Source: Mesorhizobium australicum (GTDB taxonomy: Bacteria > Pseudomonadota > Alphaproteobacteria > Rhizobiales > Rhizobiaceae). Taken from it: a DNA stretch of 64,000 nt. The stretch spans positions 1,488,001 to 1,552,000 of the forward strand of contig NZ_FXBL01000004.1 of assembly GCF_900177325.1 (NCBI RefSeq). The letters are read 5' to 3'. The translations under genes were made by a program, and so were the position numbers. Under the pieces are notes generated by a model. The model saw only the letters and a list, made by a program, of their open reading frames with translations. It had not been told where the DNA came from and did no database searches. Below, piece by piece: positions 1 to 64,000 of this stretch (its first letter is position 1; the number at the start of each line of letters is the position of its first letter).

Positions 1-145
1 CCGAATAGATGCCGTCGGAGCGGTCGTTCGCCTCGGCGATGACCGGCGAGAAGGCGGCGCGCGAGAAGGTCAGATCCATCTCGTCGCAGACCTGCTGCAG
101 GCCGGCCTGGATGACGGAGAGGGTGATGGCGTCGAGAGTGGTCAT
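1..145 (-). CDS. hyuB: Hydantoinase B / N-methylhydantoinase B family, N-terminal fragment (cut by window edge)
   Basis: Only the first 48 codons are present (MTTLDAITLSVIQAGLQQV...), running off the left edge. The opening resembles HyuB-type subunits, which pair with HyuA to hydrolyse hydantoin-like or 5-oxoproline-type rings, usually with ATP. The ATG overlaps the hyuA stop codon in an ATGA arrangement, so the two are translationally coupled in one operon and probably form an A/B complex in the cytoplasm. The family call rests mainly on this partnership, because the fragment itself is short. Substrate cannot be inferred. Confidence 0.75.
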   Translation of the reverse strand, partial: MTTLDAITLSVIQAGLQQVCDEMDLTFSRAAFSPVIAEANDRSDGIYS

Positions 146-2214
146 GTGCGCTTCACCTCGATGATGATGTTGCCTTCCGCGTCCGACGAACACCGGTCAC
201 CCGGCTCCACCACCGTCGTCGCGTCGAGCTGTTCGAGGACCGCCGGGCCCGCAAAGGCTGCGCCGGGCGGCAGTTTCTCGCGGGCATAGACCGGCGTGTC
301 GATCCATCGCCCGTCGAACCAGACCTTGCGCGTCTCCACCAATGCGCCGGCGAGGCTGTCAGCGCGGCCGGCCGGGTCGATCAGCGTCGACAGGTCGACC
401 TCGCCGCGCACGCCGATGACCGACGTGTTGAGGTTGACGAGCGCGGCGCGGATTTCCGGCAGCTTCACCCGGAAGCGGGCGTAGTAGGCCTTCTCGAACA
501 GGTCCTGCAGATGCGCCCGCGTTACCTCCGGCGAGGGCAGGGGAACGTTGAGCAGGTGGGTCTGGCCGACGAACTGCATGTCGGCGGAATGGACGACGCG
601 GATCGTCTGCGGCTTCACTGCCTCCTTGGCGATCAGCTCGCGCCCTTCGGCCACCTGGCGGGCGAGGATGGTCCTGGCCTTCGCCTCGTCCAGCGCGGCG
701 ACGGGCTGGTTCAGCGTGTTGACGAAGTCGTGCCGCATGTCGGCCACCACGCAGCCGAGCGCGTTGGTGATGCCCGGCCGCGCCGGTACCAGCACCTTGG
801 GGATGCCGAGCTCGCGCGCCAGCGCCGTCGCGTGCAGCGGCCCGGCGCCGCCGAAGGCGAACAGCGCGAAGTCGCGCGGGTCGTGTCCCTTGGAGATCGA
901 CACCATGCGGATCGCGCCGGCCATCTTGAGGTTGGCGATGCGCAGCACCGCGCCCGCCGCCTCGGTCGCGCCGACGCCGATGCGGTTGCCGAGCTTCTCG
1001 GCGAAGATCGCCTCGATGTCGGGCACGCTCACTGGCGAATCGACCGCCAGCAGCCGCTTCGGGTTGAGCCGGCCGAGGATCAGGTTGGCGTCCGAGATTG
1101 TCGGCTCCGTGCCGCCGCGGCCATAGCAGATCGGCCCCGGGCTCGCCCCCGCGCTTTCCGGCCCGACGCGGATCAGACCGGCATCGTCGATGCGTGCGAT
1201 CGAGCCGCCGCCGGCGCCGACGGTGTGCACGTCCACCATCGGCACGTGGATCGGCATGGCATATTCGATCTCGATCTCGTTCGAGACTGCCGGCTGCGCG
1301 CCGCGGATCAGCGCCACATCGGTCGAGGTTCCGCCCATGTCGTAGGTGACGAGGTTCGGGAATCCGGCGCGGCGACCGGTATAGGCGGCAGCCATGACAC
1401 CGGAGGCGGGGCCGGACATCACGGTCTTGGCGGCCTCGTTGGTCACGTAGCGGGCGGAGATCATCCCGCCATTGCCGTTCATCATCAGGAAGTCGCGGCT
1501 GTAGCCGCGCACGGCCAGCTCGCCGCGCAGCCGCTCGACGTAGCGCTTCAGGATCGGCTGGACCGAGGCATTGACGGCCGCCGTCACCCCGCGCTCGAAC
1601 TCGCGGGCCTCCGAGAGGAGCGAATGGCCGGTGGTTATGTGGTCGTTCGGCCAGAGCTCGGCTGCGATCTCGGCGGCCCGCTTCTCGTGCGCCGGATTGG
1701 CGTAGGCGTGCAGGAAATGGATCACCAGCGACTCGCAGCCGGCCTCGGCCAATTGCCTGACGGCCGCGCGCATCGCCTCTTCGTCGAGCGGCGTGCGGAC
1801 CGCGCCCGACGCCTCCACCCGCTCGGGAACCTCGAGGCGCAGGTTGCGCGGGATCACCGGGACGAACGTACCGGTCATTCCATAGGCATTGGGCCGGGTG
1901 CGGCGCCCGAGCTCCAGAACGTCGCGGAAGCCCTGCGTGGTGATCAGGCCGGTCTTCGCCAGCCGCCGCTCCAGCACTGCGTTCGTCGTGGTCGTGGTGC
2001 CGTGGACGATCAGGTCGATATGCTCGATCGGAAAACCGGTCGCGCCAAGCGCGGAAACCACGCCGAAGGCCTGGTTGTCGAGCGTTGTCGGCGTCTTGGC
2101 GACATGGACCTTGCCGCCGCCCTTACCATCGATCAGGATGAGGTCGGTAAAGGTGCCTCCCACATCGATTCCGGCCACCACATACTCATCGCCTGCCGGC
2201 CGTTTCTCTGCCAT
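142..2214 (-). CDS. hyuA: Hydantoinase A / N-methylhydantoinase A family protein
   Basis: A 690-residue cytoplasmic ATP-dependent ring-opening subunit of the HyuA / N-methylhydantoinase / 5-oxoprolinase group. The N-terminal actin-like ATPase signature GIDVGGTFTDLILID is visible, followed by the HGTTTTTNAVLERR segment and, in the middle domain, YDMGGTSTDVAL and GAGGGSIARID. Length is normal for HyuA. I start at the ATG at 2214 (MAEKRPAGDEYV), just before the conserved ATPase strand. An in-frame start at 2289 would add 25 unlike residues. No strong Shine-Dalgarno precedes either start. The stop overlaps the hyuB start by 4 bases. Related enzymes act on hydantoins, creatinine products, 5-oxoproline or acetone, so the substrate is open. 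Confidence 0.9.
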   Translation of the reverse strand: MAEKRPAGDEYVVAGIDVGGTFTDLILIDGKGGGKVHVAKTPTTLDNQAFGVVSALGATGFPIEHIDLIVHGTTTTTNAVLERRLAKTGLITTQGFRDVLELGRRTRPNAYGMTGTFVPVIPRNLRLEVPERVEASGAVRTPLDEEAMRAAVRQLAEAGCESLVIHFLHAYANPAHEKRAAEIAAELWPNDHITTGHSLLSEAREFERGVTAAVNASVQPILKRYVERLRGELAVRGYSRDFLMMNGNGGMISARYVTNEAAKTVMSGPASGVMAAAYTGRRAGFPNLVTYDMGGTSTDVALIRGAQPAVSNEIEIEYAMPIHVPMVDVHTVGAGGGSIARIDDAGLIRVGPESAGASPGPICYGRGGTEPTISDANLILGRLNPKRLLAVDSPVSVPDIEAIFAEKLGNRIGVGATEAAGAVLRIANLKMAGAIRMVSISKGHDPRDFALFAFGGAGPLHATALARELGIPKVLVPARPGITNALGCVVADMRHDFVNTLNQPVAALDEAKARTILARQVAEGRELIAKEAVKPQTIRVVHSADMQFVGQTHLLNVPLPSPEVTRAHLQDLFEKAYYARFRVKLPEIRAALVNLNTSVIGVRGEVDLSTLIDPAGRADSLAGALVETRKVWFDGRWIDTPVYAREKLPPGAAFAGPAVLEQLDATTVVEPGDRCSSDAEGNIIIEVKRT

Positions 2215-2422
2215 CGACTGAATCCGGAATGAAGAACTGACCCGCGGGTGTAATTTGGAACGTGCGACTATTGACCCGGCTTGACCCAAAAATCATAGCT
2301 ATACTAATAACTAAAGCAGGCAAGGCGACCTTGGTCGTCGCCCGCGCGCCCCGGCAGATCCAGTTACCCGGCGCCTGACCGCTCCATCCTACCGGCGCAA
2401 GCCTGTGACAAGGAAAGACCGA

Positions 2423-3250
2423 ATGCAAGACGCTGCCGTCACGAAGGACGCGACCGCTTCCGCGCTTCCTTTCCCGATTCCCGCGAACGTTCATGCCGAG
2501 CGCGTGGTGTCGGTGACGCATTACACCGACCGGCTCTTCTCCTTCCGCATCACGCGGCCGCAGAGCCTGCGCTTCCGTTCGGGCGAGTTCGTAATGATCG
2601 GCCTGCCCAATGCCGAGAAGCCGGTCTACCGCGCCTATTCGGTCGCAAGCCCCGCCTGGGATGACGAGCTCGAATTCTATTCGATCAAGGTGCAGGATGG
2701 CCCGCTGACGCAGCATCTGCAGAAGATTCAGCCGGGCGACATCGTGCTTTTGCGGCCGAAGCCGACCGGAACGCTGGTGCTCGACGCGCTGACCCCCGGC
2801 AAGCGCGTGTTCATGATCGCGACCGGCACCGGCATCGCGCCCTTCGCCAGCCTGATCCGCGAGCCGGAGACCTATGACAAGTTCGAGCAGGTGATCCTCA
2901 CCAACACCTGCCGCGACGCCGCCGACCTGCAATACGGCAACGAGCTCGCCGCGATGGCGAGCGAGGACCCGCTGATCGGCGAGATGGCAGGCGGCAAGCT
3001 CGTCTACTATGCGACGACCACGCGCGAGGAGACGCCCAACATGGGCCGCATCACCACGCTGATCGAAAACGGCAAACTGTTCTCCGACCTCGGCATCCGG
3101 CCGCTCGATCCGGCCACCGACCGGGTGATGCTCTGCGGCTCGATGGCGATGATCAAGGACGTCGCGGCACTGCTAGAAGCCCGCGGCTTCACCGAAGGCT
3201 CCAACTCGGCGCCGGCGGAATTTGTCCTGGAGAGGGCGTTCGTGGGGTGA
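2423..3250 (+). CDS. fpr: Ferredoxin-NADP(+) reductase
   Basis: A 275-residue bacterial-type FAD-dependent ferredoxin/flavodoxin-NADP reductase that exchanges electrons between NADPH and ferredoxin in the cytoplasm. The FAD-binding motif YRAYSVASP (RxYS), the dinucleotide-binding MIATGTGIAPFASLIRE and the C-terminal CGSMAMIKDV followed by a terminal ...FVLERAFVG are all present. The start is the ATG at 2423, preceded by AAGGAAAG 7 bases upstream; an upstream in-frame GTG at 2405 lacks such a site. It is divergent from hyuA. A perfect hairpin follows the stop. It belongs to the plant-type fold, not to the putidaredoxin-reductase type encoded at 48.1 kb. Confidence 0.93.
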   Translation: MQDAAVTKDATASALPFPIPANVHAERVVSVTHYTDRLFSFRITRPQSLRFRSGEFVMIGLPNAEKPVYRAYSVASPAWDDELEFYSIKVQDGPLTQHLQKIQPGDIVLLRPKPTGTLVLDALTPGKRVFMIATGTGIAPFASLIREPETYDKFEQVILTNTCRDAADLQYGNELAAMASEDPLIGEMAGGKLVYYATTTREETPNMGRITTLIENGKLFSDLGIRPLDPATDRVMLCGSMAMIKDVAALLEARGFTEGSNSAPAEFVLERAFVG

Positions 3251-3273
3251 GACGCCGGTTCGCCGTAGGCGAA

Positions 3274-3298
3274 TTCATCGTGCCAGTGGCACGATGAA
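3274..3298 (+). terminator. Perfect 11-bp hairpin after fpr
   Basis: TTCATCGTGCC and GGCACGATGAA form an uninterrupted 11-bp stem around a 3-base AGT loop, 23 bases after the fpr stop and upstream of the convergent aphA stop. There is no long T tract on either strand, so it could serve as a bidirectional or Rho-assisted terminator or an mRNA 3' end stabiliser. Confidence 0.55.
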
Positions 3299-3362
3299 AG
3301 GCGTCGAACGGGCGGGAGCTGCCGGAGGCAGCGGGCCCCGCCCAGGGGTGGCTACCAGCTGA

Positions 3363-4394
3363 TCACCCCTCCTCAAACCCCGTCAGCACGCCCACCGCGT
3401 TCACCCCGATCTCCTCGACGGCATAGCCGCCTTCCATCACGATCAGCGTCGGCAGACCGAGCTGCGCGATGCGGCGGCCGATCTTCGGATAGTCCTCCGT
3501 CTTCAGCCTGAACTTGGAGATCGGGTCCTTCTCGAACGTGTCGACGCCGAGAGAGACGACCAGCACGTCGGGCGCATAGTCTGCTACCCTGCGGCAGCCC
3601 TCCTCGAGGGCTGCGCTCCATGTCTCCCATGTCGTGCCCCAGGGCATCGGATAGTTGACGTTGAAGCCCTCGCCCGGCCCTTCGCCGCGCTCGTCGGCAT
3701 GGCCGAGGAAGAAGGGATATTCGACCATCGGGTCGCCGTGCAGGTTCACGACCAGGACGTCGCCGCGGCGGTAGAAGATCTCCTGCGTGCCGTTGCCGTG
3801 ATGGTAGTCGACGTCGAGGATGGCGACGCGCTTTGCGCCCTGGTCGACGAACCATTGCGCGGCACTCGCGGCATTGTTGATGAAGCAGTAGCCGCCGGCG
3901 AAGGCCGCGCCCGCATGGTGCCCAGGCGGGCGGCAGAGCGCGAAGGCGGCGCGCTCGCCCGCTTTCACGAGACCGGCGGCGGTGATCGCCACGTCGTGCG
4001 ATGACTTGATCGCGTCCCATGTCCCGGCGACGAAGGTCGCACCGGCGTCGAACGAATAGTACCCAAGCTGCGCGTCGATGCCCTGCGGCCGCACGTCACC
4101 GCGCAGACCGCGTGTCGGCCAGGTGTAAGGCATCGCCGTGCCGTCGCGGCCGGATTCGACCCAGAGCGGCCATACCGTCGGAAGGAAGTCGATGAAATCG
4201 GCGCGGTGCACGCGCTTGGCAATGGCGATGTCGTGCTCGTTGGGCGCAAGGATCGGCCCGAGCTTCACCGCCTCGACGCGTGAGCGGATGTATTCCGCCC
4301 GCGACGGCATCTCGAAGGCCGGCACGACCGCGCCTGCCACCAGTTCGACATTGCCGGCATGGCCATGATGGCGAGGCGAGTAGATTGTCTTCAT
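3363..4394 (-). CDS. aphA: Acetylpolyamine amidohydrolase / class II histone-deacetylase-like enzyme
   Basis: A 343-residue zinc hydrolase resembling bacterial acetylpolyamine amidohydrolases, which deacetylate N-acetylputrescine, -cadaverine or -spermidine. The deacetylase signatures are clear: the catalytic His pair in CRPPGHHAGAAFAGG, zinc ligands in ILDVDYHHGNGTQEIFY, GVDTFEKDPIS, and the C-terminal VMEGGYAVEEIG, which contains the oxyanion-Tyr region. Length matches the approximately 341-residue family norm. I start at MKTIYSPRHHGHAGN (4394); the longer open frame upstream reads into a palindromic repeat. It sits about 2.2 kb from a polyamine-type ABC transporter, so import followed by deacetylation of acetylated polyamines is a reasonable inference. 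It is convergent with fpr. Confidence 0.9.
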   Translation of the reverse strand: MKTIYSPRHHGHAGNVELVAGAVVPAFEMPSRAEYIRSRVEAVKLGPILAPNEHDIAIAKRVHRADFIDFLPTVWPLWVESGRDGTAMPYTWPTRGLRGDVRPQGIDAQLGYYSFDAGATFVAGTWDAIKSSHDVAITAAGLVKAGERAAFALCRPPGHHAGAAFAGGYCFINNAASAAQWFVDQGAKRVAILDVDYHHGNGTQEIFYRRGDVLVVNLHGDPMVEYPFFLGHADERGEGPGEGFNVNYPMPWGTTWETWSAALEEGCRRVADYAPDVLVVSLGVDTFEKDPISKFRLKTEDYPKIGRRIAQLGLPTLIVMEGGYAVEEIGVNAVGVLTGFEEG

Positions 4395-4421
4395 GCGTTG
4401 AATCCTGGTGGGTTGCAGAAT

Positions 4422-4587
4422 CCCCCTCACCCGGCCTCCGCTTCGCTCGGCCACCCTCTCCCCCGAGGGGAGAGGAGATGATCCGACGTTCGCGACCAAT
4501 CTTCACTCCAGTCGGCGAAGACGGCGGCAAACCTCCTCTCCCCGCGGGGAGAGGGTGGCCAAGCGAAGCGGAGGCCGGGTGAGGGGG
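4422..4587. repeat. Palindromic intergenic repeat element 1
   Basis: About 40-bp arms (4422-4463 and 4547-4587) are near-perfect inverted copies beginning CCCCTCACCCGGCCTCCGC and ending in CTCTCCCC, enclosing about 80 bases. It resembles rhizobial intergenic mosaic/palindromic elements and related copies occur elsewhere in this window. It lies between aphA and the YtcJ-like gene and could fold into a long RNA hairpin. Confidence 0.85.
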
Positions 4588-4744
4588 CGCTTGTACGGCG
4601 ACCAGGAGGCTAGCGGCTTTGCTTCGCCGTCTGCAAGTCGGCTGTCTGGCTCAATCCGATCTGCCATCTGGACCAAAAATCGCCTGGTGGCATGATCCCC
4701 GGAACCGGTGCTAGCCTGACCGCAACGACAAAGGGAACTTCATC

Positions 4745-6403
4745 TTGCAAGCAGACCTGATCGTCACCAATGCGCGGATCCTCACCATGGACGAGGGCAA
4801 TCCGGCGGCGGAGGCGATGGCAGTCGCAAACGGCCGCATCCTCGCAGTCGGTAGCCGCGCCGAGATGGAAGCGCTTGCCGGACCCGGCGCGAAGCGGATC
4901 GACGCCGCGGGCAAGTCGGTGCTGCCCGGCTTCATCGAGAGCCATCTGCATATCCTGCTCGGCGCTGCCGAACTGGGCCATCTGCAACTCTTCGGCGTGA
5001 AGGGCTTCGACGAGCTGTCGCGAAAGGTTCGGGACTTCGCCGCCGCGAATCCCGACAGGCCGGTGCTGCAGGCGCAGGGCGCCGACTACACGATCCTGTC
5101 CGAGGCCGAACCCGTGACGCGGCACCATCTCGACCGCATCCTGCCCGACCGCGCCTTCGTGATGTCCTCGCCCGACCACCACACGATGTGGGCGAACACC
5201 AGGGCGCTGGAGATGGCCGGCATCCTGCACGGCAGGAAGCTCGGACCGGGCAACGAGATCGTCATGGGCGCGGACGGATTGGCCGAGGGCGAACTGCGCG
5301 AGAGCGAGGCCATGGGGCCCATCATGGCGCTGACCGGCGAGACGCGGCTGCGCCTCGGCATGACCGGCGGCGAGCCGGAAACCCCGCCGACGCCTGCCGA
5401 GCGCGCCGCCGACCGCGCGGTACTGCTGGAGGGGCTGAAGCATGCGGCGAAGCACGGCATAACCTCTTTCCACAACATGGATGGCAATGCCTACACACTC
5501 GAACTGCTGTCGGAACTGCGCGACGAGGGCAAGCTGCTCTGCCGTGGCCGCGTGCCGTTCCACTACAAGAACTTCATGCAGATCTCCGAGCTCGAGCGCG
5601 CCTCCGAGATGAGCCGCCGCTTCGACGACGAATGGCTGACGTCGGGCTTCGTCAAACTGTTCATGGACGGTGTGCTGGATTCGTGGACGGCCGTCATGGT
5701 CGAACCCTATGCCGACAGGCCGGACTGGGTCGGCGAGCCCTTGTTTCCCGCCGACGAGTTCGCCCGCATCGCCACCGAGATCGACCGGCGCGGCCTGCAG
5801 ATCGCCGTGCACGCGATCGGCGACGGCGCGGTGCGCTCCGTGCTGGACGGCTACGAGGCGGCGCAAAAGGCCAATGGCAGGCGCGACAGCCGTCATCGCA
5901 TCGAGCATATCGAGGTGACGACCGATGCCGACGTGCCGCGCTTCGCCGAACTCGGCGTAATCTGCTCGATGCAGCCGCCGCATCCGCCGGGTTCTCAAGG
6001 GCTGCCGCTGGAGCCGACCGTCTCGCGCATCGGCCGCGACCGCTGGCGGCTCGCCTATGCCTGGCGCACGCTGAAGGACACCGGCGCCCATGTCGTCTTC
6101 GCCTCCGACTGGCCGGTGTCGAACGTCGACCCGATTCTCGGCATCCAGTCGGCGATGATCCGCAAGCCCTGGGCCGAGGGCCTGCCCGACCACAGCTATT
6201 CGCTGCACGAGGCGATTGCCGGCTACACGGTCGAGGGCGCCTACACGGAGTTCGCGGAGGCCTCGAAGGGCAGGCTGAAGCCGGACTATCTCGCCGACTT
6301 CGTCATCCTGTCGCACGACATTGAGGCGGTCGCTCCCGAGGCGCTGCACGAGGTCCGGCCGGTACTGACGGTCTGCGGCGGCACCGTGACCTACGAGGCC
6401 TGA
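4745..6403 (+). CDS. YtcJ-like metal-dependent amidohydrolase
   Basis: A 552-residue member of the YtcJ-like branch of the amidohydrolase superfamily (cytoplasmic, TIM-barrel, metal-dependent). Visible elements are the N-terminal small beta-domain (ADLIVTNARILTMDEGNPAAEA), the metal-binding LPGFIESHLHILLGA, the carboxylated-Lys region GFVKLFMDGVLDSWTAVM, IAVHAIGDGAV, HRIEHIEV and the C-terminal VVFASDWPVSNVDPILGIQSA. Translation appears to begin at a TTG (4745) with AGGGA upstream, because the conserved first beta-strand precedes the first ATG at 4786. YtcJ relatives include N-substituted formamide deformylases, but most lack a known substrate. It stands alone between aphA and the polyamine transporter. 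Confidence 0.88.
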   Translation: MQADLIVTNARILTMDEGNPAAEAMAVANGRILAVGSRAEMEALAGPGAKRIDAAGKSVLPGFIESHLHILLGAAELGHLQLFGVKGFDELSRKVRDFAAANPDRPVLQAQGADYTILSEAEPVTRHHLDRILPDRAFVMSSPDHHTMWANTRALEMAGILHGRKLGPGNEIVMGADGLAEGELRESEAMGPIMALTGETRLRLGMTGGEPETPPTPAERAADRAVLLEGLKHAAKHGITSFHNMDGNAYTLELLSELRDEGKLLCRGRVPFHYKNFMQISELERASEMSRRFDDEWLTSGFVKLFMDGVLDSWTAVMVEPYADRPDWVGEPLFPADEFARIATEIDRRGLQIAVHAIGDGAVRSVLDGYEAAQKANGRRDSRHRIEHIEVTTDADVPRFAELGVICSMQPPHPPGSQGLPLEPTVSRIGRDRWRLAYAWRTLKDTGAHVVFASDWPVSNVDPILGIQSAMIRKPWAEGLPDHSYSLHEAIAGYTVEGAYTEFAEASKGRLKPDYLADFVILSHDIEAVAPEALHEVRPVLTVCGGTVTYEA

Positions 6404-6582
6404 ATGGTTCCGGCGCCGCTCCAGCCCTGGCGCAAACGCCTGAGTTTCGGGCAGTCTGCCCTGCCTTTGGTCAGGACAGCCGCCAGGATCTGCGGCGAGC
6501 CCGGCTAATGCGCCCGGCACACACCTTGCTTGGAGCTAATTGAACGGAGATTCAAAGTCGCCATTGCCAAGGCTCATGCCTT

Positions 6583-7734
6583 GTGCTGACATCGAAACCG
6601 CAACCGCCGCCAAGAGCGGAAGCAAAAACAGGGGATATCGTGCCGGCCAATCCGGATAGGAACGCAATCGACGTTCGCGCGGTTTCGAAAGTCTTCGGCT
6701 CAGGCGCCGATCGGGTGGCAGCGCTCGACAACGTCTCAGTCGTCATCCGCGAGAACGAGTTCTTCACCCTCCTCGGCCCTTCGGGCTGCGGCAAGACCAC
6801 GCTTCTGAGGCTGATCGCCGGCTTCGATTTCCCGACCGAGGGCCAGATCCTCCTCTACGGTGACGACATCGCGCCGCTGCCGCCTTACAAGCGGCCCGTC
6901 AACACCGTCTTCCAGTCCTACGCGCTGTTCCCGCACATGACGGTGGCGCAGAACATCGGCTTCGGGCTTGAAATGCTCGGCAAGCCGAAAGGCGAGGTTG
7001 CCGCCCGCGTCGACCAGATGCTGAAGCTGGTGCGCATGGAGGCGCTGAAGAACCGCAAGACTAGCCAGATCTCCGGCGGCCAGCAGCAGCGCGTAGCTCT
7101 CGCTCGGGCGCTGGCGCCGCAGCCGAAGGTGCTACTGCTCGACGAGCCGCTCTCCGCGCTGGACTACAAGCTGCGCAAGGAAATGCAGATCGAGCTGAAG
7201 CGCCTCCAGCACGAGACCGGCATCACCTTCATCTTCGTCACCCACGACCAGGAGGAGGCGCTGACGATGTCCGATCGCATCGCGGTCATGTCGTCGGGCA
7301 AGATTCTGCAGGTCGGCACGCCGTGGGACATCTACGACAAGCCGGCCGAGCGCTTCGTCGCGGATTTCATCGGCGAGACCAATTTCATCGTCGCGAAGAT
7401 CGTTTCGGCCGCCGACGGCAAGGCGACCGTGGCGCTGCCCTCCGGCACGACCATCCCGGCGACCTATGCGGAGGGGCTTGTCCCGTCCGGCGAGGTCACC
7501 GTCGTCGTGCGGCCGGAGCACGCGCGCGTCGTCAAGGAGGGAGGACATCTGCCGGGCACGGTCGAGACTGTCGTCTATTTCGGCACCGACACCAACATCC
7601 ACGTCAGGCTGGAGAGCGGGGGCGTCTTCATCGCCCGGCAGCAGAACTCGCGCAGCGCCGCCTGCGGGTTCGAAACGGGCGAGCGCGTCGGGATCGACAT
7701 AGCCGAAGACGCCGCCCAGGTGCTGAAGGATTGA
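6583..7734 (+). CDS. potA: Polyamine-type ABC transporter, ATP-binding protein
   Basis: A 383-residue ABC ATPase of the spermidine/putrescine importer class. Walker A is [16 protein letters not shown], the signature [16 protein letters not shown], Walker [14 protein letters not shown], with the H-loop [10 protein letters not shown]. The C-terminal TOBE region (about residues 290-383) is present. GTG at 6583 gives the listed start; an in-frame GTG at 6640 with AGGGG just before it would remove 19 poorly conserved residues and is equally plausible. It is the first gene of a tight four-gene operon (spacing 4, -8 and 25 bases), powering the membrane pair PotB/PotC. Substrates other than polyamines, such as an amide oligomer, are possible given the genes downstream. 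Confidence 0.92.
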
Positions 7735-7738
7735 GGCG

Positions 7739-8659
7739 ATGACGACAGCCGCGGAGATCGCAGCCAAGGCCGAAAAGGACGATGTCCGCAAGCGCTGGCT
7801 GCTCTCCGCCCCGGCGCTCGTGATCATCTTCCTGGCCGGCATCGGTCCGCTTTTCGTGGTGCTGATCTATTCCTTCCTGACGCCCGGCCCCTATGGCGAC
7901 GTCAGGTGGCAGTTTTCCACCGACGCATGGGTCGGCGTTTTCCTGCAGCGGGACATCTTCGACGACACGCTGGGCATAGCCGACGCGCATCTGTCGATCT
8001 TCCTGCGCTCGGTATGGCTGTCCTTCCTCACCACGATCCTGACGCTGATCTTCGGCTTCCCGACCGCCTATTTCATCGCCACACGGTCCGAGAAGACGCA
8101 GGCGCTCTGGCTGTTCCTGATCACGATTCCCTTCTGGACCAACCTGCTCATCCGCACCTTCGCGGTGCAGGAGGTGATCCGCAACGAGGGCCTGCTCAAC
8201 AGCCTTCTCGTCTGGTCCGGCATCGTCTCGGCCCCCGTGCAGATCCTCTACACCGACTGGGCGATCGCGCTGGGCATGATCTATGTCTACCTGCCGCTGA
8301 TGGTCCTGCCGCTCTATGCCTCGATGGAGAAGCTGGACTTCCGCCTCGTCGAAGCCGGTTACGATCTCTACGCGACGCGGCTGCAGGTGCTGCGGCGCAT
8401 CATCATCCCGCTGGTGAAGCCGGGTATCATCGCCGGCTCGATCCTGGTCTTCATCCCTTCGCTCGGCGCCTATGTCACGCCGCGCGTTCTCGGTGGCGGC
8501 AAGCAGATGATGCTCGGCAACCTGATCGAGCTGCAGTTCGGCGCCGGCCGCAACTGGCCGCTGGGCGCCGCCCTTGCGCTGACCTTGACCGTCATCGTCA
8601 CCGTCGCGCTGCTGTTCTACGTCCGCTATGCCGCGCAGGGAGACCGCCGGCATGGCTAG
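7739..8659 (+). CDS. potB: Polyamine-type ABC transporter permease 1
   Basis: A 306-residue inner-membrane permease with about six hydrophobic segments, the first at residues 22-45 (WLLSAPALVIIFLAGIGPLF). The binding-protein-dependent transport signature EAGYDLYATRLQVLRRIIIPLVKPG (EAA loop) contacts PotA. The ATG lies 4 bases after the potA stop, and its 3' end overlaps potC by 8 bases, so expression is coupled. It forms the translocation channel with PotC. Confidence 0.92.
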   Translation: MTTAAEIAAKAEKDDVRKRWLLSAPALVIIFLAGIGPLFVVLIYSFLTPGPYGDVRWQFSTDAWVGVFLQRDIFDDTLGIADAHLSIFLRSVWLSFLTTILTLIFGFPTAYFIATRSEKTQALWLFLITIPFWTNLLIRTFAVQEVIRNEGLLNSLLVWSGIVSAPVQILYTDWAIALGMIYVYLPLMVLPLYASMEKLDFRLVEAGYDLYATRLQVLRRIIIPLVKPGIIAGSILVFIPSLGAYVTPRVLGGGKQMMLGNLIELQFGAGRNWPLGAALALTLTVIVTVALLFYVRYAAQGDRRHG

Positions 8660-9455
8660 GTCGACCTTCGACATCAGGGCGCTGCCCGGCTTCGCCACCA
8701 TCGCGATGATCTGCTTCGCGCTGCTGTACATTCCGATCTTCACCCTCGTCGTCTACGCCTTCAACGAAGGCAACTCGGTTGCGATCTGGCAGGGTTTCTC
8801 GCTGCGATGGTTTCGACAGGCCTGGAACAACCAACAGGTTGTCGACGCTTCGATCCGCTCCGTTCAGATCGCCTCCGTCGCCGCGGTTATCGCGACCGTG
8901 GCCGCCACGATGGCGGCAATCGCGACCACCCGGACGCGCCCGTATCGCGGCCTCACCTTCAAATACGCCTTCATCAACCAGCCGCTGATGATCCCGGAGA
9001 TCGTCACCGCCGTCGCGTTGCTCATCGTCTTCGCCCGCATCAAGGTCGCCACCGGTTATTCCGGCCTCGGCTACCTCATCGCCGCGCACACCGCCTTCTG
9101 TATCCCCTTTGCCTACCTGCCGATCCGGGCGCGTCTGGAAAGCATGGACCTGACGCTGGAGACAGCCGCGGCCGACCTCTACGCCCCGCCGTGGAAGGTC
9201 TTTACCCGCGTGACGCTGCCGCTGCTCTGGCCGGGCATCATCGCCGGCCTCATGCTCGCCTTCGTCATCTCGCTCGACGATGTCGTCATCACCGAATTCG
9301 TAAAATCGGGCGGCCAGGACACGCTGCCCACCTACATGCTCGGCCAGTTGCGCCGCGTGGTGACGCCGGAGATGAACGCCATCTCGACCGTGTTTCTGGC
9401 GATCTCGATCCTGATCGTCACCGTCTTCTTCTTCATCAGCCGACGACGAACCTGA
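8652..9455 (+). CDS. potC: Polyamine-type ABC transporter permease 2
   Basis: A 267-residue inner-membrane permease beginning MARSTFDIRALPGF. The ATG is inside the end of potB (ATGGCTAGG, where TAG is the potB stop), so translation is coupled. About six membrane segments are present, and the EAA loop reads ETAAADLYAPPWKVFTRVTLPLLWPG. It ends ...FFFISRRRT. It is the partner of PotB in the importer, and the family length is normal. Confidence 0.92.
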   Translation: MARSTFDIRALPGFATIAMICFALLYIPIFTLVVYAFNEGNSVAIWQGFSLRWFRQAWNNQQVVDASIRSVQIASVAAVIATVAATMAAIATTRTRPYRGLTFKYAFINQPLMIPEIVTAVALLIVFARIKVATGYSGLGYLIAAHTAFCIPFAYLPIRARLESMDLTLETAAADLYAPPWKVFTRVTLPLLWPGIIAGLMLAFVISLDDVVITEFVKSGGQDTLPTYMLGQLRRVVTPEMNAISTVFLAISILIVTVFFFISRRRT

Positions 9456-9480
9456 CAATCCAGAAGGGAAAGGAAGCGAA

Positions 9481-10515
9481 ATGAAACGTTCAACCATGAT
9501 CGCGGCGCTGGGAGCCGCGCTGCTTGCCTCGACAGGCCTCGCCCGCGCCGAAGGCGAGCTCAACATCTTCAACTGGGGCAACTACACCTCACCCGAGCTG
9601 ATCAAGAAGTTCTCCGACGAATACAAGATCAAGGTCACCGTCACCGACTACGATTCCAATGACACCGCACTCGGCAAGATCCGCCAGGGCGGCCACGGGT
9701 TCGACATCGTCGTCCCATCGGCCTCCTATGTGCAGATCTGGGTCGAGGAAGGCCTGCTGCTCGAATCGAACCCCAACCAGATGGAGAACTTCAAGAACGT
9801 CGATCCGCGCTGGGTCGATGTCGAGTTCGATCCGGGTCGCAAATACACGGTTCCGTGGCAGTGGGGCTCCACAGGCGTGTCCGTCGACACGTCGGTCTAC
9901 AAGGGCGACATCAACACGTCCGCCATCTTCCTCGATCCGCCGGCCGAACTCGCCGGCAAGATCAATGTGGTGCCGGAGATGGCAGACGTGATGCATCTCG
10001 CCATCAGATACATGGGCGGGGAGCCGTGCACGGGTGACAAGGAGATCCTCAAGAAGGTCCGCGACAAGCTGGTCGAGGCCAAGACCAAGTGGATCTCGAT
10101 GAACTACGGCAACATCGAAGCCATGGCCAAAGGCGACTATGCCGCCACGGTGAACTGGAACGGCGCCTCGCTGCGGATGCGCGACGCCAAGGCTTCGATC
10201 CACTACGGCTATCCGAATGAAGGCTATCCGCTGTGGATGGACAACGCCGCCATCCTCAAGGACGCCAAGAACGTCGAGAATGCCAAGCTGTTCCTGAACT
10301 ACGTGATGGCGCCCGAGAACGCAGCGCTGATCTCCAATTTCGCCAAATATGCCAATGGCATCAAAGGCTCGGAGAAGTTCATGCCGCCGGAGATGGCGAC
10401 CGCGCCGGAAATCGTCACCCCGGCCGAGTTTGCCGACAAGGGCAAGTTCATGCTCCGTTGCGCGCCGGACGTGCAAGAGATTTATACGAAGATCTGGACC
10501 GAAGTTCAGAAGTAG
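9481..10515 (+). CDS. potD: Polyamine-type ABC transporter, periplasmic binding protein
   Basis: A 344-residue secreted solute-binding protein. The N-terminus MKRSTMIAALGAALLASTGLARA is a standard Sec signal with cleavage after ARA. The mature start ELNIFNWGNYTSPELIKKF matches the PotD/PotF-type opening 'L.iyNWg.Y..pe'. A strong ribosome-binding run AAGGGAAAGGAAG lies just upstream. As the last gene of potABCD it delivers ligand to PotBC. The family call is secure; spermidine, putrescine or another cation as ligand cannot be decided here. Confidence 0.92.
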   Translation: MKRSTMIAALGAALLASTGLARAEGELNIFNWGNYTSPELIKKFSDEYKIKVTVTDYDSNDTALGKIRQGGHGFDIVVPSASYVQIWVEEGLLLESNPNQMENFKNVDPRWVDVEFDPGRKYTVPWQWGSTGVSVDTSVYKGDINTSAIFLDPPAELAGKINVVPEMADVMHLAIRYMGGEPCTGDKEILKKVRDKLVEAKTKWISMNYGNIEAMAKGDYAATVNWNGASLRMRDAKASIHYGYPNEGYPLWMDNAAILKDAKNVENAKLFLNYVMAPENAALISNFAKYANGIKGSEKFMPPEMATAPEIVTPAEFADKGKFMLRCAPDVQEIYTKIWTEVQK

Positions 10516-10648
10516 CACCGGTTGGCCGTTCCTCTCCGGACCCATGGAGAGCGATGATGGGCGCGGGCTTTGCGAGGTCCGCGCTGTCACTCATCCGGTG
10601 CTTCGGACCGCCTTCTCTCCGTGCGCGGGGAGAAGGCCAGGATATTGA
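10516..10648. repeat. Intergenic spacer with degenerate palindromic repeat
   Basis: The spacer after potD contains a short CTCTCC/GGAGAG hairpin (about 10531-10550) and then a TCATCCGGTGC...CTTCTCTCCGTGCGCGGGGAGAAGG block (about 10590-10637) related to the palindromic repeats of this window. No promoter stands out, so the next gene may be read through from potABCD. Confidence 0.5.
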
Positions 10649-11845
10649 ATGACGTCCTACCGCAATTCCGATCCGCGACCGCCGATCATGCACGGCTCGC
10701 CGCCCTCTATGGTGCCGCCGCGCATCGACTGGGACCGGCCGCCGTGGAACCGTTGGTCGTTCCAGTACATCCGCGAGATTCTCCCGACGGTCGAGGTCTG
10801 GAAGGGATCGGGTCACGCCTCGCGGCTGCCGCGGGCGGAGCGAGACCTCGACATGCTGGCGGTGCGCACGGTCTCGGGTGCGTCCTCTACGCTCGCCGAC
10901 CTCCTTGACGAGACCTTTACCGACGGCTTCCTGGTAATGAAGGACGGCGCGGTCGTCTATGAGCGGTACTTCAACGGCATGACGCCGCGCACGCTGCACC
11001 TCTCGCAGTCGACGGCGAAGTCCGTCACCTCCTGTGTCGCCGGCGTCCTCGTCGGCCGCGGCCTGCTCGATCCGTCGCGGCAGGTCACGGACTATCTGCC
11101 GGAACTCGCCGACACGGCATGGAAGGGTGCCACGCTGCAGCAGGTGCTCGATATGACGACGGGCGTCCGGTTCAGCGAGGAATATACCGATCCCTATTCG
11201 GAGATAGGCCAGACCGATGTTGCCAGCGGTTGGAAGCCGATCCCGCCGGGCGCCGATGCGGACTTTCATTGGCCTTCGCACATGTGGGAGTTCATCCTGC
11301 GCCTGAAGGCGCTCGACCGACCGCATGGCGAGGCCTTCGAATACCGTTCCATCGAGACCGACGTGCTCGCCTTTGCGATGGAGCGCGTCACCGGCAAGCG
11401 CCTGGCCGAACTCGTTTCGGAAGAGCTGTGGCAGAAGCTCGGCTGCGAAGAGAGCGGCTGCTTCACTGTGGATCCGGCGGGCTATGCGCTCGCCGACGGC
11501 GGCTTCAACGCCACGCTGCGCGACTATGGCCGCTTCGGCCAGATGGTGCTGGACAAGGGCGCAGGCATCGTGCCGTCACAGTGGATCGAGACGTCGCGCA
11601 ACGGCATCCACGGCCCGCAGTTCAGCACCCACATGCCCGAGGCGTCCTACCGCAACCAGTTCTGGATCGAGGATCCGCGCACACGCAACCTCCAGTGCCG
11701 AGGCGTCTTCGGCCAGCTCATCCATGTCAACTTCGACGCCCGTCTCGTCACGGTGAAGCTGTCGAGCTGGCCCGATTTCACCAGTCCGGAACTTTCCGCG
11801 GCGACGCTCTCCGCCGTCCACGCCATTGCCGAGGCCCTGTCATGA
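10649..11845 (+). CDS. Serine hydrolase, beta-lactamase/6-aminohexanoate-dimer-hydrolase (NylB)-like
   Basis: A 398-residue penicillin-binding-fold serine hydrolase without an evident signal peptide, so probably cytoplasmic. The catalytic SxxK motif is in LHLSQSTAKSVTSCVAG; the second-motif Tyr is in FEYRSIETDVL. Segments such as LQQVLDMTTGVRFSEEYTDP and the GFNATLRDYGRFGQMVLDKG region look like 6-aminohexanoate-dimer (nylon oligomer) hydrolases more than true beta-lactamases; that is a pattern judgement, not an alignment. The stop overlaps the amidase start (ATGA), so the two hydrolases are co-translated. It lies directly after a potABCD-type importer. An esterase or amidase role on small linear amides is likely. 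Confidence 0.82.
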   Translation: MTSYRNSDPRPPIMHGSPPSMVPPRIDWDRPPWNRWSFQYIREILPTVEVWKGSGHASRLPRAERDLDMLAVRTVSGASSTLADLLDETFTDGFLVMKDGAVVYERYFNGMTPRTLHLSQSTAKSVTSCVAGVLVGRGLLDPSRQVTDYLPELADTAWKGATLQQVLDMTTGVRFSEEYTDPYSEIGQTDVASGWKPIPPGADADFHWPSHMWEFILRLKALDRPHGEAFEYRSIETDVLAFAMERVTGKRLAELVSEELWQKLGCEESGCFTVDPAGYALADGGFNATLRDYGRFGQMVLDKGAGIVPSQWIETSRNGIHGPQFSTHMPEASYRNQFWIEDPRTRNLQCRGVFGQLIHVNFDARLVTVKLSSWPDFTSPELSAATLSAVHAIAEALS

Positions 11846-13269
11846 CCGATCTCGAACTCTGCTACCTGCCCGCCACCGAGGCGCTCGCGCTGTTCAGGAA
11901 GAAGAAACTGTCGCCCGTCGAACTGATGACGGCGGTGATCGACCGGGCCGAGAAGACTAAGGACAAGATCAACGCCTTCACCTACACCCACTACGACGAG
12001 GCGCTGACGCTGGCGAAAAAGGCCGAGGCGAAATACGCCAAGGGCAAAAAGACTGGCCCGCTCGAAGGCCTGCCGGTGGCGGTCAAGGACGAGAGTTACA
12101 TCGCCGGCAAGCCGACCTCGAACGCCTCGCTGATCCTCAAGGATTTCGTCGCCGAGAAGACCTCGCCGAACAACGAGCGCATCATGGCGGCGGGCGGCAT
12201 CGTGCATGCCCGCACCGCGACGCCGGAATTCTCCTGCGCCGGCTACACTTGGTCCAGGCTCTGGGGCGTTACCCGCAATCCGTGGAATACGAAGTTCACG
12301 CCGGGCGGCTCGTCCGGCGGCTCGGGCGCGGCGCTTGCCGCGGGCCTGACGCCGATCGCGACCGGCTCCGATATTGGCGGCTCGATCCGCATTCCTGCGT
12401 CAGCCTGCGGCGTCGTCGGCTTCAAGCCGCCCTATGGCCGCAACCCCGACGACCCGCCCTTCAACCTCGACTTCTACTGCCACACAGGCCCGATGGCGCG
12501 GACGGTGGAGGACACGATCCTGCTGCAGAACGTGATGTGCGGGCCGGACCCGCGCGACATTGCGAGCCTGCGTCCGAAGCTCACCCTGCCGACGAAATAC
12601 AAGCCGATCAAGAACTGGAAGATCGCTTTCTCGATGGACCTCGGCCTGTTCGAGGTCGACAGGGAAGTTCAGAAGAACACCCGCGCAGCGCTGGATGTCT
12701 TCCGCTCGCTCGGTGCCACCGTCGAGGAGGTCGATCTCGGCTGGCCGAAGAACGCGCTCGAGATGGGCATGGCCTATCTCAACCACCTTTTCGGCGCCTC
12801 GCTCGCGAGATTGCTGGAGGAGCATGCGGACGAGCTGTGCACCTACACCCGCAAGTTCGCAGAGGACGGCCAGGCATCGAAGGCGACGGAGTTCGTCGCA
12901 ACCCTCGACACCGCCGCGCAGATGTACAGCACGCTCGGGCCGCTGCTGGAGGACTACGACGTTTTCATCTGTCCGACCAACGCGCTTGCCGCCGTGCCGG
13001 CCGACCACGACCAGTCGAAGGACGAGGTGAAGATCAACGGCAAGGTGGTGAACCCGTCGCTCGGCTGGGTGATGACGACGCCGTTCAACATGTTGTCCCG
13101 TTGCCCGGTGATTTCCGTGCCGACGGGGCATGCGAAGAACCGCGTGCCGACCGGCATCCAGATCGTCGGCCGCACCTATTGCGACGAGGACGTGATCCGT
13201 GCCGCGTTGGCCTATGAAAAGGCGGTGGGCGGATGGTATGGAGCGCCCGCGGACCGGCCGAAGATCTGA
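11842..13269 (+). CDS. Amidase signature family enzyme
   Basis: A 475-residue amidase signature enzyme. The Ser-cisSer-Lys triad is readable: the Lys in GLPVAVKDES, the cis-Ser in FTPGGSSGGSGAALAAG, and the nucleophile Ser in TGSDIGGSIRIPASACG. The C-terminal half carries the family segments PLLEDYDVFICPTNAL and TTPFNMLSRCPVISVPTG. Start ATG 11842 overlaps the upstream serine hydrolase stop by 4 bases. The family includes 6-aminohexanoate-cyclic-dimer hydrolase (NylA), indoleacetamide hydrolase and aryl-acylamidases. Coupling to a NylB-like gene suggests one enzyme opens or trims an amide that the other finishes, but this is inference. Confidence 0.9.
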   Translation: MTDLELCYLPATEALALFRKKKLSPVELMTAVIDRAEKTKDKINAFTYTHYDEALTLAKKAEAKYAKGKKTGPLEGLPVAVKDESYIAGKPTSNASLILKDFVAEKTSPNNERIMAAGGIVHARTATPEFSCAGYTWSRLWGVTRNPWNTKFTPGGSSGGSGAALAAGLTPIATGSDIGGSIRIPASACGVVGFKPPYGRNPDDPPFNLDFYCHTGPMARTVEDTILLQNVMCGPDPRDIASLRPKLTLPTKYKPIKNWKIAFSMDLGLFEVDREVQKNTRAALDVFRSLGATVEEVDLGWPKNALEMGMAYLNHLFGASLARLLEEHADELCTYTRKFAEDGQASKATEFVATLDTAAQMYSTLGPLLEDYDVFICPTNALAAVPADHDQSKDEVKINGKVVNPSLGWVMTTPFNMLSRCPVISVPTGHAKNRVPTGIQIVGRTYCDEDVIRAALAYEKAVGGWYGAPADRPKI

Positions 13270-13437
13270 CGCCGGCCAATCGCTGCGTTGCAGCCCTGCA
13301 CCGTTCGCTGACAAATGTAGTGAAGCGGCGCTGCACTCGATTGCGGCAGGTTCGGACTCGTGCTTAGGATTTGTCCAAACGATAAAAAATCGTGAGGCGG
13401 GACAATCTAGTCCCTTGGGCAGCCAGAGGTGGTGGAC
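13270..13437 (+). promoter_or_regulatory. Leader region of the BMP-family transporter operon
   Basis: A 168-base spacer ahead of the transporter operon. It has an AT-rich patch (AACGATAAAAAATCG, about 13379-13393) and a short GGGAC/GTCCC hairpin around 13400-13414. A promoter here is likely because a new transport system starts, but no convincing -35/-10 pair can be assigned. I see no recognisable purine-riboswitch core. Confidence 0.35.
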
Positions 13438-14463
13438 ATGAACAAACCCAGCAGTCTTATCGTAACCCGTCGCGCCCTCATGCAGGCGCTCGGTGCAGGC
13501 GCGGCGCTCGCCGCGATGCCCGGCCTTGCCGGCCGCGCCTTCGCGCAGGAGAAGCTCAAGGTGGCGGCCGTCTACACGGTGCCCTTCGAGCAGCAGTGGG
13601 TGTCGCGCATCCATCAGGCGGCGTTGAAGGCCAAGGATCACGGCGACATCGACTATGTCGCGACAGAGAACGTCTCCAACACCGACTACGAGCGCGTGAT
13701 GCGCGAATATGCCGAGGCCGGCAACAAGCTGATCCTGGGCGAGGTGTTCGGCGTCGAGGAGGCCGCGCGCACGGTCGCTGCCGACTATCCCGACACCGCC
13801 TTCCTGATGGGCTCGTCCTTCAAGCCCGACGACGCCGTGCCGAACTTCGCGCCCTTCGACAACTACATCCAGGACGCCTCCTACCTCACCGGCATCATCG
13901 CCGGGGCCATGACCAAGTCGAAGAACATCGGCATGGTCGGCGGCTTCCCGATCCCCGAGGTCAACCGCCTGATGCATGCCTTCATGGCCGGGGTGAAGGA
14001 GACGGCGCCGGAGGCCAAGTTCCAGGTCGCCTTCATCGGCTCGTGGTTCGACCCGCCCAAGGCCAAGGAGACCGCCTTCGCCCAGATCGATGCCGGCGCC
14101 GACGTGATGTATGCCGAGCGCTTCGGCGTCTCGGACGCCGCCAAGGAAAAGGGCGTGCTGGCGATCGGCAACGTCATCGACACACAGAAGGACTATCCCG
14201 ACACCGTGGTCGCCTCCGCGCTCTGGCACTTCGAGCCGACGCTCGACAAGGCGATCGCCGAGGTCAAGGCCGGCACGTTCAAGGCGGCCGACTACGGCAT
14301 GTATTCCTTCATGAAGGAAGGCGGCTGCTCCATCGCGCCCCTCGGCACCTTCGAGGGCAAGGTGGCGGCAGAGGTCATGGCCAAGGTTGCCGAGAAGGAA
14401 AAGGCGATCAAGGACGGCTCCTTCACCGTCGCGATCAACGACGAGGAGCCGAAGTCGAGCTGA
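13438..14463 (+). CDS. BMP-family (PnrA-like) ABC transporter substrate-binding protein
   Basis: A 341-residue periplasmic binding protein of the basic membrane protein / PnrA family, whose members bind nucleosides, nucleobases or related compounds. The N-terminus has a twin-arginine-like TRRALMQALGAGAALAAMPG followed by cleavage near AFAQ, so export may be via Tat. Family segments AAVYTVPFEQQWVSRIHQAA and LILGEVFGVEEAARTVAADYPDTAFLMGSS are visible. I use ATG 13438, preceded by AGAGG 8 bases upstream, rather than the in-frame GTGs at 13429/13432. It heads an operon with one double ATPase, two permeases and a CodA-like deaminase, which points to a nucleobase or nucleoside ligand. Confidence 0.88.
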   Translation: MNKPSSLIVTRRALMQALGAGAALAAMPGLAGRAFAQEKLKVAAVYTVPFEQQWVSRIHQAALKAKDHGDIDYVATENVSNTDYERVMREYAEAGNKLILGEVFGVEEAARTVAADYPDTAFLMGSSFKPDDAVPNFAPFDNYIQDASYLTGIIAGAMTKSKNIGMVGGFPIPEVNRLMHAFMAGVKETAPEAKFQVAFIGSWFDPPKAKETAFAQIDAGADVMYAERFGVSDAAKEKGVLAIGNVIDTQKDYPDTVVASALWHFEPTLDKAIAEVKAGTFKAADYGMYSFMKEGGCSIAPLGTFEGKVAAEVMAKVAEKEKAIKDGSFTVAINDEEPKSS

Positions 14464-14474
14464 TCGGCTTCCTG

Positions 14475-14604
14475 TCCTTCTCCCCGTTCACGGGGAGAAG
14501 GTGGCCCGAAGGGCCGGATGAGGGGCAGTGCCACGGTATGAACAGTTTGCGCCGCCCCTCATCTGCCTGCCGGCATCTTCTCCCCGTGAAAGGGGAGAAG
14601 AGGG
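14475..14604. repeat. Palindromic intergenic repeat element 2
   Basis: Contains CTTCTCCCCGTTCACGGGGA and, 100 bases on, CTTCTCCCCGTGAAAGGGGA, with ATGAGGGGC / GCCCCTCAT arms between. Each half is itself a hairpin. It fills nearly all the gap between the binding-protein and ATPase genes, a position where a hairpin can raise binding-protein mRNA relative to downstream genes. Confidence 0.75.
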
Positions 14605-14611
14605 ATTTCCC

Positions 14612-16117
14612 ATGACCGTCCTCCACCTCTCTTCCATCACCAAGCGCTTCGGGCCGCTCGTCGCCAATGACGCGATCTCGCTCGACCTCGCGCGCGGCGA
14701 GGTGGTGGCGCTGCTGGGCGAGAACGGCGCGGGCAAGACGACGCTGATGAACATCCTCTTCGGCCACTACGTCGCCGACGAGGGCACGGTCGAGGCGTTC
14801 GGCAAGCCGCTGCCGCCCGGCGATCCGCGCGCAGCACTCGATGCCGGCGTGGGCATGGTTCACCAGCACTTTACCCTTGCCGACAACATGACGGTGCTCG
14901 AAAATATCGCGCTCGGCACCGAGCCGCTGTTTTCCCCTCGCTTCTCCCGCCAGGCTGCGCGCGAGAAGATCAGGAAGCTCTCCGCGGATTTCGGCCTGGA
15001 GGTCGACCCCGACCGCATGGTCTCGGCCCTTACCGTCGGCGAGCGCCAGCGCGTCGAGATCCTGAAGGCCCTTTACCGCGACGCCCGCATTCTCATCCTC
15101 GACGAGCCGACAGCCGTGCTCACCCCGCTGGAGACCGACGCGCTCTTCGCGACGCTGAGGAAGCTTGTCGCCGAGGGCCTGTCGATCATCTTCATCTCGC
15201 ACAAGCTGCATGAGGTGATGGCGATCTCCGACCGCGTCGTTGTGCTGCGCGCCGGCAAGGTCGCCGGCGAGCGCCGCACCGCCGACACGGACCGCAAGGA
15301 ACTAGCGGCGCTGATGGTCGGCCAGGACCTCGTCCAGCCGCCGGTGCCGGCGCCCGTGCGCGGCGCGGTGCTCTTGTCGCTGCGAGCCGTTTCCACCGAG
15401 GGCGGCCGTAACCCGTTGCGCGCCGTCGACCTCGACCTTTATGGCGGCGAGATCACCGGCGTCGCCGGTGTCTCCGGCAACGGGCAGGCCGCACTCGCGG
15501 GCCTGCTGTCTGGCACCGTTCGCGCCATCTCCGGCGACTATTCGATCGCCGGCGATGTCGTCGCCGACTGGTCGCCATCCCGCGCGCTGGCAAGCGGCGT
15601 CGCCCGCATCCCGGAAGACCGCCATGCGGTGGGCGCCATCGCCGACATGAGCGTGATGGAGAACGTCATCTCCGAGCGCTACCGGACCGCCCGCTTCTCG
15701 AAACGCGGCCTGATGGACTGGAAGGCCGCGCGGGCCTTCGCGGAAGAACTCATCCGCGACTACGACGTCAAATGCCCCGGCCCCGACGCCCGCATCCGGT
15801 TGCTCTCCGGCGGCAACATGCAGAAGCTTATCCTTGGCCGTGCGTTGGACCCTGAGCCCGCCATCATCCTCGCCAACCAGCCAACGCGCGGCCTCGACGT
15901 CGGTGCCATTGCCTATGTCCACGGCCGGCTGCTCGAAGCACGGGCGAGGGGAGCCGCGGTGCTGCTGATCTCGGAGGATCTCGACGAGATCCTGACGCTG
16001 TCGGACCGGATCGTGGTGATGTCCGGCGGACGGCTGTCGAGTGCGTCCGCGCGCGGGGAAAGGACGGTGCGGGAACTGGGCGAGCTGATGGCGGGACACG
16101 GGGAGGCGGCGACGTGA
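14612..16117 (+). CDS. Nucleoside/sugar-type ABC transporter, tandem ATP-binding protein
   Basis: A 501-residue ATPase with two ABC domains. The first (about 1-235) has Walker A GENGAGKTTLMNILFG, signature LTVGERQRVEILKAL and Walker B ARILILDEPTAVLTP. The second (about 255-500) has a degenerate Walker A GVSGNGQAALAGLLSG, signature RLLSGGNMQKLILGRAL and Walker B PAIILANQPTRGLDVG, with Glu replaced by Asn-Gln. This asymmetry is normal for RbsA/MglA/NupA-type proteins. Start is the ATG at 14612 (MTVLHLSSITKRFG); the longer frame runs through a repeat. It energises the two following permeases. Confidence 0.92.
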   Translation: MTVLHLSSITKRFGPLVANDAISLDLARGEVVALLGENGAGKTTLMNILFGHYVADEGTVEAFGKPLPPGDPRAALDAGVGMVHQHFTLADNMTVLENIALGTEPLFSPRFSRQAAREKIRKLSADFGLEVDPDRMVSALTVGERQRVEILKALYRDARILILDEPTAVLTPLETDALFATLRKLVAEGLSIIFISHKLHEVMAISDRVVVLRAGKVAGERRTADTDRKELAALMVGQDLVQPPVPAPVRGAVLLSLRAVSTEGGRNPLRAVDLDLYGGEITGVAGVSGNGQAALAGLLSGTVRAISGDYSIAGDVVADWSPSRALASGVARIPEDRHAVGAIADMSVMENVISERYRTARFSKRGLMDWKAARAFAEELIRDYDVKCPGPDARIRLLSGGNMQKLILGRALDPEPAIILANQPTRGLDVGAIAYVHGRLLEARARGAAVLLISEDLDEILTLSDRIVVMSGGRLSSASARGERTVRELGELMAGHGEAAT

Positions 16118-16150
16118 TGTTTGTCTCCGCAATCGCCGCGTTCCTTCGCG

Positions 16151-16306
16151 CCCCCCTCTGGCCTGCCGGCCATCTCCCCCACGAGGGGGGAGATCGGCTG
16201 TCGCCGCGTCCATCGCCTATCGCCGACGTTTCAGGTTTGGCGCGAACAGTGAGACCGCCAATCTCCCCCCGTGAGGGGGAGATGGCCGGCAGGCCAGAGG
16301 GGGGCG
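16151..16306. repeat. Palindromic intergenic repeat element 3
   Basis: Arms starting CCCCCCTCTGGCCTGCCGGC (16151 on) and ending with its inverse near 16304 are about 35-45 bp, each containing a CTCCCCC...GGGGGAG mini-hairpin. It occupies the 231-base gap between the ATPase and first permease genes. Confidence 0.85.
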
Positions 16307-16348
16307 CTGTCCCGCCACCACATGGCTCCTTGGTCGAGGTGCACCCCC

Positions 16349-17398
16349 ATGCGCCTTGAACCCAAGCCCGCCCCGTCGCTCGCGACCACGCTCCTCTACC
16401 CCGTCGGCGCGATCGCGGTCACTGTCCTCATCGCCTCGCTGCTCGTGCTCGCGGCCGGCGCCAACCCGCTCTCGGTGTTCGGCCTGGTGCTGAAGGGCGC
16501 CGCTGGTTCGCAGTTCGCGCTGATGGAGACGCTGACGCGGGCGACGCCGCTGGTCTTCACCGGGCTGGCCGTCGCGGTGGCCTTCCGCGCCAAGCTGTGG
16601 AACATCGGTGCCGAGGCGCAGCTCTATGCCGGGGCGATCGTCACAGTGGTGCTCGGCACCGGCGCCCTGCCGCTGCCGGCCTTCATCCTCCTGCCGCTGA
16701 TCGCGATCTTCGCCGCGCTCGCCGGCGCCATGCTCCTCCTCGGCCCCGCCGTGCTGAAGGTCCGCTTCGGCGTCGACGAGGTCGTGACCACGCTGCTGCT
16801 CAACTTCGTGATGCTGCTGTTCGTGTCGATGCTGCTCGAGGGCGTATTGAAGGACCCGATGGGCCTCGGCTGGCCGCAGTCGCAGAAGCTGATCGCCGAC
16901 GCCCGCCTGCCGCGCATCATCACCGGCCGGCGCCTCCACTACGGCTTCGTCCTCGCGCTGGTCTGCGCCGTCTCCGTCTGGTTTGTGATGAAGAAGACCA
17001 CGCTCGGCTACGAGATGCGCGCCGTCGGCCATAATCCGGAGGCGGCCCGCTTCGCCGGCATGCCGGTCAATCTCATCCTCATCAAGACGGCGCTGATCTC
17101 GGGCGGGCTCGCGGCGCTTGGCGGCTTCTCCGAGGTGGCGGGGCTGAAGGGCAACCTGACGCTCGATCTGTCGCCGGGCTTCGGCTACTCCGGCATCGTG
17201 GTGGCCATGCTCGCCATGCTCAACCCGCTCGGCGTCATTGTCGCCGCCATCTTCGTCGCCGGCATCTTCGTCGGCGCCGACGCCATGAGCCGCACGGCGG
17301 GCGTGCCCTCCTACATTGCCAACGTCATGGTCGCGACGGCGCTGTTGACCATGGTCACGGCGATCATGCTGACCAGATATCGGGTGAGGTGGAGGTGA
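16349..17398 (+). CDS. BMP-type ABC transporter permease 1
   Basis: A 349-residue inner-membrane permease of the branched-chain/ribose/nucleoside class (BPD_transp_2 type). Roughly nine to ten hydrophobic segments are visible, including VGAIAVTVLIASLLVLAAG and LLLNFVMLLFVSMLLEG. Family motifs include TRATPLVFTGLAVAVAFRAKLWNIGAEAQ (split here by normal family residues) and the coupling region LGYEMRAVGHNPEAARFAGM. Start ATG 16349 has GAGGTG 7 bases upstream; longer frames read through the repeat. It pairs with the next permease to form a heterodimeric channel. Confidence 0.92.
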   Translation: MRLEPKPAPSLATTLLYPVGAIAVTVLIASLLVLAAGANPLSVFGLVLKGAAGSQFALMETLTRATPLVFTGLAVAVAFRAKLWNIGAEAQLYAGAIVTVVLGTGALPLPAFILLPLIAIFAALAGAMLLLGPAVLKVRFGVDEVVTTLLLNFVMLLFVSMLLEGVLKDPMGLGWPQSQKLIADARLPRIITGRRLHYGFVLALVCAVSVWFVMKKTTLGYEMRAVGHNPEAARFAGMPVNLILIKTALISGGLAALGGFSEVAGLKGNLTLDLSPGFGYSGIVVAMLAMLNPLGVIVAAIFVAGIFVGADAMSRTAGVPSYIANVMVATALLTMVTAIMLTRYRVRWR

Positions 17399-17419
17399 GC
17401 GGGATGGCGGTGCTTTCTG

Positions 17420-17544
17420 GAACACCCCTCATCCGACCGAGCTTCGCTCGGCCACCTTCTCCCACAAGGGGAGAAGGACAAGCGCCCGTCCTTCTCCCCT
17501 TGTGGGAGAAGGTGTCGCCGAAGGCGACGGATGAGGGGTGTTCC
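17420..17544. repeat. Palindromic intergenic repeat element 4
   Basis: A nearly complete palindrome: GGAACACCCCTCATCCG at the left, CGGATGAGGGGTGTTCC at the right, and CCTTCTCCC(A)CAAGGGGAGAAGG-type blocks in the centre. It lies between the two permease genes. The arms reach almost to the centre, so a single long RNA hairpin is possible. Confidence 0.88.
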
Positions 17545-17579
17545 AGCTTGGCGACAACGTCCATCGCCGAGGCCACCCG

Positions 17580-18524
17580 ATGACCGAAGCCTTCGACATC
17601 CTTTTCCAGGCCACGTTCTGGGTCGCCGCGATCCGCATCGCCTCGCCGCTGATCTTCGCCACGATGGGCGAGCTGATCTGCGAGCGGGCAGGGGTGCTGA
17701 GCCTCGGTATCGAGGGCATCATGGTTGCCGGCGCGTTTGCCGGCTGGTTCACCGTCTATTCCGGCGGCGACCTGTGGGCCGGCGTGGTGGTCGCTGCGCT
17801 GACGGGTGCGGCCTTCGGCCTGCTGCATTCGACGCTGACCGTCCCGCTCGGCCTCTCGCAGCACGTGGTCGGCATCGGCGTCACGCTGCTTGCCACCTCG
17901 CTCACCTATTTCACCTACCGTCTGGCGCTGCCGGAGGTCACCTCGCCGCCGAAGATCGAGCCGTTCCAGCCGCTGCCGATTCCGTTCCTCTCCGACATCC
18001 CGCTGGTCGGCCCGGCGCTGTTCGCGCAGACCCCGCTCACCTATCTGGCCTTCGTTACGGTCGCGATCGTCGCCTGGGCGCTCTACCGCACGCCGCTGGG
18101 GCTTGCTGTCCGGGCCGCCGGGGAAAATCCGTCGGCCGTGGAGGCGCAGGGCATATCCGTCACCGCCATCCGCATGGGCGCGGTCATGGTGGGCTCGGCG
18201 CTGATAGCCGTCGGTGGCGCCTTCCTCACCATGTCGGCCTTCAACTCGTTCTTCTTCGAGATGGTCAACGGCCGTGGCTGGGTGTGCATCGCGCTGGTCG
18301 TCTTCGGCTCGTGGCGGCCAGGCAAGGCGCTGCTCGGCGCCGTCCTCTTCGCCGCCTTCGACGCCTACCAGGTGCGTCTGCAGCAGGTCACCGGCGGGGT
18401 GGTGCCGTACCAGCTCTTCCTGATGCTGCCATATCTTCTCTCCATCCTGGCCCTCATCCTCGTCGCCCGCCGCGCCACCTACCCGAAGGCGCTGATGGTG
18501 CCGTATCAGAAAGGGGAAAGATGA
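17580..18524 (+). CDS. BMP-type ABC transporter permease 2
   Basis: A 314-residue inner-membrane permease, the second half of the channel. It has about eight to nine hydrophobic segments and the family opening IRIASPLIFATMGELICERAG (ribose/nucleoside permease type), plus the cytoplasmic coupling motif LAVRAAGENPSAVEAQGI. Start ATG 17580 (MTEAFDILFQATFW) follows the repeat. The final codons overlap the deaminase gene by 4 bases (ATGA), tying the transporter to intracellular processing of its substrate. Confidence 0.92.
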   Translation: MTEAFDILFQATFWVAAIRIASPLIFATMGELICERAGVLSLGIEGIMVAGAFAGWFTVYSGGDLWAGVVVAALTGAAFGLLHSTLTVPLGLSQHVVGIGVTLLATSLTYFTYRLALPEVTSPPKIEPFQPLPIPFLSDIPLVGPALFAQTPLTYLAFVTVAIVAWALYRTPLGLAVRAAGENPSAVEAQGISVTAIRMGAVMVGSALIAVGGAFLTMSAFNSFFFEMVNGRGWVCIALVVFGSWRPGKALLGAVLFAAFDAYQVRLQQVTGGVVPYQLFLMLPYLLSILALILVARRATYPKALMVPYQKGER

Positions 18525-19804
18525 CCTTCGACCTCCTCATCCGTGGCGGCGTCCTGCACGACGGCACGCGCGCCGATGTTGGCGTCAATGGCGAGACGAT
18601 CGCGGCCATTGCGCCGAGCCTGCCGGCCGAAGCAGGCCGCATCGTCGACGCGACCGACTGCCTCGTCGCGCCGCCCTTCGTCGACCCGCATTTCCATATG
18701 GACGCGACGCTCAGCTACGGCATTCCGCGCGTCAATGCGTCGGGCACGCTGCTGGAAGGCATCGCGCTGTGGGGCGAGTTGAAGCCGCTGCTCACGCACG
18801 AGGCGGTAAAGGAGAGGGCGCTCGCCTATTGCGACTGGGCGGTGTCGATGGGCCTGCTCGCCATCCGCAGCCATGTCGACACCTGCGACGACCGGCTGCT
18901 GGCGGTCGAGGCGCTGCTGGAGGTGAAGAAGGAGATCGCGCCGTACATCGACCTCCAACTCGTCGCCTTCCCGCAGGACGGGCTCTATCGCGACCCGACG
19001 GCACGCGAAAACACAATCCGGGCGCTCGACATGGGTGTGGACGTCGTTGGCGGCATCCCGCATTTCGAGCGCACCATGGCCGACGGCACCCGCTCGGTCA
19101 CCGATCTCTGCGAAATCGCGGCCGAGCGCGGTCTTTTGGTCGACATGCATTGCGACGAGACCGACGACCCGCTGTCGCGCCACATCGAGCAGCTCGCCTA
19201 CGAGACCCAGCGCCTCGGGCTGCGGGGTCGCGTCAACGGCTCGCACCTCACCTCGATGCACTCGATGGACAATTATTATGTCTCCAAACTGCTGCCGTTG
19301 ATGGCGGAGGCGGAGGTCTCGGCGATCCCCAACCCGCTGATCAACATCATGCTCCAGGGCCGCCACGACACGTTTCCCAAGCGCCGCGGCATGACCCGCG
19401 TCAAGGAAATGCTGGCGATGGGCATCCGCGTCGGCTTCGGCCAGGATTGCTGCCTCGATCCGTGGTATTCGCTGGGCACCGCAGACATGCTCGATGTCGC
19501 CTTCATGGGCCTGCATGTCGCCCAGATGTCGCATCCGGCCGAGATGGCGAAGTGCTTCGACATGGTCACCAGCGAAAGTGCCGCCATCATGCATCTCGAC
19601 CACTATGGCCTCGCGGTGGGCAAGCGCGCCTCGCTCGTCGTGCTCGATGCCGGCAACAAGACCGAAGCCGTGCGCCTGCGGGCGGAGCGGCTGGCGGTCG
19701 TGGCGCGCGGGAAGGTGGTGGCGGAACGGCCGCGGCGCGACACGACGCTGAACCTGCCGGGACGGCCCGAAAGCGTGAACCGGCGGCACCGGACTCCGGA
19801 GTGA
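18521..19804 (+). CDS. codA: CodA-type pyrimidine deaminase, candidate 5-methylcytosine deaminase
   Basis: A 427-residue cytosine-deaminase-family amidohydrolase that hydrolytically deaminates an exocyclic amine. Metal and catalytic residues are conserved: H57/H59 (DPHFHMDATL), H210 and E213 (MHCDETDD), H242 (SHLTSMHSMDNYY) and D309. The substrate Gln is in AFPQDG. The residue after the metal Asp, Asp-314 in E. coli CodA (motif GHDD), is Cys-310 here (GQDCCLDPWYSLGTADM). Published work on CodA homologues showed that loss of this discriminating Asp accompanies efficient deamination of 5-methylcytosine. The gene overlaps the transporter permease by 4 bases, implying uptake followed by deamination. 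Cytosine, isocytosine-like or other N-heterocycles remain possible. Confidence 0.87.
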   Translation: MTFDLLIRGGVLHDGTRADVGVNGETIAAIAPSLPAEAGRIVDATDCLVAPPFVDPHFHMDATLSYGIPRVNASGTLLEGIALWGELKPLLTHEAVKERALAYCDWAVSMGLLAIRSHVDTCDDRLLAVEALLEVKKEIAPYIDLQLVAFPQDGLYRDPTARENTIRALDMGVDVVGGIPHFERTMADGTRSVTDLCEIAAERGLLVDMHCDETDDPLSRHIEQLAYETQRLGLRGRVNGSHLTSMHSMDNYYVSKLLPLMAEAEVSAIPNPLINIMLQGRHDTFPKRRGMTRVKEMLAMGIRVGFGQDCCLDPWYSLGTADMLDVAFMGLHVAQMSHPAEMAKCFDMVTSESAAIMHLDHYGLAVGKRASLVVLDAGNKTEAVRLRAERLAVVARGKVVAERPRRDTTLNLPGRPESVNRRHRTPE

Positions 19805-19810
19805 CGGGTT

Positions 19811-19900
19811 CTCCTTCTCCCCGTTCACGGGGGTCCGAAGGACGGGCGAGACAAGCGGCTCGCCCCGGCACAGGTGCCCGAAGGGCGGATGAGGGGCGTG
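19811..19900. repeat. Palindromic repeat element 5 (imperfect)
   Basis: TCCTTCTCCCCGTTCACGGG followed by GGTCCGAAGGACGGGCGAG and GTGCCCGAAGGGCGGATGAGGGGCG resembles the repeat family but with rearranged or degenerate arms. It sits directly after the deaminase stop and may act as a transcription end. Confidence 0.6.
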
Positions 19901-20049
19901 GCGCGAACTCTCGAAAGTTCGCGCTGCCACTAACTGTCCTGCCGGACATAGGGCGGGACCCGCCGCCTGCGGCAAGGGTCGCTCGGACGATGTCAAGGAT
20001 ATGGGACGACGGAAGCGATGCGCGCGAGCGCCGAGGTGTCAGCGCCGTC

Positions 20050-20198
20050 ATTCCGGGGCCGCGCAGCGGAACCCGGAATCCAGCGCGCCAACGCTGGTGT
20101 ATTATCTCGATCTGCGCTCCGACATGGTCGCCACAGTCGGTGAACTGCCTGCTTGCCCGGCGCTCTGGGTTCCGGGTTCCGCTGCGCGGCCCCGGAAT
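20050..20198. repeat. 29-bp perfect inverted repeats flanking 91 bases
   Basis: 20050-20078 (ATTCCGGGGCCGCGCAGCGG then AACCCGGAA) is the exact reverse complement of 20170-20198. The 91-base centre contains no gene. This is a different repeat family from the TTCTCCCC palindromes. It lies immediately upstream of the IS110 element, so it may be part of that element's target or an independent REP-like unit. Confidence 0.85.
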
Positions 20199-20224
20199 TG
20201 TTTGTCTGAATCGGGCTAGAATAC

Positions 20225-20410
20225 GGGTGGAACTGCGGGCTCTTCGACAGCCCGCAGTTCCGGCGGCAGGCAACCGTCCCGGAATCGGGTTTGCACCCGT
20301 CGTCATCAAGGTTCCTGCCGTCTCGCGCCATCGCTTGGAGAGTTGATCGGGCCGCTGATCGCCACGCCCGCAAACAATCTCAAGCCAGCCTGGATGAGGA
20401 TAGCATCAGC
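20225..20410 (+). ncRNA. Candidate IS110 5' non-coding (bridge-RNA-like) region
   Basis: The 186 bases ahead of the recombinase ATG open with a perfect 13-bp stem: GGAACTGCGGGCT (20229-20241), loop CTTCGAC, AGCCCGCAGTTCC (20249-20261). IS110-group elements encode a roughly 150-200-nt structured bridge RNA upstream of the recombinase that starts with a 5' stem-loop, then has target- and donor-binding loops. Size, location and the opening hairpin fit; the loops were not identified, and a plain terminator is the alternative. Confidence 0.4.
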
Positions 20411-21346
20411 ATGGCCCTTCTGCACCACCTTCCCCGCCGCTGCCTGGGCTTCGACGTCGCCAAGGAGACGATCGCCGTCTCCGATGGCCGCACCGTCGAG
20501 GTCATCGACAACCGCCGTCCCGCCATCCGCCGGTTTCTGCGGGCCTGCCGCGCCGATTTCGCCGTGTGCGAGCCGACCGGCGGCCACGAGACCGTCCTGC
20601 TCGACGAGTGCCTGCGCCTCGACCTGCCGGCACACCGCGCCGACACGCGCAAGCTCAAGGCCTTCATCCGTTCGCGTGGCCGGCTCGGCAAGAGCGACGC
20701 CATCGATGCGCGCGAGCTGGCCGCCTATGGCCTGGAGCGCTGGGCGAGCCTCGCCCTGTGGCAGGCCGCCGACCCCCGCCAGGAAAGGCTCAAGGCGCTG
20801 GTTCGCCGCCGCGACGACCTCGTGGCTATGAAGGTGGCCGAGCAGAACCGCTCGAAGGCGCCCGGGGCAGCCGAACTGGCCACGACCTTCCGAGCCGTGC
20901 TGGCCGTCCTGAAGCGACAGATCGCGCGCGTCGAGCAGGCAATCCGCACGCTCATGCGCAGCGGGGTGCTGAAGCACAGGAGCGCCGTCGTCACCGCCAT
21001 GGCGGGCATCGGCCAAGTCACCGCCGCCGCCCTTCTCGCCGCGATGCCGGAACTCGGCACCATGGACCGAAGGCAGGCCGCCGCGCTGGCAGGCCTGGCG
21101 CCGCATCCCAACGAAAGCGGAAAGAAGGTCGGCTACCGACGCATGCGCGGCGGCCGCCCGGCCGTGCGAACCATACTCTACATGCCCGCCATGCAGGCCG
21201 CCTGCGGACGCGGCGAGTTCGCGGACTTCTACAAACGCCTGCTGGCCGCCGGAAAAAAGCCAATCCTCGCCCTCGCCGCTGTCATGCGAAAGATCATCGT
21301 GACCCTCAATGCCAGGCTAAGGGACGCTCAAATGCAGCAGAGTTGA
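20411..21346 (+). CDS. IS110-family (DEDD) transposase/recombinase
   Basis: A 311-residue IS110/IS1111-family recombinase. The N-terminal RuvC-like DEDD residues are visible: Asp in CLGFDVAKETI, Glu in CEPTGGHET, and two Asp in GKSDAIDARELAAYG. The C-terminal Tnp_20 domain has ALAGLAPHPNESGKKVGYRRMRGG, containing the conserved Ser. I start at MALLHHLPRRCLGFD (20411); the open frame extends 40 codons upstream through the putative non-coding RNA. Length is close to the family norm and the frame is intact, so it may be active. IS110 elements lack clear terminal inverted repeats, so the exact ends cannot be drawn. Confidence 0.9.
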   Translation: MALLHHLPRRCLGFDVAKETIAVSDGRTVEVIDNRRPAIRRFLRACRADFAVCEPTGGHETVLLDECLRLDLPAHRADTRKLKAFIRSRGRLGKSDAIDARELAAYGLERWASLALWQAADPRQERLKALVRRRDDLVAMKVAEQNRSKAPGAAELATTFRAVLAVLKRQIARVEQAIRTLMRSGVLKHRSAVVTAMAGIGQVTAAALLAAMPELGTMDRRQAAALAGLAPHPNESGKKVGYRRMRGGRPAVRTILYMPAMQAACGRGEFADFYKRLLAAGKKPILALAAVMRKIIVTLNARLRDAQMQQS

Positions 21347-21432
21347 TGACGGCGCGCGCGATTGTCCTCCCCGTGTGAGGAAGGCCGATCTTATCTGCGA
21401 TGACGCTGCGATAAGGGCACGACAGGCGCACC

Positions 21433-21837
21433 TCAGGACGTGTCGCAGAACTCGACCGGCACGGCGGCGGCGATTGCAAGTCTCTCGATGAGCGCGCCCA
21501 GGCCATGGATCGCGCCGCCCTCATTCCCGGCCTCGTCCGACGCCTGGCCACGATGCAGGAACGACAGCCGGCACAGATGCGCCGCTACCGCCCGCATGTA
21601 GAGCCCGAATGCCCTGAGCGAATCGGCAAGCTCCTCCGCATCTAAGGGATGGCTGCCGAAGGCGGCCGGCATCGGGACGGGCGTCCAGGGTCTGCGGGCG
21701 AAGCTCCGGAGCGTGCCTTCGACATAGGCGCTCAGCAGCGTATTGGCCTGCCAGGCGGCCCACAGCACGCACCAGCGGACCCAGAACGAGCGGCCGGCGG
21801 CCTGTTCGGCCATGTCGGCGATCGAGAACAGGCGCAT
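21433..21837 (-). CDS. Hypothetical protein
   Basis: A 134-residue product, not recognised. I choose MRLFSIADMAEQ (21837) because GAGGA lies 5 bases upstream; an in-frame ATG at 21891 would add 18 basic residues. The N-terminal part is rich in Trp and hydrophobic residues (SFWVRWCVLWAAWQANTLLSAY), possibly amphipathic or membrane-associated, and the rest is a soluble Leu/Ala-rich helical stretch. It lies between the IS110 element and a palindromic repeat, without operon partners. Coding status is probable but not certain. Confidence 0.45.
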   Translation of the reverse strand: MRLFSIADMAEQAAGRSFWVRWCVLWAAWQANTLLSAYVEGTLRSFARRPWTPVPMPAAFGSHPLDAEELADSLRAFGLYMRAVAAHLCRLSFLHRGQASDEAGNEGGAIHGLGALIERLAIAAAVPVEFCDTS

Positions 21838-22049
21838 GACGATCCTCGCCTTTAACGCCTGTTGCCTCCCCGCCTTCGCCCTCCAGCCCATCACCGGCTC
21901 CCGTTTGACCGGACGTAGTTTCGGGCAAACCCGGAGGGGTGGGGATGGAAAAATTTGATGGGCCAACAGGAACAAGGGGTTAGCAGAAAACGGATGGAAA
22001 TCGATTCATCAGAATGATGGTCCATTCTTCGCACGACATCAGCCTCATG

Positions 22050-22224
22050 CGCCCCCTCCACCACGCTACGCGTGGTCCCCCTCCCCCGTTTTACGGGGGA
22101 GGATCCGCGCGCTCGGCCGTCGCTTCTTATCCTTTTGATGAGAGTAGCCACGGGAGGGCGGCGAGGCACCTGATCCTCCCCTGCGAAGCGGGGGAGGGGG
22201 ACCACGTAGTGGTGGAGGGGGCGC
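22050..22224. repeat. Palindromic intergenic repeat element 6
   Basis: Left arm GCCCCCTCCACCACGCTACG (22051 on), with TCCCCCTCCCCC, is mirrored by ...GGGGGAGGGGGACCACGTAGTGGTGGAGGGGGC ending near 22223. About 55-bp arms enclose a less conserved centre. It lies upstream of the mrp-like gene. Confidence 0.8.
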
Positions 22225-22400
22225 GGGTGTGGGGAGGCGCGCGGGTGCGGGGAGGGGATCGCTCGAGCGTCATGGAAAGGGCGCGCATGTCGGCCGGGCG
22301 CTTTTGCGCGAAAGTTGGGCGTGCCGGCAGTGCCTTCTGCTTGGTTCCCACCTCCATCTGCATTATGTCAGCGCCAAGACATCACATCGCGAGTCCCGAC

Positions 22401-23564
<1,164 letters not shown>

Positions 23565-23784
23565 CTGTTCGAAATTCCTCGCTTTTTGCCGCCCTCCTAC
23601 ATTCGTCTGGTTGCTGCCGGTTAAATCCTGACATAACATGTCAGCTAGTCGATGTTTCGTAATGAAACAGGGCGCGACCCAGCAGCCGGTGGAGCAAGGA
23701 CGGGAATAACCCGCGACACGCCGATCCGGAGGTCCGCAAGGCAGCGTCCGAGGCCGATGGGGCATGGTGTGAGGCGGCATCGAG
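23565..23784. promoter_or_regulatory. Spacer with small hairpins ahead of the cyclase gene
   Basis: Contains CTGACA-TAACA-TGTCAG (23628-23644) and GTTTCGTAATGAAAC (about 23652-23666), two short inverted repeats. The first is a 6-bp stem that could be an operator for the neighbouring regulator or a weak terminator for apbC. No clear promoter. Confidence 0.3.
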
Positions 23785-25602
23785 ATGGCTGACGTGCAGT
23801 TCACGCGTCAGCTCGCGACGATTGTTTCTGTGGACGCGGTCGGCTTTTCGCGCCTGATGGGCCAGAATGCCGATGTGGCTGTTGCGGCCTTCGAGACGCG
23901 AGCGGCGATCATCCGGGAGACCTGCCGCAGCCACGGCGGCGAGATCTTCGGCGCGGCCGGAGACAGCTTCATGGCCGAATTCGGCCTGCCGGCCCGTGCG
24001 CTGCTGGCCGCGCTCGCCTTCCAGAAGCGCATCGTCGAACTCAACGCCGCCACGCCGGAGAGCGGCCGCATGGCGTTCCGGGCCGGCATCAACACCGGCG
24101 ATGTGATCGTGCGCGACCTGAACCGCTACGGCGACGACGTCAACATTGCCGCGCGGCTGCAGGAATCCGCGCCCGAGAGCGGCATCGTCATCTCCGAGAC
24201 GACGTTCAACCACGTGCAGCGGCTTTCGATCGCCCGCTGCCGCGACATGGGCGAGAAGCGGTTCAAGAACATCCTCTATCCGGTGCGCAGCTATCTCGTC
24301 CTGTCCGCCGAGGCCGATTCCGCGTCGGCCGGCGAGGAGAGCACGGCCCAGCCGCGCGTGCCGACCATGCCGCTGGGAGCCTTGCCGGCCGGGCCGCCGG
24401 CGGTCGCGGTGTTGCCGTTCCGCGCGGCCGGCTCCGGAGCCGAGGCGGAGGCGATGGCCGACGGTCTGGCCGAGGACATCATCATCGGCCTGTCCAATGC
24501 GCGCTGGCTGCCGGTCATCGCGCGCAGCTCCAGCTTCCAGTTCCGCGACGCCGCGCTGTCGGACGCCACCGCCGGCCTCGCGCTCGGCGCGCGCTATGTC
24601 GTCTCGGGCACGGTGTCGCTCACCGGTCCGACCATCCGGGTCAGGGCCATGCTGGAGGACGCCGTCGAGGCGAACACGATCTGGGCCGGCACCTTCGACG
24701 CCGACGTCGAGGGAATTCCCTCGATCCCCGACGAGATCGGCGGCGAGATCGTTATCGCGCTCGCCAAGGAGGTCGACCGGGTCGAGCAGGAGCGCTCCTT
24801 CCGGCTGCCGGTGGAAAGCATGGACACCTGGCAGCTCATCCGGCGCGGGCGCTGGCACATGGGGCGCCGTACCCATGACGACACCGAGATGGCGCTCGGC
24901 TTCTTCGAACGCGCGCTCGACCGGTCGCCCAACTCGACCAGTGCGCTCAACGAACTGGCCTGGTGGTATTTCTGGCGTTCCTGGCTGCGTTTCGGCCAGC
25001 CGCACGACTACGAGGCCGATCTGGTGCAGGTGGTGGCCTATGCCCGCAAGGCGCTGGCGATCGACCCGCATGACGCGCGCCCGCACTGCCATCTCGGCAT
25101 CGCCGACATCATGCGCGGCAGGCCCGGCTCGGCGCTGAAGCATCTCGATATGGCGCTCGCCATCAATCCCAGCTTCTCCTTCGCGCATTCCGCCAAGGGC
25201 AGCGCGCACAATCTGCTCGGCGAGGCCGCGAAGGCGATCCCCTCCCACCTGCAGGCGGAGAAGCTCAGCCCGTTCGACCTCTACCGCTTCCACAATCTCG
25301 GCGAGCTCGCCGCCGCTTATGCGTTCACCGGCGATTTCGGCGCCTCGGCGGATGCCGCCAAGGCGTCGCTGGAACTGTCTCCGGCCTACTGGTATTCCGG
25401 CCTCATCCGGGTGGGATCGTTGTTCCGCGCCGGCAGGGAGGCGGAAGCGGCGGCCGAGCTCAATGCCTTCCGGCTGCGCCACCCGCATTTCCGGATGCGC
25501 CGGGCTGAGCTGGTTCCCTATGTCGATCCGGCCTCCAACCGCTTCCTGATCGGCAATTTCCGCGCGGCGGAGGAGCAGCTGGCGCTCGCCGTTCAGCGCT
25601 GA
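23785..25602 (+). CDS. Class III adenylate/guanylate cyclase with TolB-like and TPR regions
   Basis: A 605-residue multidomain signalling enzyme. Residues about 1-175 form a class III nucleotidyl cyclase: first metal Asp in VSVDAVGFSRLMG, second in GAAGDSFMAEF, and the transition-state Asn/Arg in GDDVNIAARLQESA. Residues about 205-330 form a TolB-like region (VAVLPFRAAGSG...MADGLAEDIIIGLS). The remainder is TPR-rich (ALNELAWWYFW, ARPHCHLGIADIMRG, SAKGSAHNLLGEAAKAI). No membrane segment is obvious. This cyclase-TolB-TPR layout is common in rhizobia. It converges with a Crp/Fnr regulator, overlapping by 10 bases, which suggests but does not prove a cNMP link. Confidence 0.9.
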   Translation: MADVQFTRQLATIVSVDAVGFSRLMGQNADVAVAAFETRAAIIRETCRSHGGEIFGAAGDSFMAEFGLPARALLAALAFQKRIVELNAATPESGRMAFRAGINTGDVIVRDLNRYGDDVNIAARLQESAPESGIVISETTFNHVQRLSIARCRDMGEKRFKNILYPVRSYLVLSAEADSASAGEESTAQPRVPTMPLGALPAGPPAVAVLPFRAAGSGAEAEAMADGLAEDIIIGLSNARWLPVIARSSSFQFRDAALSDATAGLALGARYVVSGTVSLTGPTIRVRAMLEDAVEANTIWAGTFDADVEGIPSIPDEIGGEIVIALAKEVDRVEQERSFRLPVESMDTWQLIRRGRWHMGRRTHDDTEMALGFFERALDRSPNSTSALNELAWWYFWRSWLRFGQPHDYEADLVQVVAYARKALAIDPHDARPHCHLGIADIMRGRPGSALKHLDMALAINPSFSFAHSAKGSAHNLLGEAAKAIPSHLQAEKLSPFDLYRFHNLGELAAAYAFTGDFGASADAAKASLELSPAYWYSGLIRVGSLFRAGREAEAAAELNAFRLRHPHFRMRRAELVPYVDPASNRFLIGNFRAAEEQLALAVQR

Positions 25603-26291
25603 GGGCCGCCCGCCGGGGGCTGCAGCGCGACATGCGCGCGCAGCCGTTCCTCGTCGAGGATCCGGATGCCGTTGCGGCGGATGTCGAGGATGCGCGCCTC
25701 GCGCCACTGCTTGAGGTTCTTGTTGACCGATTCGCGCGTGGCGCCGAGGAAATCGGCGAGCTCCGACTGCGAGATCTCGATCCAGCCGTCATCGGCGGCG
25801 AAGGCCGACGCCATGAACAGCAGCCGCTTGGCCAGCCGCGCGTCGACCTTCAGCATCACCTGGTCGCCGAACTCGCCGCTGATCCAGCGGATCCGGGCGC
25901 AGAGCAGCCCGATGATCGCGCGCGACAGCGCCGGCGTCCGCGTCACCCGGTCGACGAACTGCGCATGCGAGATCGAATAGACCTCGCATTTTCCGACGCA
26001 GGTCGCGGTGGCCGTGCGCGTGCCGCCGTCGAGCGCGCCGATCTCGCCGACGAGGCTGTGCGGCGTCTCCATGTTGGCGACGATCTTGCGGCCGTCGGGG
26101 GAATAGAGGGAAATCTCCACCGCGCCCTTGACGATGCCGAAGACGCGGTCGGGGGGATCGTCCTGCATGAACAGCGTCTCGCCGTCGGCCCACTGTTCCG
26201 GCGCATGGCCGGCGAACAGCAGGTCGAACAGCTCCGCAGGCAGCTGCCCGCCCCGCGGCGCTGCCGGTCGCGGCATCTTGGCCCGCCTCAT
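25593..26291 (-). CDS. Crp/Fnr-family transcriptional regulator
   Basis: A 232-residue regulator with an N-terminal cyclic-nucleotide-binding-like beta roll (about 20-135; GHAPEQWADGETLFMQDDPPDRVFGIVKGAVEI and LVGEIGALDGGTRTATATC) and a C-terminal winged helix-turn-helix (about 155-220; ISQSELADFLGATRESVNKNLKQWREA). The GEIGALDGG..RTATA phosphate-binding cassette resembles the cAMP-binding GE(L/I)ALx(x)xxRxA consensus more than the Cys-rich FNR type, so nucleotide binding is plausible. Its 3' end overlaps the convergent cyclase gene by 10 bases. DNA target unknown. Confidence 0.9.
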   Translation of the reverse strand: MRRAKMPRPAAPRGGQLPAELFDLLFAGHAPEQWADGETLFMQDDPPDRVFGIVKGAVEISLYSPDGRKIVANMETPHSLVGEIGALDGGTRTATATCVGKCEVYSISHAQFVDRVTRTPALSRAIIGLLCARIRWISGEFGDQVMLKVDARLAKRLLFMASAFAADDGWIEISQSELADFLGATRESVNKNLKQWREARILDIRRNGIRILDEERLRAHVALQPPAGGPQR

Positions 26292-26398
26292 GCAGCTTCA
26301 CCAATGTGTAGATCAGCGGCGCAAGACGCCGCAAATTGAATGTGTCCCGTCGCCATGCAAAGAAGACCCTCGAGGAAACCTAACCCAGGGAAAACACG

Positions 26399-27190
26399 AT
26401 GACCAGCGATGCTGTTCTCCATGAGAAGCATGACGGCTATGCCACAGTGACGCTCAACCGCCCGCATCGCCTGAACGCCTTCAACGAGGATCAGCATCTA
26501 AGGTTGCGCGCCGCGCTGGACGACTGCGCCGCCGATGACGACTGCCGCGCCGTCATCCTGACGGGGGCTGGCCGCGGCTTCAGCGCCGGACAGGACTTGT
26601 CCGATCGCGATCCGACACTCGGCGGCCCGCGCCCCGACCTCGGCCTGACGCTGGAGACCTATTACAACCCGCTCATCCGCCAGATGCGGGCATTGGGCAA
26701 GCCGATCATCTGCGCGGTGAACGGCGTCGCCGCGGGTGCGGGCGCCAACATCGCGCTGGCGGGCGACATCGTCATCGCCGCGCGCTCGGCGAGCTTCATC
26801 CAGGCCTTCTCGAAGATCGGCCTGGTGCCTGATGCGGGCGGCACCTGGTGGCTGACGCGGCGCCTGGGCGAGGCGCGCGCCAAGGCGCTGGCGCTCACCG
26901 CCGAGCCTCTGCCGGCCGAGACGGCGGCAGAGTGGGGCCTGATCTGGAAATGCGTCGACGACGCGGAGCTGATGGCGCAGGCGCGGAAGTTCGCCGAAAA
27001 ATTCGCCAACGGCCCGACGGCGGCCTATGCGCTGACCAAGCACCTGATCCAGGCGGCCTCCACCAATTCGCTGGACGAGCAGCTCGCTATGGAGCGCAAC
27101 TTCCAGCATAAGGCGGGACAATCCGACGAATATCGCGAGGGTGTCGCCGCCTTCCTGCAGAAGCGCCCGGCGAATTTCCGGGGCAAGTAG
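26399..27190 (+). CDS. paaG: Enoyl-CoA hydratase/isomerase family, PaaG-like
   Basis: A 263-residue crotonase-fold protein resembling PaaG, the 1,2-epoxyphenylacetyl-CoA isomerase of phenylacetate degradation. Visible motifs are ILTGAGRGFSAGQDLSDRDP (oxyanion-hole strand and the PaaG-type QDL(S/N)DR), PIICAVNGVAAGAGANIALAGDIVIAARSASF and the acid-residue loop FSKIGLVPDAGGTWWLTRRLG. The C-terminal YREGVAAFLQKRPANFRGK is also PaaG-like. No other paa gene is in the window, so a general enoyl-CoA isomerase/hydratase role cannot be excluded. It ends 141 bases before the tRNA gene used as the island insertion site. Confidence 0.88.
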   Translation: MTSDAVLHEKHDGYATVTLNRPHRLNAFNEDQHLRLRAALDDCAADDDCRAVILTGAGRGFSAGQDLSDRDPTLGGPRPDLGLTLETYYNPLIRQMRALGKPIICAVNGVAAGAGANIALAGDIVIAARSASFIQAFSKIGLVPDAGGTWWLTRRLGEARAKALALTAEPLPAETAAEWGLIWKCVDDAELMAQARKFAEKFANGPTAAYALTKHLIQAASTNSLDEQLAMERNFQHKAGQSDEYREGVAAFLQKRPANFRGK

Positions 27191-27331
27191 GCCGGGTCCG
27201 TGCGCCGCCGCCGGCTTCCGTCGGCGGCATTTACGATGGCGTGGAGAATTCGCTTTGCTCGGCTTGAATTCCGCGGCCATTGCCGATAAGACGCGCTCCA
27301 CGCTGCGCCGCGTCGCGGACAGCGCCGGATT

Positions 27332-27407
27332 GCCGCTTTAGCTCAGTTGGTAGAGCACATCATTCGTAATGATGGGGTCGCGTGTTCGAGTCACGCAAGC
27401 GGCACCA
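27332..27407 (+). tRNA. tRNA-Thr (anticodon CGT)
   Basis: A complete 76-base cloverleaf with encoded CCA. The acceptor stem GCCGCTT (27332-27338) pairs with AAGCGGC. D-arm GCTCAGTTGGTAGAGC, anticodon stem CATCA/TGATG with loop TTCGTAA (CGT at 27365-27367), and T-arm GCGTG-TTCGAGT-CACGC. The 3' 34 bases are duplicated at 56816-56849, marking it as a probable integration target. Confidence 0.96.
27374..27407 (+). other. Probable attL: tRNA-Thr 3' end (34-bp direct repeat)
   Basis: From GGGGTCGCGTGTTCGAGTC to the CCA end, this 34-base block is identical to 56816-56849. Sequence outside the block differs on both sides (AT / GC before, AAA / CCC after). It contains the T-arm and 3' acceptor strand, the part of tRNA genes classically used as attB by tyrosine integrases. 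Confidence 0.85.
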
Positions 27408-27743
27408 AATCTCTCAACAAAACCGGCACTTTGGGTTTTGCTGCGCATCGTCTTTTGATGCCGGTGCCTCGTCTCGACTTTTTTGCGGCCGAGGCTCGTC
27501 GTCTTGGCCAAGGCGGATCCGGCAGTCGCATAGTTGGCGCGACCGTCGGTGGGCAGCCTCCATCTGGCGATCCTGATCCTGCTTGAGATCAATCTCACGA
27601 ATCCGCCTTTCGGCATCGGACCTCGCGGGTCGCATTCTCGATAGAGGTGCGCCGGTGAACTCAGACCATGGCCTGTGCCCGTCACCGCCCGGCCTTCGCA
27701 ATTCCGCCGAAATACCAGGTGGGCGTTCGACAAGCAGGCATTT
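27408..27743. other. Island left end without recognisable gene
   Basis: This stretch follows the tRNA, where an integrase gene would be expected. A 131-codon minus-strand frame (27338-27733) exists, but it runs into the tRNA and resembles nothing I know; another frame nearby is Arg/Glu-rich. I see no integrase motif in any frame. It may be a decayed gene remnant. Confidence 0.5.
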
Positions 27744-27762
27744 TATAACCGTTTAGTAATGC
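27744..27762 (+). promoter_or_regulatory. Candidate LysR operator A upstream of the LLM gene
   Basis: TATAACCGTTTAGTAATGC. Eighteen bases match the site at 34150-34167 with only two differences, and the ATAACC.TTT.GT core recurs at 35246. A possible -10 (TATAAA, 27805-27810) without a good -35 lies downstream. This would place the operator near -65 relative to a start around 27817, the usual position of a LysR recognition site at an activator-dependent promoter. Confidence 0.55.
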
Positions 27763-27919
27763 AACAGCCACAAGACCTCTATCACTCGTCTAGGCGCAGT
27801 TCTCTATAAAATCCTCCCACGCTGGCGAGTTGAGATGCGGGCCCAAATGCGCCCGCTGCACCCTGGGGCCTGTGACCCCTCTTGGGCGGAACGTTCCCGG
27901 CGATGCAAGGGAGTGCTCA

Positions 27920-29107
27920 ATGCGCGATATCTCACGTGGTCAGCAATCGATGAAGCCGCGAAAGGTGGACGACAAGATGCGATTCGGCCTCATGTGGCCG
28001 AACTCGCCATCTCCAAACGTAACGTCATTGGCCGTTGCCGAGCGGAACCCCGACGTGCTCGACATGGATTCGCATATCGCGCTTGCCCGCACTGCCGAGA
28101 AAATTGGCGTGGATTTCGTCTTTTTCGCTGACGGCTACACCAATCACGGCGAGCACAATGCACGCGTTGGCCATGGCGAGCCCTGCATATCCGCACCGAT
28201 CTGGGCGCCGATCGTCATGGCCGCGACCGATCACATCGGGGTCGTGACGACGATGCACGCCCGCTACCTGTCGCCCGTCGTCCTCGCGCGTCTGGGAGCC
28301 AATCTGGATGTCCTGAGCGGTGGGCGCTGGGGTTGGAACATCGTGCCTGGCGCCAAGGGGTCCGAGGCCAGGCTGTTCGGCATTTCGAGCGAGATCGAAC
28401 ACGACGAGCGCTATGCGGTGGTGGAAGAGACGCTGGCTGCGGTCCGTGCCCTTTGGAACGCGCGCGGCAAGCCGATCGATTTCAACGGAAAATACTATCA
28501 TCTGGAAGGTGTGCCGCGCGGCCCCTATCCGGTCCAGGAGAGCCCGCTAATCTTCAACGCAGGCGTTTCTCCTGCTGGCCAGGACTTCATAGCACGCAAT
28601 GCCGACTACGCCTTCTTCGCGGTCGTGGAAGATCTCGCACAGGTGGCAAGGACGGTGGAAGAACTGGGCGACAAGACAGAGGCGAGCGGCCGCTCCCGAC
28701 TGGAGGTCAACCTCGCCGGCTCGATCGGGTATGTCATCGGGTCGACTGCGGCCGAAGCGCAGGAGAAATACGACTGGATCCGCGACTCGGTCGATATGGA
28801 TGCGGCGCGCGGGTGGGCGCGGGGATTCCTCTCCGGGAGCCAGACGTATCAGAGCAATTTCGGCGGCGAGTTCGATGAGGCCGCCCGCAAGATCGGTCTT
28901 GCGGCCGGCAGCCGCGTTCTGGTCGGGACGGCCGCCGACGTCGCCGAACAGATCATCGAGATCAACCGGCAGACCGGCCTGCGCGGCTTTATGTGGCTCA
29001 GTCTCATCTGGGATCCGGCGGAGGTTGCGCTGCTCGGCGATGTCCTGCCGTATCTGGAGAAGGCGGGTCTGTGGGAGCCGCCGTCCTCACGCGGCTGGTC
29101 GTGGTGA
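27920..29107 (+). CDS. LLM-class FMN-dependent monooxygenase (RutA/DszA-like)
   Basis: A 395-residue bacterial-luciferase-fold monooxygenase that uses reduced FMN from a partner reductase and O2. Characteristic parts include MRFGLMWPNSPSP, HIALARTAEKIGVDFVFFADG, ISAPIWAPIVMAATDHIGVVTTMHARYLSPVVLARLGANLDVLSGGR (in pieces) and WGWNIVPGAKGSEARLFG. The NIVPG loop and length place it with RutA/DszA/NtaA-type oxygenases that attack C-N, C-S or ring carbonyl bonds. Start ATG 27920 has AAGGGAG about 7 bases upstream; the frame extends further 5' without such a signal. A flavin reductase encoded 0.8 kb downstream probably supplies FMNH2. Substrate unknown. Confidence 0.88.
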   Translation: MRDISRGQQSMKPRKVDDKMRFGLMWPNSPSPNVTSLAVAERNPDVLDMDSHIALARTAEKIGVDFVFFADGYTNHGEHNARVGHGEPCISAPIWAPIVMAATDHIGVVTTMHARYLSPVVLARLGANLDVLSGGRWGWNIVPGAKGSEARLFGISSEIEHDERYAVVEETLAAVRALWNARGKPIDFNGKYYHLEGVPRGPYPVQESPLIFNAGVSPAGQDFIARNADYAFFAVVEDLAQVARTVEELGDKTEASGRSRLEVNLAGSIGYVIGSTAAEAQEKYDWIRDSVDMDAARGWARGFLSGSQTYQSNFGGEFDEAARKIGLAAGSRVLVGTAADVAEQIIEINRQTGLRGFMWLSLIWDPAEVALLGDVLPYLEKAGLWEPPSSRGWSW

Positions 29108-29114
29108 AACGGCC

Positions 29115-29876
29115 ATGAGCGGGTTTGTAGGGCGCAATGCAATCGTCACGGGAGCCAAGGGCGATATAGGCCGTTCCATCGCCGAAGATCTGGCGCGGCG
29201 TGGCGTGAATGTCTGGGGTGTCGACATCGGGTTCCAGGAGCAGCTCGCGCCGCAGCCGCTTGGGAGCGGGACGATCGCCAGCATGCCGCTCGATGTCACC
29301 GATTCGGCTGCAGTGAGGGCTGCGTTTTCGCAGATCGAGCAGCAGGCAGGTCCGACATCCCTCCTCGTCAATGCGGCCGGCGGCCCGGGAAAGGTTCGAG
29401 CTCCAGTCGATCAGGTCGAGGATGTGGACTGGCACAAGGTCGTGACGCTCAACCTGGATGGGCTCTTCTACTGCTGTCGCCAGGCGGCGCGCTCCATGAA
29501 GGCTGCCGGAGGGGGAGCGATCGTGAACGTCTCGTCAGGCGCTGGCAGGACTTACACGAGGACCGGCGTCCAGGCCTACGCCGCAGCGAAGGCAGGTGTG
29601 ATCGGCCTGACGCGGCAGCTCGCCCGCGAACTCGGCCCCTTCGGTGTTCGCGTGAACTGCGTTGCGCCAGGGCTAGTCGCGGTCGCCGCAACTCGGGAGG
29701 AGATCGAATCCATACCATCCGAAACCATGAGCGCGCACCTCGGCAACATAGCGCTCGGACGGTTGGGGCGACCCGATGATCTCGTCGGACCGGTGCTCTT
29801 CTTCCTCGGCGAGGATGCGAGCTTCGTCACCGGCCAGACCATCAGCGTCGATGGCGGGTCCATCATGCTCGGCTAG
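29115..29876 (+). CDS. Short-chain dehydrogenase/reductase (SDR)
   Basis: A 253-residue classical SDR. The NAD(P)-binding motif reads TGAKGDIG, with VDIG at the end of the second strand suggesting NAD preference. The NAG motif is NAAGGPG. The catalytic Ser is in NVSSGAG and the catalytic Tyr-Lys pair in QAYAAAKAG, giving Tyr-x-x-x-Lys. The C-terminus SFVTGQTISVDGGSIMLG is standard for the family. It follows the monooxygenase by 7 bases and so is co-transcribed, probably oxidising an alcohol intermediate or reducing a ketone in that pathway. Confidence 0.92.
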   Translation: MSGFVGRNAIVTGAKGDIGRSIAEDLARRGVNVWGVDIGFQEQLAPQPLGSGTIASMPLDVTDSAAVRAAFSQIEQQAGPTSLLVNAAGGPGKVRAPVDQVEDVDWHKVVTLNLDGLFYCCRQAARSMKAAGGGAIVNVSSGAGRTYTRTGVQAYAAAKAGVIGLTRQLARELGPFGVRVNCVAPGLVAVAATREEIESIPSETMSAHLGNIALGRLGRPDDLVGPVLFFLGEDASFVTGQTISVDGGSIMLG

Positions 29877-29920
29877 AGCGAAGGCGTTGGCGAGCAACCG
29901 AGGGAGCCACGAGCCTGCAA

Positions 29921-30442
29921 ATGGTGCAAGACATATCATCCGCGAATACGATATCCGAGATCGATCCAGACTGTTTCCGCACGATCCTTCGGTCTGCGGC
30001 GGCAAGCGTGGTCGTAATCACAACCTGCGCGGACGGCGAGCTTCACGGCATGACGGCCACCGCCTTCTCAAGCGTCAGCGCCGATCCGCCGAGCGTACTC
30101 ATTGTGGTCAATCGCACCACCAGGAGCCATTCGCGCCTCCTGCGAAGCGGCCGCTTCGCGATCAACGTGCTGGCTGAGGACCAGGAGTGGATCGGCCAAC
30201 GGTTTGCCGGCAAAATCGAGGATCAGTTCAGCGGTGTGGGCCACATTGCAACCGCCGAAGGTCTGCCTGTTCTGACGGGATGCGCAGCCCACATGGAGTG
30301 CCGCACCCAGGAGACAGTGGACGTGGGCACACACACGATCTTTGTCGGCCGCGTCGTCGCCGGTAAGGCAGAACCGGCTGCTCCGCTCCTCTATCACGAC
30401 GGTCGGTTCAAGGCGTTGGCGCCTTCGCGCGAGGCGAGCTGA
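29921..30442 (+). CDS. Flavin reductase family protein (HpaC/RutF-like)
   Basis: A 173-residue FMN-binding split-barrel flavin:NAD(P)H reductase. Family features are FRTILRSAAASVVVITTCADGELHGMTATAFSSVSADPPSVLIVVNRTTRSH (read in parts) and GRFAINVLAEDQEWIGQRFAG, then HTIFVGRVVAG near the end. It supplies reduced flavin to two-component monooxygenases, here most simply the LLM enzyme encoded two genes upstream (44-base gap to the SDR). It converges with the M28-like gene. Confidence 0.9.
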   Translation: MVQDISSANTISEIDPDCFRTILRSAAASVVVITTCADGELHGMTATAFSSVSADPPSVLIVVNRTTRSHSRLLRSGRFAINVLAEDQEWIGQRFAGKIEDQFSGVGHIATAEGLPVLTGCAAHMECRTQETVDVGTHTIFVGRVVAGKAEPAAPLLYHDGRFKALAPSREAS

Positions 30443-30491
30443 ACGCCGTTTGGCCGTCAGGTGAGGGGCCGGCAGGTTGAAACTCTTGTTC

Positions 30492-32219
30492 TCAGCCGAC
30501 CTGCTTTTCAGTCTCGATCTTCTCGAGGCACGACGTCGTTGCCGCGATCGCGCAATCCAGCGCATGCAAAACGCGGTTGTGTGCACGGCGGGCATCCACT
30601 GTGGCGAAACGGCGCCTGTCGCCGTCCTCTTCGACGGCCGCCAGATGGTGTAGCGGGGCCAGTGCCGGGAATGGAGGCTGCTGGAGTGCTGGATCCGGCT
30701 CGAATCTGTCACCGGTGGTGAACTGAATCGGCACCAGCGCTCGCGCTATGGCGACCAGCGTGGCGTTGATCGTGTTCAAAGTCGTCTCGGAATCCGTCTT
30801 TCCGGCGGCTACGCTGACCTTCCCGACTAGTTGGTCAAGCAACGCCGCGCGGCTCGTCAGCGCCGCAATATCCATCCAGCGGACAAGATCCTTGGCGATG
30901 TCCTCCAGTGCGTCGTGCAGCTCGCGCGCCGCACCAGAAAAATCAAATGGCAGGATGGCGTCGCAGAGTGCACGCAGCACGATGTTGGCATAGAAGCGAG
31001 CGTCACGGACGAGCACATCCGCGTCGATCTTGTCGAGCGTGTCGCCCTCTGTGTGCCACCACCAGCCGAGCGGGTGCGGAAAGTGCTCATGCATACCGCT
31101 CGAGACCGGCTGTTCTCCAAAGGCAAGGATGGCTGGAATGCCGATACCCCAGAATGACTGGTCGCCAAACCGGCCGAGGCGTTTGACGTGGATGGGTTCG
31201 CCGGAGACTTCCTCCATGACGACTTCGGCGGTCTTCCAGAGTTCGGGGCCGGACAGCGATACAAAATCGTGGTTCCCGCGCCCGCCCGTCGAGTCGATGT
31301 TCACGTGCAGGACGCAGTTCCGTTCGAGATCGTCCCAGAAGTTATCAGCATACCAGGCAGACCCGGCATAGCGCCCTTGCGAATGGCCCGACCAGAAGGC
31401 AAGCCGCAGGCCTCTGCGCAGGTGGCGGCGGTTCGCTGCGGCTATCCGCGCCACTTCAAGCATGGTGACGTTGGCGGTGCCGTTGTCCATCACACCGTAA
31501 TGCCAGGTATCGTGGTGTCCGGAGAACAGTACATAGCTGCCGTCCGCCGGAGCTATCGGGTCAAGGTCGGCGATCAGCATCGGGATCTGCCGCCAGCCGG
31601 TGTCGACGTCGGCATGCATGACGATCTCGATTTTCTCGCCTGCGGCAAGGCGCGCTTTCAATCGGGCGCCGTCAGGTCCCGACACCGTGCACGCAACGGT
31701 TCGGGGCAACTGCTGCCTGGTTTCGAGCCCGGGGTTCCCCCAGACGGGAGACAGCGTCATCTCGTGCCGATGCTCGTCAGGACTGACGTGAAGATGCCCG
31801 GCGGCGCCGGCGTGTCTGAGCCTGTTGGCCACGGCCGGCGTCGCGAGGCCATCCACGACGGCAATCCGTCCAGCCAGATCGATACCCCTGAGGTCTGCGG
31901 GCATGCCCTTTCCGACATAGACGAGGTCGCCGCGCAAGCCATCCTTCGGAGACGACAGAGAGAAGGAATGAGTAATGCACTCCATCGAGTCGCCTGGTAT
32001 TTCGACGGTCGCCGAGCCGGGGAGGCTGATGTAGGCGTCGTGGAACAAGATCGCCGTGCGCAGGCCCATGCCAGCGGCCCTAGCCTCAAGATAGCGCAGA
32101 CTTTCGAGTTCGTCGGGGGTGCCTGGATATTTCGTCCATCGCGCAATCGTCGTCAGATCGGCAAGCATCGCTGTGCCGTCGACGGCGTCCATCGACGCCA
32201 TCCTCGTGCGCTTGTCCAT
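30492..32219 (-). CDS. M28-like zinc peptidase/hydrolase with altered active site
   Basis: A 575-residue M28-family metallohydrolase with a PA-like insert (about 95-200). Metal ligands H235 and D237 (FSGHHDTWHYG), D245 (MDNGTAN), D309 (HVNIDSTGG) and a C-terminal His (WWWHTEGDTLDKID) are conserved. The position normally holding the catalytic and metal-binding Glu-Glu (WxxEExG..GS) reads FWSGHSQGRYAGS, so both Glu are replaced by His-Ser. It has no clear signal peptide. Start MDKRTRMASMDAV (32219); an open frame continues upstream over the preceding gene's end. It is last in a minus-strand trio with two alpha/beta hydrolases (gaps 22 and 19 bases). Likely an amide or ester hydrolase in the pathway, or a divergent non-peptidase. 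Confidence 0.82.
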   Translation of the reverse strand: MDKRTRMASMDAVDGTAMLADLTTIARWTKYPGTPDELESLRYLEARAAGMGLRTAILFHDAYISLPGSATVEIPGDSMECITHSFSLSSPKDGLRGDLVYVGKGMPADLRGIDLAGRIAVVDGLATPAVANRLRHAGAAGHLHVSPDEHRHEMTLSPVWGNPGLETRQQLPRTVACTVSGPDGARLKARLAAGEKIEIVMHADVDTGWRQIPMLIADLDPIAPADGSYVLFSGHHDTWHYGVMDNGTANVTMLEVARIAAANRRHLRRGLRLAFWSGHSQGRYAGSAWYADNFWDDLERNCVLHVNIDSTGGRGNHDFVSLSGPELWKTAEVVMEEVSGEPIHVKRLGRFGDQSFWGIGIPAILAFGEQPVSSGMHEHFPHPLGWWWHTEGDTLDKIDADVLVRDARFYANIVLRALCDAILPFDFSGAARELHDALEDIAKDLVRWMDIAALTSRAALLDQLVGKVSVAAGKTDSETTLNTINATLVAIARALVPIQFTTGDRFEPDPALQQPPFPALAPLHHLAAVEEDGDRRRFATVDARRAHNRVLHALDCAIAATTSCLEKIETEKQVG

Positions 32220-32238
32220 CGGGTCTGCTCTCGCTGTG

Positions 32239-33147
32239 TCAGTGAACACTGCCGGCGCCTCGACCTTCGTCGAGGGCGCCGACGAATCCTGCGACGATGC
32301 CGTTGAACACGCTCGGCTGTTCACGGAATGGCATATAGCCGGCGCGGCCGATGATCCGCAGGTGAGCGGTTCCCTGTCGCGGCGCGATCAGCCGGAAAAG
32401 AGCCATCGCGTTTTGCACGGGGCTCATCGGATCATTCTGTCCCCACACCAGCATGACAGGACAAGGGACACCCTGTTCGCGAAACCGCGTCCAGTTGTCG
32501 ACCCGCATTCGCGACAGGGTCGGCCGCACGGAGGTGTCGTATTCGTTCTTGCCGTGAAGCCTCTCGCGCAGTGCCTTAAACTGGTGCGACTGGCCGACCA
32601 GGACTGCTTCGTCGAGGAAGCGTCCAGCATCGATATGATGACCGTTCCACGATTGGCGCTCCATGACCCAGGCCTGCGCCGTACGGCCATAGCGGGGTTC
32701 GAGCGGCGCCGACAACGTGAGGTTGGACAAAGGATCGCCGGCGGGCGCGACGGCCTTGCCGGCGACGATGGTGACCGAGCGGATCAGTTCCGGAGCCTCG
32801 AAGGCGAGCCTCAGGGCGGCCAAACCGCCTTCATCATGGCCGACAAGATGAACCGGTCCGCCGACGGTAATGTCGAGGAAAGCCCTCGCATGTTCGATCA
32901 CGCGATCGAAGCCGTAGCTCTGCTCACTCGGAATGCCCGTTCGACCTTGTCCCAATGCATCAAAGGCGACCACTCGGGCCCGACTTCCGATTTCTTCCAG
33001 ATTGGCCTCCCACACCCGCAGATTGTGGCAGACGCCTTGATCGGCGAGGGCATTCGCGTGAAGAAACGCAATGGTGGAGGGGCCGCTTCCGGTCTCGACG
33101 TAGCGGGTTCGCACTCCTCCGGCCTCGACCCATCTGTCCTCAAGCAT
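32239..33147 (-). CDS. Alpha/beta hydrolase with Asp nucleophile and missing catalytic His
   Basis: A 302-residue alpha/beta-hydrolase-fold protein. The nucleophile elbow is VGHDEGG with Asp-105 instead of Ser, as in epoxide hydrolases and haloalkane dehalogenases. The usual acid is present (VWGQNDPMSP, D239), but the histidine loop reads IIGRAGYMPFREQP: Tyr-271 stands where His is expected (AGHHPFHEHP in the next gene upstream). It therefore may be inactive as a classical hydrolase or use altered chemistry. Start MLEDRWVEAGG has GAGGAA upstream; longer frames overlap the neighbouring gene. Middle gene of the minus-strand trio. Confidence 0.85.
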   Translation of the reverse strand: MLEDRWVEAGGVRTRYVETGSGPSTIAFLHANALADQGVCHNLRVWEANLEEIGSRARVVAFDALGQGRTGIPSEQSYGFDRVIEHARAFLDITVGGPVHLVGHDEGGLAALRLAFEAPELIRSVTIVAGKAVAPAGDPLSNLTLSAPLEPRYGRTAQAWVMERQSWNGHHIDAGRFLDEAVLVGQSHQFKALRERLHGKNEYDTSVRPTLSRMRVDNWTRFREQGVPCPVMLVWGQNDPMSPVQNAMALFRLIAPRQGTAHLRIIGRAGYMPFREQPSVFNGIVAGFVGALDEGRGAGSVH

Positions 33148-33169
33148 TCTGATCTGTTCCTCGTTCTTG

Positions 33170-34048
33170 TCAGCGCCTGAGGCGTGCCAGGAATTCCAGC
33201 ATGATGGCGTTGAACTGGGCGGGGTGTTCGTGAAACGGGTGGTGGCCGGCCTCGTTGATGAGGTGAAAGGACGCGCCGGCGTCGCGCGAGGAGATGAGCT
33301 GAAACAAATCCACGGCAGCTTCGAGTGTGGTCGTGTGATCGTTGTAGCCCCAGATGATCTGCGTCGGCCGGCCAAGTCCGGCATCGCTGATCCATTGCAG
33401 TGTCTCGCGTTTGAGCGGCGCCAGTTGGCGCAGGAAGAGTGTCTCGGCGAGTCCACCCCTGGTCATCTTCATGACCGCTTCCTGGTATTTGGGCAGGCGG
33501 AGAACTTCGTAGCCGGCCTCTACGAGGGGCTCGACGATGCTCTCGGGTCGATAGGCGCAACGCTCGAACACCCAGCGTTGGGACTCGCGCGATACGGGCG
33601 GGAAGGGGCATCCCGACAGCTCGACCTCATTCAATCCCACGCCCGGCGAAAGAGTGCCTGTATTGACCAGTGTGCAACTGCGGATGAGCTCGGGGCACTC
33701 GAGCGTCAGTCGCGCGGCAAGCATCGCGCCCCTGGACTGCCCGACGATATGTATCCCGCGCAGGCCAAGCGCCGACAGGAACGAGGCGGCATGCGCGACC
33801 ACCGCCTGCATGCGGTAGTCGTCATTCGCAGGGTTGTCTGTGTGTCCTTGGCCAAGCTTGTCGAATGCGATCACCCGATACTGACGCGATAGGACCTCGA
33901 AGTTCCCATGCCAGATCTCGACTACCGAAGCCGAACTGGGGGATCCGAAATTCCCTCCGGTGATGAGGGCGATGGGTTCGCCGGCTCCCTTGTCAAAGTA
34001 GCGCGTCCGAATTCCGTTGATCTCGATCCATTTCGGCGTTCCCAGCAC
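33170..34048 (-). CDS. Alpha/beta hydrolase (meta-cleavage-product-hydrolase-like)
   Basis: A 292-residue alpha/beta hydrolase with an intact triad: nucleophile Ser-105 in HIVGQSRGAMLAAR, Asp in IIWGYNDHTT and His in NEAGHHPFHEHPAQFNAIMLEFL. The oxyanion-hole strand reads LITGGNFGSPSSAS. The overall pattern is similar to C-C hydrolases that cleave ring-fission products, and to lactone hydrolases and esterases. It is the first gene of the minus-strand trio. A candidate LysR operator lies about 110 bases upstream. Cytoplasmic, with no signal peptide. Confidence 0.88.
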   Translation of the reverse strand: MLGTPKWIEINGIRTRYFDKGAGEPIALITGGNFGSPSSASVVEIWHGNFEVLSRQYRVIAFDKLGQGHTDNPANDDYRMQAVVAHAASFLSALGLRGIHIVGQSRGAMLAARLTLECPELIRSCTLVNTGTLSPGVGLNEVELSGCPFPPVSRESQRWVFERCAYRPESIVEPLVEAGYEVLRLPKYQEAVMKMTRGGLAETLFLRQLAPLKRETLQWISDAGLGRPTQIIWGYNDHTTTLEAAVDLFQLISSRDAGASFHLINEAGHHPFHEHPAQFNAIMLEFLARLRR

Positions 34049-34148
34049 GGCGAATTCTGCTCCGATGATCTGAGCGCTCTGTGCGCTCGTTCATGGGGCG
34101 ATCTTGCATGCGGTCGCTGGTAGGAAAACTCTAGGAAGAGTTCAAAAC

Positions 34149-34167
34149 ACATAACCATTTGGTAATG
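34149..34167 (-). promoter_or_regulatory. Candidate LysR operator B upstream of the hydrolase trio
   Basis: ACATAACCATTTGGTAATGC lies in the 136-base gap between the first hydrolase start (34048) and the LysR stop. It shares ATAACC.TTT.GTAATGC with site A. The core AACCA-TT-TGGT is an imperfect dyad, as expected for a LysR-type site. Confidence 0.55.
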
Positions 34168-34184
34168 CGGGATTGGATGGTCGA

Positions 34185-35222
34185 TCAGAAGGACAAGGAA
34201 TCAGGCTCTACCGGCGGGCCGGTCCAGCGGAAGTTTGGGACCGACCTACTCTCCTTGGGGTTGAAGCGCAGGATGAGGAAATCGCGCAATCTACACGTGG
34301 CCGGCGACAGTACCCGATCGCTGAGCCATGTCAGCTGGACGGTGTCGCCGATATCGTAGATCGGAAGGTTCACGCGTTCGCCCACTCCCTGGCCCATGTG
34401 GGTGTCGCTCGCCGGAGAGCCCGCATTCGCGTACACGTCGAGACCTTGGCCGATCGCAACGGGCAGGACGGTCAACAGCTGGGCTTCGCGCAGCAAGGCG
34501 AGGCTCAGGACCAGGGAATTAGTTTCGATCACATCAGCGGGAAACGGCAGGTCGAGTTTCTTGAGCAAGACTTCAAGATGGCGCCGGGTGCGGGTGCCGA
34601 TCGGCGCCACGCACCACGGATACTGGACTGCGTCCCTCCATACAGGGTTCGACTCGGCCAACAGCGGATGCCCTCGGCTGGCGAAAATCATATGATGCGC
34701 GGCCTTGATCGGGACGCTCACGTGTTTGAAGCGCGGTTCGTCATCGGCGAGAGGGCTGATGATGAGATCGACGTGGCCGCGCTCCGCCTGTTCCATCAGC
34801 TCGTGATAAGGTGCGTCGATCAGGCTCACCGCTATTTTCGGAAAGATCGCCTTGAACCTGGCCACGGCGGTTGCGAGGTTCGGCAGAAGCGCATAGGTCC
34901 GTATCCCGACCACGACGCTGCCATGCACGCCTTCGCGCAGATGCATCAGTTCGTCGTTGACGGAGTCGATCTCGCTCAAAATCAGGTAGGCGGCATCAAT
35001 CAGTCTCGCGCCGATCTCGGTCGGCTGCCAGCGTTCGAGGTCATGCCTGAAAAGCGGCATGCCAATGATGTCCTCGATCTCGGCTTTCGTCTTCGACACG
35101 GCCGCTTGGGTGACGCCCATCTGCTCGGCGGCCAGGCTGATCGACTTCATCTCATTGATCGCCCGGATGAGGCGCAGATGGCGGATCTTCAGGCGCTGAC
35201 GAAGGAAATTGGTGCTGATCAT
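34185..35222 (-). CDS. LysR-family transcriptional regulator
   Basis: A 345-residue LysR regulator. The N-terminal winged helix-turn-helix (about 10-70) reads LKIRHLRLIRAINEMKSISLAAEQMGVTQAAVSKTKAEIEDIIGMPLF in pieces; the C-terminal effector-binding domain (about 100-310) follows. It is somewhat longer than the 300-residue norm, with a C-terminal tail. The gene lies between the hydrolase trio and the TRAP operon. Copies of ATAACCrTTTrGT occur 26 bases before its own start, ahead of the trio, and ahead of the LLM operon, so it probably controls all of module 1 in response to a pathway intermediate. Confidence 0.92.
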   Translation of the reverse strand: MISTNFLRQRLKIRHLRLIRAINEMKSISLAAEQMGVTQAAVSKTKAEIEDIIGMPLFRHDLERWQPTEIGARLIDAAYLILSEIDSVNDELMHLREGVHGSVVVGIRTYALLPNLATAVARFKAIFPKIAVSLIDAPYHELMEQAERGHVDLIISPLADDEPRFKHVSVPIKAAHHMIFASRGHPLLAESNPVWRDAVQYPWCVAPIGTRTRRHLEVLLKKLDLPFPADVIETNSLVLSLALLREAQLLTVLPVAIGQGLDVYANAGSPASDTHMGQGVGERVNLPIYDIGDTVQLTWLSDRVLSPATCRLRDFLILRFNPKESRSVPNFRWTGPPVEPDSLSF

Positions 35223-35244
35223 AGGTCTCTCACCGGCGCTCAGG

Positions 35245-35263
35245 AATAACCATTTGGTTAACT
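35245..35263. promoter_or_regulatory. Candidate LysR operator C in the lysR/dctP intergenic region
   Basis: AATAACCATTTGGTTAACTG; AACCA-TT-TGGTT is a perfect 5-bp dyad. It lies 23 bases upstream of the LysR start codon, suited to autorepression, and about 300 bases before dctP on the other strand. It shares ATAACC.TTT.GT with sites A and B. Confidence 0.55.
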
Positions 35264-35558
35264 GAATTCAACATTACGTGGAATTTTCATACCATCGTCA
35301 TGTTTGCTAGCGTCCAAACGCGGTCGTTGGAACTGTCCAAGACAGACAAGGCCGGGAGCGGAAAAGGCAAGGGCGCGGTCGAAAAGGCTGCCCGGAGCTT
35401 CGCAGGCGCGGAGTACTATTCCGAGCCGGCGTATCACCCTGGCAATATGCGTTTTCGATCTTCGGCTAGGCGGGGTGCTGCAAGCGCGGCTGCTCCGGTG
35501 CGTCGTCGCGCCAACTTTTTCCGAACCTGCGGATGGGGAAAATCGAGGAGAACCAAGA
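35264..35558 (+). promoter_or_regulatory. Leader of TRAP operon 1
   Basis: A 295-base stretch with no gene I can support: open frames run through it in two phases, but neither resembles a protein and both continue into dctP or its shadow. It presumably holds the dctP promoter. The only clear signal is the GAGGAG ribosome-binding site just before 35559. Confidence 0.4.
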
Positions 35559-36581
35559 ATGTTCTGGAAAAAAGCAGTCCTGAGTCTGGTGGTGGCCGGC
35601 TTCTTCGGCATGAACGCGGCGAAGGCGGAAACCGAGTTCACTTTCTCGTCTTGGATACCTTGGACGCACGGGCTGAACGTCCATCTCTACATTCCGTGGG
35701 CGGAGGCGGTCGAGAAGGCGTCGAACGGGGAAATCAAGATCCGATTTCTCCCCAAAAGCGTCGCAGCGCCGCGGGCCTATCTCGATGCGGTCCGGACCGG
35801 CCAGACGGACATCGGCTTCGGTACGCACTCCTATTCGCCGCAACTCTTTGCCGCGTATCACTTCACCGATTTCCCCTTTCTGGGAGACCGTTCCGTCGTG
35901 ACATCGGTGGCATTGCAACGCACGCATGACAAATTCCTCGCCGACAAGAACCTCTACGATGGCGTCCAGCTGATCGGCATTAATACGCTGGGCCCAGGCC
36001 TTCTCTTCCACCGCACAAAGCTGATCAAATCGCCCGAGGATATGGTTGGGCAGAAGATCCGCACCGGCGGCGAGATCACGCGGCGGTTGGTCGAAGGGCT
36101 TGGAGGCGTATCCGTGGCCCAGCCGATCACCAAGGCTTATGAGCTCCTGTCGACCGGTGTCGTCGACGGACACGCAGGACACTGGGAGCAGCTCGTCGGC
36201 TTCAAGCTCGCCGAAGTGCTTCCCTACGCGACGATCATCCCCGGAGGCCTCAACAGCGGCAGTATGTATTTGATGGTCAACAAGGCGAAATACGACTCCC
36301 TTTCGCCGGTCGGCAAGGCGGCATTCGACAAATACTCCGGCGAGGTCTTCGCCAAGATGGCCGGCGAAGCCTGGGACAAGATCAACGACGAAGGCAAGGC
36401 AGCGGCAGTGGCCGCAGGCACGACGATCGCTGACGCTCCCGACGCCGTCATCGATGCGATGAAGAAAGTCAGCGTGGAGTTCGAAGCAGAATACTACAAG
36501 GAGGTTGCCGCGACCGACTTGGACGGGAAGGCCATCCTGGACTACTTCCGCTCCCAGGTCGATGAGCTGAAGGCGAAATGA
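35559..36581 (+). CDS. dctP: TRAP transporter substrate-binding protein (DctP-like), system 1
   Basis: A 340-residue periplasmic solute receptor. A Sec signal MFWKKAVLSLVVAGFFGMNAAKA leads into mature ETEFTFSSWIPWTHGLNVHL. The DctP region containing the conserved carboxylate-binding Arg is in MVGQKIRTGGEITRRLVEG. GAGGAG precedes the ATG by about 7 bases; the longer open frame upstream is not coding-like. The stop overlaps the small-permease start (ATGA). TRAP receptors usually bind organic acids, which fits an aromatic or ring-fission acid as ligand. Upstream LysR site C may control it. Confidence 0.92.
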   Translation: MFWKKAVLSLVVAGFFGMNAAKAETEFTFSSWIPWTHGLNVHLYIPWAEAVEKASNGEIKIRFLPKSVAAPRAYLDAVRTGQTDIGFGTHSYSPQLFAAYHFTDFPFLGDRSVVTSVALQRTHDKFLADKNLYDGVQLIGINTLGPGLLFHRTKLIKSPEDMVGQKIRTGGEITRRLVEGLGGVSVAQPITKAYELLSTGVVDGHAGHWEQLVGFKLAEVLPYATIIPGGLNSGSMYLMVNKAKYDSLSPVGKAAFDKYSGEVFAKMAGEAWDKINDEGKAAAVAAGTTIADAPDAVIDAMKKVSVEFEAEYYKEVAATDLDGKAILDYFRSQVDELKAK

Positions 36582-37126
36582 GCGCGAAGCCGGAGCACGA
36601 CGCCGCGCGCAAGGGCATCACGCACTGGCTCGGCGACCTGCCGAGCCGTGCCCTGGCCCTGATCGCCGGTCTGATACTTTTCGCGATGATGCTTCTGACG
36701 CTGTTCGACGTCGCAGGTCGTTACCTCTTCAACAGCCCGCTGCCTGCAACATCCGAGCTGATAGCCCTCATGATCGCAGGCCTCGTATTCTGCGCTCTTC
36801 CCTACGTCTGTTTCAGGGAAATGCACGTTACGATCGACATTCTCGACGACGTCGTTCCTGACTGGCTCAAGCGCATCCAGGGCGTGTTCGTAAATGTCTT
36901 CTCCGCGGTTGCGCTGCTGGTGATTGCATGGCGGCTCTACGAGATGTCGATCACGCACTACCGCTACGAAGAAGTGTCCGATGAATTGCTGATGCCTTTT
37001 TGGCCCTTCACCGCAGCCATGGCGTTTCTTGGCGTTGTGGCGGCTTGGGCGCAAATCTGCGCGGCGGCCCAATATGCAACGGGTGCGAGGTCCACGCCCG
37101 CGCAATCTTATCACGGCGGAGAGTAG
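36578..37126 (+). CDS. dctQ: TRAP transporter small permease (DctQ-like), system 1
   Basis: A 182-residue inner-membrane protein with four hydrophobic segments (about 20-42, 57-78, 97-117 and 142-162), the DctQ layout. The typical LFDVAGRYLFNSPLPATSEL segment follows the first helix. It starts inside the dctP stop codon and ends 1 base before the dctM GTG. It couples the receptor to the large permease. Confidence 0.9.
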   Translation: MSAKPEHDAARKGITHWLGDLPSRALALIAGLILFAMMLLTLFDVAGRYLFNSPLPATSELIALMIAGLVFCALPYVCFREMHVTIDILDDVVPDWLKRIQGVFVNVFSAVALLVIAWRLYEMSITHYRYEEVSDELLMPFWPFTAAMAFLGVVAAWAQICAAAQYATGARSTPAQSYHGGE

Positions 37127-37127
37127 G

Positions 37128-38828
37128 GTGACCGAAGCACTGGTGGGTTTTGCAGCGCTTCTGCTGCTGTCGTTCATGCGCGTGCCGATCGCCTTCGCAA
37201 TGGCGGTGGTCGGCGGACTGGGCATGCTGTGGGTCGCCAGCGCATCGGCGGCGTTCGCGAACATCGGACAGACCGCGTTCGACGCGGCGGTCAATTACGA
37301 ACTCTCCGTAATGCCGCTCTTCGTGCTCATGGGCAACTTCATCACCCGTGCACGGCTGTCGGATGAACTCTACGCGGCCTCCTACGCCTTCCTGGGGCAT
37401 CGACGCGGCGGACTCGCCATGGCGACGGTCGTGGCCTGCGGCGGCTTCGGTGCGGTCTGCGGATCCTCGCTCGCGACCGCAGCGACGATGTCGAAGGTCG
37501 CGATGCCCTCAATGCGCCGATACGGCTATGACGACGGCCTAGCCGCCGGATCGGTGGCCGCCGGCGGAACGCTGGGTATCCTCATTCCGCCGAGCGTCCT
37601 TCTCGTTCTCTACGGCATCATGACCCAGACAAGCATCGGCAAGCTCTTTGCCGCGGGCATCGCTCCCGGAATTGTCGGCATCTGCTTCTACCTGCTGGCC
37701 GTACAGTCCGTCATCGCGCTCTGGCCCCAGCTTGGTCCGCCCGGGGAGCGGTCGAACTGGGCTTCGCGCCTGGCGGCGCTGCGTGGCGTCTGGGGCGTGC
37801 TGCTTCTTTTTGGAATCGTGATGGGTGGAATCTATGGAGGTGTCTTCACGCCGACCGAGGCGGCCGGCATCGGCGCCGCGGGTGCGTTCCTCTTCTTCCT
37901 TGGACGCAAGCAGACGTTGGCGGAACTGCTTCATCATTTGGCGGTCGTGTCCGTCGCCGGCGTGATCTTGATGGGGGCGCTGCTGCTCTTGCGGTTGCTG
38001 ACCGGCGGCGCTGTCGGGACATCCCTTGCCGCCGCGGTGTTCACCGTGGTGCTCGCGCTTGTCAGCCTCGGGCTCCTACGGCGTCATGCGGGATCCGGTG
38101 AGAATGTCTTGGCGCGGCTTTCCGGCGCTTCGGCCATGCTCGCCGTGCAGCTTGCCGCCATTCTGGTGCTCTTGGCAGTGTTGGCCGGCATTTCGCGCGG
38201 AACAACAGGTGCCGTCCAGTTCATTGGCTCGAATGGACCCTTTGCCGTGCTGTCGCTGCTCTTTTGCGCTCTTGCCGGAAAGCTGACCTACTCGGCGCGC
38301 GCCTGGGGCGAGGTCTACGAAACCCTGCTCGAAAGCGCAGTGACGGTCGCGTCGCTCTTTACGGTGCTGATTGGTGCCTTGCTCTTCGCGAACTTCGTCA
38401 ACTACACGACGTTTCCCGACGTGCTGCTGGAAATCACGAGAACGTTCGAGGGCAGCCCGTGGCTGGTGCTGGTATCAATCCTGGCAATCTACATCGTGCT
38501 CGGCTGCGTGTTCGAGAGCCTGTCGATGATTCTTCTCACCGTGCCGATCTTCTTCCCCGTCATAATAGAGCTTGCGCCGGGCTTCGGCTTGACTGCGGAC
38601 GAAGCCGCCATCTGGTTTGGCATCGTCGTGGTCGTCGTCACTGAGATCAGCCTCATAACCCCTCCTGTCGGATTGAACGTCTTCGTTCTGAGGGGGCTGC
38701 TGCCTGATGTCTCGACCACTACGATCTTCCGTGGCGTGACGGCGTTCTGGATCGCCGACATCTTCAGACTGGCAGTAATTGCCGCCTTGCCCATCGTCAG
38801 CCTCTGGTTGACGCAGTTCGTCAAATAG
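37128..38828 (+). CDS. dctM: TRAP transporter large permease (DctM-like) with extra membrane region
   Basis: A 566-residue multispanning permease. The DctM family hallmark GHRRGGLAMATVVACGGFGAVCGSS and GSVAAGGTLGILIPPSVLLVLYG are clear, as is the C-terminal half YIVLGCVFESLSMILLTVPIFFPVI and TEISLITPPVGLNVFVLRG. It is about 130 residues longer than the second DctM here (433). The extra part lies around residues 285-400 and is strongly hydrophobic (VILMGALLLLRLLTG, LARLSGASAMLAVQLAAILVLLAVLAG), adding perhaps three or four helices in mid-protein. A GTG start at 37128 with GGCGGAG upstream follows dctQ directly. It uses an ion gradient to import the DctP ligand. Confidence 0.9.
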   Translation: MTEALVGFAALLLLSFMRVPIAFAMAVVGGLGMLWVASASAAFANIGQTAFDAAVNYELSVMPLFVLMGNFITRARLSDELYAASYAFLGHRRGGLAMATVVACGGFGAVCGSSLATAATMSKVAMPSMRRYGYDDGLAAGSVAAGGTLGILIPPSVLLVLYGIMTQTSIGKLFAAGIAPGIVGICFYLLAVQSVIALWPQLGPPGERSNWASRLAALRGVWGVLLLFGIVMGGIYGGVFTPTEAAGIGAAGAFLFFLGRKQTLAELLHHLAVVSVAGVILMGALLLLRLLTGGAVGTSLAAAVFTVVLALVSLGLLRRHAGSGENVLARLSGASAMLAVQLAAILVLLAVLAGISRGTTGAVQFIGSNGPFAVLSLLFCALAGKLTYSARAWGEVYETLLESAVTVASLFTVLIGALLFANFVNYTTFPDVLLEITRTFEGSPWLVLVSILAIYIVLGCVFESLSMILLTVPIFFPVIIELAPGFGLTADEAAIWFGIVVVVVTEISLITPPVGLNVFVLRGLLPDVSTTTIFRGVTAFWIADIFRLAVIAALPIVSLWLTQFVK

Positions 38829-38922
38829 TGGTGATCGCGGCGACCAGCTTTGGCTCGTCTTCAATCGGACGAAGAGTGCCAATCATGACCCAGGTGATCA
38901 CGCCTGCTGCTGCGGCGCGGGC

Positions 38923-39123
38923 GTGACGACGTCATTCCTTCCGAACGTCATCTTCGCGGCGACCATCCACAAGGCGCGGGGCATGACGGTGGATCGCACC
39001 CATGTCCTGGCGACACCGGGTATCGATGCCTATGGCACCTATCTCGCGGTCTCACTCCATCGCGACGGCGTGGATCTGCAGTACGGTCGCGATGATTTTG
39101 CCAGCCAGGACAAGCTGACCTAA
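38923..39123 (+). pseudogene. TraA relaxase/helicase C-terminal relic
   Basis: A 66-codon frame reading ...NVIFAATIHKARGMTVDRTHVLATPGIDAYGTYLAVSLHRDGVDLQYGRDDFASQDKL resembles the helicase-end region of Ti/rhizobial TraA conjugative relaxases (TIHK(S/A)QGMTVDR.HVLA, YVALSRHRDGVDLHYGRDDF). The relaxase domain and the rest of the protein are absent. A short relic between two catabolic modules suggests past assembly through conjugative plasmids or ICEs. Confidence 0.8.
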
Positions 39124-39386
39124 GCGTGATGCGGCGTTGGCATCCAGCCGGAATGGACGCAGCAGTTGCCGACACGGGCGAAAGCGGTCACAGCGATACT
39201 TGCTAGCAAAAGACAGCTTAGCGCCCAATCCCGAGGACGTTCGACGCATTGCGCCCGCGCCATCGACTCGCAACGGGTCGGCGGCGCAGTTGTCCGTGGA
39301 CCGGACGGCCCAGCCGAGCGCGTAGACTTTATGGGCCTCCCGGTATTTTCAATCGGAGCAGTTGTTGGAACAAGGAGCGCGGCAGC
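39124..39386. other. Spacer between TraA relic and FAD monooxygenase
   Basis: No supported gene. Several short frames cross it, but none has a recognisable product. The end of the spacer carries AAGGAG ahead of the monooxygenase. A promoter for module 2 is probably here, but I cannot place one confidently. Confidence 0.4.
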
Positions 39387-41018
39387 ATGCCAACTTACCC
39401 TTCCCGCACCCAGGTCGTGATCGTCGGCGCGGGTCCAACGGGATTGACGGTGGCCAATCTTCTGGCGGCCTATGGCGTGAATTTCGTCGTGCTTGACCGC
39501 GAGCCGGGACCGATGAACCTGCCGCGTGCCATCGTTCTGGATGACGAAGGCGCGCGAACCTTGCAAGTGTTCGGGCTCGACAAGAGCTATGTCGCGCACA
39601 CGATGAAGGCGGTCGGCTCCAAGTATCTCGATGATGCAGGCAACTGCATCGCCGAGACGGGCGCAGGACCTGAAACCTATGGTTTCGCCAAGAGGCAGTA
39701 CATTTACCAGCCCGAGCTTGAGCGGGCTCTACGTGAGCGGCTCGAAGAACAGGCGCCGGGCTGTCTGTTCTTCGCCTCGGACGTCACGCTCGTTTCGGAG
39801 GTGAGCGACGAACCGGTCGTGAACGTCACCGACGAAAGCGGCAGGCAGCACCAGATCAAAACCGAGTGGGTTCTCGCCTGCGATGGCGGAAGAAGTCCGA
39901 TCCGCGAGAGCCTTCGCATCGGCATGTCCGGCAACACGTACACGCAAGACTGGATCGTTCTCGACATGATCGAAGATCCAGATCCTTCCAGATTCTCGAA
40001 GTTCTATTGCAGCTCCATCCGGCCGACGGTCAGCGTGCCTGCGCCGAATGGAGGGCGTCGATACGAGTTCATGCTCCTTCCTGGCGAGAAGCGGGAAGAC
40101 GTTCTCGCCGACAGCTTCCTTGCCGACCTGCTGAAACCTTTTCGGGACTACGATAGCTCCAAGGTCCTGCGTAAGACCGTGTATACGTTCCACGCTCGGA
40201 TGGCCGACAGGTTCAGGTCCGGGCGGATCCTCCTCCTTGGAGACTCGGCACATCTCACCCCTCCCTTCGCCGGACAAGGGATGAATGCGGGCCTGCGCGA
40301 CGCCCATAACGTCGCCTGGAAGATAGCCGCCGCGGTAAAGGGCGGCGCCGATGCGGCGATTCTGGACAGCTACGAGTTGGAACGGCGCAAGCCGGCATGG
40401 GATATGATCCTGGTCGCGGTCACCATGGGCAACTTCGTGATGCCGGCCGATGCCGAACAGCTGCGGTTCAGAGAACTGCTGCTCGCTGCGCTGGGACCGT
40501 ATCCGAACGTGCGGGACTATCTGATCCAGATGAAGTTCAAGCCGCGGCCGCGATATGCCGAAGGCCTGTTCCTCGATCTGGATATCCCCTGTTTCGAGGC
40601 GTCACTTGTGGGCGAGATGATTCCGCAGCCGCGGGTCCCGAGCGGTGGAGGAGCCGTTCTCCTGGACGAGAGGCTGGGGCCGGGATTTGCGCTCATCACA
40701 CAGTCGCCGGCGGCCAGGGCAGCCGCGATTGGCGTCGGTCACGAGATGCTAGGTCTCCCGATGGCGCACGTGCATCTCGACAACGGCGATCCGTTCGCGG
40801 ATACCGCCAACTGGATGCGGATCGATCCGTCTGCCCGACCGCTGCTCACACACCGCGATCAGGTGATGCTCGTCCGTCCGGACCGCTACTGTGCCGCGAG
40901 CTTCGATCCTGCGGAACTGGTGAGCGGCCTGAGCCGCTACAGGTCGTTGTTCTCGAGGGTCAACCTGGCGAGTTCGTCGGCAATCGAACGTGCGGTGGCT
41001 TTCAGCGCATCGCCGTGA
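39387..41018 (+). CDS. FAD-dependent aromatic monooxygenase (MhpA-like)
   Basis: A 543-residue class A flavoprotein hydroxylase resembling 3-(3-hydroxyphenyl)propionate hydroxylase MhpA and related phenol hydroxylases, which add OH ortho to a ring hydroxyl using NAD(P)H and O2. The ADP-binding VIVGAGPTGLTVANLLAAYG, the DG motif VLACDGGRSPIRESL and the second FAD motif GRILLLGDSAHLTPPFAGQGMNAGLRDAHNVAWKI (in pieces) are present. Start ATG 39387 has AGGAG 9 bases upstream. Its 3' end overlaps the convergent iclR gene by 82 bases. With the extradiol dioxygenase at 44.9 kb it would make and cleave a catechol. Confidence 0.9.
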   Translation: MPTYPSRTQVVIVGAGPTGLTVANLLAAYGVNFVVLDREPGPMNLPRAIVLDDEGARTLQVFGLDKSYVAHTMKAVGSKYLDDAGNCIAETGAGPETYGFAKRQYIYQPELERALRERLEEQAPGCLFFASDVTLVSEVSDEPVVNVTDESGRQHQIKTEWVLACDGGRSPIRESLRIGMSGNTYTQDWIVLDMIEDPDPSRFSKFYCSSIRPTVSVPAPNGGRRYEFMLLPGEKREDVLADSFLADLLKPFRDYDSSKVLRKTVYTFHARMADRFRSGRILLLGDSAHLTPPFAGQGMNAGLRDAHNVAWKIAAAVKGGADAAILDSYELERRKPAWDMILVAVTMGNFVMPADAEQLRFRELLLAALGPYPNVRDYLIQMKFKPRPRYAEGLFLDLDIPCFEASLVGEMIPQPRVPSGGGAVLLDERLGPGFALITQSPAARAAAIGVGHEMLGLPMAHVHLDNGDPFADTANWMRIDPSARPLLTHRDQVMLVRPDRYCAASFDPAELVSGLSRYRSLFSRVNLASSSAIERAVAFSASP

Positions 41019-41776
41019 GTGCGCACCGCGTCTTCAAACCTCAACGCGGACCCGATCCAGATCATGGTCAGGCAGGCGACGGGGCGATGTTCGGCCATCA
41101 CCGGCGCGGAGATGCTCATGGTACGTTCGTTGAAGCCCCGCATCCGATAGCCCAGACCGATCTGGCGCGTCCGATCGAGGATGAATTCCAGCGGGCCATC
41201 TTCGTGGAATCCCACCTTCTCCTCGCCGAGTTCCGCCCGTAGGGCCTCCAAGACCTGTTCTCTTTCCGCATCGGGCAGATAAGCCAGGTAAGCGCGACCG
41301 CCTGCTGTGTCGAGAACGGGCAGACCTCGGCCCACCATGCCATGGTCGACCGAAAAGGGACTGATGTTGTGCGTGGACTCCCGTATCTCCATCCGGAAGT
41401 TCCGGAACGTGACCAGGTCAAGAGGCCATAGCAGCTTCCGGCCGAGTTTCATCATCTGCGGCACGGCGATCTGCGCAACCCAGTCTTTGTCCCTGAAGCC
41501 CGAACTCAAGGATTTGGTCTGCAAGGTCGGGCGCCACATATCCCCGGACTGACTGCGGATCACGAAACCCAGGCCCTCGAGGGTCTCGAGCAGCCTGTAG
41601 GCGGTCGGGCGTGGGACCCCAGCCAGCTTGGCGATATCCGCGGCCTTCATTCCATTGTGCCTGTTCACGGCCTGGAGGATTGCCAGACCGCGTTGCAGCG
41701 AACGCACTGAACCGAAGTTTGAAATGGCAAGCCACCCCTGTTCGCGTGATGGACAGTCTGGGGAGCCACATTGCAA
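40937..41776 (-). CDS. IclR-family transcriptional regulator
   Basis: A 279-residue IclR regulator: N-terminal winged helix-turn-helix (about 25-85; SVRSLQRGLAILQAVNRHNGMKAADIAKLAGVPRPTAYRLLETLE in parts) and C-terminal effector domain (about 105-275). The start appears to be a TTG at 41776 with GGAGG 5 bases upstream; no ATG is in frame before the HTH. Such regulators often activate aromatic catabolic operons (MhpR and PcaU types). It is divergent from TRAP operon 2 and overlaps the monooxygenase 3' end by 82 bases, tail to tail. Confidence 0.9.
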   Translation of the reverse strand: MQCGSPDCPSREQGWLAISNFGSVRSLQRGLAILQAVNRHNGMKAADIAKLAGVPRPTAYRLLETLEGLGFVIRSQSGDMWRPTLQTKSLSSGFRDKDWVAQIAVPQMMKLGRKLLWPLDLVTFRNFRMEIRESTHNISPFSVDHGMVGRGLPVLDTAGGRAYLAYLPDAEREQVLEALRAELGEEKVGFHEDGPLEFILDRTRQIGLGYRMRGFNERTMSISAPVMAEHRPVACLTMIWIGSALRFEDAVRTHGDALKATARSIADELARLTLENNDL

Positions 41777-41834
41777 TCAACCCTCCACACGTCAAGTTCA
41801 CATCGCTCCTTTCGGGGCAACGGGAGGAACATCG

Positions 41835-42377
41835 TTGAAATCTACCGAAGCGCGCCTCCGTGCCGCATCCCAGACACTTGCCCTGATCGGTTGCGCCGGC
41901 TTGCTGGGGCTCGCGGTCATGACATCGCTCGATGTACTCCTGCGCTGGTTGGCCGAAACGCCAATCCAGGGCGTGAACGATGTCAGCGCGGTCGTCATGG
42001 CCGTGGTGATCTCGGCATCCATCCCTGCCAATCTCGCGATGAAGCAGAACATCTCCGTCGAGGTGTTCGGATCCCTCGCGGGCGGTCGAGCGAAGAGTGC
42101 ACTGGTCGCCTTTGCGAGCCTCGTTTCGCTGATTTTCATCATCCTCGTTGCCTGGCAAATCGTGCCTTACACCGCCAACTTGCGAGTGAACGGCGACCGT
42201 ACATGGGTGCTGGCATGGCCGGTATGGCCCTGTTGGACGGCAGCGAGCGTCATGCTGATCTTCGCGGCCGTCGTCCAGCTGTCTGTGTTCCTGGCCGATG
42301 TGGCAGCGCTGGTGCGAGGCGGAAACAGCTCGCCGGACCCGGAGGATGATCCGGCCGCCACCGACGCCCACCTCTGA
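41835..42377 (+). CDS. dctQ: TRAP transporter small permease (DctQ-like), system 2
   Basis: A 180-residue inner-membrane protein with four hydrophobic segments (LALIGCAGLLGLAVMTSLDV, VSAVVMAVVISASIPA, ALVAFASLVSLIFIILVAW, ASVMLIFAAVVQLSVFLA). A TTG start at 41835 follows GGAGGAAC, a good ribosome-binding site; no nearer ATG fits. First gene of a Q-M-P ordered operon, unlike system 1 which is P-Q-M. It lies 58 bases from the divergent iclR start, so both probably share one regulatory region. Confidence 0.88.
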   Translation: MKSTEARLRAASQTLALIGCAGLLGLAVMTSLDVLLRWLAETPIQGVNDVSAVVMAVVISASIPANLAMKQNISVEVFGSLAGGRAKSALVAFASLVSLIFIILVAWQIVPYTANLRVNGDRTWVLAWPVWPCWTAASVMLIFAAVVQLSVFLADVAALVRGGNSSPDPEDDPAATDAHL

Positions 42378-42402
42378 TCCCATTCATCGCGAGGACGTGG
42401 TC

Positions 42403-43704
42403 ATGGATCCGCTGCTGCTTGCTCTTCTCGGGTTCATCGCAATGATGGGTCTCATCCTCCTTCACGTACCGATCGGCATCGCCATGGCCCTGGTTGGCAT
42501 GGTTGGGTTCGCCCAGATTGCCGGGTGGGCTCCGGCCCTGACCTTGATGGCCAGCGAGCCGGCTTCGGCGATGGCGAACCTCGACCTCGCGGTCATCCCG
42601 CTGTTCATGCTGATGGGCAGCCTGGCGGCAGCCGGCGGTCTCGCATCCGACGTCTACAACCTTGCCTATGCCCTTATCGGGCACCGTCGTGGCGGCCTGG
42701 CCACCACGACGATCGTTGCGAGTGGCGGCTTCGGCGCGATCTGCGGCTCGGGCGTGGCCACGACGGCGACATTCGGCCGGGTGGCAATGCCCGAAATGCT
42801 CTCGCGTGGATACAGGGCGGATCTTGCGGCGGGCTCTGTTGCGGCGGGAGGCACGCTCGGCATCATCGTGCCCCCCTCCAGCATGATGATCCTCTACGCC
42901 GTGCTGACGGAACAGTCGGTCCTGGACCTGTTCGCCGCCGGCGTGGTGCCCGCCATCATGGCGATCGTCTTCTATGTCGTCGCGATACAGATAAAACTGA
43001 TGATCAGCCCGGAGGCAGGTCCGCGGGGAGCTCTGGCGACCTCTGCGAAACGGTGGCTGGCCGTGAAGCAGGCATGGGGGGTCTACGTCCTTTTTGCTGT
43101 GGTGATCGGCGGCATCTACTCGGGGATATTCACGGTAAACGAAGCCGCGGCCATCGGCGTGGTCGTGGCTTTCCTGTTCGCGCTGATCAGACGCAGGCTC
43201 GGATGGCAGCGCTTCCTCAAGGTGCTGGCCGAAGCCAGCGCCGGCACCGCGATGATCTACGTCATGGTCTTCGGGGCGACGATTTTTTCCTACTTCATGG
43301 CAGTCACAGGCGCCGCCGCTTTCCTGGTGTCCGTAATCACGCAACTGCCCGTACCGCCGCTGGCGATCATCGCCGCCCTGCTGGTTCTGTACATCTGCCT
43401 TGGAGCCTTCTTCGATGAAGTGGCTGCCATGGTAATCACCCTGCCGATAGTCGCGCCCCTTATTCTGTCGTTCGGCTACGATCTCGTCTGGTGGGGCATC
43501 ATCAACATCGTCGTCATTGGCATCGGCATGCTGGCGCCGCCGATCGGTATCAATGTCATGGTTCTCCACTCCATGTACAAATCGGTGCCGCTGAAGACCA
43601 TATATGTCGGCATTCTTCCGTTCCTCTGCGCCGAATTCGCGCGCCTTACCTTGCTGACCCTGTTCCCGGAAATCACTCTCTGGCTGCCGCAGATGATCCG
43701 GTGA
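42403..43704 (+). CDS. dctM: TRAP transporter large permease (DctM-like), system 2
   Basis: A 433-residue permease of normal DctM length. Family motifs GHRRGGLATTTIVASGGFGAICGSG, GSVAAGGTLGIIVPPSSMMILY and GIGMLAPPIGINVMVLHSMYK are visible. Start MDPLLLALLGF at 42403 has GAGGAC upstream. It forms the secondary transporter with the small permease upstream and DctP downstream, importing an organic acid for module 2. Confidence 0.93.
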   Translation: MDPLLLALLGFIAMMGLILLHVPIGIAMALVGMVGFAQIAGWAPALTLMASEPASAMANLDLAVIPLFMLMGSLAAAGGLASDVYNLAYALIGHRRGGLATTTIVASGGFGAICGSGVATTATFGRVAMPEMLSRGYRADLAAGSVAAGGTLGIIVPPSSMMILYAVLTEQSVLDLFAAGVVPAIMAIVFYVVAIQIKLMISPEAGPRGALATSAKRWLAVKQAWGVYVLFAVVIGGIYSGIFTVNEAAAIGVVVAFLFALIRRRLGWQRFLKVLAEASAGTAMIYVMVFGATIFSYFMAVTGAAAFLVSVITQLPVPPLAIIAALLVLYICLGAFFDEVAAMVITLPIVAPLILSFGYDLVWWGIINIVVIGIGMLAPPIGINVMVLHSMYKSVPLKTIYVGILPFLCAEFARLTLLTLFPEITLWLPQMIR

Positions 43705-43801
43705 AAGCGATGTCCGTCAGATGGACGAAACCGGGAACCGTCGTGCCCAGGCACCCTGCGCCGGCTAGCATCGGTTCATTCATCATCCAGGGAGGACTTC
43801 G

Positions 43802-44815
43802 ATGAACTTCATGACTCGCCTACTCGCAGCGGCAGCAGCGATTTTCGTCGCGACCAACGTCGTCTCGGCGCAAACCCTGCGCTTCTCCAGTTTCGAGCCC
43901 CCCATGGCCATGGTGACGAAGCAAATCCTCACTCCCTGGGCGAAGGACGTTACTGATGCGTCGAATGGCGCTCTGAGCGTTCAGATTTTCGCGGGAGGGT
44001 CGTTGGGTCGAGATCCGGCACAGCAGCTCCAGCTTGTGGAACAAGGTGTCGCCGATATCGCCTGGGTCATTCCGGGCTATTCGCCGGGCCGGTTCCAGGA
44101 GGGCACCGTCGCCGAATTGCCGTTCGTGGTCCCCAACGCGAGCGCCGGTTCGGCTGCGATGTGGGAAATGTACGAAAAGGGATTGTTCAAGGGCGACTAT
44201 GACAAACTGAAGGTGCTTGGGATCTTTGCGTCCTTCCCCAACTTCGTCGCCGCGACACGGCCTGTCGAGACACCGTCCGACCTGCAGGGCGCGAATTTCC
44301 GGGCTCCCGGGCCTACGATGCTGGCCGCCATCAAGGCAATCGGCGCAGTGCCAGTCGGTGGCATCAGCGGCCCATCGATCGCCGACAGCATCAGCAAGGG
44401 CCTCATTGTGGGCACGCTGACGCAATGGGGCGCTGTCGAGACATTCCGGATGGGTGAGGTCATCACAAACTACAACACCGTCCCGCTCGGGGCCACGCCC
44501 ATGCTGGTGGTCATGAACAAGGCAAAGTACGAGTCGCTTTCCGAGGAGGCCAAGGCTGCCCTCGACAAGTTCTCGGGTGCCGCGTTCTCCAAGCGGTTCG
44601 GCGAACTGTTTGACAAGTCGATGGTGGAAGCGCGCGCACGTATCGCGGCCAGTTCCAAGGTCAAGATCCTTGACCCTGACGAGGCGCTCCTCGCCCAGTG
44701 GAAGAAGGCCGTCAGCGTCGCTCAGACCGACTGGATCGCCCAGAATCCCGGCGGCCAGGCTCTCTACGACGCGTTCACCGCGGCCATTGCCGCACACAAG
44801 ACCGGTGCGCAGTGA
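43802..44815 (+). CDS. dctP: TRAP transporter substrate-binding protein (DctP-like), system 2
   Basis: A 337-residue periplasmic receptor. Signal MNFMTRLLAAAAAIFVATNVVSA precedes mature QTLRFSSFEPPMAMVTKQIL. The region with the ligand-binding Arg reads LQGANFRAPGPTMLAAIKAIGAVPVG. GGGAGG lies ahead of the ATG. The opening and ligand-site segments differ from system 1, so the two TRAP systems probably bring in different acids. It is followed after 57 bases by the ring-cleavage dioxygenase. Confidence 0.92.
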   Translation: MNFMTRLLAAAAAIFVATNVVSAQTLRFSSFEPPMAMVTKQILTPWAKDVTDASNGALSVQIFAGGSLGRDPAQQLQLVEQGVADIAWVIPGYSPGRFQEGTVAELPFVVPNASAGSAAMWEMYEKGLFKGDYDKLKVLGIFASFPNFVAATRPVETPSDLQGANFRAPGPTMLAAIKAIGAVPVGGISGPSIADSISKGLIVGTLTQWGAVETFRMGEVITNYNTVPLGATPMLVVMNKAKYESLSEEAKAALDKFSGAAFSKRFGELFDKSMVEARARIAASSKVKILDPDEALLAQWKKAVSVAQTDWIAQNPGGQALYDAFTAAIAAHKTGAQ

Positions 44816-44872
44816 TCGGCATGCACCGCGCTTGTCGAGCGCGGTGCTCCTCTCTTGGATCGGGCTGCAATC

Positions 44873-45853
44873 ATGACCCTTGCCTCCCTCGGTTACATCG
44901 GAATCCGTTCCACGCGGACGCAGGAATGGCAATCGTTCGCCACGAACCTGCTTGGAATGCAGCAGGTTGATGCCGGCGCAGGTGTAAGAGCCTTTCGGAT
45001 GGACGACCGCAAGCAGCGGCTCGTCGTCACTGACGACGCCGGTGACGGGCTCGGCTTCATGGGCTGGGAAGTCGCCTCCGCGGCGGCGTTGGATTTGCTG
45101 GCCTCGCGACTCGAGAACGCCGGTGTCCGCGTTACCCTTGAGCCCATGGCATTGGCGGACCAGCGTCATGTGGCCCGGCTGATCTCTTTCTGCGACCCCG
45201 AAGGCAATCGCCTTGAGGTTTTTTGCGGACCCGCCATAGCGAGTGACCCATTCCTGCCGGGCAGGGCGATTTCGGGGTTCAAGACGGAATCATTGGGCAT
45301 GGGGCATGCCGTGCTCCACGCGCGCGATGTTGACCTGTTGCTCCCATTCTATCGGGACTTGCTCGGCTTCCGCGTGACCGACTACGGCCTCAAGCCGTTC
45401 AAACTCTACTTCTTCCACCTCAACGGCCGTCACCACAGCTTCGCGATGGTCGGCACCGGTCGTCAGGGCATGCATCATTTCATGGTCGAGCTGTTGAGCC
45501 TGGACGATGTAGGTCAGGGGTACGACCTTGCCAGCCAGGCTGAAGGTCAGATCGCCTATACGCTCGGGCGTCACTCGAACGACCACATGATGAGCTTCTA
45601 CGCCAACAGCCCCTCCGGATTCTTCGTCGAATACGGCTGGGGCGCCCGCGTGATCGACCCTGCGACCTGGGAGCCTCACGAGACCTTCGACGGGCCGAGC
45701 TACTGGGGCCACGAGCGCCTCTACCTTCCAGAAGATTCCACGGACCGGCTACGCCTGCGCGACATGAGACTGGACGCTGCGCGGCGAGGCCAGCGGGCGC
45801 CTGATCCATCGAGCGGCTGCGCCTGGTTCGACAGTATGGTCAGGCAGGAATGA
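44873..45853 (+). CDS. Type I extradiol ring-cleavage dioxygenase (BphC-like, VOC fold)
   Basis: A 326-residue two-domain vicinal-oxygen-chelate dioxygenase resembling 2,3-dihydroxybiphenyl 1,2-dioxygenase. The iron ligands are conserved in the C-terminal domain: H145 (GMGHAVLHARD), H202 (MHHFMVELLSLDDV) and E253 (GFFVEYGWGARV). Second-sphere residues also match BphC: GRHHSFAM and LGRHSNDHMMSFY. It cleaves a catechol next to the hydroxyls (meta cleavage) with Fe(II) and O2. Start ATG 44873 (MTLASLGYIG) is preferred over the frame start 6 codons earlier. The natural catechol is unknown; the oxygenases at 39.4 and 50.0 kb are candidates to make it. Confidence 0.92.
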   Translation: MTLASLGYIGIRSTRTQEWQSFATNLLGMQQVDAGAGVRAFRMDDRKQRLVVTDDAGDGLGFMGWEVASAAALDLLASRLENAGVRVTLEPMALADQRHVARLISFCDPEGNRLEVFCGPAIASDPFLPGRAISGFKTESLGMGHAVLHARDVDLLLPFYRDLLGFRVTDYGLKPFKLYFFHLNGRHHSFAMVGTGRQGMHHFMVELLSLDDVGQGYDLASQAEGQIAYTLGRHSNDHMMSFYANSPSGFFVEYGWGARVIDPATWEPHETFDGPSYWGHERLYLPEDSTDRLRLRDMRLDAARRGQRAPDPSSGCAWFDSMVRQE

Positions 45854-45897
45854 CGTTCTCCGCCTCCCGAACCTTCTTATAAAACCGGAGCATTCAG

Positions 45898-46749
45898 ATG
45901 CGTATAAGTTCGTACGTCACCGATGGCGGCGTCAAGTCCTACGGCCTTGTCGAAGGCAGCGCCGTCAGGGATGTCGGCGAGGCGTTCAGGAACAGATTTC
46001 CCACCCTGTGTGCCGCGCTCGCGGCCGGAGCGCTTGCGGACCTGACGGACGCCGCAGCCTCGTCTCGCGAGGTTCCGCTCGACACCGTCGTCCTGCTTCC
46101 ACCAATCGACAATCCTGACAAGATCCTTTGCATCGGGCTCAACTATATGACCCATATCAAGGAGACTGGACGCGAAGCGCCCAGCCATCCTTCCATATTC
46201 ACGCGCTATCCATCTTCGCTGGTGGGACATGCCGAACCGATGGTGCGCCCTTCGGTCTCGACGTGGTTTGACTTCGAAGGTGAACTCGCCGTTGTCATCG
46301 GCCGCGCCGGGCGGGCGATTCCTGAAGCCCGTGCGATGGAACACGTTGCGGGCTATACCTGCTTCAACGACGGATCGGTGCGGGACTACCAGCGCCACAC
46401 GACCCAGTTCTGGGCCGGCAAGAACTTCGATCGCAGCGGCTCGATGGGACCGTGGCTGGTTACCGCGGACGAAATGGGCGATCCCGCCGCGCAGTCGATG
46501 GTGACGAGGCTCAACGGCGAGGTCGTTCAGTCGACACCGATCTCGGACCTCGCCTTCGACATCCCCAAGCTCATCGCCTACCTCTCCACCGTGTGCGAAC
46601 TGTTGCCTGGCGACGTCATCGCCACCGGAACGCCGAGCGGTGTAGGCCTCTTCCGCGAGCCCAAGCTGTTCATGAAGGCGGGCGACCGTATCGAGGTCGA
46701 GATCTCCGGGATCGGCACATTGTCCAATCCCATAGTCGACGAAAGCTGA
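45898..46749 (+). CDS. Fumarylacetoacetate hydrolase (FAH) family protein
   Basis: A 283-residue FAH-fold enzyme. Typical segments are ILCIGLNYMTHIKETGREAP, the metal-binding FDFEGELAVVIGRAGR (E-x-E type) and YTCFNDGSVRDYQ, with ATGTPSGVG near the end. Family members hydrolyse acylpyruvates or act as hydratases/decarboxylases on meta-pathway products. Placed directly after the extradiol dioxygenase (44-base gap), it probably processes the ring-fission product or a downstream 2-oxo acid. Cytoplasmic. Confidence 0.92.
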   Translation: MRISSYVTDGGVKSYGLVEGSAVRDVGEAFRNRFPTLCAALAAGALADLTDAAASSREVPLDTVVLLPPIDNPDKILCIGLNYMTHIKETGREAPSHPSIFTRYPSSLVGHAEPMVRPSVSTWFDFEGELAVVIGRAGRAIPEARAMEHVAGYTCFNDGSVRDYQRHTTQFWAGKNFDRSGSMGPWLVTADEMGDPAAQSMVTRLNGEVVQSTPISDLAFDIPKLIAYLSTVCELLPGDVIATGTPSGVGLFREPKLFMKAGDRIEVEISGIGTLSNPIVDES

Positions 46750-46753
46750 CCCC

Positions 46754-47785
46754 GTGACCATGCGGGCAATCCGGTTCGATGCTCTCGGCGGTCCGGATGT
46801 CCTCTATGTCGGGACGGTCGACACGCCCGTGCCCGGTCCGGGGGAGCTTCTCATCGAGGTCCAGGCCGCGGGCGTCAACAGGCCAGACATCTCGCAACGG
46901 CTGGGACGGTATCCGGTCCCGGCCGATGCCAACCCGATCCTCGGGCTGGAGGTGGCCGGTGTGGTCGCCGGTACAGGCGACGCACAATCGCCATTCCGAA
47001 TTGGCGACAGGGTGACGGCGCTCGTGCATGGAGGCGGCTACGCCGAATACTGCTGTGTCGACGCCCGTCACGTCATGCGGATACCGAGCGCGCTTTCGGC
47101 GGAGGAAGCTGCCGCATTTCCGGAAGCCGCGATGACAGTCGAGTTCAATATGGTCATGCGGGCCGGCCTTCGCGCGGGCGAGACCGTTCTCATCCACGGA
47201 GGCACCTCCGGCATCGGCATGCATGCGGTGGCGCGGGCGATAAGCCTCGGTGCTTCCGTCATCACGACCTCGCGCGGCGCGGAGAAGGCGCGATACTGCC
47301 GCGAGATCGGTGCATCGGTGGCGATCGACGCGGGCGAGGGGGATTGGACCGAGGCGGTGATGCGGCACACCGGCGGGCGCGGCGTCGATGTCGTGCTCGA
47401 CATGGTTGGGGGCGCCTACGCCGACCGCAACTTCGCCTGTATGGCGGAGGATGGGCGCTATGCTCTTATCTCGCTCCAAGGCGGCGCGCGCGCCGAGATC
47501 AACCTTGAGCCGGTGCTCCGCCGCCGGCTGATGCTGGTCGGCTCGACACTCCGCCCGCTTTCTGCGGACTGGAAGGCTGCGATCGTGGAGCGCGTGGCGC
47601 GAGACGTCGTGCCTCATCTGGCCGCGGGCCGCCTTGTGCCGCACGTGCACGCGGTCTTCCCCCTCGAAGAAGCGGCAGAAGCCCACCGTCTGCTCGAGGC
47701 CAACACCCACCACGGAAAGATCGTGCTGACGATGTCCCGGCCAGGTCTGTCGGGGACAAGGACCGGCACTGAGGAGCCACGATGA
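46754..47785 (+). CDS. Quinone oxidoreductase-like MDR family enzyme (NADPH-dependent)
   Basis: A 343-residue zinc-independent medium-chain reductase. The N-terminal GroES-like part reads VDTPVPGPGELLIEVQAAGVNRPDISQRLGRYP, and the nucleotide-binding part has LIHGGTSGIGMHAVARA with the AxxGxxG-like loop typical of NADPH quinone reductases. The Cys/His zinc ligands of true alcohol dehydrogenases are absent. Start may be GTG 46754 or ATG 46760. The 3' end overlaps the ferredoxin gene by 4 bases. In module 2 it could reduce a quinone or enone intermediate. Confidence 0.9.
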   Translation: MTMRAIRFDALGGPDVLYVGTVDTPVPGPGELLIEVQAAGVNRPDISQRLGRYPVPADANPILGLEVAGVVAGTGDAQSPFRIGDRVTALVHGGGYAEYCCVDARHVMRIPSALSAEEAAAFPEAAMTVEFNMVMRAGLRAGETVLIHGGTSGIGMHAVARAISLGASVITTSRGAEKARYCREIGASVAIDAGEGDWTEAVMRHTGGRGVDVVLDMVGGAYADRNFACMAEDGRYALISLQGGARAEINLEPVLRRRLMLVGSTLRPLSADWKAAIVERVARDVVPHLAAGRLVPHVHAVFPLEEAAEAHRLLEANTHHGKIVLTMSRPGLSGTRTGTEEPR

Positions 47786-48105
47786 TCCAGGTGCATTTCA
47801 GGAGCGAGGACGGATCTGTCAAATCCGCAGTCGGGACAGACGGAGATTCCGTCATGGAGATCGCGCGCAACAACGGAGTGCCCGGCATCGTCGCGGAGTG
47901 CGGAGGCGCGGCCATGTGCGCGACCTGCCACGTCTATGTCTCGTCGGACTGGCTCGAGCGGATTCCGCCAATGTCGGAGTTCGAAGACGAACTGCTCGAA
48001 GGGACGGGGGCTCCGCGGATGGAGAACAGCCGGCTCGGCTGCCAGATCAAGGTGAGCGACACGCTTGACGGCTTGGAAGTCACCGTGCCGGCCTCGCAGT
48101 ACTGA
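47782..48105 (+). CDS. Adrenodoxin/putidaredoxin-type [2Fe-2S] ferredoxin
   Basis: A 107-residue ferredoxin with cluster ligands C40, C46, C49 and C87 (CGGAAMCATCHVY ... SRLGCQIKV), the CX5CX2C...C spacing of putidaredoxin-type proteins. The acidic stretch SEFEDELLEGTG is the usual docking surface for reductase and P450. It is translationally coupled to the reductase-like gene upstream and lies 10 bases before its own ferredoxin reductase. It almost certainly passes electrons to the P450 at 50.0 kb. Confidence 0.95.
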   Translation: MIQVHFRSEDGSVKSAVGTDGDSVMEIARNNGVPGIVAECGGAAMCATCHVYVSSDWLERIPPMSEFEDELLEGTGAPRMENSRLGCQIKVSDTLDGLEVTVPASQY

Positions 48106-48115
48106 AAGGTCGGCG

Positions 48116-49354
48116 ATGGGTCGCAAGGTCGTCATAATCGGCGCAGGGCAGGTTTCGGCAACGCTCGTTGCAAAGCTGCGCGCCGATGGCCACGAAGGCA
48201 CCATTACAGTTCTGGGCGACGAAAATACGCTGCCCTATCAAAGGCCTCCGCTCTCCAAGGCCTATCTTCTGGGAAAGCAGACGATGGCCCAGCTTCATCT
48301 TCGGCCATCTGCATTCTACAGCCAGGCGCAGATCGACTTGCGCCTGGGATGTCGCGCCATCGCGATCGAGCCCGGCGCCCGGCTGGTCCAGTTGCAGGGA
48401 GACGAGCTTGTCCCCTACGACCATCTGGTCCTTGCCACAGGAGCGGCGGCGCGACGCTGGCCGGCTGCGCTCGGCGGAACACTGGAAGGCGTCAGAACCC
48501 TCCGCACCTTCTCGGACGCCGACAGCCTGTCTCTCGCTTTGCAATCCGCCCGCTCCATCCTGGTCATTGGCGGTGGGTATCTGGGCCTCGAACTTGCATC
48601 CGCCGCCAGATCGCTCGGCCTTGCGGTCACCGTCGTCGAGGCACAGAAACGCCTCCTCAACCGGGTGGCGGGAGAGGATACTGCCCGATACTTCCGAACC
48701 TTGCATGTGGCCCACGGTACCCGGATCATCGAAGGGATGGGGATCCGCCGCCTTCTCGGCAAGGGTATTGTCGAAGGAGCGGAGCTGGAGAACGGCGAGG
48801 TGATCACGTGTGACCTGGTCATCGTCGGGATCGGTGCGATCCCCGAGACCGCGCTCGCCGTCGCTGCCGGGCTCGAGGTAGACGACGGCGTTGTCACCGA
48901 CGAGTTCTGCCGAACCTCCGACCCCTTCATATGGGCGGCCGGCGATTGCGCACGGGTCCGCACCTCCGCGGGTTCAATCCGGCTTGAAAGCGTGGGGAAT
49001 GCAATCGATCAGGCGGAAACCGTGGCCGCAAACATCTTGGGCGGCGAGCGGGCCTATCGGCCCCGGCCCTGGTTCTGGACCGAGCAACACGGCGTGAGGA
49101 TGCAGATCGCGGGACTGTCGACAGGCCATGACGAGACCGTATTGCGCCGGACCTCGGACGGATCACGCAGTTCCTGCTGGTATTTCAGGAAGGACAACCT
49201 CATTGCAGTGGATGCCATCAACGACGCTCAGGCCTTTCTTGCCGGACGCCGCCTGATCGACAGCGACATGCATGTCGATCGTGCCGCGATCGGGGATCCC
49301 GCATTCGATCTGCGCAACCTGGCGAAGACGACGTCGCCGGAAATCTTATCGTGA
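48116..49354 (+). CDS. Ferredoxin reductase, putidaredoxin-reductase type
   Basis: A 412-residue FAD/NADH flavoprotein of the rhodocoxin/putidaredoxin reductase class. FAD motif KVVIIGAGQVSATLVAKLRADG, the active-site loop LPYQRPPLSKAYL, the NADH motif ILVIGGGYLGLELASAARSLG and the second FAD motif FIWAAGDCARV are intact. Start ATG 48116 (MGRKVV) has AAGG upstream; the frame continues 17 codons further into the ferredoxin gene. With the ferredoxin and P450 it completes a class I P450 electron chain. Confidence 0.94.
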   Translation: MGRKVVIIGAGQVSATLVAKLRADGHEGTITVLGDENTLPYQRPPLSKAYLLGKQTMAQLHLRPSAFYSQAQIDLRLGCRAIAIEPGARLVQLQGDELVPYDHLVLATGAAARRWPAALGGTLEGVRTLRTFSDADSLSLALQSARSILVIGGGYLGLELASAARSLGLAVTVVEAQKRLLNRVAGEDTARYFRTLHVAHGTRIIEGMGIRRLLGKGIVEGAELENGEVITCDLVIVGIGAIPETALAVAAGLEVDDGVVTDEFCRTSDPFIWAAGDCARVRTSAGSIRLESVGNAIDQAETVAANILGGERAYRPRPWFWTEQHGVRMQIAGLSTGHDETVLRRTSDGSRSSCWYFRKDNLIAVDAINDAQAFLAGRRLIDSDMHVDRAAIGDPAFDLRNLAKTTSPEILS

Positions 49355-49388
49355 CCATTTGGTCGCACGGTTCGGATCCAGGAAACCC

Positions 49389-49946
49389 ATGTACGAACAG
49401 GACGATTTCGACCCGCTCGACCCGTCGCAATGGCCGGAGCAACTCGTGCCACTCAAGTCCGGTTTTGCGTCGCGACTGAACGTCTACCGCGTGATGGCCC
49501 ATCATCCGGATTTGCTGAAGGCCTGGGCAGGCTTGCGGCAGCATGTCGTGGTCGACAATGTCCTCGGTGCCGAACTTTCGGAGGTCGCGATCCTGCGCGC
49601 CGCCTTCCACATGCGGTCCGCCTATGAGCAGGCGCATCACATCGTCCGGGCCAGGGCCTGCGACCTGGATGATCGGTCCATTCGCGAAATCGTGGCGGGA
49701 GCCACGGTCTCGAACCCACGCTACCGGGTTGTCGCGATCGCGGTGGATGAGCTTTCGACCGGTCGCCAGCTCTCGGGAAACAGCCTCGCGGCGGTCACCG
49801 GGCTCGCAGGAAAGGCAGGCGTTCTGGATCTCATCGCCATCGTTGGCTTCTACACCACGCTGGCGTTCATCCTGAATTCCTTCGACACGCCGATCGATCA
49901 AGACGTGGCCCGGGAGCTTGCGGATTCGCCGTTGCAGCCGCTGTAA
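49389..49946 (+). CDS. Carboxymuconolactone decarboxylase (CMD)-like protein
   Basis: A 185-residue member of the CMD/AhpD-like all-helical family. The helix with the family His is LSEVAILRAAFHMRSAYEQAHHIVRARAC. The redox CxxC of AhpD peroxidases is absent, so it is closer to lactone decarboxylase-like or orphan members. Start MYEQDDF has AGGAA 5 bases upstream. It sits between the ferredoxin reductase and P450 genes (34 and 93 bases). A decarboxylation or tautomerisation step late in the pathway is possible, but unproven. Confidence 0.85.
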   Translation: MYEQDDFDPLDPSQWPEQLVPLKSGFASRLNVYRVMAHHPDLLKAWAGLRQHVVVDNVLGAELSEVAILRAAFHMRSAYEQAHHIVRARACDLDDRSIREIVAGATVSNPRYRVVAIAVDELSTGRQLSGNSLAAVTGLAGKAGVLDLIAIVGFYTTLAFILNSFDTPIDQDVARELADSPLQPL

Positions 49947-50039
49947 CCTGTCCGCAGGTTGAACACCTCAGATCGAGACGTTGCGCGGACCGCGCGAATG
50001 AAGGTTCCTTGGGTTGCAGTTGTTCAAGGAGGAGGAACG

Positions 50040-51245
50040 ATGTCGGCTTCCACGAAATCCACGAGCCAGTGGGACAGCCCGCCCGTCTATGATGTCGACA
50101 TCTACTCCGACGAGGTCATTGCCGACCCCTATCCGCACTACCAGCGTATCCGCGATGCCGGCGCCGCGGTCTGGTTGCCTGCAAACGGGCTATGGGCGAT
50201 CGGTCGCCACGCGGACGTGCGCGCGTGCCTCGCAGACCATGAGACGTTCCGATCCGGAAACGGCGTTTCGGGAAACGAGGCTGCCAACAGGATGGCACCC
50301 GGGAACCTGCTCGCTTCCGATCCGCCGCTTCACGATCATCTGCGCCGCATCGTCGCCGCGCCGTTGAGTCCGCGCGGGCTGAACGACGTCAAAGGCCGTA
50401 TCGAGGCGACGGCGGAGGACCTTGTCGACCGGCTGGTCCGGCGCGGCACCTTTGACGGTATGATGGACCTTGCGCAGTACCTTCCGGTTTCCATCGTCTC
50501 CGAGCTGGTCGGAATGCCGGAACACGGGCGTGAGAACATGCTGCGCTGGGCGAGCGCGGTGTTCGACATGCTCGGCGGCGCCAACAAGCGCGGTGAGGAT
50601 GCGCTCCCTGTCGTCATGGAGATGCGGGCGTATACGGTCAACGAAGCGACGCGCGACAAGGTGCGGCCGGATGGCTGGGTGTCCATGCTCTATGAGGCTG
50701 CCGACAAGGGCCTTATACGCCCCGAGCAGGTGCAGATGCTGATGCGCGACTACCTCGGACCCAGTCTCGATACGACGATCTTCGCGACCGGCCACCTCCT
50801 GTATCTTCTGGGAACCAATCCCGAGCAGTGGCAGATGATCCGCGACGACCCGAGCCTGATACCCAATGCGATCAACGAGGCGGTCAGGGTGGAGTCGCCG
50901 ATCCGCGGGTTCACTCGCTATCTGGCCGATGACAAGGTGGTCGGTGACACCTTGATCCCGAAAGGCTCGCGGGCGCTGATGCTCTATGCGTCGGCCAACC
51001 GGGACGAGCGGCGCTGGGAAAAGCCCGAAACCTTCGACGTGAAGCGGGTGCTGACCGATCACGTCGGCTTCGGGCACGGTATCCATTCATGCGCCGGGAT
51101 GCAGTTGGCCCGGCTCGAGATCCGCAGCATCCTTACCTCGATGGTGAAGCGGGTGAAGCGGGTTGAGGTGGGTGTTCCGGTCCTGGCGATGAACAATGTC
51201 CTCAGGGGCTACGAACGCCTGCCGGTGAGGTTCGTCGCGGACTGA
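50040..51245 (+). CDS. Cytochrome P450 (class I, bacterial)
   Basis: A 401-residue soluble P450. The heme thiolate is C351 in GFGHGIHSCAGMQLARLE, the ExxR pair is E280/R283, and the I-helix reads YLGPSLDTTIFATG with D244-T245 retained, although the usual Ala-Gly before the acid/alcohol pair is replaced by Pro-Ser. AAGGAGGAGGAACG directly before ATG 50040 is a very strong ribosome-binding site. Co-encoded ferredoxin and reductase supply electrons. Such systems hydroxylate or O-demethylate aromatic acids, terpenoids and similar compounds. It is the last gene of module 2 and could perform the entry oxidation. Confidence 0.95.
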   Translation: MSASTKSTSQWDSPPVYDVDIYSDEVIADPYPHYQRIRDAGAAVWLPANGLWAIGRHADVRACLADHETFRSGNGVSGNEAANRMAPGNLLASDPPLHDHLRRIVAAPLSPRGLNDVKGRIEATAEDLVDRLVRRGTFDGMMDLAQYLPVSIVSELVGMPEHGRENMLRWASAVFDMLGGANKRGEDALPVVMEMRAYTVNEATRDKVRPDGWVSMLYEAADKGLIRPEQVQMLMRDYLGPSLDTTIFATGHLLYLLGTNPEQWQMIRDDPSLIPNAINEAVRVESPIRGFTRYLADDKVVGDTLIPKGSRALMLYASANRDERRWEKPETFDVKRVLTDHVGFGHGIHSCAGMQLARLEIRSILTSMVKRVKRVEVGVPVLAMNNVLRGYERLPVRFVAD

Positions 51246-51458
51246 AAAACAGGAAAGAAAGAGGGAGTTGGGAGAGAGAAGGCCCAGGGAAAGGCCGGCG
51301 ACATTGCCAGTCGGCTTGCACTTTCCGCTCTTCAGTCCCGTCAAACACCTTATCTCGGTGTCAACGAAACCCGCAGCTCGAGAACGTGCTTGATATGTTG
51401 GTGCGCCTGGACGTTGCTGACTTGCTCGCCGCCTTCGGTGACGAACGGTCTGCTCGAC
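51246..51458. other. Spacer between P450 and tetR
   Basis: The spacer holds a purine-rich start (AACAGGAAAGAAAGAGGG) and no gene I can support. The P450 and tetR genes converge here. I see no classic hairpin terminator. Confidence 0.35.
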
Positions 51459-52043
51459 CTAGGCGCGAGGGCGCTGCATGAAATCGGCGACCACGATCTC
51501 TGCGATCTTCACGAAGCGCGGCGCGGCTCCCTCGGGCCCGACGATGCGCCAGTTGCACCGGGCGCCCTCGATCAGGAGCGTGAGCGCGTCGACAAGCAGC
51601 TCGGCATCGGCCACGCCGGCATCGCGGCAAAGCTGGATCACGCGGGTCCGATAGAGCTGTCTGATGTCCTTGACGAACTTCTGGGCCGGATGATCGCTGT
51701 CCACCAACTCCGCGGCCGCGTCGAGAATCTCGCAGTTGCAATGCTCCATGGTGAGGAAGTCACCCGCGCGGTGCACCCAGTCGTTTAGCTGCGCCTTCGG
51801 ATCGCCGGGATTGGCCGCCTCGATATCCGCCCAGAAGGCTTCGGCCTCCGCCGCGGCTTCCTTGAGGCACACGACGATCAGGTCGTCCTTCGAGCCGAAA
51901 TGGCGGTAAAGCGTCATCTTGTTGCTGTCGGCCGCTTCGGCGATCGCGTCGACGCCGATGCCGTTGATACCGTGCTTCCTGAACAGGTCGCGCGCTGCGT
52001 CGATGATGCGCTCCCGCGGCGGATGTTTGACAGCAATCGTCAT
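51459..52043 (-). CDS. TetR-family transcriptional regulator
   Basis: A 194-residue TetR repressor. The N-terminal HTH (about 10-55) reads PRERIIDAARDLFRKHGINGIGVDAIAEAADSNKMTLYRHFGSKDDLI (in parts), a near-canonical TetR pattern. The C-terminal ligand domain contains EHCNCEILDAAAEL. It is divergent from the RND efflux operon with two 18-bp TGTTAC-N6-GTAACA operators between them, so it most likely represses both itself and the pump until a toxic aromatic or product binds. Confidence 0.93.
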   Translation of the reverse strand: MTIAVKHPPRERIIDAARDLFRKHGINGIGVDAIAEAADSNKMTLYRHFGSKDDLIVVCLKEAAAEAEAFWADIEAANPGDPKAQLNDWVHRAGDFLTMEHCNCEILDAAAELVDSDHPAQKFVKDIRQLYRTRVIQLCRDAGVADAELLVDALTLLIEGARCNWRIVGPEGAAPRFVKIAEIVVADFMQRPRA

Positions 52044-52089
52044 GATCGTTTCCTCGCTTCCGATCTTCTCGTCGGCTCGCTCTTGACAA

Positions 52090-52130
52090 TGTTACCAAGG
52101 CGTAACATCTACTGTTACCAGATAGTAACA
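52090..52130. promoter_or_regulatory. Twin TetR operators in the tetR/RND intergenic region
   Basis: Two perfect 18-bp dyads: TGTTACCAAGGCGTAACA (52090-52107) and TGTTACCAGATAGTAACA (52113-52130). Half-sites TGTTAC/GTAACA are identical in both; centres are 23 bases apart, about two helical turns. A TTGACA box (52083-52088) ends 1 base before the first dyad, so repressor would cover a plus-strand promoter. Confidence 0.88.
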
Positions 52131-52251
52131 TCGGCGTCGCAAGTCAACAATATAGGCCGTTCGGGAACACCGCGTAAACGCGTGTGTCGCGATGGCGTTC
52201 GGGTCAATCGGCATGGCAGACGCCGTCGAGCGGCTTGGGAAGGAATTCAGC

Positions 52252-55200
52252 ATGGTGGGGTTCTTCATCCAGCGGCCGATCTTCGCGACCGCAATCGCGA
52301 TCATCATGGTGCTGGCCGGCGGCATCTCTTACTTCCTGTTGCCGGTTTCGCAATTCCCCGACATCACGCCGCCGCAGATCGTGGTCGCCGCGAATTATCC
52401 CGGCGCGAGCGCGCAAGTGGTCGCCGATACGGTGACCACGCCGCTCGAGCAGCAGCTCAACGGCGTGCCCGGCATGCTCTACATGTCGTCGACCAGTTCG
52501 AACGACGGCTCGGCCCGCATCACCATCTCGTTCCAGGTCGGCTATCCGATCGACATCGCCGCGATGGATGTGCAGAACCGGGTCTCGCAGGCTTCTCCAT
52601 CGCTGCCCGCGCTGGTCAACCAGACCGGCGTGACCGTCATCAAGCAGAACCCGAACTTCAACGTCCTGGTCAACCTGGGCTCCCCGGACAACTCCGTCGA
52701 CTTCACCACGCTCAGCAACTACGCCTATCTGCAGATTCTCGATCCGATCAAGCGCCTGCCGGGCGTCGGCGACGTGCAGTTCTTCGGCGAGCGCCGCTAT
52801 TCCATGCGCGTCTGGCTCGATCCCGACAAGATGGCGAGCCTCGGCGTGACGGCTGTCGACGTCCAGAACGTCATCCAGGAACAGAACATCCAGGTCGCCG
52901 CCGGCAAGATCGGCCAGGCACCCGCGCCGGCGGGCACGGCCTTCGAGATGCAGGTCAACGCCGTCGGCCGCCTGAGCGACCCGCAGCAGTTCGGCGACAT
53001 CGTCCTGCGCGTGGATCCGAAAACGGGTGCGGCGACCCGCCTGCGCGACGTGGCGCGCATAGAACTCGGCGCCCTGCTTTACTCCTCGTCCTTCAGCCTG
53101 AACGGCCAGGACAGCGTGGTCCTGGCCATCCTGCAGGCGCCGGGCTCGAACGCGCTCGACCTGCAGAACAACGTCAAGGCCAAGATGGAGGAGCTCTCCA
53201 AGCGCTTCCCGTCCGGCATGGCCTACAACATGTTCTACGACACGACGCGCTTCGTCTCCGCTGCGATGGAAGACGTCGTCAAGACGCTGGTCGAGGCGCT
53301 CGTTCTCGTCGTGCTGGTCGTCTTCATCTTCCTGCAGAGTTGGCGCGCCACCTTGATCCCAATCATCGCGATCCCGGTATCGCTGGTCGCGACGTTGACG
53401 GTCATGTACCTGCTCGGCTTCTCGCTCAACATGCTGTCGCTGCTCGGCATGGTGCTGGCGATCGGGCTCGTCGTCGACGACGCGATCGTGGTCGTCGAGA
53501 ACGTTGAGCGACAGTTGGAGGCGGGACTGCCGCCGCTCGCGGCGGCAAAGAAGGCGATGCAGGAGGTCACCGGGCCGATCATCGCCACGACCGGCGTGCT
53601 GCTTGCCGTCTTCGTGCCGGTCGCCTTCATTCCCGGCGTTGCGGGCCAGCTCTACAACCAGTTCGCCCTGACGGTCGCGATTTCCTTCGCGATCTCCGCG
53701 TTCAACTCGCTGACGCTCAGCCCGGCACTGAGCGCGGTGTTCCTGCGCTATCGCGGCGAGTCCCAGTTCATCCTCTTCCGCTGGTTCAATGCCGGCTTCC
53801 ACTGGATGTCGCACATCTATGCCGGCAGCATCAGGACGTTCGTCCGCTGGCGCTGGCCACTGCTCGGTCTGTTCGCGCTCGGACTGGCCGGCACGTACAC
53901 CCTGTCGCAGCGCATCCCCTCGACCTTCCTGCCAGTCGAGGATCAGGGCTACTTCTTCGTTGTGCTGCAGCTTCCCGACGGCGCGTCGGTGGAGCGCACC
54001 GCCGCGGTGGCGAAGAAGTCCGAGGAGATTCTGCGCAGCCTGCCGGGGGTTGAATCCGTCGGCTCGGTCGTCGGCTTCTCCTTCCTGAGCTTCGCCAACC
54101 AATCGAACGCCGGCGTCCAGTTCGCCGTTCTCAAGCCGTGGGACGAGCGAGGCCCCGGAGAGAGCGCGACGGCCTTGCGCACGATCGCGCAGGGCAAGCT
54201 CATCCAGATACCCGACGCGCTGGTGCTGGCCTTCGACCCGCCGTCGATCCAGGGTCTCGGCACGACCGGCGGCTTCGAGTTCCAGGTGGAGGACTTGACC
54301 GGACGCGGCGCCGTCGCCCTCGACGAGACGACGCAGGCCCTGCTGGCGGAGGCTCGCAAGCAGCCGGAGCTCAACCCCTTCGCGCTGTTCACGACCTTCA
54401 GCACCTCGACGCCGCAATATTCCTACGACCTCGACCGCAACAAGGCGAAGCTGCTCGGCCTCAGCCTGCCGGACGTCTTCTCGACGTTGCAGATCTATCT
54501 CGGCTCGCTCTACGTCAACGATTTCAACCTGTTCGGGCGCACGTTCCGCGTCACCCTGCAGGCGGAACCGGATGCGCGCGCCTCGGCGACCGACATCTCC
54601 CGCCTCTATGTGCGCAGCTCTTCCGGCGACATGGTGCCGCTGAGCACGCTCGGCCAATTGAAGTCGATGGCGGGCCCGGAGACGATCACCCACTACAACA
54701 ATTACCCATCCGCGCTGGTGAACGGCGCGGCGGCGGAAGGGTTCAGCTCCGGCCAGGCCGTGGCCGCCATGGAACGCGCCGCCGCGACCGCCCTGCCGAG
54801 GGATTTCGCCTTCGAATGGACCGGGATCACCTACCAGGAGATCAGGGCGGGCTCGATCGCCAATCTGGTCTTCGGGATCGCCATCGTCTTCTGCTTCCTC
54901 GTGCTGGCCATGCAGTACGAAAGCTGGTCGATGCCCTTCGTGGTGCTGCTCGCGGTTCCGCTTGCCCTGCTCGGCGCACTGCTCGCGCTGTGGCTGCGCG
55001 GAATGCAGATCGACGTCTACTCGCAGATCGGCTTCGTGATGCTGATCGGCCTCGCCGCCAAGAACGCGATCCTCATCGTCGAGTTCGCCAAGCGGCGGCG
55101 CGAGGAAGGCGTGGAGATCGTCGCTGCCGCGATCGAAGCCGCGCGCCTGCGCCTGCGGCCGATCCTGATGACGGCCTTCGCCTTCATTCTCGGCGTCGTG

Positions 55201-55392
55201 CCGCTGATGACCGCGACTGGCGCCGGCGCGGCCAGCCGGCAGTCGATCGGCACCACCGTCTTCGGCGGTATGCTGGTCGCCACCGTCCTGACCCTGGTCT
55301 TCGTGCCGATCTTTTATGTCGTTCTTGAATCCTGGCGTGAGCGCCTGTCGCCCCGCTCGTCCGCCCGCGATGCGGCCGAGCCGGCGGAATAG
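52252..55392 (+). CDS. RND multidrug efflux transporter, AcrB/HAE1-like
   Basis: A 1046-residue inner-membrane proton-driven pump subunit. It opens MVGFFIQRPIFATAIAIIMVLAG, has the proton-relay Asp pair in GLVVDDAIVVVENVERQL and the conserved Lys in IGLAAKNAILIVEFAKRR. Two large periplasmic loops separate 6+6 membrane segments, as in AcrB. ATG 52252 has AAGGA upstream; an in-frame start at 52192 would add 20 residues not seen in the family. It precedes the adaptor gene, the reverse of acrAB. No TolC is nearby, so a chromosomal outer-membrane channel would be used. Confidence 0.95.
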   Translation: MVGFFIQRPIFATAIAIIMVLAGGISYFLLPVSQFPDITPPQIVVAANYPGASAQVVADTVTTPLEQQLNGVPGMLYMSSTSSNDGSARITISFQVGYPIDIAAMDVQNRVSQASPSLPALVNQTGVTVIKQNPNFNVLVNLGSPDNSVDFTTLSNYAYLQILDPIKRLPGVGDVQFFGERRYSMRVWLDPDKMASLGVTAVDVQNVIQEQNIQVAAGKIGQAPAPAGTAFEMQVNAVGRLSDPQQFGDIVLRVDPKTGAATRLRDVARIELGALLYSSSFSLNGQDSVVLAILQAPGSNALDLQNNVKAKMEELSKRFPSGMAYNMFYDTTRFVSAAMEDVVKTLVEALVLVVLVVFIFLQSWRATLIPIIAIPVSLVATLTVMYLLGFSLNMLSLLGMVLAIGLVVDDAIVVVENVERQLEAGLPPLAAAKKAMQEVTGPIIATTGVLLAVFVPVAFIPGVAGQLYNQFALTVAISFAISAFNSLTLSPALSAVFLRYRGESQFILFRWFNAGFHWMSHIYAGSIRTFVRWRWPLLGLFALGLAGTYTLSQRIPSTFLPVEDQGYFFVVLQLPDGASVERTAAVAKKSEEILRSLPGVESVGSVVGFSFLSFANQSNAGVQFAVLKPWDERGPGESATALRTIAQGKLIQIPDALVLAFDPPSIQGLGTTGGFEFQVEDLTGRGAVALDETTQALLAEARKQPELNPFALFTTFSTSTPQYSYDLDRNKAKLLGLSLPDVFSTLQIYLGSLYVNDFNLFGRTFRVTLQAEPDARASATDISRLYVRSSSGDMVPLSTLGQLKSMAGPETITHYNNYPSALVNGAAAEGFSSGQAVAAMERAAATALPRDFAFEWTGITYQEIRAGSIANLVFGIAIVFCFLVLAMQYESWSMPFVVLLAVPLALLGALLALWLRGMQIDVYSQIGFVMLIGLAAKNAILIVEFAKRRREEGVEIVAAAIEAARLRLRPILMTAFAFILGVVPLMTATGAGAASRQSIGTTVFGGMLVATVLTLVFVPIFYVVLESWRERLSPRSSARDAAEPAE

Positions 55393-55406
55393 AATCGGAG
55401 TTTGAA

Positions 55407-56561
55407 ATGCGCAGTCTCAAATATGGTCTCCACGGAACCGTTCTCGCGCTGGCGGTGGCCAGCGGCTATCTCCTGGCGCAGAACGGCTGGAACGTCAGCA
55501 GCACCGCTGCCGGCGCGGCGCCATCGGCACCCGCTCCTCAGGCAATGCCGGTCCCGGTGGTCAGCGTCGTCAAGAAGACGATCCCGATCTATCTCGAATA
55601 CGCCGCGCGGACGGAAGCGATCCGCAACGTCACTCTTCAGGCGAAGGCCTCGGGCTACCTGCAGCGACAGCTGGTGGCCGACGGCACGGATGTGAAGGCA
55701 GGCGACCTTCTCTACAAGATCGACCCGAGCGACTATCAGGCCGCGCTCGATCAGGTGAAGGCGCAGATCAAGCGCGACGAGGCGTCTCTCGACTACCTTC
55801 GCTCGAACCTGACGCGCGGCAGCGAACTCGCGTCCAGCGGATATCTCGCCAGAGACGGCTTCGACCTGCGCCAGAGCGCAATGCGCCAGGGCGAGGCATC
55901 ACTGGCAATGTCGCGCGCGGCCGAGCACACCGCCGAGCTGAATTTGCAGAATACGGAAATCCGTGCGCCCTTCGCCGGGCGGCTCGGACGCAACCAGGCG
56001 CCGGAGGGAACGCTGATCGCCAGCTCAGCCGGCACGCCGCTCAACACTCTGGTCCAGCTTTCGCCGATCTACGTCACCTTCAATCCGAGCGAGACCGAGC
56101 TTGCGGAGATCCAGAAGGCGTTCGCGAACGGCACCGTGGACACTGAGGTCTTCGTTCCGGGCAGCGACCAGGAGCCGCGCAAGGGACGCCTGACGTTCAT
56201 CGACAATGCCGTCGAGCGCAACACCGGAACGGTCGTGGCGCGCGCCACGATCGAAAACGCCGACTTCTCCCTCCTGCCGGGTCAATACGTCCGCATTCGT
56301 CTTCGGCTGCGGGAACTGCCCGACGCCCTGATGGTGCCCCAGACGGCGCTCGGCTCGAGCCAGTTCGGCAGGTACGTCTATGTGATTGGCAAGGACAATG
56401 TCGTGGAGCAGCGGATCGTCTCGCTCGGACCTGAGAACGGCCCTCTTGTCAGCCTCACGTCGGGGGTGGCCGAAGGCGACCAGATCATCTCGGGCAACCT
56501 GCAGAAGATCTTCCCCGGCGCGCCCGTACAGCCGATCAGCGACGGCGGTCAGCAGTCCTGA
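55407..56561 (+). CDS. RND efflux periplasmic adaptor (membrane fusion protein)
   Basis: A 384-residue membrane-fusion protein. An uncleaved anchor or signal (TVLALAVASGYLLAQNGW) precedes a Pro/Ala linker, then the barrel-sandwich/lipoyl halves (VTLQAKASGYLQRQLVADGTDVKAGDLLYKIDP and ELNLQNTEIRAPFAGRLGRNQ), a hairpin helix pair, and a C-terminal beta barrel (VPQTALGSSQFGRYVYVIG). It starts 14 bases after the pump gene. It connects the inner-membrane pump to an outer-membrane channel. Last gene of the island before the right attachment repeat. Confidence 0.94.
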   Translation: MRSLKYGLHGTVLALAVASGYLLAQNGWNVSSTAAGAAPSAPAPQAMPVPVVSVVKKTIPIYLEYAARTEAIRNVTLQAKASGYLQRQLVADGTDVKAGDLLYKIDPSDYQAALDQVKAQIKRDEASLDYLRSNLTRGSELASSGYLARDGFDLRQSAMRQGEASLAMSRAAEHTAELNLQNTEIRAPFAGRLGRNQAPEGTLIASSAGTPLNTLVQLSPIYVTFNPSETELAEIQKAFANGTVDTEVFVPGSDQEPRKGRLTFIDNAVERNTGTVVARATIENADFSLLPGQYVRIRLRLRELPDALMVPQTALGSSQFGRYVYVIGKDNVVEQRIVSLGPENGPLVSLTSGVAEGDQIISGNLQKIFPGAPVQPISDGGQQS

Positions 56562-56627
56562 TGCCATGCGGCTAAACGCGTCGACCGCTTTACGTGTTCG
56601 GGGTCGCGGGAGGTTGGAGAAGCCCCG

Positions 56628-56651
56628 TGGCCGTCATGGCGATGACGGCCA
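56628..56651 (+). terminator. Hairpin after the efflux adaptor gene
   Basis: TGGCCGTCAT / ATGACGGCCA form a 10-bp perfect stem around GGCG, 67 bases after the adaptor stop. No T tract follows, so it is a probable but not classic terminator. Confidence 0.45.
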
Positions 56652-56815
56652 TAGGGCGATGGGAATGGCACCCCGCTAATGGAATGCTGACCCAATTTGA
56701 GGCGGCCTGCACGGTCGGGCACGACAACCCAGCTACAGCCCCTGCCGTCAGCAAGTGAAGAATCCTTCAGGACAATCGGAGGATTAGATTCTTCGAGCGC
56801 TTGGGCACCAAAGGC

Positions 56816-56849
56816 GGGGTCGCGTGTTCGAGTCACGCAAGCGGCACCA
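56816..56849 (+). other. Probable attR: 34-bp tRNA-Thr 3' fragment
   Basis: A perfect copy of 27374-27407, including the T-arm and the terminal CCA, with no 5' tRNA half in front of it (preceding bases are CACCAAAGGC). Direct orientation relative to the complete tRNA. It marks the right edge of the putative island; the ABM gene begins 24 bases further on. Confidence 0.88.
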
Positions 56850-56873
56850 CCCCGCTCTCGCAGGCTGTCGCCG

Positions 56874-57179
56874 TCAGAATTCGACGGGAGGGAAGATGTT
56901 GGCGTAGTGTTTCACCGACGGGGGCTCGGCGAAGAACGGTCCGACGAGAGCCCGCCACTCCGCGAAGAGGGGGGAGCCGCGGAAGCCGACCGTATGGTCC
57001 TCCAGCGTCTTCCAGCGGATCACCACGTCGTAATGGGACTGGTCTTCGACGCAGCGTGTCAGCACCAGGCCGAGACAGCCATCGGCGCGGCGGAACACGT
57101 CGACGGCTTTGCCGACCGCTGCCTCGAACTCGGCTTCCAGGCCTTCCTTCACGCGGATTGACGCGACTTCTACAATCAT
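56874..57179 (-). CDS. Antibiotic biosynthesis monooxygenase (ABM) domain protein
   Basis: A 101-residue ferredoxin-like alpha+beta barrel protein of the ABM/YgiN type. Pattern: MIVEVASIRVKEGLEAEFEAA, DGCLGLVLTRCVEDQSHYDVVIRWKTLEDHTVGFRGSPLF. Start ATG 57179 has AAGGAAGAG upstream; the frame begins 8 codons earlier. Such small dimeric proteins act as cofactor-free monooxygenases, heme-degrading or quinol-handling proteins, often of unknown substrate. It sits just outside the island, so it probably neighboured tRNA-Thr before the insertion. Confidence 0.85.
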   Translation of the reverse strand: MIVEVASIRVKEGLEAEFEAAVGKAVDVFRRADGCLGLVLTRCVEDQSHYDVVIRWKTLEDHTVGFRGSPLFAEWRALVGPFFAEPPSVKHYANIFPPVEF

Positions 57180-57293
57180 TCTCTCTTCCTTCTGTGGAGC
57201 CATCGCCCGTTGCCGACGCGATAGGCGTTCGAGGGTTTCTCATCCCTCGCGCATCTCTTGTGACCCGGCCGCATCCAATACGGAAGGGCCTCG

Positions 57294-58126
<833 letters not shown>

Positions 58127-58130
<4 letters not shown>

Positions 58131-58999
58131 AGCGGGCCCTCCATGGGCGGTGTGACGACGGCCGGTGCTGCCTGTTCGAAGATCAGGTCGGAAACGGTCG
58201 GCAGCCGGTCGCCGGTGGCGTTGTCGGGAAGGGCGGAGAGCAGGGCACGAGTGTAGTTGCTCTTCGGGTTCTCGAACAGGGTGAGGACGTCCGCCTCCTC
58301 CATCTTGCGGCCCTTGTACTGGACGATCACCCGGTCGGCCGTCTCGGCGACGACGCCCATGTTGTGGGTGATCATGATCAGCGCCATGCCGTATTTCTCC
58401 TGCAGCGAAACCAGCAGGTCGAGGATCTGCTTCTGGATCGTGACGTCGAGCGCCGTGGTCGGCTCGTCGGCGATGAGCAGCTTCGGATTGCAGGCAATCG
58501 CCATGGCGATCATGACGCGCTGGCACTGGCCGCCGGACATCTGGTGCGGATAGGAGTTGAGCCGCTCCGCCGGATCGGGGATGCCGACGAGCCGCAGCAG
58601 TTCGATCGCCCGTTCGCGGCGCTGGTGGCGGTCCATGTGCATATGGAGCCTCAGCACCTCCTCGATCTGGAAGCCGACCGTGAAGGACGGGTTGAGGCTC
58701 GCCATCGGCTCCTGGAAGATCATCGCCATGTCCTTCCCGATGATCTTGCGCCGCTCGGCGGCGTCGAGCTTGAGCAGATCCGTGCCGGCGAAGCTCATCC
58801 TGTCGGCGCGCACCTTGGCCGTCCAGGGCAGGAGGCCCATGACGGCCAGCATCGACACCGACTTGCCCGAACCGGACTCGCCGACGATCGCCAGCACCTC
58901 GCGCTCGTCGACCTTTAGCGACACGCCGTCCACCGCCCGGAACGGGCCTTGCGCGGTGTCGAACTCGACAACGAGGTTTTCGATTTCAAGGAGTGCCAT
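58127..58999 (-). CDS. dppD: Dipeptide/oligopeptide-type ABC transporter ATP-binding protein (DppD-like)
   Basis: A 290-residue ATPase. Walker [21 protein letters not shown], the family segment [27 protein letters not shown], signature [15 protein letters not shown] and Walker [19 protein letters not shown]. The shorter C-terminal end lacks the Cys-rich Fe-S region found in some DppD proteins. It is 129 bases from the hypothetical gene that interrupts the operon and overlaps dppF. Confidence 0.94.
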
Positions 59000-59128
59000 G
59001 TCTAGTGCCCTTGGTTATACGGCGCATGTGCATTACATTCACGCAAGAGGTGCACCGATGCGTTCTTCCAAACCACGTCCATTGCCGCCGCTTCCACCGA
59101 TCTCGGGCCCGACTGGACCGCGACCGAG

Positions 59129-59653
59129 CTACTGAATCTTTCCTGTCTCCAGCGCCTTCTCGGCCTTTGCCGCCAAGTCGCGCCAGACATCCCACATCCC
59201 GAGATAGTCGCCGTACATTTCAAGCTGCCGCTCCCTGCCGAGGGCCTTGAACGCCGGATCGCGCATGTCGTCGGCTAGACTTTCGACCGCCTGTCTTTGT
59301 CTCGCGTAGAAGACGACCGGTCCAATAACGCTCTCCGGCAGGATGTGAATTTCTTTTGCGATCGCATCGAAAATCACATGCTTGGCAATTCGCGGCACCG
59401 AGACCGAATATCCTTTGTCTGTCGCATATCTTTCTTTCACGTCTGCGAGCAGACTTGGGAGGTCGAATCTTTCGAGATTGGCAAGCTCGCTTCTGATTTC
59501 GGCACGTAGCGCGATCTGGAAGTCTCGTATCTTCTCCTCCCGCCTCAACCTGTCGGCCTTGCGTTCCTGCCGGAAGTTGAGCTGGACGACGACAAGGCTG
59601 ATCAGGCCGGAAATGACGGCTGCGACGATTGCCGGTCCGACCCAAGCCTCCAT
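59129..59653 (-). CDS. Hypothetical single-pass membrane protein inside the dpp operon
   Basis: A 174-residue protein, not recognised. One N-terminal hydrophobic helix (VGPAIVAAVISGLISLVVVQL, about residues 5-26) leads into a long charged region with coiled-coil character (NFRQERKADRLRREEKIRDFQ). The rest is predicted soluble and helical, ending ALETGKIQ. It starts 3 bases after the dppC stop codon, so it is co-transcribed, yet no such gene belongs to standard dpp operons. It could be a recently inserted accessory gene. Similar small membrane proteins of unknown function occur sporadically in bacteria. Confidence 0.75.
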   Translation of the reverse strand: MEAWVGPAIVAAVISGLISLVVVQLNFRQERKADRLRREEKIRDFQIALRAEIRSELANLERFDLPSLLADVKERYATDKGYSVSVPRIAKHVIFDAIAKEIHILPESVIGPVVFYARQRQAVESLADDMRDPAFKALGRERQLEMYGDYLGMWDVWRDLAAKAEKALETGKIQ

Positions 59654-59656
59654 TCC

Positions 59657-60574
59657 TCATGACCTCTTCAGCTTCGGGTCGAGTGCGTCGCGCAGGCCGT
59701 CGCCCATCAGGTTGATCGCCAGAACCGTGATGAGGATGGCGAGGCCCGGCAGCGTCACCACCCACCAGGCGCGCAGGATGAACTCGCGGGCCTCGGCGAG
59801 CATCGTGCCCCATTCCGGCGTCGGCGGCTGCGCCCCCATGCCGAGGAAGCCGAGCGCGGCGGCGTCGAGGATCGCGGTGGAGAACGACAGCGTCGCCTGC
59901 ACGATCAGCGGCGCCATGCAGTTCGGCAAGATGGTCCTGAACATCAGCCTGAGCGGCTTGGCGCCCGCTACCTTGGCTGCGACCACATAGTCCTTGGTCT
60001 TCTCCGACAGCACGGCCGCCCGGGTGAGCCGCACGAAATGCGGCTGCAGCACGAGCGCGATGGCGATCATCGCATTGATCAGGCCGGGGCCGAGCACGGC
60101 GACCAGGACCAGCGCCAGGAGCAGCGACGGGAAGGCGAGGATCACGTCCATCACGCGCATGATCAGCGTGTCGGTGCGCCCGCCGACATAGCCGGCGATG
60201 ACGCCGAAGAAGATGCCGACGGTGAGCGACAGTGTCGTCACGATGACGCCGATGAAGAGCGAGAACCGCGCCCCGTAGAGAAGGCGCGAGAGGATGTCGC
60301 GGCCGACGGCGTCGGTGCCGAGCAGATAGGCTGCCCGGCCGCCCTCCTGCCAATAGGGAGGCACGAGGATCGCGTCGCGATACTGCTGCTGCGGCAGGTG
60401 CGGCGCGATCAGCGGCGCGAGCAGCGCAAGCACGACGAGAATGACGAAGACCCACAGGCCGATGACGGCGCCGCGATTCTCCGAGAAGTAGTACCAGAAC
60501 TCGGACAGGCGCTGGCCGAGCGTCACCGCGTGGCGGTCGGCTTCCTGGAGGGCCTGGGGTGTGGTGGTTGCCAT
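59657..60574 (-). CDS. dppC: Dipeptide/oligopeptide-type ABC transporter permease (DppC-like)
   Basis: A 305-residue permease with the long N-terminal OppC-type region, about six membrane segments (WVFVILVVLALLAPLIAPHL first) and the family phrase YLLGTDAVGRDILSRLLYGARFSL. The coupling region reads VLSEKTKDYVVAAKVAGAKPLRLMFRTILPN. Its start is 10 bases after the dppB stop. Confidence 0.94.
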   Translation of the reverse strand: MATTTPQALQEADRHAVTLGQRLSEFWYYFSENRGAVIGLWVFVILVVLALLAPLIAPHLPQQQYRDAILVPPYWQEGGRAAYLLGTDAVGRDILSRLLYGARFSLFIGVIVTTLSLTVGIFFGVIAGYVGGRTDTLIMRVMDVILAFPSLLLALVLVAVLGPGLINAMIAIALVLQPHFVRLTRAAVLSEKTKDYVVAAKVAGAKPLRLMFRTILPNCMAPLIVQATLSFSTAILDAAALGFLGMGAQPPTPEWGTMLAEAREFILRAWWVVTLPGLAILITVLAINLMGDGLRDALDPKLKRS

Positions 60575-60584
60575 GATGCCCTCC

Positions 60585-61589
60585 TCAGTGCCGGATGCGC
60601 GGGTTGATGAGGCCGTAGAGCAGATCCACGATCAGGTTCACCAGCATGATGATCGAGGCGATGATCAGCAGGCCGCCCTGGATGACGGGATAGTCGCGCT
60701 TGAACACCGAATCGACCATCCACTTGCCGATGCCCGGCCAGGAGAAGATGGACTCGGTCAGGATCGCGCCGGCGAGCATCACGCCGACCTGCAGGCCGAT
60801 CGTGGTGACGACCGGGATCATCGCATTGCGCAGCGCGTGCACGCCGATGACGCGCAGCGGCGGCAGGCCCTTGGCGCGGGCGGTGCGCACATAGTCCTCG
60901 CCCAGCACCTCGAGCATCGCCGAGCGCGTCTGGCGGGCGATGACGGCGAGCGGGATCGTGCCGAGCACGATGGTGGGCAGGATGAGGTGCGAGACCGCCG
61001 AACTGAACGCGCCCTTCTGGCCGGAGATCAGCGAGTCGATCAGCATGAAGCCGGTGACCGGCTGGAAGAAGTAGGAGAAGGAGATCCGGCCCGACACCGG
61101 CGTCCATTGCAGGAAGCCGGAGAAGAAAATGATGAGCAGCAGGCCCCACCAGAAGATCGGCATCGAATAGCCGATGAGAGCCGTGCCCATGACCGATTGA
61201 TCTATGAAGGATCCTCGTCGGATCGCCGCTATGATCCCGGCCGGGATGCCGAGGATCACCGCGAAGATGATGGCGCAGAGGGAGAGCTCAAGCGTCGCCG
61301 GGAACAGCTTGGCGAAGATCGACAGGACCGGTTCCTTGGTAGTGATCGACCGGCCGAAATCTCCGGTGAGCACGTTGCCGAGATAGTCGAGATACTGGAT
61401 CACGATAGGCCGGTCATAGCCGAGCTCGTGCGAGATCTTCTCGTAGCGTTCCGGCGACATCACCCGTTCGCCCGACATCAGCATGACGGGATCGCCCGGC
61501 AGCAGCCGGATGAAGGCGAAGGCGACGATCGAGACGCCGATGAAGGTCGGGATCAGGACGGCGAGGCGTCCCAGGAAAAAGCGCAGCAT
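60585..61589 (-). CDS. dppB: Dipeptide/oligopeptide-type ABC transporter permease (DppB-like)
   Basis: A 334-residue permease opening MLRFFLGRLAVLIPTFIGVSI, typical of DppB. Family segments FIRLLPGDPVMLMSGERVMSPE and the coupling loop TRSAMLEVLGEDYVRTARAKGLPP are clear, with about six membrane helices. It is separated from dppA by 134 bases holding a strong hairpin. Confidence 0.94.
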   Translation of the reverse strand: MLRFFLGRLAVLIPTFIGVSIVAFAFIRLLPGDPVMLMSGERVMSPERYEKISHELGYDRPIVIQYLDYLGNVLTGDFGRSITTKEPVLSIFAKLFPATLELSLCAIIFAVILGIPAGIIAAIRRGSFIDQSVMGTALIGYSMPIFWWGLLLIIFFSGFLQWTPVSGRISFSYFFQPVTGFMLIDSLISGQKGAFSSAVSHLILPTIVLGTIPLAVIARQTRSAMLEVLGEDYVRTARAKGLPPLRVIGVHALRNAMIPVVTTIGLQVGVMLAGAILTESIFSWPGIGKWMVDSVFKRDYPVIQGGLLIIASIIMLVNLIVDLLYGLINPRIRH

Positions 61590-61678
61590 GGCCCACCAAA
61601 AGGTCTGTGCCGGATGTGCGGGCGCGCGGAACGACAGGTTTCGCGCGGTTTATCCGCGCCGGTACGCGCATAGCAAAA

Positions 61679-61704
61679 GGGGGCGTCCGTCGCCGGACAC
61701 CCCC
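61679..61704 (-). terminator. GC-rich hairpin with T run between dppA and dppB
   Basis: On the minus strand GGGGGTGTCCG and CGGACGCCCCC form an 11-bp stem (one mismatch) with a GCGA loop, followed by TTTT. This is a classic intrinsic-terminator shape just 20 bases after the dppA stop. It probably causes partial termination, giving more binding protein than permease, as seen in many peptide-transport operons. Confidence 0.75.
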
Positions 61705-61723
61705 GCGAAGATGCTATGTCAGC

Positions 61724-63316
61724 TTACTCGGCAATGTCGACGCCCGTGAAGGCGTGATGGCCGAGCGGGCTCATCACATAGCCGGAGACCTTCTTCGACA
61801 TCGGCATCACGACGACCGAGTGGTCGAGCGTGACCCACGGCGCCTCGCGCTTGAAGACGACCTGGGCCTCTTCGTAGAGCTTGGCGCGCTCGGCCTGGTC
61901 GGTCGAGGTCTTGGCCTGCGTCACCAGCTTGTCGAACTCCTCGTTGCACCACTGCGCGCGGTTGTTGCCGCCGACCGCGTCGCAGCCGAGCAGGGTGTGC
62001 AGGAAGTTGTCCGGATCGCCGTTGTCGCCGGTCCAGCCGAGGATGACGGCACCGTCGCGATCCTTGGCCTTCGAACGGTCCAGATATTCCGCCCATTCAT
62101 AGGTCACGATCTCGGCCTTCACGCCGATCTCGGCGAGGTCGGCCTGGATGATCTCGGCGGCGCGGCGCGCGTCGAGCATGTAAGGACGCGCGACAGGCAT
62201 CGCCCAGACCTTCATCGACAGGTCTTTGACGCCGGCGGCTTCGAGGGCTGCCTTGGCCGCGGCCGGGTCGTATTTGTCGTCCTCGATCGCGTCGTTGTAG
62301 CCCCACATGGTCGGCGGCATCGGGTTCTTGGCGACGGAAGCCGCGCCCTGGAACACCGCGTCGACGATCGCCTGCTTGTTGATTGCGCCGGCGATAGCCT
62401 TGCGGACCTCGGTCTTGTCGAACGGAGGCTGCATGGTGTTGAAGGCGAGATAGGCGACGTTGAGACCATTCTCCTCCATCACCTGCAGGTTCGGGTCGGC
62501 CTTCATGGCGGCGACGTCGGCGGCCGCCGGATACGGCATCACGTGGCACTCGCCGGCCTGGAGCTTCTGGTAGCGGACCGAGGCTTCCTTGGTGATGGCG
62601 AAGACGAGGTCGTCGATCTTCTCCTTACCCTTCCAGTAGTCCGGGTTGGCCTTGTACTGAATGCGCGCGTCGAGCTGGTAGTCGACGAACTGGAACGGAC
62701 CGGTGCCGATCGGCTTCTGGTTCAGCTGTTCCTTCGTGCCGGCCTCGGCCAGCTTGTCGGCATATTCCTTGGAGACGATCGAGCCGAAGTCCATGCCGAG
62801 ATTGGTGAGGAACGGAGCTTCCTTCTGCTTCAGCACGAACTTGACGGTCATGTCGTCGACCTTCTCGATCGAGGCGATCAGGTCGGGCATGCCCATGCCG
62901 GCGAAATATTCCCATGCGCCGCCGGTGACATACTGGTTGTAGGGATTGTCGGCCTTGAGCTGGCGCTCGAAGGAGAAGATCACGTCATCCGCGTTGAGCT
63001 CGCGGGTGGGGGTGAAGTAGTCGGTGGTCTGGAACTTGACGCCCGGGCGGATCTTGAACGTGTACTGCAGCCCGTCGTCGGAAATCTCGTAGCTCTCGGC
63101 GAGGCCGGGCTCGATCTCGGTGGTGCCGGGCTTGAACTCGACGAGGCGGTTGTAGACGGGACGAGACGACGCGTCGAACGTGGTGCCGGCGGTATAGAGG
63201 GCGGGGTCGAAACCCTCCGGTGAGCCCTCCGAGCAGTAGACCAGTGTCTTTGCGCTGGCCACGCCGCTCAGGACGGTTGCGGCAAGCAACGCCGCCGCAA
63301 AACTCAGTTTTTTCAT
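61724..63316 (-). CDS. dppA: Dipeptide/oligopeptide-type ABC transporter substrate-binding protein (DppA-like)
   Basis: A 530-residue family-5 periplasmic binding protein. Signal peptide MKKLSFAAALLAATVLSGVASA, mature start KTLVYCSEGSPEGFDPALYT, resembling E. coli DppA (KTLVYCSEGSPEGFNP). The Cys pairs typical of DppA are present in VYCSEG..., LLGCDAV and QWCNEEF. Start chosen at 63316; the frame extends 58 codons further without a signal-like sequence. It likely binds dipeptides or heme/5-aminolevulinate-like ligands. First gene of dppA-B-C-hyp-D-F. Confidence 0.95.
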   Translation of the reverse strand: MKKLSFAAALLAATVLSGVASAKTLVYCSEGSPEGFDPALYTAGTTFDASSRPVYNRLVEFKPGTTEIEPGLAESYEISDDGLQYTFKIRPGVKFQTTDYFTPTRELNADDVIFSFERQLKADNPYNQYVTGGAWEYFAGMGMPDLIASIEKVDDMTVKFVLKQKEAPFLTNLGMDFGSIVSKEYADKLAEAGTKEQLNQKPIGTGPFQFVDYQLDARIQYKANPDYWKGKEKIDDLVFAITKEASVRYQKLQAGECHVMPYPAAADVAAMKADPNLQVMEENGLNVAYLAFNTMQPPFDKTEVRKAIAGAINKQAIVDAVFQGAASVAKNPMPPTMWGYNDAIEDDKYDPAAAKAALEAAGVKDLSMKVWAMPVARPYMLDARRAAEIIQADLAEIGVKAEIVTYEWAEYLDRSKAKDRDGAVILGWTGDNGDPDNFLHTLLGCDAVGGNNRAQWCNEEFDKLVTQAKTSTDQAERAKLYEEAQVVFKREAPWVTLDHSVVVMPMSKKVSGYVMSPLGHHAFTGVDIAE

Positions 63317-63592
63317 AAATAACGCTCCCATTCTTTTTCGCCCGAGCCATCTGACAGGCTCGCGAAGCCTCATATAAGCATCGAATTCGGAGCATTGGAA
63401 CTCCCCCTGGCGTGGCGTAGGGGAATGTTTGAAATCCGTCGGACGCGCGGTGGGAGCAGCGGAATCGCGACACTTGCGCGCCTCGGTCATCTCACCCTAG
63501 ATAGACCTACCAAGGATCGACCGCTATTTGCGGCCGGCACGAAATACAAAAGGTCCTGGCGGCACTCCGCCGGGACGAGGAGGGAGCAGGGA
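63317..63592. promoter_or_regulatory. Divergent promoter region dppA / Lys-Ala-rich gene
   Basis: A 276-base region between divergent starts with no convincing gene; open frames here are extensions of flanking frames. It must hold promoters in both directions. I cannot assign -35/-10 pairs with confidence. Confidence 0.4.
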
Positions 63593-64000
63593 ATGGCAAA
63601 GTCGGCAGGAAAGTCCGGTGCGGGGGCAGGGGCCGCCGCTGGCAAGTCGGCAAAGGCCGATGCGCCGAAGAGCGGTCTCGCGGCACGCACCAAACCGTCC
63701 GACATGAAGAAGGCGCCCGCTGAAAGCGTGAAGAAGCCGGCCGCCAAGCGGGCAGCGGAAAGCAAGGCGAGGCCGGCCGCGGCCGCCGCTCCGGCCAAGG
63801 CGAAAGCCAAGCCCGCCGCTACGCCCAAGTCTGCCGTGTCCAAGTCGGCCGCTCCCAAGCCGGCGGCCAAGACCGTGAAGGCCGCGAAGCCGGCTGCCGC
63901 CGCAGCGGTGGCGCCTACGAAGGCCGCCGCCAAGGCCGCGCCGAAGCCCAGGGCCACGAAATCCGCGACCACGAAGCCGGTGGCGATGAAGGCGGCCGCG
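63593..64000 (+). CDS. Lys/Ala/Pro-rich basic protein, N-terminal part (cut by window edge)
   Basis: 136 codons are open from ATG 63593 to the right edge, with GGAGGGAGCAGGGA directly upstream. The sequence is almost entirely Lys, Ala and Pro with some Ser/Thr: MAKSAGKSGAGAGAAAGK, then repeated (K)xxAAAKPAAxK units, resembling histone-H1-like or PhaF-like basic tails. No globular domain has begun yet, so this may be a disordered extension of a larger DNA- or RNA-polymerase-binding protein. Function not assigned. Confidence 0.7.
   Translation, partial: MAKSAGKSGAGAGAAAGKSAKADAPKSGLAARTKPSDMKKAPAESVKKPAAKRAAESKARPAAAAAPAKAKAKPAATPKSAVSKSAAPKPAAKTVKAAKPAAAAAVAPTKAAAKAAPKPRATKSATTKPVAMKAAA

Follow-up and report, generated by a model that had tools for sequence, protein, structure and literature searches.

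The described systems closest to the locus considered here are the tRNA-borne ICEs and IMEs of Mesorhizobium, which are reported to integrate at tRNA genes with att sites (PMC8627217). The locus lies in a window of 64,000 nucleotides (the whole stretch of Mesorhizobium australicum DNA that was analysed) and likewise comprises an island at a tRNA gene with att sites. Unlike the Mesorhizobium elements as outlined in that account, it is devoid of recognisable integrase or transfer genes beyond relics, and its cargo is catabolic. Among the papers found on tRNA-Thr, Mesorhizobium and catabolic islands none has a title or abstract opening that points to this island. We consider the segment 27374-56849 to be a genomic island brought in through site-specific recombination at the 3' end of tRNA-Thr(CGT), a reading to which we assign a probability of roughly 0.87.

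The attachment-site repeat and the empty site

The integration target is an intact tRNA-Thr(CGT) gene on the plus strand (27332-27407, called by ARAGORN), the 3' end of which, CCA included, recurs as a 34-bp att core at the far end of the island. The two copies, at 27374-27407 and 56816-56849 (both plus strand; repeat search and comparison with the congener G006), agree at 34/34 positions, lie in direct orientation 29,442 bp apart and are flanked by bases that are not alike, which bears out the earlier note's claim of a perfect direct repeat with differing flanks whose left copy sits inside an intact tRNA-Thr. When up to three mismatches are allowed, the window contains the pattern at these two positions only, the rest of the 5.86-Mb genome adds no further copy, and 100 shuffles yielded no match.

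The comparison with relatives that the earlier note had proposed places the breakpoints exactly on the repeat. In G006 paaG, tRNA-Thr, ABM and dpp are contiguous without the island; the left alignment to the window stops at 27407, the right one starts at 56816, and in G006 the two overlap by exactly the 34 bp. The site is also empty in G001, where ABM is absent. Together, the repeat and the exact empty site support integration at the tRNA 3' end as originally suggested, and the patterns named in advance as speaking against it are absent from the five congeners that could be scored: in none of them does this 29 kb occupy the site, and the only one with the right-hand repeat, G002, has an insert there. 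G003 was not scored: its tRNA lies on a 4,327-bp contig and the next gene is FtsH-like (M41 peptidase plus AAA). The suggestion that the incoming element restored the tRNA is not demonstrable, because the copies are identical and the original one cannot be told from the other.

Cargo of the island

The inventory drawn up earlier, comprising two degradation modules, two TRAP systems, LysR, IclR and TetR regulators and an RND pump, was verified. Module A opens on the plus strand with a luciferase-like FMN monooxygenase (27830-29107; related to NtaA/DmoA, below the curated cut-off), a short-chain dehydrogenase (29109-29876) and a flavin reductase (29921-30442). The minus strand encodes an M28-family peptidase-like protein (30492-32324), two alpha/beta hydrolases (32239-33156, with an estimated start in a frame open to 33456, and 33170-34048) and a LysR-family regulator (34185-35222), and a plus-strand TRAP transporter, DctP, DctQ and DctM (35304-38828), completes the module. 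Searches with single marker genes (limits of E <= 1e-90 or 1e-120, at most 8 or 4 first-look candidates scored per genome) did not find module A, the first 11.8 kb of the island, elsewhere; two of its marker genes had no match in 393 of the 394 family genomes at E <= 1e-120, the 394 being a sample from a larger group.

The junction of modules A and B harbours a relic of a Ti-type TraA relaxase/helicase (38953-39117, plus strand; plasmid TraA match), whose 55 residues are at most 78% identical to plasmid TraA, so that this claim of the earlier note proved real. At the left edge a weak sequence match (60% over 35 aligned residues with a gap, E 1e-4) hints at a possible C-terminal relic of a MucR/Ros regulator (27473-27568, minus strand), for which the Pfam scan gave no match. 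The left-edge frame 27414-27752, considered as a TraA relic, matched three plasmid records with a best E of 0.3 and was rejected as unconvincing.

Module B starts with an MhpA-like FAD aromatic hydroxylase (39249-41018, plus strand) and an MhpR-like regulator of the IclR family that scores below curated cut-offs (40937-41776, minus strand). All further genes are on the plus strand and encode a TRAP transporter, DctQ, DctM and DctP (41628-44815), a BphC-like type I extradiol dioxygenase (44855-45853), a fumarylacetoacetate-hydrolase-family protein (45898-46749), a quinone oxidoreductase-like protein (46754-47785), a 2Fe-2S ferredoxin and ferredoxin reductase (47782-49354), a carboxymuconolactone-decarboxylase-family protein (49272-49946) and a cytochrome P450 related to CYP199 (49959-51245). 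The right frame for DctQ is 41628-42377; the candidate 41771-42349 has no Pfam match. Module C consists of a TetR regulator (51459-52043, minus strand), an RND efflux permease (52192-55392, plus strand) and a HlyD-type periplasmic adaptor (55407-56561, plus strand). Seven plasmid records match the 288 bp that close with the right repeat, five of them via the repeat itself and the remaining two by short, marginal matches (E 0.3 and 0.9).

The cargo probably serves the uptake, by the TRAP systems, and breakdown of aromatic acids or phenols, with pathway and substrate read from family assignment alone and several members below curated cut-offs. Catechol formation in module B would fall to the FAD hydroxylase and to the P450 and its redox partners, and the opening of that catechol to the extradiol dioxygenase and the FAH-family hydrolase. 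A two-component flavin monooxygenase in module A would provide an additional route, and toxic compounds would be exported by module C.

A composite island

The comparison of composition inside and outside, another check laid out in advance, had a divided outcome: GC3 separates 27.8-51.2 kb from its surroundings, whereas the last 5 kb are host-like and dinucleotides separate little. Mean GC3 is 0.749 in module A (10 genes) and 0.762 in module B (12 genes), compared with 0.870 in the left flank (17 genes) and 0.874 in the right flank (5 genes); the outside sets were hand-picked, with four left frames (mean 0.737) and two right frames (mean 0.690) left out as probably wrong. Across all 28 outside frames, these six doubtful ones included, the mean is 0.839, and the contrast with A and B is smaller but persists (Mann-Whitney p 3e-5). 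Module C has a GC3 of 0.858 and is host-like (p 0.93 versus outside). In their dinucleotide signatures A and C stay within the range seen outside, which B alone exceeds.

Two of the three modules can be located elsewhere in congeners. The aromatic-degradation unit of module B (12 kb, 39245-51246) occurs in G002 (91% identity) and G005 (about 90%) at loci separate from the tRNA-Thr site, so that three genomes present it in three different surroundings; its homology has a common end at the P450 stop codon and starts within about 25 bp of one point. The TetR-RND efflux cassette of module C (51393-56561) is found elsewhere in G005, 95% identical. The island is thus a composite pieced together from modules. 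The idea of one foreign source for the whole island finds no support, since C is host-like in GC3 and has its counterpart in G005, whereas A and B differ from the host.

Probable integrase loss and route of entry

Thirteen matches to the PF00589 integrase family occur in the genome that carries the island (G000), none of them between 1515408 and 1544815 of contig C4; the nearest lie at 1186077 and 1855716, and no integrase gene is present near an island end. Among the island frames scanned, Pfam detected no serine recombinase, no transposase family and no transfer genes, TraA being represented by its 55-residue relic only. Remains of an integrase by the right repeat were sought by tblastn: neither the integrase of G002 nor the serine recombinase of G005 matched anything in the window at an E limit of 1, and a G002-like integrase is absent from G000 (E <= 1e-70). 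What marks an ICE or IME, an intact integrase together with a relaxase and/or a transfer system, is missing from the segment. Islands that target tRNA genes often lose their integrase, and we argue that its absence counts against the term mobile, not against the term island. Apparently without an insertion enzyme of its own, and with only the TraA relic and the possible MucR relic left, the island is probably stranded.

Entry by site-specific recombination would have joined a tRNA 3'-end attachment site of the incoming element to the 3' end of tRNA-Thr(CGT), keeping the tRNA whole and leaving a copy of the 34-bp core to mark the far end. The recombination would have been the work of a tyrosine integrase, such as G002 has next to its right repeat, and this enzyme would later have been lost. 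The TraA relic and the possible MucR relic suggest that the carrier would have been plasmid- or ICE-like, and the island would by now be immobile except where an integrase is supplied in trans.

A variant of this explanation, for which we see even odds and which can hold alongside it, is stepwise accretion: a small element bearing both repeats inserted first, its interior later took up modules A, B and C through transposition or another form of recombination, and the original integrase was lost. The separate loci of B and C in G002 and G005, the GC3 of C unlike that of A and B, and a TraA relic at the A/B junction instead of an island end all agree with it, as does the near-equal closeness of B to G002 and G005 despite unequal flanks (82.6-85.0% and 92.5-96.3% identity, respectively, in long alignments). 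Accretion is harder to reconcile with the lack of a transposase family among the Pfam matches of the scanned island frames and of any intermediate with some of the modules at the site in the five scorable congeners.

The tRNA-Thr(CGT) site as a hot spot

The tRNA-Thr(CGT) site is an insertion hot spot. Three congeners (G002, G004 and G005) carry other inserts there, which makes four different occupants in the genus with this island counted. In G002 a tyrosine integrase with an Arm-binding domain adjoins the right repeat, whereas the G005 insert is ICE-like and encodes a serine recombinase; the site in this Mesorhizobium-like genus thus hosts two recombinase classes. G005 also retains a broken tRNA-Thr, reduced to its 5' half, upstream of a complete gene, which shows that successive events occur at the site. 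This half gene and the variety of occupants lend some credit to the notion that the right repeat is a left-over of an earlier, different element and the cargo the remains of overlapping insertions and deletions, but the perfect identity of the repeats and the exact empty-site breakpoints make such a history unlikely. G014 and G034, relatives at the family level, likewise differ in the stretch from the tRNA to dpp. Their intervening genes were considered as islands and rejected: the frames scanned (two and three) look ordinary chromosomal, with DHO_dh, a histidine kinase, Ku and ABC transporter components. A reading of the 29 kb as ordinary variable chromosome, with a repeat that arose by chance or by duplication of a tRNA fragment, would find an analogy in these two genomes only, and in the face of the matchless shuffles and the exact empty site in G006 it is most improbable.

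We regard as doubtful the joint proposition that module B moves on its own as a discrete catabolic unit, with no transposase recognised, and that the hot spot rewrites the host tRNA, with occupants of different recombinase classes installing different pair-conserving T-stem alleles. The alleles named in this connection are GCG/CGC and AGG/CCT.

Relation to known catabolic islands

The alkylphenol islands of Rhodococcus, described as carrying meta-cleavage genes (PMC6710988), resemble the present island in that aromatic-degradation genes reside on a genomic island; the host group differs, and the likeness is one of description. The product kinds of the first half of module B match a catabolic cluster of Pannonibacter phragmitetus (NZ_CP013069.1, NZ_CP032313.1), the shared kinds being an MhpA-like hydroxylase, a regulator, TRAP genes, an extradiol dioxygenase and an FAH; the DNA matches have 67-71% identity and cover 39-49% of each query piece. 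Unlike the island described here, the Pannonibacter cluster is located on a plasmid. With an exact empty site and known congener locations for two of its cargo modules, the island is a cleanly bounded case of a catabolic island whose parts come from a shared gene pool and which then becomes stranded at a tRNA hot spot; islands of this kind are familiar, and the present one is well supported as an instance.

The repeat and the empty site

The intact tRNA-Thr(CGT) gene (27332-27407) ends in 34 bases that recur, identical and in the same direction, at 56816-56849, the two copies being 29,442 bp apart from start to start. With up to three mismatches allowed, no further copy was found in the window or in the rest of the four-contig, 5.86-Mb genome, and 100 shuffles returned no match. 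An earlier note had described this perfect direct repeat of the tRNA-Thr 3' end as bounding a 29.4-kb catabolic genomic island, and the repeat stands as described. Directly ahead of the right copy, 56804-56812 reads GGCACCAAA, nine bases that equal the tRNA end plus the next two bases on the left side; they may be what is left of a further tRNA 3' end, or a coincidence.

The site was compared among seven genomes of the genus including that of the window itself, with G003 left out because its contig ends there. In the congener G006 both flanks are contiguous: the left-flank alignment stops at window position 27407 and the right-flank alignment starts at 56816. On the G006 sequence they share exactly 34 bp, namely the repeat. 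The site is also empty in G001, where tRNA-Thr is followed by about 80 bp and then dpp, ABM being absent. The exact empty site in G006 bears out both the feature and its interpretation as an island integrated at a tRNA 3' end (27374-56849), and the expectation that relatives lacking it would have joined flanks.

A hot spot with other occupants

The tRNA-Thr site is a hot spot used by other elements, since G002, G004 and G005 carry different inserts there. These share with 27416-56815 no common stretch of at least 60 bp (blastn, E <= 1e-10), and the short additional matches from their genomes are to sequence outside the island. Family scans, which covered part of each insert, gave an impression of their content. 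In G005 about 55.9 kb separate the tRNA from dpp. The 3' end of this tRNA overlaps with a gene for a serine recombinase, and products encoded on the insert include a TraG-type coupling protein, ParB, a relaxase-helicase and MucR. At L064:2538-2753 a broken 5' half of tRNA-Thr is located 87 bp upstream of the complete gene; the complete gene has the other T-stem allele, and the arrangement possibly stems from an integration in which an entire replacement tRNA came in. The G002 insert is spread over two contigs, which would add up to at least about 31.7 kb, provided that they form one insert. Its right repeat is adjoined by a tyrosine integrase that has an Arm DNA-binding domain, and ten frames scanned on the other contig include subtilases, a radical SAM protein, a MauG-like peroxidase and a Mutator transposase. 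In G004 the tRNA and ABM are about 14 kb apart, and between them lies an Rhs/TcdB-like polymorphic toxin of 2,116 residues that contains an AHH nuclease domain (L068:9252-15602); no right repeat was found at up to seven mismatches.

The tRNA-Thr T-stem occurs in two pair-conserving forms. GCG/CGC is found in the window's genome (G000), G001, G004, G006, G036, the left copy of G002 and, with one change outside the T-stem, the family-level relative G014; AGG/CCT is found in G005, the family-level relative G034 and the right copy of G002. The two G002 att copies (L071:12649-12682 and L072:2032-2065) thus differ in four bases that keep the pairing, so that two alleles can be distinguished and the tRNA copy and the far-end copy can differ.

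Putative remnants of a carrier

A tyrosine-integrase family search of the window's genome gave 13 matches, none of them inside the island, and its scanned frames contained no recombinase or transfer family. What is present is a 55-residue TraA relaxase remnant (38953-39117), matched by 1,380 plasmid records (E <= 1e-3; best identity 78%), with eight of the twelve matches listed annotated as Ti-type TraA, and at the left edge a weak MucR-like C-terminus (60% over 35 residues, E 1e-4). With these remnants and no integrase found, the island looks like what is left of a plasmid- or ICE-like carrier that can no longer excise by itself.

Modular assembly

The island is a composite of modules A (27408-39244), B (39245-51246) and C (51393-56561). 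Module B aligns over 12,012 bp at 91.0% identity with G002:C65, a different contig from those with the G002 tRNA-Thr insert. Its match to G005:C1 near 0.56 Mb reaches about 90% and is interrupted by internal gaps, and that to G034 reaches 70.5%. The long alignments of the island flanks give 82.6-85.0% identity with G002 and 92.5-96.3% with G005, so B does not track core ancestry. In G000, G002 and G005 homology breaks off at the stop codon of the P450 gene, and its start lies no more than about 25 bp from a common point; in the more distant G034 the alignment sets in about 130 bp further on. Counting G000, 10 of 201 genomes have a relative of the module B dioxygenase (E <= 1e-60). Two internal stretches, of about 0.8 kb and about 1.7 kb, are missing from the quinone oxidoreductase and ferredoxin reductase/CMD region of the G005 copy (G005:C1:553828-563264), which may deprive its P450 of the reductase. 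A second common block of about 11 kb (78.5%) adjoins module B at G002:C65:205581-216916 and G005:C1:542454-553732, in opposite orientations relative to it.

Module C matches G005:C1:1280275-1285447 at 95.0% identity, and what lies on the right side of this G005 copy is present in G000 at 2.86 Mb, where the cassette is missing. Module A was not found elsewhere in searches with its monooxygenase and DctP: the monooxygenase matched only G000 itself among 201 genomes (E <= 1e-90) and among 394 family genomes (E <= 1e-120), as did DctP among the 394. In a large protein set (7,997 candidates scored, 98 proteins at E <= 1e-60) one relative of the monooxygenase is 97% identical and one, from Mesorhizobium sp. 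L-8-10, 85%; the other ten with an organism name, down to 61%, are actinobacterial, so the gene may have come from actinobacteria. Roughly 50 bp at the B/C junction (51328-51377) recur at G000:C4:499327-499376 (about 90% identity), and G001 and G004 contain similar stretches; this is possibly a small repeat with a part in joining modules.

Codon and k-mer usage, proposed as a further check, set only part of the island apart. Mean GC3 is 0.870 in left (n=17) and 0.874 in right flank genes (n=5), or 0.839 outside (n=28) once six doubtful frames are restored, against 0.749 in A (n=10), 0.762 in B (n=12) and 0.858 in C (n=3); relative to the 28 outside frames A and B together are lower (p 3e-5) but C is not different (p 0.93). 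The dinucleotide distances to the outside are 35.0, 46.2 and 50.5 for A, B and C, of which B alone exceeds its control (12-kb windows: mean 28.5, maximum 40.1; 5-kb windows: mean 36.1, maximum 58.6).

Predicted functions

Judging from family matches, module B encodes an MhpA-like hydroxylase, an MhpR-like regulator, a TRAP transporter, a BphC-type extradiol dioxygenase (match to 1han, E 1e-66), an FAH-family hydrolase and a P450 nearest CYP199 (E 6e-82) with ferredoxin and reductase, a set that would fit import of an aromatic acid or phenol followed by meta-cleavage. Para-substituted benzoates are substrates of CYP199 enzymes. Module A, which also has hydrolases and a TRAP transporter of its own, would fit a two-component flavin monooxygenase route, and module C is a predicted multidrug-type RND pump under TetR control.

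Relation to known elements

The exact empty site, the use of the hot spot by other elements, the lack of an integrase and the modular assembly are new beyond the earlier note. The use of tRNA-Thr by a Mesorhizobium IME has already been published (PMC8627217), and the island is a good example of an already known kind.
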